From the IMG/VR virus record IMGVR_UViG_3300038327_000030, positions 1 through 20,988 of that record: a stretch of 20,988 bases of DNA. One strand, written 5' to 3'. The stretch's first letter is position 1. Every line of letters begins with the position of its first letter. Positions 1 through 20,988 of this stretch are shown here, one piece after another. Both the position numbers and the translations under genes were made by a program. The notes under the pieces are model-generated. The model was not told where the DNA came from, did no database searches, and saw only the letters and a program-made list of their open reading frames with translations. Source of the DNA: a virus.

Positions 1-787
1 CTGATAATAGAATCCTTTTGTAGTTCCTCCACACCTCATGTTGCCACTCGTCCTTCCCTCCGTCCTCCTTCTTAGGAGGAAGTGGGGATCCATAGAAACC
101 CCAATGAACTCTTTCTCTACCTACCCTACCGTTGACAAGATGGGGAACTCCTGCAAACTCTTTAACATCTTCTTCATGATGAATACCTCCTGCCCAACCT
201 ACTCTCATCACTTTTTTATGTGTCTTAGGATAAGGGGGCATATTCCAACAAGGTAAATCATAGTCAATAGCATTCTTCACAATAGCAAGAACCCCGTTCA
301 CATTCTCCTTCACCCTTTCTGCAAACTTTCTCTGTGTGACAGTTACTAAATCTGCGTTAGCATAGATGAACTCCGTAATTTCCTTTAACCCCCGATCTTT
401 ATACACAGAATATAATCGGTGTCCTTCATACAAATCAGTTAGAAGATCATCCGTGTCAAAATGAACAAACTTTCCAAACTCCTTTGCCTTCCCCACTAAT
501 CTGGCTGTATAAGGTCCACCAAAGTTAGAAATATTATTAGTCCATATAATATCAGCCCACTTCATATCAGCAAAGTCCCAGTCCTTCAACCAGATTCCAC
601 TAACAGTCTCTTCCCCGTTCTCGGTATTCTCTTTAGTAACCATCCCTAAAGGGTTTAAATTGTATCGGAACTCAACTTGATCACCGTACAATTCATTAAG
701 CTTCTTCATAGGTCCAATTATTCGGTAATATGAACAACCCCCCTCATTAGCAGGAGCGCATAGTATTTTTAATTTTTTCTTCGTCAT
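1..787 (-). CDS. Glycosyltransferase-like protein (3' end cut by window edge)
   Basis: An open frame starts at ATG 787 and stays open to base 1, giving 262 codons without a stop, so the C-terminus lies outside the window. The N-terminus (MTKKKLKILCAPANEGGCSY) looks like the first strand and loop of a GT-B Rossmann fold followed by a Gly-rich turn. HFDTDDLL lies near residues 122-129 and resembles the D-x-D-D segment of phage group-1-like glycosyltransferases. VGWAGGIHHEED near residues 199-210 matches the V/I-G-W-A-G-x-x-x-H-x-x-D start of the donor-binding domain in that group. A likely ribosome site (AGGTG) lies 5 nt before the start. It follows a hairpin terminator and a promoter-like motif, so it probably forms its own unit. 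Such enzymes could glycosylate phage DNA, virion proteins or host surface sugars; the target cannot be told. Family call is fairly sure, substrate unknown. Confidence 0.72.
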   Translation of the reverse strand, partial: MTKKKLKILCAPANEGGCSYYRIIGPMKKLNELYGDQVEFRYNLNPLGMVTKENTENGEETVSGIWLKDWDFADMKWADIIWTNNISNFGGPYTARLVGKAKEFGKFVHFDTDDLLTDLYEGHRLYSVYKDRGLKEITEFIYANADLVTVTQRKFAERVKENVNGVLAIVKNAIDYDLPCWNMPPYPKTHKKVMRVGWAGGIHHEEDVKEFAGVPHLVNGRVGRERVHWGFYGSPLPPKKEDGGKDEWQHEVWRNYKRILLS

Positions 788-802
788 ATTACACCTAAGA
801 AA

Positions 803-838
803 AATAGGAGGACGAGAAAAAAAACCCGTCCTCCTATT
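803..838 (-). terminator. Perfect 12-bp hairpin terminator downstream of the lipoprotein gene
   Basis: AATAGGAGGACG (803-814) pairs perfectly with CGTCCTCCTATT (827-838), around a 12-nt A-rich loop. Read on the minus strand, the stem is followed directly by a short T tract (TTTCTT, plus the two T that end the stem), as expected of an intrinsic terminator for the gp32-lipoprotein unit. The minus-strand 5' arm overlaps the promoter-like 9-mer at 834-842. Confidence 0.75.
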
Positions 839-842
839 ATAG
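834..842 (-). promoter_or_regulatory. Promoter-like 9-mer CTATAATAG, candidate late promoter
   Basis: The minus strand reads CTATAATAG, one of four identical copies in gaps between transcription units of this window. It lies 47 nt upstream of the glycosyltransferase start and overlaps the 5' arm of the terminator hairpin by five bases. A transcript starting a few bases downstream would lack much of that arm and so escape termination. Similar in form to T4 late promoters (TATAAATA) and to a bacterial -10 box; no convincing -35 was seen. Confidence 0.5.
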
Positions 843-858
843 TCAGCTAGTTAATAAA

Positions 859-1401
859 CTACCCTTCTTCTTCTAACTCCTCTTCGAAAGTCGCTTCGGT
901 CCCCTCGGAAGAGTGAGTCATACCAAGAGCAGCGGCTACGCTGCCAAGGGATGCCCCAAGATCCACATTCTTATCTCCAGGCCATAGCGACTTGAATGCA
1001 CCAACATAGTGCTGACGCTTCCTTCGGAAGAACAGCAACAGGAGTGCTTCCCATCCAGCCAAAGCTGGAAAGAAAGTGGTGCCAATATGTATCGCTGCAT
1101 CAACGGCAGTACCGATAGCGGTATCCCCAAACTCACCCATAAGGGGAATATGTGCTGCATCTTCACTAACAAGGTCTTCCCTGTTAATTACAACTACTTC
1201 CATTCCCTCAGGGACAAGATTTCGGACTACCTCAGGCAGCGAGGCGACAGGAACCGTTGCGGCATCTGCGCCTTCCCGCACATTTTGTACGGAGGTTACA
1301 ACCATTTCTTCATCGCCAAAGAACCCTTCAAGGGTGGAACACCCTGCAAAAAGGAACGAAACAGCTAGAAGAATGGGTGCAAAGCTAAACAGTTTTCTCA
1401 T
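859..1401 (-). CDS. Phage lipoprotein with an internal hydrophobic segment; possible spanin-like protein
   Basis: 180 residues. The N-terminus has the form of a lipoprotein signal peptide: basic start (MRK), hydrophobic core, and lipobox LFAGC with Cys20 as the modified residue. The next residue is Ser, not Asp, which in Gram-negatives usually means outer-membrane sorting. A hydrophobic stretch around residues 93-125 (including ALAGWEALLLLFF) ends at the very basic RRKRQ, typical of a membrane segment with a cytoplasmic exit. The C-terminus is acidic (EEELEEEG). A lipid anchor plus a transmembrane helix is the topology of unimolecular spanins, but here about 50 residues follow the helix, so this is only a suggestion. 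The start is 2 nt after the gp32 stop and no strong ribosome site is visible, so translation may be coupled to gp32. No family was recognised. Confidence 0.7.
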   Translation of the reverse strand: MRKLFSFAPILLAVSFLFAGCSTLEGFFGDEEMVVTSVQNVREGADAATVPVASLPEVVRNLVPEGMEVVVINREDLVSEDAAHIPLMGEFGDTAIGTAVDAAIHIGTTFFPALAGWEALLLLFFRRKRQHYVGAFKSLWPGDKNVDLGASLGSVAAALGMTHSSEGTEATFEEELEEEG

Positions 1402-1403
1402 AA

Positions 1404-2144
1404 TTAATTACTCTGCATCTTTTGGAGGTAGTCATCATCCTTCACAGCCTCAACGGGTGTGGGATTCTGCATACTTCCTTCGTGAGAAGGAAGAAGGCCA
1501 ATTGCGGCAGTCTTCACATCTTCATACTCCTCCTTTTTTACAAGAGCATGAATATCGTGGAGGGAATCCATCCATGCTGCAACTTCAGCCTTGCTCCCAG
1601 CCTCGGAAGACTTGGGGCGAGGTTGAGACTGATCATACTTGGGCCATTGGCCTTCCATGGTCTTTACAATCTTAAAATCGTGACCAGAGGCGACATCGGT
1701 AATATCACCGAAATCTTCATCCAGCATGGCAGCGATAACCTTCTTGAAAAGGATCACGCCAATAGAGAGGATTTTAACATCCCCCGTCTCACGGTCTACC
1801 ACATTCAAGTAGTAGCGGGAACGAGGTTTAATCTGTCGGGCAAGATCCTCATCCTTGTTTGGCTCCTTCCAGAGCGAGTAGTAAGCATCACACAGAGGAC
1901 AAGGTTCCCCGTGGATTTTGCGGCAATGAACATTCTTAACCTGTCCATCACCAGTTGGAACCCTATGAATCTTCGTCTCTGCGTAGAACATAGTGTCCTC
2001 ATCCTTGCCGGGAAGAATACGAACGGAATTCGTACCCTCTAGCAATTGGATAAAATTCGAAAGGAAATCAGCGTTTCCACCAGCGGGTTTGTTCCCACTC
2101 AATTCTTCATGTTTTGCTCGGAGAGCGTCTAAGTCGATAGCCAT
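1404..2144 (-). CDS. 32: Single-stranded DNA-binding protein, T4 gp32-like
   Basis: 246 residues. Coats ssDNA during replication, recombination and repair, and organises helicase and recombinase loading in T4-type phages. The zinc-binding segment of the core is clear: Cys74, Cys82 and Cys85 (HCRKIHGEPCPLC), with a nearby His (60, 73 or 78) as the fourth ligand, close to the T4 His-Cys-Cys-Cys arrangement. RSRYYLNVVDRETGDVKILS near residues 108-127 fits the core OB-fold. The basic N-terminal part probably mediates cooperative binding. The C-terminus is only weakly acidic, unlike T4 gp32's strongly acidic tail, and the protein is shorter than T4 gp32 (301 aa). A perfect AGGAGG (2151-2156) sits 6 nt before the ATG, the strongest ribosome site in the window, matching the high level this protein needs. 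A promoter-like motif lies about 40 nt upstream. Confidence 0.9.
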   Translation of the reverse strand: MAIDLDALRAKHEELSGNKPAGGNADFLSNFIQLLEGTNSVRILPGKDEDTMFYAETKIHRVPTGDGQVKNVHCRKIHGEPCPLCDAYYSLWKEPNKDEDLARQIKPRSRYYLNVVDRETGDVKILSIGVILFKKVIAAMLDEDFGDITDVASGHDFKIVKTMEGQWPKYDQSQPRPKSSEAGSKAEVAAWMDSLHDIHALVKKEEYEDVKTAAIGLLPSHEGSMQNPTPVEAVKDDDYLQKMQSN

Positions 2145-2181
2145 GTTAAACCTCCTATGGTTAGTTGTGTTGGCAGTTATT

Positions 2182-2190
2182 GTATTATAG
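2182..2190 (-). promoter_or_regulatory. Promoter-like motif CTATAATAC upstream of gp32
   Basis: The minus strand reads CTATAATAC, 8 of 9 bases identical to the motif found in the other inter-operon gaps, and containing a perfect TATAAT. It lies in the 69-nt gap between the UvsY and gp32 genes, leaving a leader of roughly 30 nt that holds the AGGAGG site. A direct repeat TAAACTA lies just upstream on the same strand. It would allow gp32 and the lipoprotein to be expressed apart from the long replication operon. No hairpin terminator was seen in this gap. Confidence 0.5.
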
Positions 2191-2213
2191 TCGTAGTTTA
2201 CGAAATTTTTAGT

Positions 2214-2654
2214 TTATCTGTATAAGTTTGTCTCAGCGCGACGATTGGATGATAGCTGTACCAGCATATCCTTCTTATGCTCCAACGCAGACACCAAGCC
2301 CTTCAAAAGAGTATACTTGAAAGAAGCTTCATTTGCTCTCTCTGTATATACTCGGAACTGATCGGAAGACTCAACAAAATCGTCCAAATCTTTGGCTGTT
2401 TGTTTCGCTGCCGTAGCGGATTTTTGGTCTTTTCTCGTTTGTGCCGTATATTTAGTTAAAGTAAGGTTTGCGTCATCAAGCCTTTTTTTAGCTACCGACA
2501 GTAATCCTTGATAATACGAATAGATAGAAGCCTGTTTAGCCATCTCAGAGTCAATACTGTGCTTATCAAACTGCGTTGCCGCATCTGCGATATCCACATA
2601 ATTTTCCCAAGTTAGGTCTTCCAACGCTTCTAGTAAATCGGTCGCTTTATTCAT
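2214..2654 (-). CDS. uvsY: Probable UvsY-like recombination mediator
   Basis: 146 residues from the chosen ATG (2654). UvsY displaces gp32 and loads the UvsX recombinase on ssDNA. The protein is almost all helical and charged, with long amphipathic stretches, as expected of T4 UvsY (137 aa). Features shared with phage UvsY-like proteins are the N-terminal LLEALEDLTWENYVDI, IDSEMAKQ near residue 35, and the C-terminal KKDMLVQLSSNRRAE. An alternative TTG at 2666 is in frame, but the ATG at 2654 has GAGGAA upstream and overlaps the peptidase gene by 8 nt, the packing seen throughout this operon. Its place between helicase and gp32 fits a recombination role. The match is by pattern and context, not by invariant catalytic residues, so another small coiled-coil protein remains possible. 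Confidence 0.6.
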   Translation of the reverse strand: MNKATDLLEALEDLTWENYVDIADAATQFDKHSIDSEMAKQASIYSYYQGLLSVAKKRLDDANLTLTKYTAQTRKDQKSATAAKQTAKDLDDFVESSDQFRVYTERANEASFKYTLLKGLVSALEHKKDMLVQLSSNRRAETNLYR

Positions 2655-3021
2655 AATATTCCTCAAAAAGTATTTTCCATAATTCCGAGTTTAAGTTCTT
2701 AAACATTAGAAAGCATCTACAAGAGGCTTCCGTAATATACTCGTTGGAGTTAGTCAAGACATCTTCATCTTTATCATGATCTCCTCCCAATCCAAAGGTT
2801 TCCATCATTGCATGACACACCTCATGTATAATAGTCGGATGTGCTATCTTATCCGACATTGAATCCTCTAAAGTTATCGTAAGCTCATTGAAGTCGGTGA
2901 CACCAAAGCACTTAGACTCGTCAGAGTAAAGATTCTTTTTAAGCTTAAACTCAAACTTTGTCCAACCCACATCAAACTCTTTCGGCAACTTATCTAGTAA
3001 CCTATTCTTCCTCGTTGTCAT
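2647..3021 (-). CDS. Small HExxH zinc metallopeptidase-like protein
   Basis: 124 residues from ATG 3021; an in-frame GTG at 3027 would add two residues, but GAGGG lies suitably before the ATG. The helix IIHEVCHAMMETFG carries an HExxH zinc motif (His66, Glu67, His70), and a downstream helix NEYITEASCRCF offers Glu94 or Glu98 as third ligand, the layout of minimal zincins such as the ImmA/IrrE and SprT-like groups. The N-terminal half looks like short strands (FDVGWTKFEFKLKKN, FNELTITLED) leading into the active-site helix. No signal peptide or DNA-binding domain is visible, so it should act in the cytoplasm. It overlaps the helicase gene by about 20 nt and the UvsY gene by 8 nt, so it is co-translated with replication genes. 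The target is unknown. The metal motif is clear; proteolytic activity is inferred. Confidence 0.68.
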   Translation of the reverse strand: MTTRKNRLLDKLPKEFDVGWTKFEFKLKKNLYSDESKCFGVTDFNELTITLEDSMSDKIAHPTIIHEVCHAMMETFGLGGDHDKDEDVLTNSNEYITEASCRCFLMFKNLNSELWKILFEEYYE

Positions 3022-4303
3022 ACTCACCCTCTGCCATTCTTAAAATATTGTAATCTATTGTCATTGGGACAGTAAACCGAGGTCTACCATTTCTAGACTT
3101 AACCACATAAGCCCTCATTCTTCCTGCATCAAACTCTTCCTCACTTTGATTAAGAGAGATAGCGAAATCACAGGTTCTAATCTTACCATAGGAGTCACCT
3201 AACTCAGTATCGGTAATAATCTTCACAGCCCTTCCCATCCTGTTGGTTTGAGTTGCTGTCCATAGAAGAACCTTTTCCTCCATAGCTAATCCCCGAAGTT
3301 CCTCTGCGATCCTCTGTTGAGCCTGATACTCAGGCTGTCCGTCTCTAGTGGGCCTGAGAAGCTCCAGATAGTCGATAATGATTACCTCAGGTGAGAACTC
3401 CTCATAGTTTCTTAGTTGCACCAGAAGGGCTCTCAGACCATTCACAGTAACAGTCCCACAAGGGAACTCCTTAATCATAAGCTGACTATCAGGAAAGTTG
3501 GTTTGGAAAATACTTAGCCTTTCGTCAACTTTAAGCTGGGCGGCAGGATCTTTTAGTTGGGTCTGAGGGATTAAGGTCATCACGGAGTCGAACCTCTGTG
3601 CGATCTTGTCCTCTGACATTTCCAGCGACACATATAGCACCTTGCGTCCCTCAAGCATACTTTGAACTGCTTGGTTGACAAGCCATAGGGATTTCCCTAC
3701 CCCTGGAGGGGCAATAACCATTGCAAGCTCTTTCTCACCCAAACCCCCCTCAAGGGATTGGTTCAACATAGGGAGTAAAGTCTTATACTTGTCCTGTTGC
3801 TCAGAATTATGAGTACGCTCCCATCTATCCTTAAAATTAGAAAAATAAGTCTGTCCAATATCGACTGTGCGACTGACCAACAAAGCCTTTCTTACAAGTT
3901 CTTCTGTCTCCTCCACCCTGTCCTCCTTAATGAGAACTAGGGACTGCTTAATTGCAGCCTTCATAGCCTCACGCTTGGCAAAGGTTTCAATTAGGTCAAG
4001 GTAGTACTCATCTGCATCCAAAGCAGAGGTGTCTAACTTGTTGATATATTGAAGCTCATCTGTGAAGTCATGTAGAGATTCTTTTTCCGACTTGGTAGAC
4101 CTAATCTCCTGCTCAATGAAATCATCAGTAGGGAGCTTCTTATACTTCTCGTAATGATCTCGGACTACAGAAAAAATCCTTCCATGTGTGGGAAACTCAA
4201 AATAATCAGGCTTAACTAGATTGACAATTTGTAGATAAAAATCTGAATCTGATTTGAGGAGGTATAACATTCCCCTTTGAATATTTTCGCTAAATTCGTA
4301 CAT
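3002..4303 (-). CDS. 41: Replicative DNA helicase, DnaB/T4 gp41-like
   Basis: 433 residues. Hexameric 5'-3' helicase that unwinds DNA ahead of the fork. An N-terminal helical domain (about 1-150) resembles the DnaB/gp41 collar. The RecA-like motor follows, with Walker A APPGVGKS at 198-205, YVSLEMSEDKIAQR near 224-237, and Walker B VIIIDYLE near 307-314. WTATQTNR and GDSYGKIRTCDFAISLNQ fit the later DnaB-family motifs. Length is close to T4 gp41 (475 aa) and there is no primase domain; no separate primase gene lies in this window. GAGGAG (4308-4313) is 4 nt before the ATG. The stop overlaps the metallopeptidase gene. Confidence 0.92.
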   Translation of the reverse strand: MYEFSENIQRGMLYLLKSDSDFYLQIVNLVKPDYFEFPTHGRIFSVVRDHYEKYKKLPTDDFIEQEIRSTKSEKESLHDFTDELQYINKLDTSALDADEYYLDLIETFAKREAMKAAIKQSLVLIKEDRVEETEELVRKALLVSRTVDIGQTYFSNFKDRWERTHNSEQQDKYKTLLPMLNQSLEGGLGEKELAMVIAPPGVGKSLWLVNQAVQSMLEGRKVLYVSLEMSEDKIAQRFDSVMTLIPQTQLKDPAAQLKVDERLSIFQTNFPDSQLMIKEFPCGTVTVNGLRALLVQLRNYEEFSPEVIIIDYLELLRPTRDGQPEYQAQQRIAEELRGLAMEEKVLLWTATQTNRMGRAVKIITDTELGDSYGKIRTCDFAISLNQSEEEFDAGRMRAYVVKSRNGRPRFTVPMTIDYNILRMAEGEYDNEEE

Positions 4304-4315
4304 GTGGCTCCTCAG

Positions 4316-4744
4316 CTACTGTGGTTTAATTTTTTTACTTGGATCCATTCCTGCCTTATCATAGACTTGGCTGCTCAATTTCTTGGAAGCATCTAAACCT
4401 CTTTTAACCTCGTTATCACTTAATCGTCTCGCTTTGGCAGCTTTAATATACCCTTTTGAGGGCTCATACTTAGCATAGTGCTGCCATCCAGACCCCATAC
4501 GCTCTGAGCATTTGTCTTGGAGCTTTTTATTAATTTCGTCAGAACCCCCCTGCTTATTATATCCTGTAGTCTCAGTCCATCCTGCTCCTTTAAAGTGAAC
4601 AGGAGGAGCTTCTCTATTTAACCAATTTTGTCCACACCTATCCCCACAGTGAGGACATTTAGTTTTTTTTGCTGGGCTCCCAAACTTATACTCTTTTTCC
4701 CATGACACTTTGCAAGTGGTACATGCATACTCATATATTTTCAT
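4316..4744 (-). CDS. FmdB-type zinc-ribbon protein of unknown role
   Basis: 142 residues from ATG 4744. This start overlaps the reductase stop as ATGA, the usual coupling here, and gives the family's normal N-terminus (MKIYEYACTTCK); the in-frame start 30 nt further upstream would add residues unlike the family. CTTCK and CPHCG about 27 residues later are the two CxxC knuckles of a FmdB-like zinc ribbon, and a further Cys follows at once (DRCG). The remaining ~100 residues are very basic (many Lys/Arg) and low in hydrophobics, suggesting nucleic-acid binding. Such zinc ribbons in phages are usually annotated only as putative regulatory proteins. Its place between nrdJ and the helicase suggests a nucleotide or replication link, but no function can be assigned. 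Confidence 0.7.
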   Translation of the reverse strand: MKIYEYACTTCKVSWEKEYKFGSPAKKTKCPHCGDRCGQNWLNREAPPVHFKGAGWTETTGYNKQGGSDEINKKLQDKCSERMGSGWQHYAKYEPSKGYIKAAKARRLSDNEVKRGLDASKKLSSQVYDKAGMDPSKKIKPQ

Positions 4745-6645
4745 GCTCCACACTCTCCCCCAACCAAGGAACACGCCTCACCCGTTTCTACTTTTACTTC
4801 GTGTTCCTTTTTCATATACTTCTGAATATTTTCTTCGGTAAAGGGGATAGCAGCTAAGGGTTCCCCCTCCTTAGCACCCGCTCTATAAACTGTAAGACCT
4901 TTAAGGTACGGAGCATAATCCAAAGCTGCCTGAGAAAACTCTTCAGGGGTTGCGGTGGCTGGAAGATTAATTGTTTTTGATATACAGGAGTCAATATATT
5001 TCTGAATCGTAGCCTGTACCTTAATATGATCTTCTGGGGCCACATCATAAGCTCCTACAAACGGCTTTAAGTTTTTCTTTTCGTCATAGTATTGCTGAAA
5101 TAAAGGGTCTACTACTAGCTGCTCTTTCCAAATATTATTACTACGCCAGCGGCGATTATACATAGCAGCAAAAATAGGCTCAATACCTGAAGAAACCCCG
5201 TGAAGCATACTGATAGTACCACAAGGGGGAATAGTGAGCATAACAGCATTTCGGATACCGTGTCTTTTGATAAGCATTCTAATTCGTGCGGGGAGCGTCT
5301 TCGCATATTCTTCATTCAAGTATCTCTTAGAATCAAACTCCGCAAAAGGAGTCTTATCTCTAGCCAAATAAACAGACTGTTTATAAGACTCATCACGGAT
5401 AGTAGCAAATAGTCTTTCTAGAAACTCTAAACACTTTTCATTGCCATAAGGAAGTCCTAACTTGATTAACATATAATGCAGCCCCGTTACTCCAAGGCCA
5501 ATACGCCTAGAACGATCTGCTACAGTCTTGCACTCGTCGGTAGGGAAGCTATTAATAGTAAGAACATTATCTAGGAACCTAACTCCAATACGGACAGTCC
5601 TTGCCAAGCGTTTCCAATCGACACCCCTACCATTATCAAGTACCATATTACTAAGATTAACATTACCTAAGCAACAGTTTCCGTATGAGGGTAAAGATAT
5701 CTCGCCACAAGGATTTGTTGAATCCAATTTTTCAAAGTAAGAAACATTAGTATACTTGTTCGCCAGATCAATATTATATATGCCGGGATCACCAGACTCT
5801 ACAGAGTTCTTCCAGATAATATCCCACAACTCTCTAGCTTTCATATCCTTTTGTCGAACTATTTCAAAAGTATCATCCCATCTTTCCTTATGAAAATTCT
5901 CGGCTCTAGCAAGAACATCTTCTTCATCTACCCCTAAAACACTAATAATCTCCCCAACTTTTTCTTGGGAGAATCTACTAATCTCATAGGAGTGATACTC
6001 TTTGTTATTGAAAGTAAAATGCCAAGGTTCTCCAAGCTCAACTGCTTCTAGAAAACGATCTGTAATAGCAACAGAGATGTTAAAGTTATTTAACTGCCCC
6101 TGGTCAAGCTTGACACTAAGGAACTCAAGCAAATCAGGATGAGTGACATTAAGAATGCCCATAAGAGCCGTGCGCCTGTTCTTTCCCGCTCGTACATGTT
6201 CACCTACCTCATTAATCATTTGCAATACAGAGACTGCTCCAGGAGCGGAATGTGTTACACTACCAATGTGATCTCCCTTAGGACGAATCTTAGAGACATT
6301 AAAACCTACACCCCCACCAGCACAGGAGATTTTATACATATCCTGTATAGTCTTACCAATAGAGTCTACATTATCTTCAGGGACAATAACATAACAATTA
6401 AGAAGATTATGATGCCCACGATTTCTACCAGCACCAAAGATAATGCGACCTCCAGGAATAAAATCACCGGATCCAACCGTCTCGTAAAAAGATTTCTCCA
6501 CCTTTTCTTTATCTTCATCTCGTTCAGCAGAAGCTACGGTTTTAGCAAGCACTTTCGCCCGTTCGCTCCACTTTGTCTCGCCAGGGTAGGCATAGCGAGT
6601 TTCAAAAATTTCCTGCCCTAAAGTATTGAGTGTAGTCATTGCCAT
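4741..6645 (-). CDS. nrdJ: Adenosylcobalamin-dependent (class II) ribonucleotide reductase
   Basis: 634 residues. Converts ribonucleotides to deoxyribonucleotides, supplying DNA precursors for phage replication. Cys84 (NCYV) and Cys325 (CLGNVNL) are the active-site redox pair. N311-P-C313-G-E315 is the finger-loop motif with the thiyl-radical cysteine. GGGVGFN near 110-116 followed by S-K-I-R-P fits class II enzymes. The C-terminal Cys625 and Cys632 are probably the shuttle pair recharged by a thioredoxin-like donor. No nrdB (radical subunit) is found nearby, consistent with use of vitamin B12 cofactor. The protein starts directly with the catalytic chain and has no room for an N-terminal ATP-cone, so dATP feedback inhibition by a cone is not expected. 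Start is 1 nt after the gp46 stop; the alternative ATG two codons later is also possible. Confidence 0.9.
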   Translation of the reverse strand: MAMTTLNTLGQEIFETRYAYPGETKWSERAKVLAKTVASAERDEDKEKVEKSFYETVGSGDFIPGGRIIFGAGRNRGHHNLLNCYVIVPEDNVDSIGKTIQDMYKISCAGGGVGFNVSKIRPKGDHIGSVTHSAPGAVSVLQMINEVGEHVRAGKNRRTALMGILNVTHPDLLEFLSVKLDQGQLNNFNISVAITDRFLEAVELGEPWHFTFNNKEYHSYEISRFSQEKVGEIISVLGVDEEDVLARAENFHKERWDDTFEIVRQKDMKARELWDIIWKNSVESGDPGIYNIDLANKYTNVSYFEKLDSTNPCGEISLPSYGNCCLGNVNLSNMVLDNGRGVDWKRLARTVRIGVRFLDNVLTINSFPTDECKTVADRSRRIGLGVTGLHYMLIKLGLPYGNEKCLEFLERLFATIRDESYKQSVYLARDKTPFAEFDSKRYLNEEYAKTLPARIRMLIKRHGIRNAVMLTIPPCGTISMLHGVSSGIEPIFAAMYNRRWRSNNIWKEQLVVDPLFQQYYDEKKNLKPFVGAYDVAPEDHIKVQATIQKYIDSCISKTINLPATATPEEFSQAALDYAPYLKGLTVYRAGAKEGEPLAAIPFTEENIQKYMKKEHEVKVETGEACSLVGGECGA

Positions 6646-6646
6646 G

Positions 6647-8236
6647 TTAAGCCTTTATCGTTGATAGTCCTTTGTTTTTTATAATAGAGAGTCTAGGAGA
6701 AGAATCCAGTAGAGTCTTCAAATACTTATTATGAGTGATAACAAAAATAGTTTTGTTTTTCTTAATTTCTTGAAATAGTTGGTGAAGTCCAAAGACCCCT
6801 TCTTCGTCAATGTTCTCTGCTACCTCGTCAAAGAACAATAAATCTACATGAGACTTATCTGTAAGAAGCAAAAGATCTTTCAAGCCAAGCATTATAGCAA
6901 GATTGATCTTCCGTTTTTCCCCTCCAGACAAGGATATATACTGAACAAGTCTTCCGTCTGTCTCAATTTTTTCATTCAATTCTTGATCAAATTCTACAAA
7001 ATATTTAGAGTTTGTTAAGTATGAGAGGTAATAATTACACCGTTCGTTAAAACAGTCTAAGATGTTAGAAATAATATATTTAATAACTCCCTGCTCTGAG
7101 AAAGCCTTCTCCCAGAACCTCATCACCTCATACCAAGTCTTGTTTGAATTCTTTATCTTTTCTGCTTCTGCTATAGAGGTGAGGAGTTCTTTTTTCATAT
7201 CACCGTAGTTAGTCTCATCTCTACACAGATCTTTATACTCTAAAACATTCACGAATTCTTTAGAAGTGATAGGTGGAGTCCTGCGGGAAAGTTCTAGCAT
7301 TTGGTTGGACCTCTTATACTCTTTTACATTCCGCTCGATCATCCTCTGCTCTATTTTAAGAGAATCTACATCGTGTTTCTTCTCAGACTTTGCACTACAA
7401 TGAGGACATACCCTCACAGAGTTAGGGTGCTGGAGATGCCTTTTCACATCATCCAGCCTGTCCTCTAACGCATCAATCTCCTTACGATTAGCAGAGAGCT
7501 TAAAGTTTAAGTCTCTCTCCTCCTTCTCCCCGTCTAGGATATCCTCCAGCGACAGGCTTAGGGTATACTCATCGTAAGTTGAGAATGCCTTCTTTCCTTT
7601 CTCTACTTCCCCAATCTTATTATCTAAAGTAACAATAGTCTTTTGATGCTCTAAGATTACCGCAGCTTTTTCTTTAATACCTTGATAAAATGTAGACTTA
7701 ACAGTTCTAATCTTATCTCGCATATCAAATATATCATCCAAATTCAGAAAATTTCTAATGATCGTTCTCTTATCATCAGCCGAGCAGTCTAGGAAATTAA
7801 CCTCATTAGACTGGCCGAAGAACATAGAAGCTAGAAGAACCTTATGATTAATATTAAGGAAGGAATCAATTGCCGCTTGCGTAGTAGCAACTGTATCTTG
7901 AGTTCTATCCTCCTCTCCTACTAAAAAACTTAACTTAGTGGGCTTCTTCTGGCGGGTAATCACCACTTCCTCATTATTATGAGTAAGATTTAGGGTTATT
8001 TCACATTTCTTCTTGGCTTGGTTATTGACCAAGCTATCCTCTGTACTCTTTCTAATAGTCTTGCCTGTAAGGGCGAAGAACAAAGCCTCAACCAGCGCAC
8101 TCTTCCCAGAACCATTGGAACCCCCTGTATCTTTATTTTTTCCCTTAATTAATGTAAGACCTCTATAGTCTGAAAAATCGAGGGAGGCTTCTTTGAATGA
8201 ATAAAAATTTTTTATTTTTATTTTACTAATCTTCAT
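6647..8236 (-). CDS. 46: Recombination nuclease ATPase subunit, SbcC/Rad50-like (T4 gp46)
   Basis: 529 residues. With gp47 it forms the Mre11-Rad50-type complex that resects DNA ends for recombination-dependent replication and host DNA degradation. Walker A GSNGSGKS is at 39-46. The middle (about 170-370) is a coiled coil split by CPHC (near 278), the zinc hook that joins two molecules. The ABC signature SLSGGEKRK lies near 431, and Walker B LLFFDEVAENID near 462. Length is close to T4 gp46 (560 aa) and much shorter than cellular SbcC. It overlaps the gp47 gene by 11 nt. Confidence 0.93.
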   Translation of the reverse strand: MKISKIKIKNFYSFKEASLDFSDYRGLTLIKGKNKDTGGSNGSGKSALVEALFFALTGKTIRKSTEDSLVNNQAKKKCEITLNLTHNNEEVVITRQKKPTKLSFLVGEEDRTQDTVATTQAAIDSFLNINHKVLLASMFFGQSNEVNFLDCSADDKRTIIRNFLNLDDIFDMRDKIRTVKSTFYQGIKEKAAVILEHQKTIVTLDNKIGEVEKGKKAFSTYDEYTLSLSLEDILDGEKEERDLNFKLSANRKEIDALEDRLDDVKRHLQHPNSVRVCPHCSAKSEKKHDVDSLKIEQRMIERNVKEYKRSNQMLELSRRTPPITSKEFVNVLEYKDLCRDETNYGDMKKELLTSIAEAEKIKNSNKTWYEVMRFWEKAFSEQGVIKYIISNILDCFNERCNYYLSYLTNSKYFVEFDQELNEKIETDGRLVQYISLSGGEKRKINLAIMLGLKDLLLLTDKSHVDLLFFDEVAENIDEEGVFGLHQLFQEIKKNKTIFVITHNKYLKTLLDSSPRLSIIKNKGLSTIKA

Positions 8237-9269
8237 CTTTGAGTAACCTATAGCCTTCCATTAAAGTTTCCGTAGGCAACACAGAGTTAGCGGCTTTAAC
8301 ATAATCATTAATGATTACCTCATTAATAGAGAAAAGACCCCTTTCGGGAGTATAATTAGACACATCTTCCTCGTTAAAGATAGGGACATATTTAACATCT
8401 AAGTAAGATACCTTGATCTTGTCATGAGGGATTGGATAATGATCTGCGCCAACCATTACTCTAAGAAAGGTAAAGTAATTGGGGTCATTAATAATCTCTA
8501 AGTTGCTCTCTATCTCACTCGCTGGGTAGATCAGGTGACGAGGACCAGAGGTGGGTTGTTTATACTCAGTAATATAGGTGTTGCCTTTGTGGTCAAACCA
8601 CCCTGTATTCTTAGTTGTTCTCGGACCCCCATCATCCAGAATAGCGTAGAAGTTATCCTTGAATGCCTCCCCATAATTGGTAGTATAAGGAGTGCCTAAA
8701 CAAACTACTCTTGGGTGAGGCTTTCGAAGTCCTCCTTGTCCCTCACGAAAACCATGAATGTGCCCCAAGAAAGTAGGAGTAGTGAAGTTAGAAAGAGAGA
8801 TGCCAAAGTCAGCGTCCCCAGCGGAATTAAGGCAACCAGAGTAACCAAAGTGGCCGAATACCGTAAAATCCTTAGGAACCATTTCCAAAGCATTGATAAT
8901 AGTTTTTTCATTTTCATAATGCGGGATGTATACCCGCCCCTTTTCTGTATCTGTATGTGTTTGTGTAATAATTTTTACTCTAGGCTTTTGATATAAACTC
9001 AGAGCAGTAACACCATCGTCAGCTTTAGTTTCACTGTCATGATTACCTCGGAGAACAACTACATCGCAGCTATCCATACCATTCATAATCTCTTTAAACC
9101 CTAAGAGAGAACTCGGGGAAGGTTTGCGATACATAAACACATCCCCCATTATAATAACCTCGTCAGGAGATTCGTCGTGATAAATTTTTAATATAGCCTG
9201 TACTTGAGAATTTAGAAGCCCAGGAACTTTAGAATTTAAATGAAGATCTGTTATAAGGAGTGTTCGCAT
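8226..9269 (-). CDS. 47: Recombination nuclease subunit, SbcD/Mre11-like (T4 gp47)
   Basis: 347 residues. Mn-dependent metallophosphoesterase nuclease, partner of gp46. The five metal motifs are present in order: D8-L-H10, GD43 (MGDVF), GNHD at 75-78, GH140 (FGHFGYSG) and GHIH at 169-172. The C-terminal ~100 residues are the capping and gp46-binding part. Length matches T4 gp47 (339 aa). The start overlaps the thyX gene by 19 nt and has only a weak ribosome site, so translation is likely coupled to thyX. Confidence 0.93.
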   Translation of the reverse strand: MRTLLITDLHLNSKVPGLLNSQVQAILKIYHDESPDEVIIMGDVFMYRKPSPSSLLGFKEIMNGMDSCDVVVLRGNHDSETKADDGVTALSLYQKPRVKIITQTHTDTEKGRVYIPHYENEKTIINALEMVPKDFTVFGHFGYSGCLNSAGDADFGISLSNFTTPTFLGHIHGFREGQGGLRKPHPRVVCLGTPYTTNYGEAFKDNFYAILDDGGPRTTKNTGWFDHKGNTYITEYKQPTSGPRHLIYPASEIESNLEIINDPNYFTFLRVMVGADHYPIPHDKIKVSYLDVKYVPIFNEEDVSNYTPERGLFSINEVIINDYVKAANSVLPTETLMEGYRLLKDED

Positions 9270-9919
9270 AAAGCTTCCCAGCTAATAGGAAAGAGGTCAA
9301 CCATCACTTCTCCGATTGCTTTGGCATATTCTTGAGTTTCTTTCTGCGTATGTCCCTCTGTTCGGAGTCTATACATATGGAACCACCCCAGCAACGACCC
9401 TGTGGTAACAGTAGTAGTAAACATAGACTGAGGTAGAACCATGCGAGCTTGCTCAGGACAAACCCCAGCATCTAACAATTCCTCATAAGTAGTATGGGCG
9501 AGGTTGCAGGTTGTATCATAGTCATCTTTAGCATAAATGTCTGGGTCCAATATCTCTTCTGAACTACCTTGTTTAACATTATCCGCACTCTTTCTCCACT
9601 CCTCTGGGCTATGGAACTGCGGGGAGGTTGTTATATACCTCCTAGAAATCTCGCTCCAAGAAAAACCTACTTGATGTTTGCCAAGCTGGCGCAATACAAA
9701 AATAGGAGCAAGAATGCGTAAAGTGCATACAGGGTGGCGAAACGGGAGAACATGGTCATGCTTCGCCAAGTATTTAATAAGTTGGTTATCCTTACATTCA
9801 TCAAAAGCCTCCTGTTCTTTATCAAAGGAGCATCGTGCTGCGTTTACTACCAACAAATCCCCATCGACGGTAGCGTTCATCAATTCGACGGAGCCGTGAT
9901 CTAAACATTTAATTTTCAT
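9251..9919 (-). CDS. thyX: FAD-dependent thymidylate synthase ThyX
   Basis: 222 residues. Makes dTMP from dUMP using methylenetetrahydrofolate and FAD. HVLPFRHP (56-63) matches the H-x-S-P-F-x-H segment that contacts flavin. The family signature, usually RHRxxSxNExSxRY, appears as KHQVGFSWSEISRRY (81-95): Lys-His-Gln replaces Arg-His-Arg, Ser replaces the Asn before Glu90, and the loop is one residue longer; the E-x-S-x-R-Y end is intact. R177-type C-terminal dUMP-binding residues are represented by the LPQSMFTTTV segment near 161-170. The start overlaps the upstream 563-aa gene by 4 nt (ATGA). A TATAATG-like sequence about 30 nt before the ATG, inside the upstream gene, could be a weak internal promoter. 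With NrdJ it forms a deoxynucleotide supply pair. Confidence 0.9.
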   Translation of the reverse strand: MKIKCLDHGSVELMNATVDGDLLVVNAARCSFDKEQEAFDECKDNQLIKYLAKHDHVLPFRHPVCTLRILAPIFVLRQLGKHQVGFSWSEISRRYITTSPQFHSPEEWRKSADNVKQGSSEEILDPDIYAKDDYDTTCNLAHTTYEELLDAGVCPEQARMVLPQSMFTTTVTTGSLLGWFHMYRLRTEGHTQKETQEYAKAIGEVMVDLFPISWEALCEHSL

Positions 9920-11607
9920 AGCATATACTTTATCTCACTAACATTATAGCGATAAGAAGTAAACGGGTTGGAGAAAGGATATTGTTTTAAAGTATTATAA
10001 ATCACGCCTTCTACTGCCAAGCTTCCTATTACTAACCCAGACCAAGTAGAAGGAGACTTACTACTCTGAAAGAACTTACTATTAGGCATTACCCGCAAAG
10101 TGGCATTATGGGTCATAAATGAATCTTGAATATCCTGTTGCATTTTTTCTATGCTTGCTTCTGAAGATTCTACTAAAGCCCTTCTATTAAAAACTAATTT
10201 AGTAAGCTCTAATCCCCAAAATAGTATACCTTCTTCAAATTGGGGTTGGATATCAGGGTGTTGACCTATAGGTATACTGTGTTCAAGAGTTCGAAACTTC
10301 TTCTCCCATTCGTAAGATTCTGTATTGAATACTGGATCTATATGTTTAAGTTTTAGTAGAGCTTTATTATCATAATCAAATACAGAGTGAGCAGTATCGA
10401 CCATAAGACTGAGATTCTTATAATATTGCTCACTTCTTTTTTTAGGTAAAATGTCAATAGCATATGCTAATGCCATCATAGCTTGTCCATAGGCCCTACC
10501 TGTAATTTCACATCCCTTCTTTTTTGGATAAGATTCAAGTAAATTATAGCAAGTCCACCAAGCATAATTAGGAGATCCTCCTTTAGTGTTTGCTGTAGTC
10601 CAACGCAAGCTAACATCATTAGCAATAAATTCCAAAATTATCTCAGCAAATTTATATCCTTGTTTAGCTAAGAAGTATGCAGGATGGCTGATCCTGCCTA
10701 AATGCTGGTGATCCAACATTTTGTAAGAGCCATCAATTCTGGGCTGATTTTTAGGGCTATCTTTTTTTACTTTAGTAAAGCCTTCTGTTTCTATAGCTCT
10801 GCTACTATCATGCCCTTTAAACAGGTCTCCAGATGTCCAAGGGGTTATAAAATTAGTTACTTTAGGGCTGATCTTAAAAATCATCATTCTATTTGCCCAG
10901 CCTAAAAGGATATCCGCAGCCGCTGATACTCCATCTTGAGAGTGTGCCCAATAAAGATTTGGATAAATACCTTCTCCTCCAGGGAAATTCGCATCAGAGG
11001 GTCCATAGATATAAACTGGCCCTGATTTAATCTTGCGGAAGTTTATCCTCTTTTCTATTGGTTTGCTTATCCAGCTTTTAATAAACTTGGAAGTTTCCTC
11101 GGGAGAAGGCCCACTAGGCACCAGATACTTACTGAGATTGTTATAGAAATATTTTGCTTCTGGATTAATATCCATTATCCAAGCTTGGCCTGGAAACAGC
11201 GTTCCGTTGTTATGGGTTTTAATAATTTTCCCATTGTTTGAAACAACAATCTTTATGTCAGAGATTACTCCAACATCTTCAAAGGCATTTATAATAAATA
11301 AATGAACCTTATTAAAGGACTCTGTGCGAATTAATTGGAGATTCTTAAAGGTGGCTACTGATACGCCTTTTTCTGATTGGAAAAAATCGCGGGACTTTAT
11401 TTGAGTAGATTCTTTATTTACACTAATCTCCAAGGTGAACTCACCTGAAGGGGTTGGTTTTTTACGGGGCTTAGAACGCTTTTGTATAAAGTTTTTAAAG
11501 CGGTTCAGTATATACTCTCGTTTACTTCTTGCCTCTTTTAGATAGCTTCTAAGGCGTATTAGGAGCCCTAGTAGTTTAGGGTTGTTTCTCTGGGAGTGTT
11601 TTTTCAT
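9916..11607 (-). CDS. 563-residue protein of unknown function, possible alpha/alpha-toroid fold
   Basis: No family was recognised with certainty. Residues 1-55 are strongly basic (over twenty Lys/Arg) and would be disordered or bind nucleic acid or membrane. Residues ~55-150 look like beta strands (FTLEISVN, KVHLFIINAF, DIKIVVSNNGKII). Residues ~210-480 look like repeated amphipathic helix pairs. DHQHLGRISHPAYFLAKQGY near 300 followed by FAEIILEFIAND resembles the D-x-x-H...YL-TGD pattern of six-hairpin, glycan-active toroid proteins, and AYGQAMMALAYAIDILP would be a further hairpin. No signal peptide is seen. It sits inside the replication operon between polymerase and thyX, overlapping thyX by 4 nt. 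Before its ATG is a six-codon minicistron (11624-11604, MTDNEL) whose stop overlaps the start as ATGA; no Shine-Dalgarno site is visible. It may be a late-acquired moron-like gene. Confidence 0.6.
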   Translation of the reverse strand: MKKHSQRNNPKLLGLLIRLRSYLKEARSKREYILNRFKNFIQKRSKPRKKPTPSGEFTLEISVNKESTQIKSRDFFQSEKGVSVATFKNLQLIRTESFNKVHLFIINAFEDVGVISDIKIVVSNNGKIIKTHNNGTLFPGQAWIMDINPEAKYFYNNLSKYLVPSGPSPEETSKFIKSWISKPIEKRINFRKIKSGPVYIYGPSDANFPGGEGIYPNLYWAHSQDGVSAAADILLGWANRMMIFKISPKVTNFITPWTSGDLFKGHDSSRAIETEGFTKVKKDSPKNQPRIDGSYKMLDHQHLGRISHPAYFLAKQGYKFAEIILEFIANDVSLRWTTANTKGGSPNYAWWTCYNLLESYPKKKGCEITGRAYGQAMMALAYAIDILPKKRSEQYYKNLSLMVDTAHSVFDYDNKALLKLKHIDPVFNTESYEWEKKFRTLEHSIPIGQHPDIQPQFEEGILFWGLELTKLVFNRRALVESSEASIEKMQQDIQDSFMTHNATLRVMPNSKFFQSSKSPSTWSGLVIGSLAVEGVIYNTLKQYPFSNPFTSYRYNVSEIKYML

Positions 11608-11629
11608 AATTCGTTGTCAGTCATAATTT

Positions 11630-12745
11630 TTAAGCATTCATATACTCTTTAATCTCTTGAAGGTTCTGTGGTTTACCCTCTTTAAAGTCTACCTCGATAC
11701 CATCTCCAAAGGAAAAGCCTACCTCAGCATCAATCTTAAGAGGAACATCGAAATGGATATTAAAGTGTTCTTTAATAAAAGGATAGTTTACCAATTCATC
11801 GTAAACAATCTCCAAACACTTGGAGATGTGGTCCTTGTGACAAATAAGTTCTATACTGTCATGAACAGTAGCAACTGGGCGAGCATTTACAGACTCCTTT
11901 ATAAGCCTCCTGTGTGTCCCTAGGAGACCACACAAGAGTATATCTGATGCGGTGGACTGGATGGTGAAGTTAAGCCCCTGACGGGCTGCGCGGTTTATTA
12001 CAGAGTAATCCTTAGAAGCAATGTCTGGGAGGTTTCTACGCCTTCCAAATATGGTATAAGCATACTGATTTCTCTTGATAAACTTCTCCACGAACTTCAT
12101 GTACTCAAAGATTGCTGGGTAAACCTTCTGATAGTTAGAAATAATCTTCTTAGCTCTACCCATACTAATACCCGTGGTTTCAGCCAGATTAAAGGGACCC
12201 CCACCATATGCAATTAAGAAAGACACGGCCTTTGCAATCTGTCGTTCCTCTTTAGTAATCTCAGGCTTGTTGAACAGCATCCTTGCAGTATAAGTGTGAA
12301 GGTCTTCACCGTTGATGAAGGCTGTTTGCATATTGCCATCTTTAGCAATGTGGGATAGAACCCTCAACTCCATCGCTGCATAGTCTGCCGTTAGGAAGTA
12401 GTAATCCTTAGGAGCGATGAATAGGCTACGGATATTATTTTCTTTATTCCGTGGAAGCGTATGGAATGAAACCCCCATAGGTTTCTTAGCAGTATAAGCA
12501 GCACAAGATAGTCTTCCCGTTGCAGTCCCATCAAACCTATAATCTACAAACACCTTAGAGGTTTCATTATACTTGATAGCTTTAGAAGTACCTACGATAT
12601 AGGTCTTCTCTAACTTCTGAGACTTACGCAAGCCCAGTAAGCTCTTAATAAAGCTTTGCGAAATTCTTAGCTCTTCAGTTGTTTTCTCTTGGAGGACAGA
12701 CTGGCTAATGCGCTTTCCTTCCTCTCTATAATCCCACTTACCCAC
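11630..12745 (-). CDS. polA: Family A DNA polymerase, palm and fingers fragment
   Basis: 371 residues from a GTG start (12745). This is the catalytic domain of the phage replicative polymerase. The thumb tip (LRKSQKLEKTYIVG), TATGRLS, motif A DYAAMELR (first catalytic Asp), motif B RQIAKAVSFLIAYG (R-x3-K-x3-F-x3-YG, with Phe at the Klenow F762 position), and motif C VHDSIEL (second catalytic Asp; Ser where Klenow has Glu883) occur in order. The start of the thumb and the whole 3'-5' exonuclease lie in the two genes just upstream, so the polymerase is split in three. It overlaps the preceding fragment by 8 nt in a different frame, next to an A6 run. All catalytic residues visible here are kept, so it is probably active. 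Confidence 0.9.
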   Translation of the reverse strand: MGKWDYREEGKRISQSVLQEKTTEELRISQSFIKSLLGLRKSQKLEKTYIVGTSKAIKYNETSKVFVDYRFDGTATGRLSCAAYTAKKPMGVSFHTLPRNKENNIRSLFIAPKDYYFLTADYAAMELRVLSHIAKDGNMQTAFINGEDLHTYTARMLFNKPEITKEERQIAKAVSFLIAYGGGPFNLAETTGISMGRAKKIISNYQKVYPAIFEYMKFVEKFIKRNQYAYTIFGRRRNLPDIASKDYSVINRAARQGLNFTIQSTASDILLCGLLGTHRRLIKESVNARPVATVHDSIELICHKDHISKCLEIVYDELVNYPFIKEHFNIHFDVPLKIDAEVGFSFGDGIEVDFKEGKPQNLQEIKEYMNA

Positions 12746-13217
12746 GCTTTTTTAACTCCTCTTCTATGTATTCTAATAGTAACTTAAGAGTTGGGGCAGC
12801 TACCGAGGGGGAACCTTTCCCCGTGCGGTCAGGAGGGTACAACTCGAAAGAACCTTCCCTTGTATATAGTATCTCGATCAAGTCTAGATTTGAAGAAAAA
12901 TTGTCGGAAGTTTTAACTTGGTCGAAACTGTATAACTCGTCCTCCTCATCAATATTGGCTACTCGCAACTGACGGCCCACTTCCAATAACTTAGACTCGC
13001 TAACCTGCATCCCTTCATACTCCATCTGGGAGAAGGCAGACAACGAGGGCATGATTAACTTAGTGAGAAGCTTATCCACCCCTAGCTCTCTAATCTTCTC
13101 TTCAATCAGATTGAATAGCTTAAGAGTAAAGTAGGAGTCTGCTGCATTCCCTTCGCAGCAGTCCGACAAAGCCATGTTTGCCCAGTCGAAAGTCTTAGGG
13201 TTCTTAATTGTTAGCAT
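12738..13217 (-). CDS. DNA polymerase A fragment: end of exonuclease domain and start of thumb
   Basis: 159 residues bridging the two flanking polymerase fragments. The N-terminal 35 residues carry the third exonuclease motif (CCEGNAADSYFTLKLF, Asp27), though the Tyr usually four residues before that Asp is Gly here. LIMPSLSAFSQMEYEGMQV (about 53-71) is the typical start of the PolA polymerase domain, and TGKGSPSVAAPTLKLL near 137-152 corresponds to the tip-of-thumb T-x-x-G-x-x-S-T segment. It cannot fold as either enzyme alone and presumably assembles with its neighbours. The start overlaps the previous stop by one base (TAATG). The stop lies just after TTA AAA AAG; loss of one A from this A6 run (12748-12753) would join it in frame to the palm gene. 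Confidence 0.8.
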   Translation of the reverse strand: MLTIKNPKTFDWANMALSDCCEGNAADSYFTLKLFNLIEEKIRELGVDKLLTKLIMPSLSAFSQMEYEGMQVSESKLLEVGRQLRVANIDEEDELYSFDQVKTSDNFSSNLDLIEILYTREGSFELYPPDRTGKGSPSVAAPTLKLLLEYIEEELKKRG

Positions 13218-14239
13218 TAGAGATTTTCCAACTCATCAGAAAAGTATAGCTTGACCAGATCCATGAGACTCTTAGGTGCCGTCTCGTTAATGAAGTGGTG
13301 CATGATCTTAGTATCCCAAATATTAATAGGCTCGATGCCATAATTAATGAGGAACTTCACATCAAACTTTGCATTGTGAAATACCTTCTTATTCTTTGGG
13401 TTCTCTAAAATGCGGCGAAGGGTTACCCACACCTTAGCATAGTGGGGTTCTCCCTTTTTAAAAGGGCTATCCTTATGGTCAAGAGGAACAACCCAAGTCT
13501 GAGCCTTAGAAGCAATAGCAATCGTTTGAATGTTATCAGTCCTAAAGTTCAGACCAGTGGTTTCAATATCTACTGCGAGAGTTTCCTTTGTATCAAGTAG
13601 TAGCGCCCCCAGTACTTCCACATCTTCGATTTCCGAGAGGACTTCATAGGTAAAGTTCCCAGTAGCCTTTTTGCCAAGTACATATTTTTCATAAGCATTT
13701 TTAATGTCTGTTTCGAACAAGTACCTGTGTCGAGGCTCTTTTAGTACAGCATAAGGATGATAAATAGGCACAACGATACAACTGTGCCCAGAATTAGTTC
13801 TATATTCATAAGAGCCTCCTCTTTTATTCATAATGCCGCTCTTCTTAATAAGCATTTTCATAGCCAAGTTACCACAAACATAAATAAGACGAGGCTTTAC
13901 CTTATCAACTGTAGCATCAAGATGTTCTCGACACAGCTTCATATTGTTTGGAACCATATCACCCTCTTTAACAGAGGGACACTTTACAGCCGAAGAAAAC
14001 TGTACCTTCTCTGGGTACAAATCCTCAATTAGTTCTCGTTCTCGTTTGGAAAATACTTCTAGCTTCCCATACTTATAACGGAAAGAATCTGATAAAAAAA
14101 GGACTGGCCCCTCTGTTAAAAGGTCGTAGTCCATGTAAGCATGTTCAGGCTTACTTTCTGTCAGAATTGTGCAACCCTCACATAAAGCATTGGGACAACT
14201 AGGTTTAAGTCCTGCATACATGTTATCCAGTTCACGCAT
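13217..14239 (-). CDS. UDG-like domain fused to the N-terminal part of a PolA 3'-5' exonuclease
   Basis: 340 residues. Residues 1-190 resemble the family 4/5 uracil-DNA glycosylase fold: Cys20, Cys23, Cys87 and Cys103 give the CxxC...C-x15-C pattern of the 4Fe-4S cluster (Cys15 is also present), and HP at 161-162 matches the C-terminal HP(S) motif. The usual GEAPG-type catalytic loop is replaced by SDSFRYKYG (50-58), so glycosylase activity is doubtful. Residues 200-340 are a DnaQ-type exonuclease: Exo I DIETTGL (Asp224, Glu226) and Exo II VFHNAKFD (Asp293). Exo III lies in the next gene, so the domain is split. Fusion of UDG-like and family A polymerase modules is known in SPO1-type phages. 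The start ATG lies 4 nt after the CTATAATAG motif and has no ribosome site; Met7 is an alternative start. Confidence 0.82.
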   Translation of the reverse strand: MRELDNMYAGLKPSCPNALCEGCTILTESKPEHAYMDYDLLTEGPVLFLSDSFRYKYGKLEVFSKRERELIEDLYPEKVQFSSAVKCPSVKEGDMVPNNMKLCREHLDATVDKVKPRLIYVCGNLAMKMLIKKSGIMNKRGGSYEYRTNSGHSCIVVPIYHPYAVLKEPRHRYLFETDIKNAYEKYVLGKKATGNFTYEVLSEIEDVEVLGALLLDTKETLAVDIETTGLNFRTDNIQTIAIASKAQTWVVPLDHKDSPFKKGEPHYAKVWVTLRRILENPKNKKVFHNAKFDVKFLINYGIEPINIWDTKIMHHFINETAPKSLMDLVKLYFSDELENL

Positions 14240-14243
14240 TAGT

Positions 14244-14252
14244 CTATTATAG
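14244..14252. promoter_or_regulatory. Bidirectional promoter-like 9-mer between the polymerase operon and the sigma gene
   Basis: The whole divergent gap is 16 nt (14240-14255) and is almost filled by CTATTATAG (plus) / CTATAATAG (minus). The 9-mer is palindromic except for its central base, so it can be read in both directions. It ends 4 nt before the minus ATG at 14239 and 3 nt before the plus ATG at 14256. If used as a -10 or late promoter, both mRNAs would start at or within a few bases of the start codon. No ribosome site fits on either side. Confidence 0.55.
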
Positions 14253-14255
14253 GGT

Positions 14256-14609
14256 ATGGGGAAAAAGGTGCATTACATAAACAACAAAAGGTTTGAAGAA
14301 ATTATCCCCCTCTATCTTAGTACCCCGAAAGAATACGAAGATGAGTTGATGGAACTATTTGATCTGTTAATCACTAACATATTAGAATCGTTCAAGTTTA
14401 ATATAGACAAAGAAGATGCAAAGCAAGAGTGTTTTTTATTAATTCTCAAAACCCTCAAGAATTTCCAACCCTCTAAAGGGAGCGCATTTAATTACTTCAC
14501 TACTGTAATAGTGAATAATCTGAAACTCCTTTACACTAAGAACAAAAAGTACGAAATAAAGCTTACTGAATACCAAGAGCTAAAAGGAAATCACAAACCT
14601 AGTTCGTGA
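14256..14609 (+). CDS. 55: Short sigma-70 region 2 protein, probable late sigma factor (T4 gp55-like)
   Basis: 117 residues. In T4, gp55 replaces the host sigma on RNA polymerase and recognises the TATAAATA box of late promoters. Here residues ~50-92 match sigma region 2: a helix DKEDAKQECFLLILKTLKNF, the turn QPSKGSAFNYF (the F-x-P-x-x-G-x-x-F pattern), then an aromatic/hydrophobic helix FTTVIVNNLK that would contact the -10 element. There is no region 4, as in gp55. It is shorter than T4 gp55 (185 aa), and the hydrophobic C-terminal tail by which T4 gp55 binds the sliding clamp is not seen: the protein ends in polar residues. It is on the opposite strand to nearly all other genes and its 3' end overlaps the next minus gene by 19 nt. 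Assignment rests on fold pattern and context. Confidence 0.62.
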   Translation: MGKKVHYINNKRFEEIIPLYLSTPKEYEDELMELFDLLITNILESFKFNIDKEDAKQECFLLILKTLKNFQPSKGSAFNYFTTVIVNNLKLLYTKNKKYEIKLTEYQELKGNHKPSS

Positions 14610-14917
14610 TATATCTTAGATAAGTAATCCTCTGATTCCACACCCCCCCTCTTAAGAAGAACCAAATGAGGTAGCTTTGTAGTTTTAAAAATTACAAACG
14701 CATGAGGCATAGTGAAACTATCCACAATGAACAGAGGCTTTGCCCTTTTATTAGGGTCTGGGTGAGAGAGCTTCTGCTTGATATCGTCTACCAAGGTCTT
14801 GGAATGAGCATCCCACAGGGAGACATATAAGATACCAAGATCTTGCTTGGTTTTCTTTTGACGCTTAATAATTTTATTAAGCTCATTCTCAGTTTTGAGA
14901 AAAATAGGGCTGTACAT
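14591..14917 (-). CDS. Thioredoxin-fold-like protein lacking the CxxC motif
   Basis: 108 residues. LGILYVSLWDAHSKTLVDDIKQKL (about 28-51) looks like the first strand, active-site loop and helix of a thioredoxin fold, but DAHSKT stands where WCxxC would be. FVIFKTTKLPHLVLLKRGG (about 75-93) resembles the strand, cis-Pro loop (TKLPH) and following strand, and a C-terminal helix ends the chain. There are no cysteines at all, so no disulfide chemistry is possible; a binding or scaffold role is more likely. The start overlaps the upstream stop by one base (TAATG), so it is coupled to the ribbon-helix-helix-like gene. The fold call is tentative. Confidence 0.45.
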   Translation of the reverse strand: MYSPIFLKTENELNKIIKRQKKTKQDLGILYVSLWDAHSKTLVDDIKQKLSHPDPNKRAKPLFIVDSFTMPHAFVIFKTTKLPHLVLLKRGGVESEDYLSKIYHELGL

Positions 14918-15270
14918 TACTCTACTACTTCAATAGAGCCGCTGGCCTGAGCCTCGTCAACACCTATCAGGTTCCCTGATGTATCAAAGGTGAACCCAGA
15001 AGCTTCATACTCTTCTCGGTGATCCTCCATGTGTTTAACAAGGTTGGTAGTTAGTTGTTCTTCTAGAGAGCGAACCCCATTAAAGAAAATGGAACGAACA
15101 AAGTCGCTCATGGTGATCTCATCAGGTTTTACATTACTAGCAAAATTCTTAAATGCTTCTGCCTCTTCTTGGTTTAGTTTTAATTGAAACTTCATTCTAT
15201 TCTTACTCCGATACTCGGTTTTAATATTCCACCCTTCTGGGTTAAATGTTATCTTGTTTTCTGCATTCAT
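14917..15270 (-). CDS. Small protein with a ribbon-helix-helix-like segment
   Basis: 117 residues, acidic overall. The segment MKFQLKLNQEEAEAFKNFAS followed after a short linker by ITMSDFVRSIFFNGVRSLEE (about residues 26-72) has the strand-helix-helix form of MetJ/Arc-type DNA-binding proteins, with alternating polar/apolar residues in the strand and a Ser-capped second helix (TMSDFVRS). The linker between helices is longer than usual. The C-terminal ~45 residues are acidic and probably flexible. It starts 11 nt from the CTATAATAG motif at 15282-15290, without a clear ribosome site. It could be a small transcriptional regulator acting near the divergent promoter, but no target is known. Confidence 0.5.
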   Translation of the reverse strand: MNAENKITFNPEGWNIKTEYRSKNRMKFQLKLNQEEAEAFKNFASNVKPDEITMSDFVRSIFFNGVRSLEEQLTTNLVKHMEDHREEYEASGFTFDTSGNLIGVDEAQASGSIEVVE

Positions 15271-15281
15271 GTCCGATTAGC

Positions 15282-15290
15282 CTATTATAG
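15282..15290. promoter_or_regulatory. Promoter-like 9-mer in the divergent gap before the nuclease gene
   Basis: CTATTATAG on plus, CTATAATAG on minus, identical to the copies at 834, 14244 and 18785. It lies in the 36-nt divergent gap between the ribbon-helix-helix-like gene (minus, start 15270) and the nuclease gene (plus, start 15307). On the plus side it is followed by a good ribosome site, AAAGGAG at 15294-15300. A single near-palindromic box could serve both genes. Confidence 0.5.
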
Positions 15291-15306
15291 TACAAAGGAG
15301 ATATTC

Positions 15307-15825
15307 ATGGAAGATAATTACGATTTAAATGAACTTCGCAAAAAACCTAAGAGGAAGAACAGCCGAACCAAAGGTAACACCTTCGAACGACAGATAGCAA
15401 AGCTACTCAATGATAGATTCAAGACCACAGAATTTTCGAGAAGTCCAGGATCTGGCGCGTTCGCCTCCACCCATACAGTCCCAGATCACTTAAAGATTTA
15501 TGGAGACTTGATAACCCCTAATAAATTTAGATTTTGTATTGAATGTAAGAAAGGATACAAGCATTTAAACCTTTATAGTTTATATAATCATAGCTCAGAT
15601 TTATGGAAATTTATAGAACAATCTGAAAAAGATTCAGGAAAATGTTCAAGGATACCCCTGGTGATCTTTAAACAGGATAGACAGCCAGCACTAGCTATTA
15701 TCCCACAATCAGTAGCAGTAACAGAGGATATTAAGTACATAGAAATCCATAACGGAAAACACTATAGGGTCTATCTATTTGAGGAACTCCTAAAGTGCTG
15801 GGACTCTATGTGGTTTGATCTATAA
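15307..15825 (+). CDS. PD-(D/E)XK nuclease, probable Holliday-junction-resolvase-like
   Basis: 172 residues. A Lys/Arg-rich start (RKKPKRKNSRTKG) leads into NTFERQIAKLL with Glu27, then SRSPGSGAF (45-52), GD67 (IYGDLI) and IE79-C-K81 (FCIECKKG). These are the E...GD...ExK residues of the restriction-endonuclease-like fold, in the arrangement seen in archaeal/phage Holliday junction resolvases (FER-x-x-A...R-x-x-G-S...GD...ECK). The substrate is inferred: the enzyme may resolve recombination intermediates before packaging, replacing T4 gp49. The ATG at 15307 is chosen because AAAGGAG lies 6 nt before it; an in-frame start at 15184 would place 41 extra residues across the divergent gap and the opposite gene. 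The 3' end overlaps the convergent 991-aa gene by 20 nt. Confidence 0.75.
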   Translation: MEDNYDLNELRKKPKRKNSRTKGNTFERQIAKLLNDRFKTTEFSRSPGSGAFASTHTVPDHLKIYGDLITPNKFRFCIECKKGYKHLNLYSLYNHSSDLWKFIEQSEKDSGKCSRIPLVIFKQDRQPALAIIPQSVAVTEDIKYIEIHNGKHYRVYLFEELLKCWDSMWFDL

Positions 15826-18781
15826 GTTTTTCTAAGAGAGCTTGTTGTCCTTGGAGGAACTGTGTGAGAAGATCCTCTTCTTTACTATGCACATCTCGAT
15901 TTCGTTCTCGAACAGCACTAGTATCACTCAAAGCGGCCATCCCTACTGTGGTAACAGCAGTTACACCTGATGGTTTTCTTTCAAACGAAACACCTCCTAA
16001 AGGTTTCTTACCATCTCTAATTGACCAAGAAGCTGTTCGTTGTCCTCCTCCTGAAATTCCACCTTCTAAAGAAAGGTCACCACCCATAACTCCCGCAATC
16101 ATACCGTAGATACCAGCATTAATACACCCCATAACCTGCTCCACTCCTCCTAGTTTCTCTTCTTGCTTTTCTTTTCCAGCCTCTACCTCTTCTGTTCCCA
16201 TTCCTCGCACATCCTTTGCACACTCATGAAGAGAGCCCCCGTCCCTACTCATTCTAAACAAAAGATAGGCTTTAGCTTCAGCAGACATAGGCTTAGACTT
16301 ATCATATTCTGGATTCTCTGGGTCGAAGTTCGCAGCCTCTCTACCCTCCCCCAACAACCGTGACAACTCGGCTATCTCAATATCTTCCTTAACTTTATCT
16401 AATTCTTCTTGATCTTTAGGATTGGGAGTACCATTACCTTGGAGAGCAGCTAACGCACGGTTAGCAGCCTTACCCCTCTCTTGATTTTTTGTATTCGCTG
16501 CGTCCCCACCTCTTGCCCTTAACCAGCTTGTAATAATAGCTTGCCCAGAATCCTCAATAAGCAGACCATCGGGGTCTGAAGGTTTGCTTCCGCTCAATAA
16601 CCCATGAGTTACAGCAAGTCTCGCATCTAATTTGCCTTGCATTTCACATGCAGCCTCCTTCATTGTCTTTGCTTCTCCCTTCTTATCCCCCTCCGTATGC
16701 TTACCCCAAGGTGCTTCTCCTAGTGCTTCTTCGTGAGCTTTAGAACAAGCATCTAAGCGTCTATCATTAGCCTCATAAAAATCTCTTTCCATCTTGCGCC
16801 TTTCCACTTTAGCGATTGCTTCTTCATCACCCCCAGCCGCAGCATCGGCTAACTCCTTATCCTTTTCCTTCTCCACTTCACTATCCCTATCACATTCCTT
16901 AGACATAGCAGAACTCAGGCCTTCCCCCATCTTAGTTCTTCCTGAGCGAATATTAGTATGAGTTTTAATCTCAACATCAATCTGAACATTATCGTCAGAG
17001 GTATCTTCTCCTTCTTCGGCTGCTTCGCTTACTTCGGGATCTACGGGTCGAGCTAAGTTGTCCCATCCCATCCCCTCTCCTGTACATTCAGAAAGCTTCT
17101 CTAAAGCTTCCGCTGGAGTGCCCTTCTCATTCTCCTTCATCTCCGCTGTCCATTTTGCGGCACTCTTTTTAGTAGCAATCTTTTTATTATCAGTCTTTTG
17201 ACCGGGAAGATCTGAGCCAACCTTTCCTTCAACTGTGGAATCAACTATGTCTAAGCTACCATATACCTTACCGAATCCTCGGGTGGAGGCAACGAGAATA
17301 ACCAAAGCTTTTGTTCCATCCTGACCTGGTTGTGTCACTCTAGATAATACAAAAGCAGCTTGTTCCTCTGTCCAACCCTCTCCATTAGGGGGGTCAGAAG
17401 TCAAATATTTTATAGCAAGCTCTGTCATCTTTGCATCTCCTAAGTCGGAATCAATGTCTACCAAACATTGTTGACCCATAGCACACAAACCTTTTGCAAA
17501 CATTTTTCTAGCTTCCTCCGCTGTAGTTTTATCAGCTAGGATTTCTGCGATCTTAGCGTCTGCTAAAGCTACTACTTCATCACAGTTCATTCTACCTTTT
17601 GCTGGTCCTGATCTAGTATCCCCTTCACAGTTCTCCATGTCTGCCATCAAACCCAAGTCGGCTAGAACGGCAGCATGTTCAACCAAGGTTCCTCTTCTAG
17701 CGAAGTTAATATCCTTTCCTTCGGAAACCTTAGGAGCTTTAATAGGTTTAATATAACATGCAGTGTAGCCCTCACTATCTTTATCTGGGCAGTTTTTATT
17801 ATGATGGTCAATGGCTTTAGCAATTTGCTCTGCCATGTTAGTAGCAATATCATTAGTTCTGTTAGCATTCTGTCTATAAGACATATAAATGCCGTCGAAG
17901 GTTACTCCATTAGGAGTTACTTTAATACTGTCTGATAACTCTCCTAAGGCTTTAGCGGTTATTTCTTTAGGAAGATCTCCTTTACCGTCCCAACCCCTTA
18001 GTGAAGAGATTGTCTCGGTAGCTTTAGCGTAAGATTTTAGAGCCGTTAAAGCCTTTTCAGGGTCTATATCAGGTGAGTTATATAACTTATCTACAATGGT
18101 AGGGTTCTCAGCAGCAGCACCCGTTACCCCTAATCCTTGCTCTTCCTCTTTCCCCTTCTTAAAAATAGAATTAATAATTTTTTGAAGTCTACTGTGTTGT
18201 TGGTTAGGAATGTAGCCGGGAAAAAACGGTTGCTCATCAGCAATATTACCATCTTCATCTTTAGTTAAAAGACCATCCTTCTCCTCGTCCCCATTTATAA
18301 GACCTTGAAGCTTCTCTGCAATAGCTAAGGTCTCTTCTTCTGGGGTGAATTCGTCCGTCTCCTCAGAACCCCCACCCGCATCTCCCGGAGGAGTTTCCGG
18401 GGCACCTTTTTTCTTAAAGGGTTTAGCCTCCTCCCCACCAAACATAATACCCCAGTATTTATTAGCGGTCGGCTGTTTACCCCTCTGACCGTCCGCATCT
18501 ACGATGGCAACCCATTGAACTTGGTTAGTAGAACCTTTGTTAACTGTATCCCCAGCCATAATGGAACCAGTCTTAGTTTTATATAAACGGATCTCGGTTC
18601 CCGGAAAAGGTCCCGCTGCTGTCTCAATACTATCAGCCTCCCCAGCAGTAGAGACAATCTTTTGGATATTCTTCGCCTCCTCGCCTCCTGCTTCCACCTC
18701 ATCACCCTCACGCAAGGATAGCTTAAACTTCCTGCGTTTCAACTGGTTATAATTTTCTAACAGGGCGTAGTAATATTCCAT
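15806..18781 (-). CDS. 991-residue acidic protein of unknown function next to the tail genes
   Basis: No family was recognised. The N-terminus MEYYYALLENYNQLKRRKFK is a compact amphipathic helix followed by a basic patch; the rest is very rich in Glu, Ala, Lys, Asp and Gly, with Gly/Pro-rich linkers (for example PETPPGDAGGG near 130). Many regions look helical and coiled-coil-like (EKEKDKELADAAAGG, RRKMERDFYEANDRR). Cysteines recur about every 50 residues from the middle onward. A hydrophobic patch CINAGIYGMIAGVMGG lies near residue 880, and a Gly/Ser-rich C-terminal part ends in a helix (LLTQFLQGQQALLEKLIDQ). Its place just after sheath and tube, behind its own promoter-like motif, suggests a late gene for a virion or assembly protein. 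The start ATG is 3 nt from the motif with no ribosome site; a stop codon two codons upstream rules out a longer form. Confidence 0.75.
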   Translation of the reverse strand: MEYYYALLENYNQLKRRKFKLSLREGDEVEAGGEEAKNIQKIVSTAGEADSIETAAGPFPGTEIRLYKTKTGSIMAGDTVNKGSTNQVQWVAIVDADGQRGKQPTANKYWGIMFGGEEAKPFKKKGAPETPPGDAGGGSEETDEFTPEEETLAIAEKLQGLINGDEEKDGLLTKDEDGNIADEQPFFPGYIPNQQHSRLQKIINSIFKKGKEEEQGLGVTGAAAENPTIVDKLYNSPDIDPEKALTALKSYAKATETISSLRGWDGKGDLPKEITAKALGELSDSIKVTPNGVTFDGIYMSYRQNANRTNDIATNMAEQIAKAIDHHNKNCPDKDSEGYTACYIKPIKAPKVSEGKDINFARRGTLVEHAAVLADLGLMADMENCEGDTRSGPAKGRMNCDEVVALADAKIAEILADKTTAEEARKMFAKGLCAMGQQCLVDIDSDLGDAKMTELAIKYLTSDPPNGEGWTEEQAAFVLSRVTQPGQDGTKALVILVASTRGFGKVYGSLDIVDSTVEGKVGSDLPGQKTDNKKIATKKSAAKWTAEMKENEKGTPAEALEKLSECTGEGMGWDNLARPVDPEVSEAAEEGEDTSDDNVQIDVEIKTHTNIRSGRTKMGEGLSSAMSKECDRDSEVEKEKDKELADAAAGGDEEAIAKVERRKMERDFYEANDRRLDACSKAHEEALGEAPWGKHTEGDKKGEAKTMKEAACEMQGKLDARLAVTHGLLSGSKPSDPDGLLIEDSGQAIITSWLRARGGDAANTKNQERGKAANRALAALQGNGTPNPKDQEELDKVKEDIEIAELSRLLGEGREAANFDPENPEYDKSKPMSAEAKAYLLFRMSRDGGSLHECAKDVRGMGTEEVEAGKEKQEEKLGGVEQVMGCINAGIYGMIAGVMGGDLSLEGGISGGGQRTASWSIRDGKKPLGGVSFERKPSGVTAVTTVGMAALSDTSAVRERNRDVHSKEEDLLTQFLQGQQALLEKLIDQTT

Positions 18782-18784
18782 AGT

Positions 18785-18793
18785 CTATTATAG
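18785..18793 (-). promoter_or_regulatory. Promoter-like 9-mer CTATAATAG before the 991-aa gene
   Basis: The minus strand reads CTATAATAGACTATG, where ATG is the start codon of the 991-aa gene; only 3 nt separate motif and start. The sequence around it is nearly the same as at 14239 (CTATAATAGACTAATG). It lies immediately 3' of a 10-bp hairpin (18794-18831), giving a terminator-then-promoter arrangement between the tail tube gene and the next gene. Confidence 0.55.
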
Positions 18794-18831
18794 AGAAAGC
18801 CCAACCCAGAGGATTCTAGGCTGGGCTTTCT
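18794..18831 (-). terminator. Hairpin between the tail tube and 991-aa genes, probable terminator
   Basis: AGAAAGCCCA (18794-18803) pairs perfectly with TGGGCTTTCT (18822-18831), and CC/GG inside the 18-nt loop may extend it. On the minus strand the 3' arm ends in CTTTCT and continues into the promoter motif without a clear U tract, so termination may be incomplete. It lies 43 nt past the tail tube stop and would separate sheath-tube transcription from the next gene. It could instead stabilise the 3' end of the tail tube mRNA. Confidence 0.6.
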
Positions 18832-18874
18832 ATCCGATTAATTTGTGTTACTTAGAAACGAGGCCGCTTGATGA

Positions 18875-19510
18875 TCAAGTCGTGTAGCTGACATGCTCCA
18901 TGAAATCATAGCGGAACACAACCTCAATTGTGTGGAAATCATTGGTAGAGTAGTTAAACTCAGCAGTCTTCCAACTCTTAGGATACACACCGAAGAGGCG
19001 AGTTTCCATTAAGGGTTGCCCATGTGCATCCAAAGAGACAATGGTTGCTCGTTGAGCTTTCCACCCAGTCCTAGGTGGTTTATCGGCGCTGTTGGCATTG
19101 AACTTACCGCTCATTGGATCATAGATTGAAGAGAACCAATTCCATAAGGTATTAGCTATCTGGGGCTGATAAAGGTTATCAAAGGTCACAGTAAGTTCTT
19201 CGGGAGAAGCTTTACCGGGATAGAAAACCTTATCATTTACACGGTGAACTTCAATGTCTTCCGTGGAAAAGCCCGCTGCGGTTACTTGCTTACAAGCTAA
19301 AGTCAATTTTTCGTGACCACCAGGGGCAGGAGGCCCCACCCCTCCTGGTGCATCAGCCCCACCTGGGATGACGAGGTGCATCTCAAATTGATACGCTCTT
19401 ACAGAATCCAAACCCTCTGAGATGACGGGTAAACCTCCCTCAAAGTTGTTTGATCTGTTTGCCGTAGGGTTATCTGTGTTATAATACGGTGTATTTAGTA
19501 AATTTGCCAT
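18875..19510 (-). CDS. 19: Tail tube protein, T4 gp19-like
   Basis: 211 residues. Forms the inner tube of the contractile tail through which DNA passes. RAYQFEMHLVIP near 40-50, then AGFSTEDIEVHRVNDKVFYPGK and EELTVTFDNLYQP (about 78-113), LWNWFSSIYDP, and the C-terminal TRLFGVYPKSWKTAEFNY...TIEVVFRYDFME match the beta-sandwich of the gp19 family, in which the tube protein is built on the same fold as baseplate tube initiators. Longer than T4 gp19 (163 aa), partly from an N-terminal extension and a Gly/Pro/Ala-rich loop (GGADAPGGVGPPAPGG, near 50-65). AGGAG (19520-19524) lies 9 nt before the ATG. It is 16 nt downstream of the sheath gene, the conserved gp18-gp19 order, and is followed by a hairpin. 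Confidence 0.92.
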   Translation of the reverse strand: MANLLNTPYYNTDNPTANRSNNFEGGLPVISEGLDSVRAYQFEMHLVIPGGADAPGGVGPPAPGGHEKLTLACKQVTAAGFSTEDIEVHRVNDKVFYPGKASPEELTVTFDNLYQPQIANTLWNWFSSIYDPMSGKFNANSADKPPRTGWKAQRATIVSLDAHGQPLMETRLFGVYPKSWKTAEFNYSTNDFHTIEVVFRYDFMEHVSYTT

Positions 19511-19526
19511 AGTTAAATTCTCCTAA

Positions 19527-20988
19527 TTAAAAGGTTGCTGATTGACTAGTTAAGTTGAGTTCGAAGACCACCATTTCGGCTGTCTTTGTTGGTTTGATCA
19601 TTACCGTGCACCACATCTCGTTGCGATCAACTCGCACGGGAGTATTAGTACTAGCGTCACACACAGCCTTAAATTGTGTAATACCCCTACGGTTTGCAAT
19701 ATCATCTAACATGGGATTGATAAGATCAGTAACCCTCTGCCAAGTAATTGGATCATTGGGTTCGAAGACCAGTCTCTGGGTTGAAGCCAAGATTTGCTTC
19801 TTAATGTAGATCATCATGCGTCTCACATTGATTCGGTCAAGAGCCGATGGTTGACGCTGAGTAGTACGCTGCCCGAAGATAGCAATTCCATTCTGAGGGA
19901 AGTTCACAACTGGGTTGAGGACATTTCCACCAGAGTACATCGAGTCACGATCACCTTGGTTAAGAACAACTTCTACATCCGTTGGCTTCGTTAAGCGACC
20001 ACGAACAAACCCCGCAGGAGCAAACCAAGGATCAGAAACATTATCCGTTACACCGATCTGACGGGCACCATAAATTTCAGGTGCAAGCCAACGGTCCTTA
20101 CCATCAAAGACTTGGAAGACTTTCAACCAAGGCCAGTAGAGAGCAGCATAGGAGCTATTAATCGCTGAGGATCGTTTCGTATCGAAACCATTACTCCATG
20201 CTATTGCGTCCCCTGTTCTACCTACATTGAAAGGAGGGGAGAGAAGAGCAAGGAAGTCTGTACTTCTTTCAGCCACAGTAATTAGGGCGTTCTGAATTTG
20301 CTGTGAATCACCCACTCCGACTCCTGGAGCTAAGGCAACCGAGATGTTAAGAACGGGATCATCCAAAGCCTCGATTCCAGTCTTTCCACCTTGCGCTGTA
20401 ACCTCTCCAATAACGGTAGTGTTAACATCGGCTTGGAGAACGGGTTGTCCGTTAGTTCCCCCAGCCAAGTTGTAAGTACCTTGTACAAGCTTCAAGAATC
20501 TAGGGTTAGCCGTAGAGTTCGAAGGAATGTCTCCCTGTTTTCCAGTATGGGATCCAGCAACTAGACTGTCTAGAGGCTTAGTAAAGTTTTCAAGAGCAGT
20601 TACTGCTACAGTATCGTCATATTCTCCAGTAGCAAAGTTAGCTGTAATAAGATCGGAAGTCTTACCATCAAAGGTGGTTCCAATTAGATCTTCAAGGAAG
20701 GCTCCAGAGAGCAGCCCTGCTTTAAACTGATCAGTTGCCTGACCTAAATCATTAATTTGTTCAATACTAGCTGTTCCACCGTTCCTAGCTACTTCAAAGG
20801 AGACACCACTTGTACTGCCGTCTGCTACTGAGCCAGCCACATAACCCGCTCCAGGGTAAAGGCTTTTAACCAAGTAGGAAACCTCGGTACTAAGCATAGT
20901 AGTTCCAGAAGCCGTAATTTGCTTATTAGCAACCCCTGATGCTCCCAGTTGGTCAATCGCAGCAAGCCCACTACAATTCACCCAAAGA
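19527..20988 (-). CDS. 18: Tail sheath protein, T4 gp18-like (5' end cut by window edge)
   Basis: The frame is open to the right edge (487 codons, the first ones reading LWVNCSGLAAIDQ), so the in-frame GTG at 20981 is not the true start and the N-terminal part is missing. T4 gp18 has 659 residues, so perhaps a quarter lies outside. The C-terminal half carries the conserved sheath core: ALDRINVRRMMIYIKKQI, FEPNDPITW, then a late Asn-Thr-Pro-x-x-V-D-x-N-E pattern (NTPVRVDRNE), and MIKPTKTAEMVVFELN as the final strand. This C-terminal domain forms the interlocking mesh that contracts during infection. The N-terminal part seen here is Gly/Ala/Ser/Thr-rich and variable, as is usual for the outer sheath domains. 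Confidence 0.92.
   Translation of the reverse strand, partial: LWVNCSGLAAIDQLGASGVANKQITASGTTMLSTEVSYLVKSLYPGAGYVAGSVADGSTSGVSFEVARNGGTASIEQINDLGQATDQFKAGLLSGAFLEDLIGTTFDGKTSDLITANFATGEYDDTVAVTALENFTKPLDSLVAGSHTGKQGDIPSNSTANPRFLKLVQGTYNLAGGTNGQPVLQADVNTTVIGEVTAQGGKTGIEALDDPVLNISVALAPGVGVGDSQQIQNALITVAERSTDFLALLSPPFNVGRTGDAIAWSNGFDTKRSSAINSSYAALYWPWLKVFQVFDGKDRWLAPEIYGARQIGVTDNVSDPWFAPAGFVRGRLTKPTDVEVVLNQGDRDSMYSGGNVLNPVVNFPQNGIAIFGQRTTQRQPSALDRINVRRMMIYIKKQILASTQRLVFEPNDPITWQRVTDLINPMLDDIANRRGITQFKAVCDASTNTPVRVDRNEMWCTVMIKPTKTAEMVVFELNLTSQSATF

Follow-up and report, generated by a model that had tools for sequence, protein, structure and literature searches.

A near-palindromic nine-base box between transcription units of an uncultured myophage family, a probable promoter placed close to start codons

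In this stretch of viral DNA, analysed over its whole 20,988 nucleotides and called the window below, the same nine bases return in the gaps between transcription units, in one case directly beside a gene for a putative sigma factor. The question is what these bases do, which factor would read them, and where the messages that they would produce begin. The box-bearing phages are an uncultured myophage family, and we compared the window with its relatives. One of them (G002) is the contig QCKN01000003.1 from a Prochlorococcus single-cell genome; psbA was found in none of 13 relatives, and a host assignment from this contig was not adopted.

Positions and conservation of the box

The first-pass annotation had reported four exact copies of the box, CTATAATAG, and a fifth with one change, CTATAATAC, and a position scan found all of them (Table 1), the exact ones in the minus-strand reading. 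Four exact copies compare with 0.39 expected, and at least four were reached in 0 of 100 shuffles; the one-change class was near chance (14 versus 7.9 expected, the 14 including reverse readings of the exact copies). Since CTAT-W-ATAG is palindromic about its centre base, the 'minus' and 'plus' 9-mers are two readings of one box. We considered as real gaps the five noncoding regions given by the gene calls (788-858, 2145-2213, 14240-14255, 15271-15306 and 18782-18874). Four of them contain CTATAATAG and the remaining one contains CTATAATAC, and all the other junctions are either overlaps or co-directional gaps of at most 22 nt. The first-pass observation is confirmed.

Table 1. Boxes, hairpins and genes in the window
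Feature	Coordinates	Strand	Basis
Glycosyltransferase-like gene following the 834 box, open at window end	2..787	-	
Terminator-like hairpin of 14 pairs followed by a T-rich tail	803..838	-	RNA fold
Box CTATAATAG for the glycosyltransferase-like gene	834..842	-	Position scan, RNA fold
gp32-like single-strand DNA binding protein (ssb), downstream of the 2182 box	1404..2144	-	
Variant box CTATAATAC before ssb; 30-40 nt leader, AGGAGG	2182..2190	-	Layout kept in relatives
UDG and 3'-5' exonuclease part of split family-A DNA polymerase (pol); predicted leaderless start 14239	13217..14239	-	
Box common to divergent pol (-) and sigma (+)	14244..14252	.	Starts with box: pol 54/54, sigma 52/52
Sigma region-2-only protein, 117 aa, gp55-like, candidate box reader	14256..14609	+	Pfam, PHROG, profile comparison, fold
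ORF117, 117 aa, promoter-proximal	14917..15270	-	
Box common to ORF117 (-) and PDDEXK nuclease (+)	15282..15290	.	Box at 56/56 starts on each side
PDDEXK / RusA-like nuclease	15307..15825	+	
991-aa protein; predicted leaderless start 18781	15806..18781	-	
Box for the 991-aa gene, 3 nt before its ATG and immediately behind a terminator hairpin	18785..18793	-	Box at 11/11 starts
Terminator-like hairpin at the end of the tail operon, immediately ahead of the 18785 box	18794..18831	-	RNA fold -29.4 kcal/mol, z -6.4

A comparison of gaps with genes, set beforehand as a way to refute the claim, was run on nine long relatives and bore it out. There CTATAATAG was the top gap-enriched 9-mer, with 34 of its 37 copies inside gaps that represent 6.9% of the DNA (log10 p = -35.6). 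Over 80 contigs, 119 of 136 occurrences of CTATWATAG were outside genes. The CCTATATAG variant among the k-mers had one gap site. The box was present at all the scored orthologous starts of the pol, sigma, ORF117, nuclease and 991-aa genes (counts in Table 1), shifted controls being mostly zero, and within 18 nt of the starts of the tube, helicase, ssb, ORF108 and sheath genes it was found at 0 of 161. Box-like sites amounted to 7.95 per kb in divergent gaps, 1.45 in co-directional and 0.44 in convergent ones.

The box precedes replication genes (DNA polymerase, UvsW-like helicase, ssb) and also those of terminase and baseplate, so a 'late only' use is not shown. One box lies 11 nt upstream of a gene for tRNA-Ile; a translation signal would be senseless there, which counts for a promoter. 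The box at 834 and the 5' arm of the upstream gene's terminator overlap, a layout kept in G003, G004 and G013. The RNA fold was -27.2 kcal/mol for 850-785 versus -6.9 for 829-785, so that a transcript from the inferred start at 829 would be without most of this arm.

Direction of the box and its candidate reader

We considered one one-sided box per family, and all 14 had TATAAT facing the gene. Because of this, the box is, as judged from its orientation, a promoter rather than an operator, and overall we hold it very probable that it acts as a promoter. A palindromic operator, bound by a dimeric regulator over the start sites of divergent genes, would account for the perfect dyad of CTAT-W-ATAG about one base and for its position between such genes. 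A symmetric operator would not need any orientation, and the spacing from box to ATG equals that of the -10 element in a promoter class that bears a -35 (see below); the 14 of 14 orientation made us reject this explanation as highly improbable. Chance, by which AT-rich gaps would simply yield TATAAT-like strings, could explain the one-mismatch class of the window, and is refuted by the excess of exact copies, the gap enrichment and the conservation at orthologous starts, so that we give it practically no weight.

A more serious alternative is that the host sigma-70 reads the box as a -10 element, either ordinary or helped by an activator as in T4 middle promoters (MotA/AsiA-like), with the phage sigma serving other sites. 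TATAAT is the sigma-70 consensus, phage activators are common, a bare TATAAT could serve the host sigma plus a further activator, and in G001 the box at 35409 is preceded, at 17 nt, by TTGACA. Against this, box sites matched 3.0-3.2 of the 6 positions of a -35 versus 2.97 in shuffled sequence, no conserved upstream column was found in the 14 one-sided families (by which a MotA-like element was ruled out), and no box was in the list produced by a sigma-70 promoter scan of the window. Moreover, the relatives have a distinct class of promoters, TTGACA-N17-TATAAT-N6-AUG, whose 15 sites in G006 are clustered at 65-72 kb, whereas the boxes of G006 lie elsewhere, at 3-61 kb. The missing -35 and this separate class led us to reject host sigma use of all the boxes and disfavour the early use by the host sigma that had been put forward in the first-pass annotation; as a general reader of the box we consider sigma-70 rather unlikely. 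The box has thus the features of a -10-only promoter, being directional, upstream of transcription units and without a -35.

The annotation of a gp55-like sigma gene beside one copy is supported by several comparisons. The 117-aa protein scored 24.2 bits with Pfam Sigma70_r2 (cut-off 24), and the PHROG 'late sigma transcription factor' (phrog_234) was matched by 40 of 51 homologues (best 6.6e-5). The hhalign profile of the 51 homologues matched that of eight gp55s (88%, E 2.9e-6); a profile was needed, as no significant match was obtained with the single T4 gp55. A PDB sequence search with the protein gave no direct match; its AF2 model (pLDDT 87) has a sigma-region-2 fold, and the PDB matches listed in a structure search were nearly all sigma factors (probability up to 0.99, E-values 0.12 or worse). 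By these profiles the protein is remotely homologous to T4 gp55, up to gp55 residue about 115 of 185, the C-terminal part being absent. Models of the gp45 clamp matched T4 and the cyanophage S-RIM8 and had no match in 13 relatives (these are possibly incomplete, and a divergent clamp could escape), so activation of the T4 type is not supported. On this evidence, the gp55-like sigma seems the probable reader of the box.

Spacing to the start codon

The box is frequently 3-5 nt from the start codon, that is TATAAT-N5-6-AUG, and therefore many messages should begin at AUG, needing no ribosome-binding leader. Precisely, the spacing between TATAAT and ATG has its peak at 6 nt (33 sites versus 2.7 for anagram hexamers), and among the 61 sites with TATAAT 5-7 nt from the ATG a single one has a Shine-Dalgarno sequence, versus 51% of the genes of at least 100 aa. 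In the window, the box at 14244 is 4 nt from the pol ATG, toward which it reads TATAAT, and 3 nt from the sigma ATG, toward which it reads TATTAT. Some box genes have longer leaders: 11 nt for ORF117 in the window, about 30-40 for ssb and 15-18 for the nuclease (16 nt in the window, with a Shine-Dalgarno sequence). The promoters of the TTGACA class have the same AUG-abutting layout, with the canonical 17 nt between TTGACA and TATAAT and 6 nt from there to the ATG. Hence the predicted +1 at the start codon and the missing Shine-Dalgarno sequence make it likely that promoter-proximal first genes are leaderless, with 32 of 54 pol genes as misfits.

These misfits are what speaks for a promoter whose first genes are not leaderless, with transcripts starting further upstream or translation from a later codon. 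The distance from hexamer to pol ATG is 2 nt (ATG touching the box) in 10 of 54 relatives and 3-4 nt in 22. Such distances leave too little room for a start site of the normal kind, and the pol mRNAs concerned may begin elsewhere; besides, the start sites are predicted ones. On the other side, pol N-termini of the relatives align at the ATG adjoining the box, many relatives have no other in-frame pol start near it, Shine-Dalgarno sequences are absent at these starts, and the TTGACA class has its canonical spacing up to the ATG. We consider this alternative unlikely.

Proposed reading and comparison with known systems

As a whole, we propose, with a probability of about 0.6, that the non-early units of the family have CTATAATAG as their core promoter, a -10-only element (C, TATAAT, AG) whose most likely reader is the host RNA polymerase carrying the phage gp55-like sigma. 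Transcription would start 5-7 nt past the hexamer, toward the gene that faces TATAAT; at many sites the A of the AUG lies exactly there, which would make the first gene leaderless, and the downstream genes of the unit would use Shine-Dalgarno sites or overlapping starts. Owing to its near-palindromic form, a single copy of the box could serve two divergent genes, above all those of the DNA polymerase and the sigma, which would couple replication to the supply of sigma.

More tentatively, this myophage lineage may have merged promoter and translation start: a near-palindromic 9-bp box that a minimal gp55-like sigma reads would set the start site on the AUG, often for two divergent genes including sigma and replicative polymerase, with the same layout for host-sigma promoters and promoter-proximal genes leaderless genome-wide. 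With the rule C-TATAATAG, 3-5 nt, AUG, transcription units can be predicted in this uncultured family together with their start sites and start codons, and the rule points to T4-like sigma switching outside the clamp-coupled system of T4. Should transcripts indeed start at the AUG, the family would provide a natural setting in which to ask whether leaderless initiation lets a phage bypass or outcompete Shine-Dalgarno-led host translation.

In the open-access literature, we found no phage lineage with two promoter classes both placing the start site at the AUG. Leaderless messages are known, for example lambda cI (PMC9031893), and phage transcripts have been termed 'often leaderless' (PMC5312081); the likeness here is a predicted start at or next to an AUG without Shine-Dalgarno sequence. 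Phages of the phiEco32 / 7-11 type, likened here by description, encode a sigma subunit that works with the host RNAP (PMC8948821).

Like T4 late promoters, served by gp55 with gp33 and gp45, the boxes of the family are short -10 elements with no -35, and in both systems the phage sigma is cut down to region 2, with homology at profile level. The T4 consensus is TATAAATA at -13 to -6 (PMC1524935), with boxes 14-29 nt from the ATG, and T4 has 0 TATAAT at 5-7 nt from ATG. The T4-style reading of the first-pass annotation is in the main correct, with the sequence of the box corrected to C-TATAATAG; TATAAATA is not placed before starts in the relatives, CTATAATAG being the enriched word. T4 also differs in the C-terminal part of its sigma, in its gp45 clamp, which had no match in 13 relatives, and in that the family's box also precedes replication genes.

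Bidirectional bacterial promoters have near-symmetric -10 elements that drive divergent starts, the commonest distance between the two being 18 bp (PMC10268837). Similarly, the A's of the pol and sigma AUGs are 17 bp apart in the window, a geometry that fits part of the relatives; in our case a conserved protein-coding gene stands on either side, one of the two for the presumed sigma, and the box between them would fire both ways.

The box and the gaps between genes

The first-pass annotation had reported one 9-mer in every gap between transcription units of the window, beside a gene for a gp55-like sigma. All its copies, four exact (chance expectation 0.39) and one variant, were recovered at the claimed positions, and gene calls showed that these sites are the window's five real gaps. 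Because the 9-mer, CTAT-W-ATAG, is palindromic around one base, each copy reads CTATAATAG in one direction and CTATTATAG in the other.

Features of the window
Feature	Position	Strand	Remarks
Box	834-842		exact
180-aa ORF	859-1401	-	lipoprotein-like signal at start (LLAVSFLFAGC); no family match
Box	2182-2190		one change
563-aa ORF	9916-11607	-	within replication operon; no PHROGs or Pfam match
Family-A DNA polymerase	11630-14239	-	three overlapping genes: UDG + exonuclease (pol), 159 aa, polymerase domain
Box	14244-14252		exact; common to pol and sigma
Region-2-only sigma, 117 aa	14256-14609	+	Pfam Sigma70_r2, 24.2 bits
Box	15282-15290		exact; common to ORF117 and nuclease
991-aa gene	15806-18781	-
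Box	18785-18793		exact

The window is a virus fragment of 20,988 bp, and its pol-exonuclease gene matched 80 loci in IMG/VR, with identity down to 62%, among them a 48-kb contig (G001) with an identical copy and contigs of 130.6, 129.9 and 111 kb. Enrichment of the 9-mer in gaps over genes was borne out in nine long relatives, in which gaps were called by a simple gene caller, crude and missing small genes such as sigma: CTATAATAG was the most gap-enriched of all 9-mers, with 34 of 37 copies in the 6.9% of DNA that is gap. Over the 80 contigs, 119/136 copies of CTATWATAG were outside genes, and box-like sites per kb numbered 7.95 in divergent, 1.45 in co-directional and 0.44 in convergent gaps. 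The 130.6-kb relative (QCKN01000003.1; G002, L125) is a contig within the Prochlorococcus single-cell genome AG-409-P03; Prochlorococcus is possibly the host, or the virus may have been co-sorted with the cell. psbA was not found in the 13 relatives searched. The polymerase split looks genuine: 68 relatives carry all three parts, and in 55 of them successive parts differ in frame.

Part of the 834 box lies within the 5′ arm of a terminator. RNA arriving from upstream folds at -27.2 kcal/mol, but RNA beginning at the predicted start, 829, at only -6.9, so a transcript from this promoter would escape the terminator. At 18785, the box comes directly after a terminator, and both layouts recur in relatives.

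Direction, spacing and predicted transcript starts

We considered distinct orthologues as box-preceded if TATNATA was ≤18 nt from the start codon. This was the case for pol (54/54), sigma (52/52), ORF117 (56/56), nuclease (56/56) and the 991-aa gene (11/11), counts in which related contigs are non-independent and the several gene families independent. No such box was found at 46 tube, 22 helicase, 57 ORF108 and 24 sheath starts, nor at 12 ssb starts, where it is further upstream. Controls at three shifted positions gave 0 per gene, except sigma +60 (17), helicase -60 (6) and sheath -60 (1).

The box is probably a directional promoter: where it serves one gene, TATAAT faces that gene in 14/14 families. 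In the nuclease/ORF117 gap, the hexamer-to-ATG spacing is 5 nt when TATAAT faces the nuclease (10/10) and 17-20 nt when TATTAT does (46/46), a pattern that may reflect just one or two ancestral flips. At one site a box precedes a tRNA-Ile gene by 11 nt. A -35 at box sites did not exceed the level of shuffled sequence, and a search for conserved columns found no other upstream element at boxes. G001 has a hybrid site at 35409, a full CTATAATAG box with TTGACA 17 nt upstream of its TATAAT.

Counting only ATGs that open at least 40 codons, the TATAAT-to-ATG distance peaked at 6 nt (33 cases, against 2.7 expected from anagram hexamers). A sigma-70 promoter normally has its +1 6-7 nt beyond the hexamer; by this rule the A of AUG is the predicted +1 at such starts, and their mRNAs would be leaderless. 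Shine-Dalgarno sequences were missing at 60/61 TATAAT-proximal starts versus 49% of larger genes overall, and pol N-termini of relatives align at the box-proximal ATG. The exceptions are pol ATGs touching the box in 10/54 relatives and spacings of 3-4 in 22 more. Transcription beginning at AUG does not fit such spacings, and in these relatives the box may be mainly for sigma, whose hexamer-to-start spacing is 5 in most relatives. The abutting layout (TATTATAGATG) occurs in L064-L068, L073-L078 and other related contigs, with the ATG too near the box to be included in a transcript from it. GTG replaces ATG at predicted near-leaderless sigma starts in five relatives (G004, G009, L033, L063, L074).

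A second promoter class

Relatives also carry TTGACA-N17-TATAAT, with N6-ATG at most sites, a class that we infer to be 'early'. In one relative (G006, L104), 15 such sites precede small genes without known function at 65-72 kb, and boxes stand apart, at 3-61 kb. That run (65102-72058) holds about 15 small genes, most with a consensus promoter of their own, TTGACA-N17-TATAAT-N6-ATG, and without Shine-Dalgarno. Boxes precede pol, sigma, a UvsW-like helicase, a baseplate hub protein and terminase (box or close variant), and also ssb, with a leader; we therefore class the boxes as 'not early' and not as demonstrably late.

The sigma factor and T4

Homologues of the sigma matched phrog_351 (50/51) and phrog_234, that is gp55 (40/51), and its profile matched gp55 at 88% (E 2.9e-6), in a region that takes in the N-terminal 'Y-(V/I)-(N/D)-N-K' stretch. 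Its AF2 model (pLDDT 87) retrieved sigma factors from the PDB, with weak E-values. Adjacency, homology and the missing -35 point to this protein as the putative reader of the box. The initial interpretation was largely right on the promoter and on a gp55-like sigma, and incomplete on the layout.

Models of gp45 detected T4 and S-RIM8 and none among the relatives. Membership in the clamp-coupled T4 system is not supported. T4 has no TATAAT at 5-7 nt from ATG, and its TATAAATA boxes are 14-29 nt away. The box would resemble a T4 late promoter in its working, but with box and start shifted.
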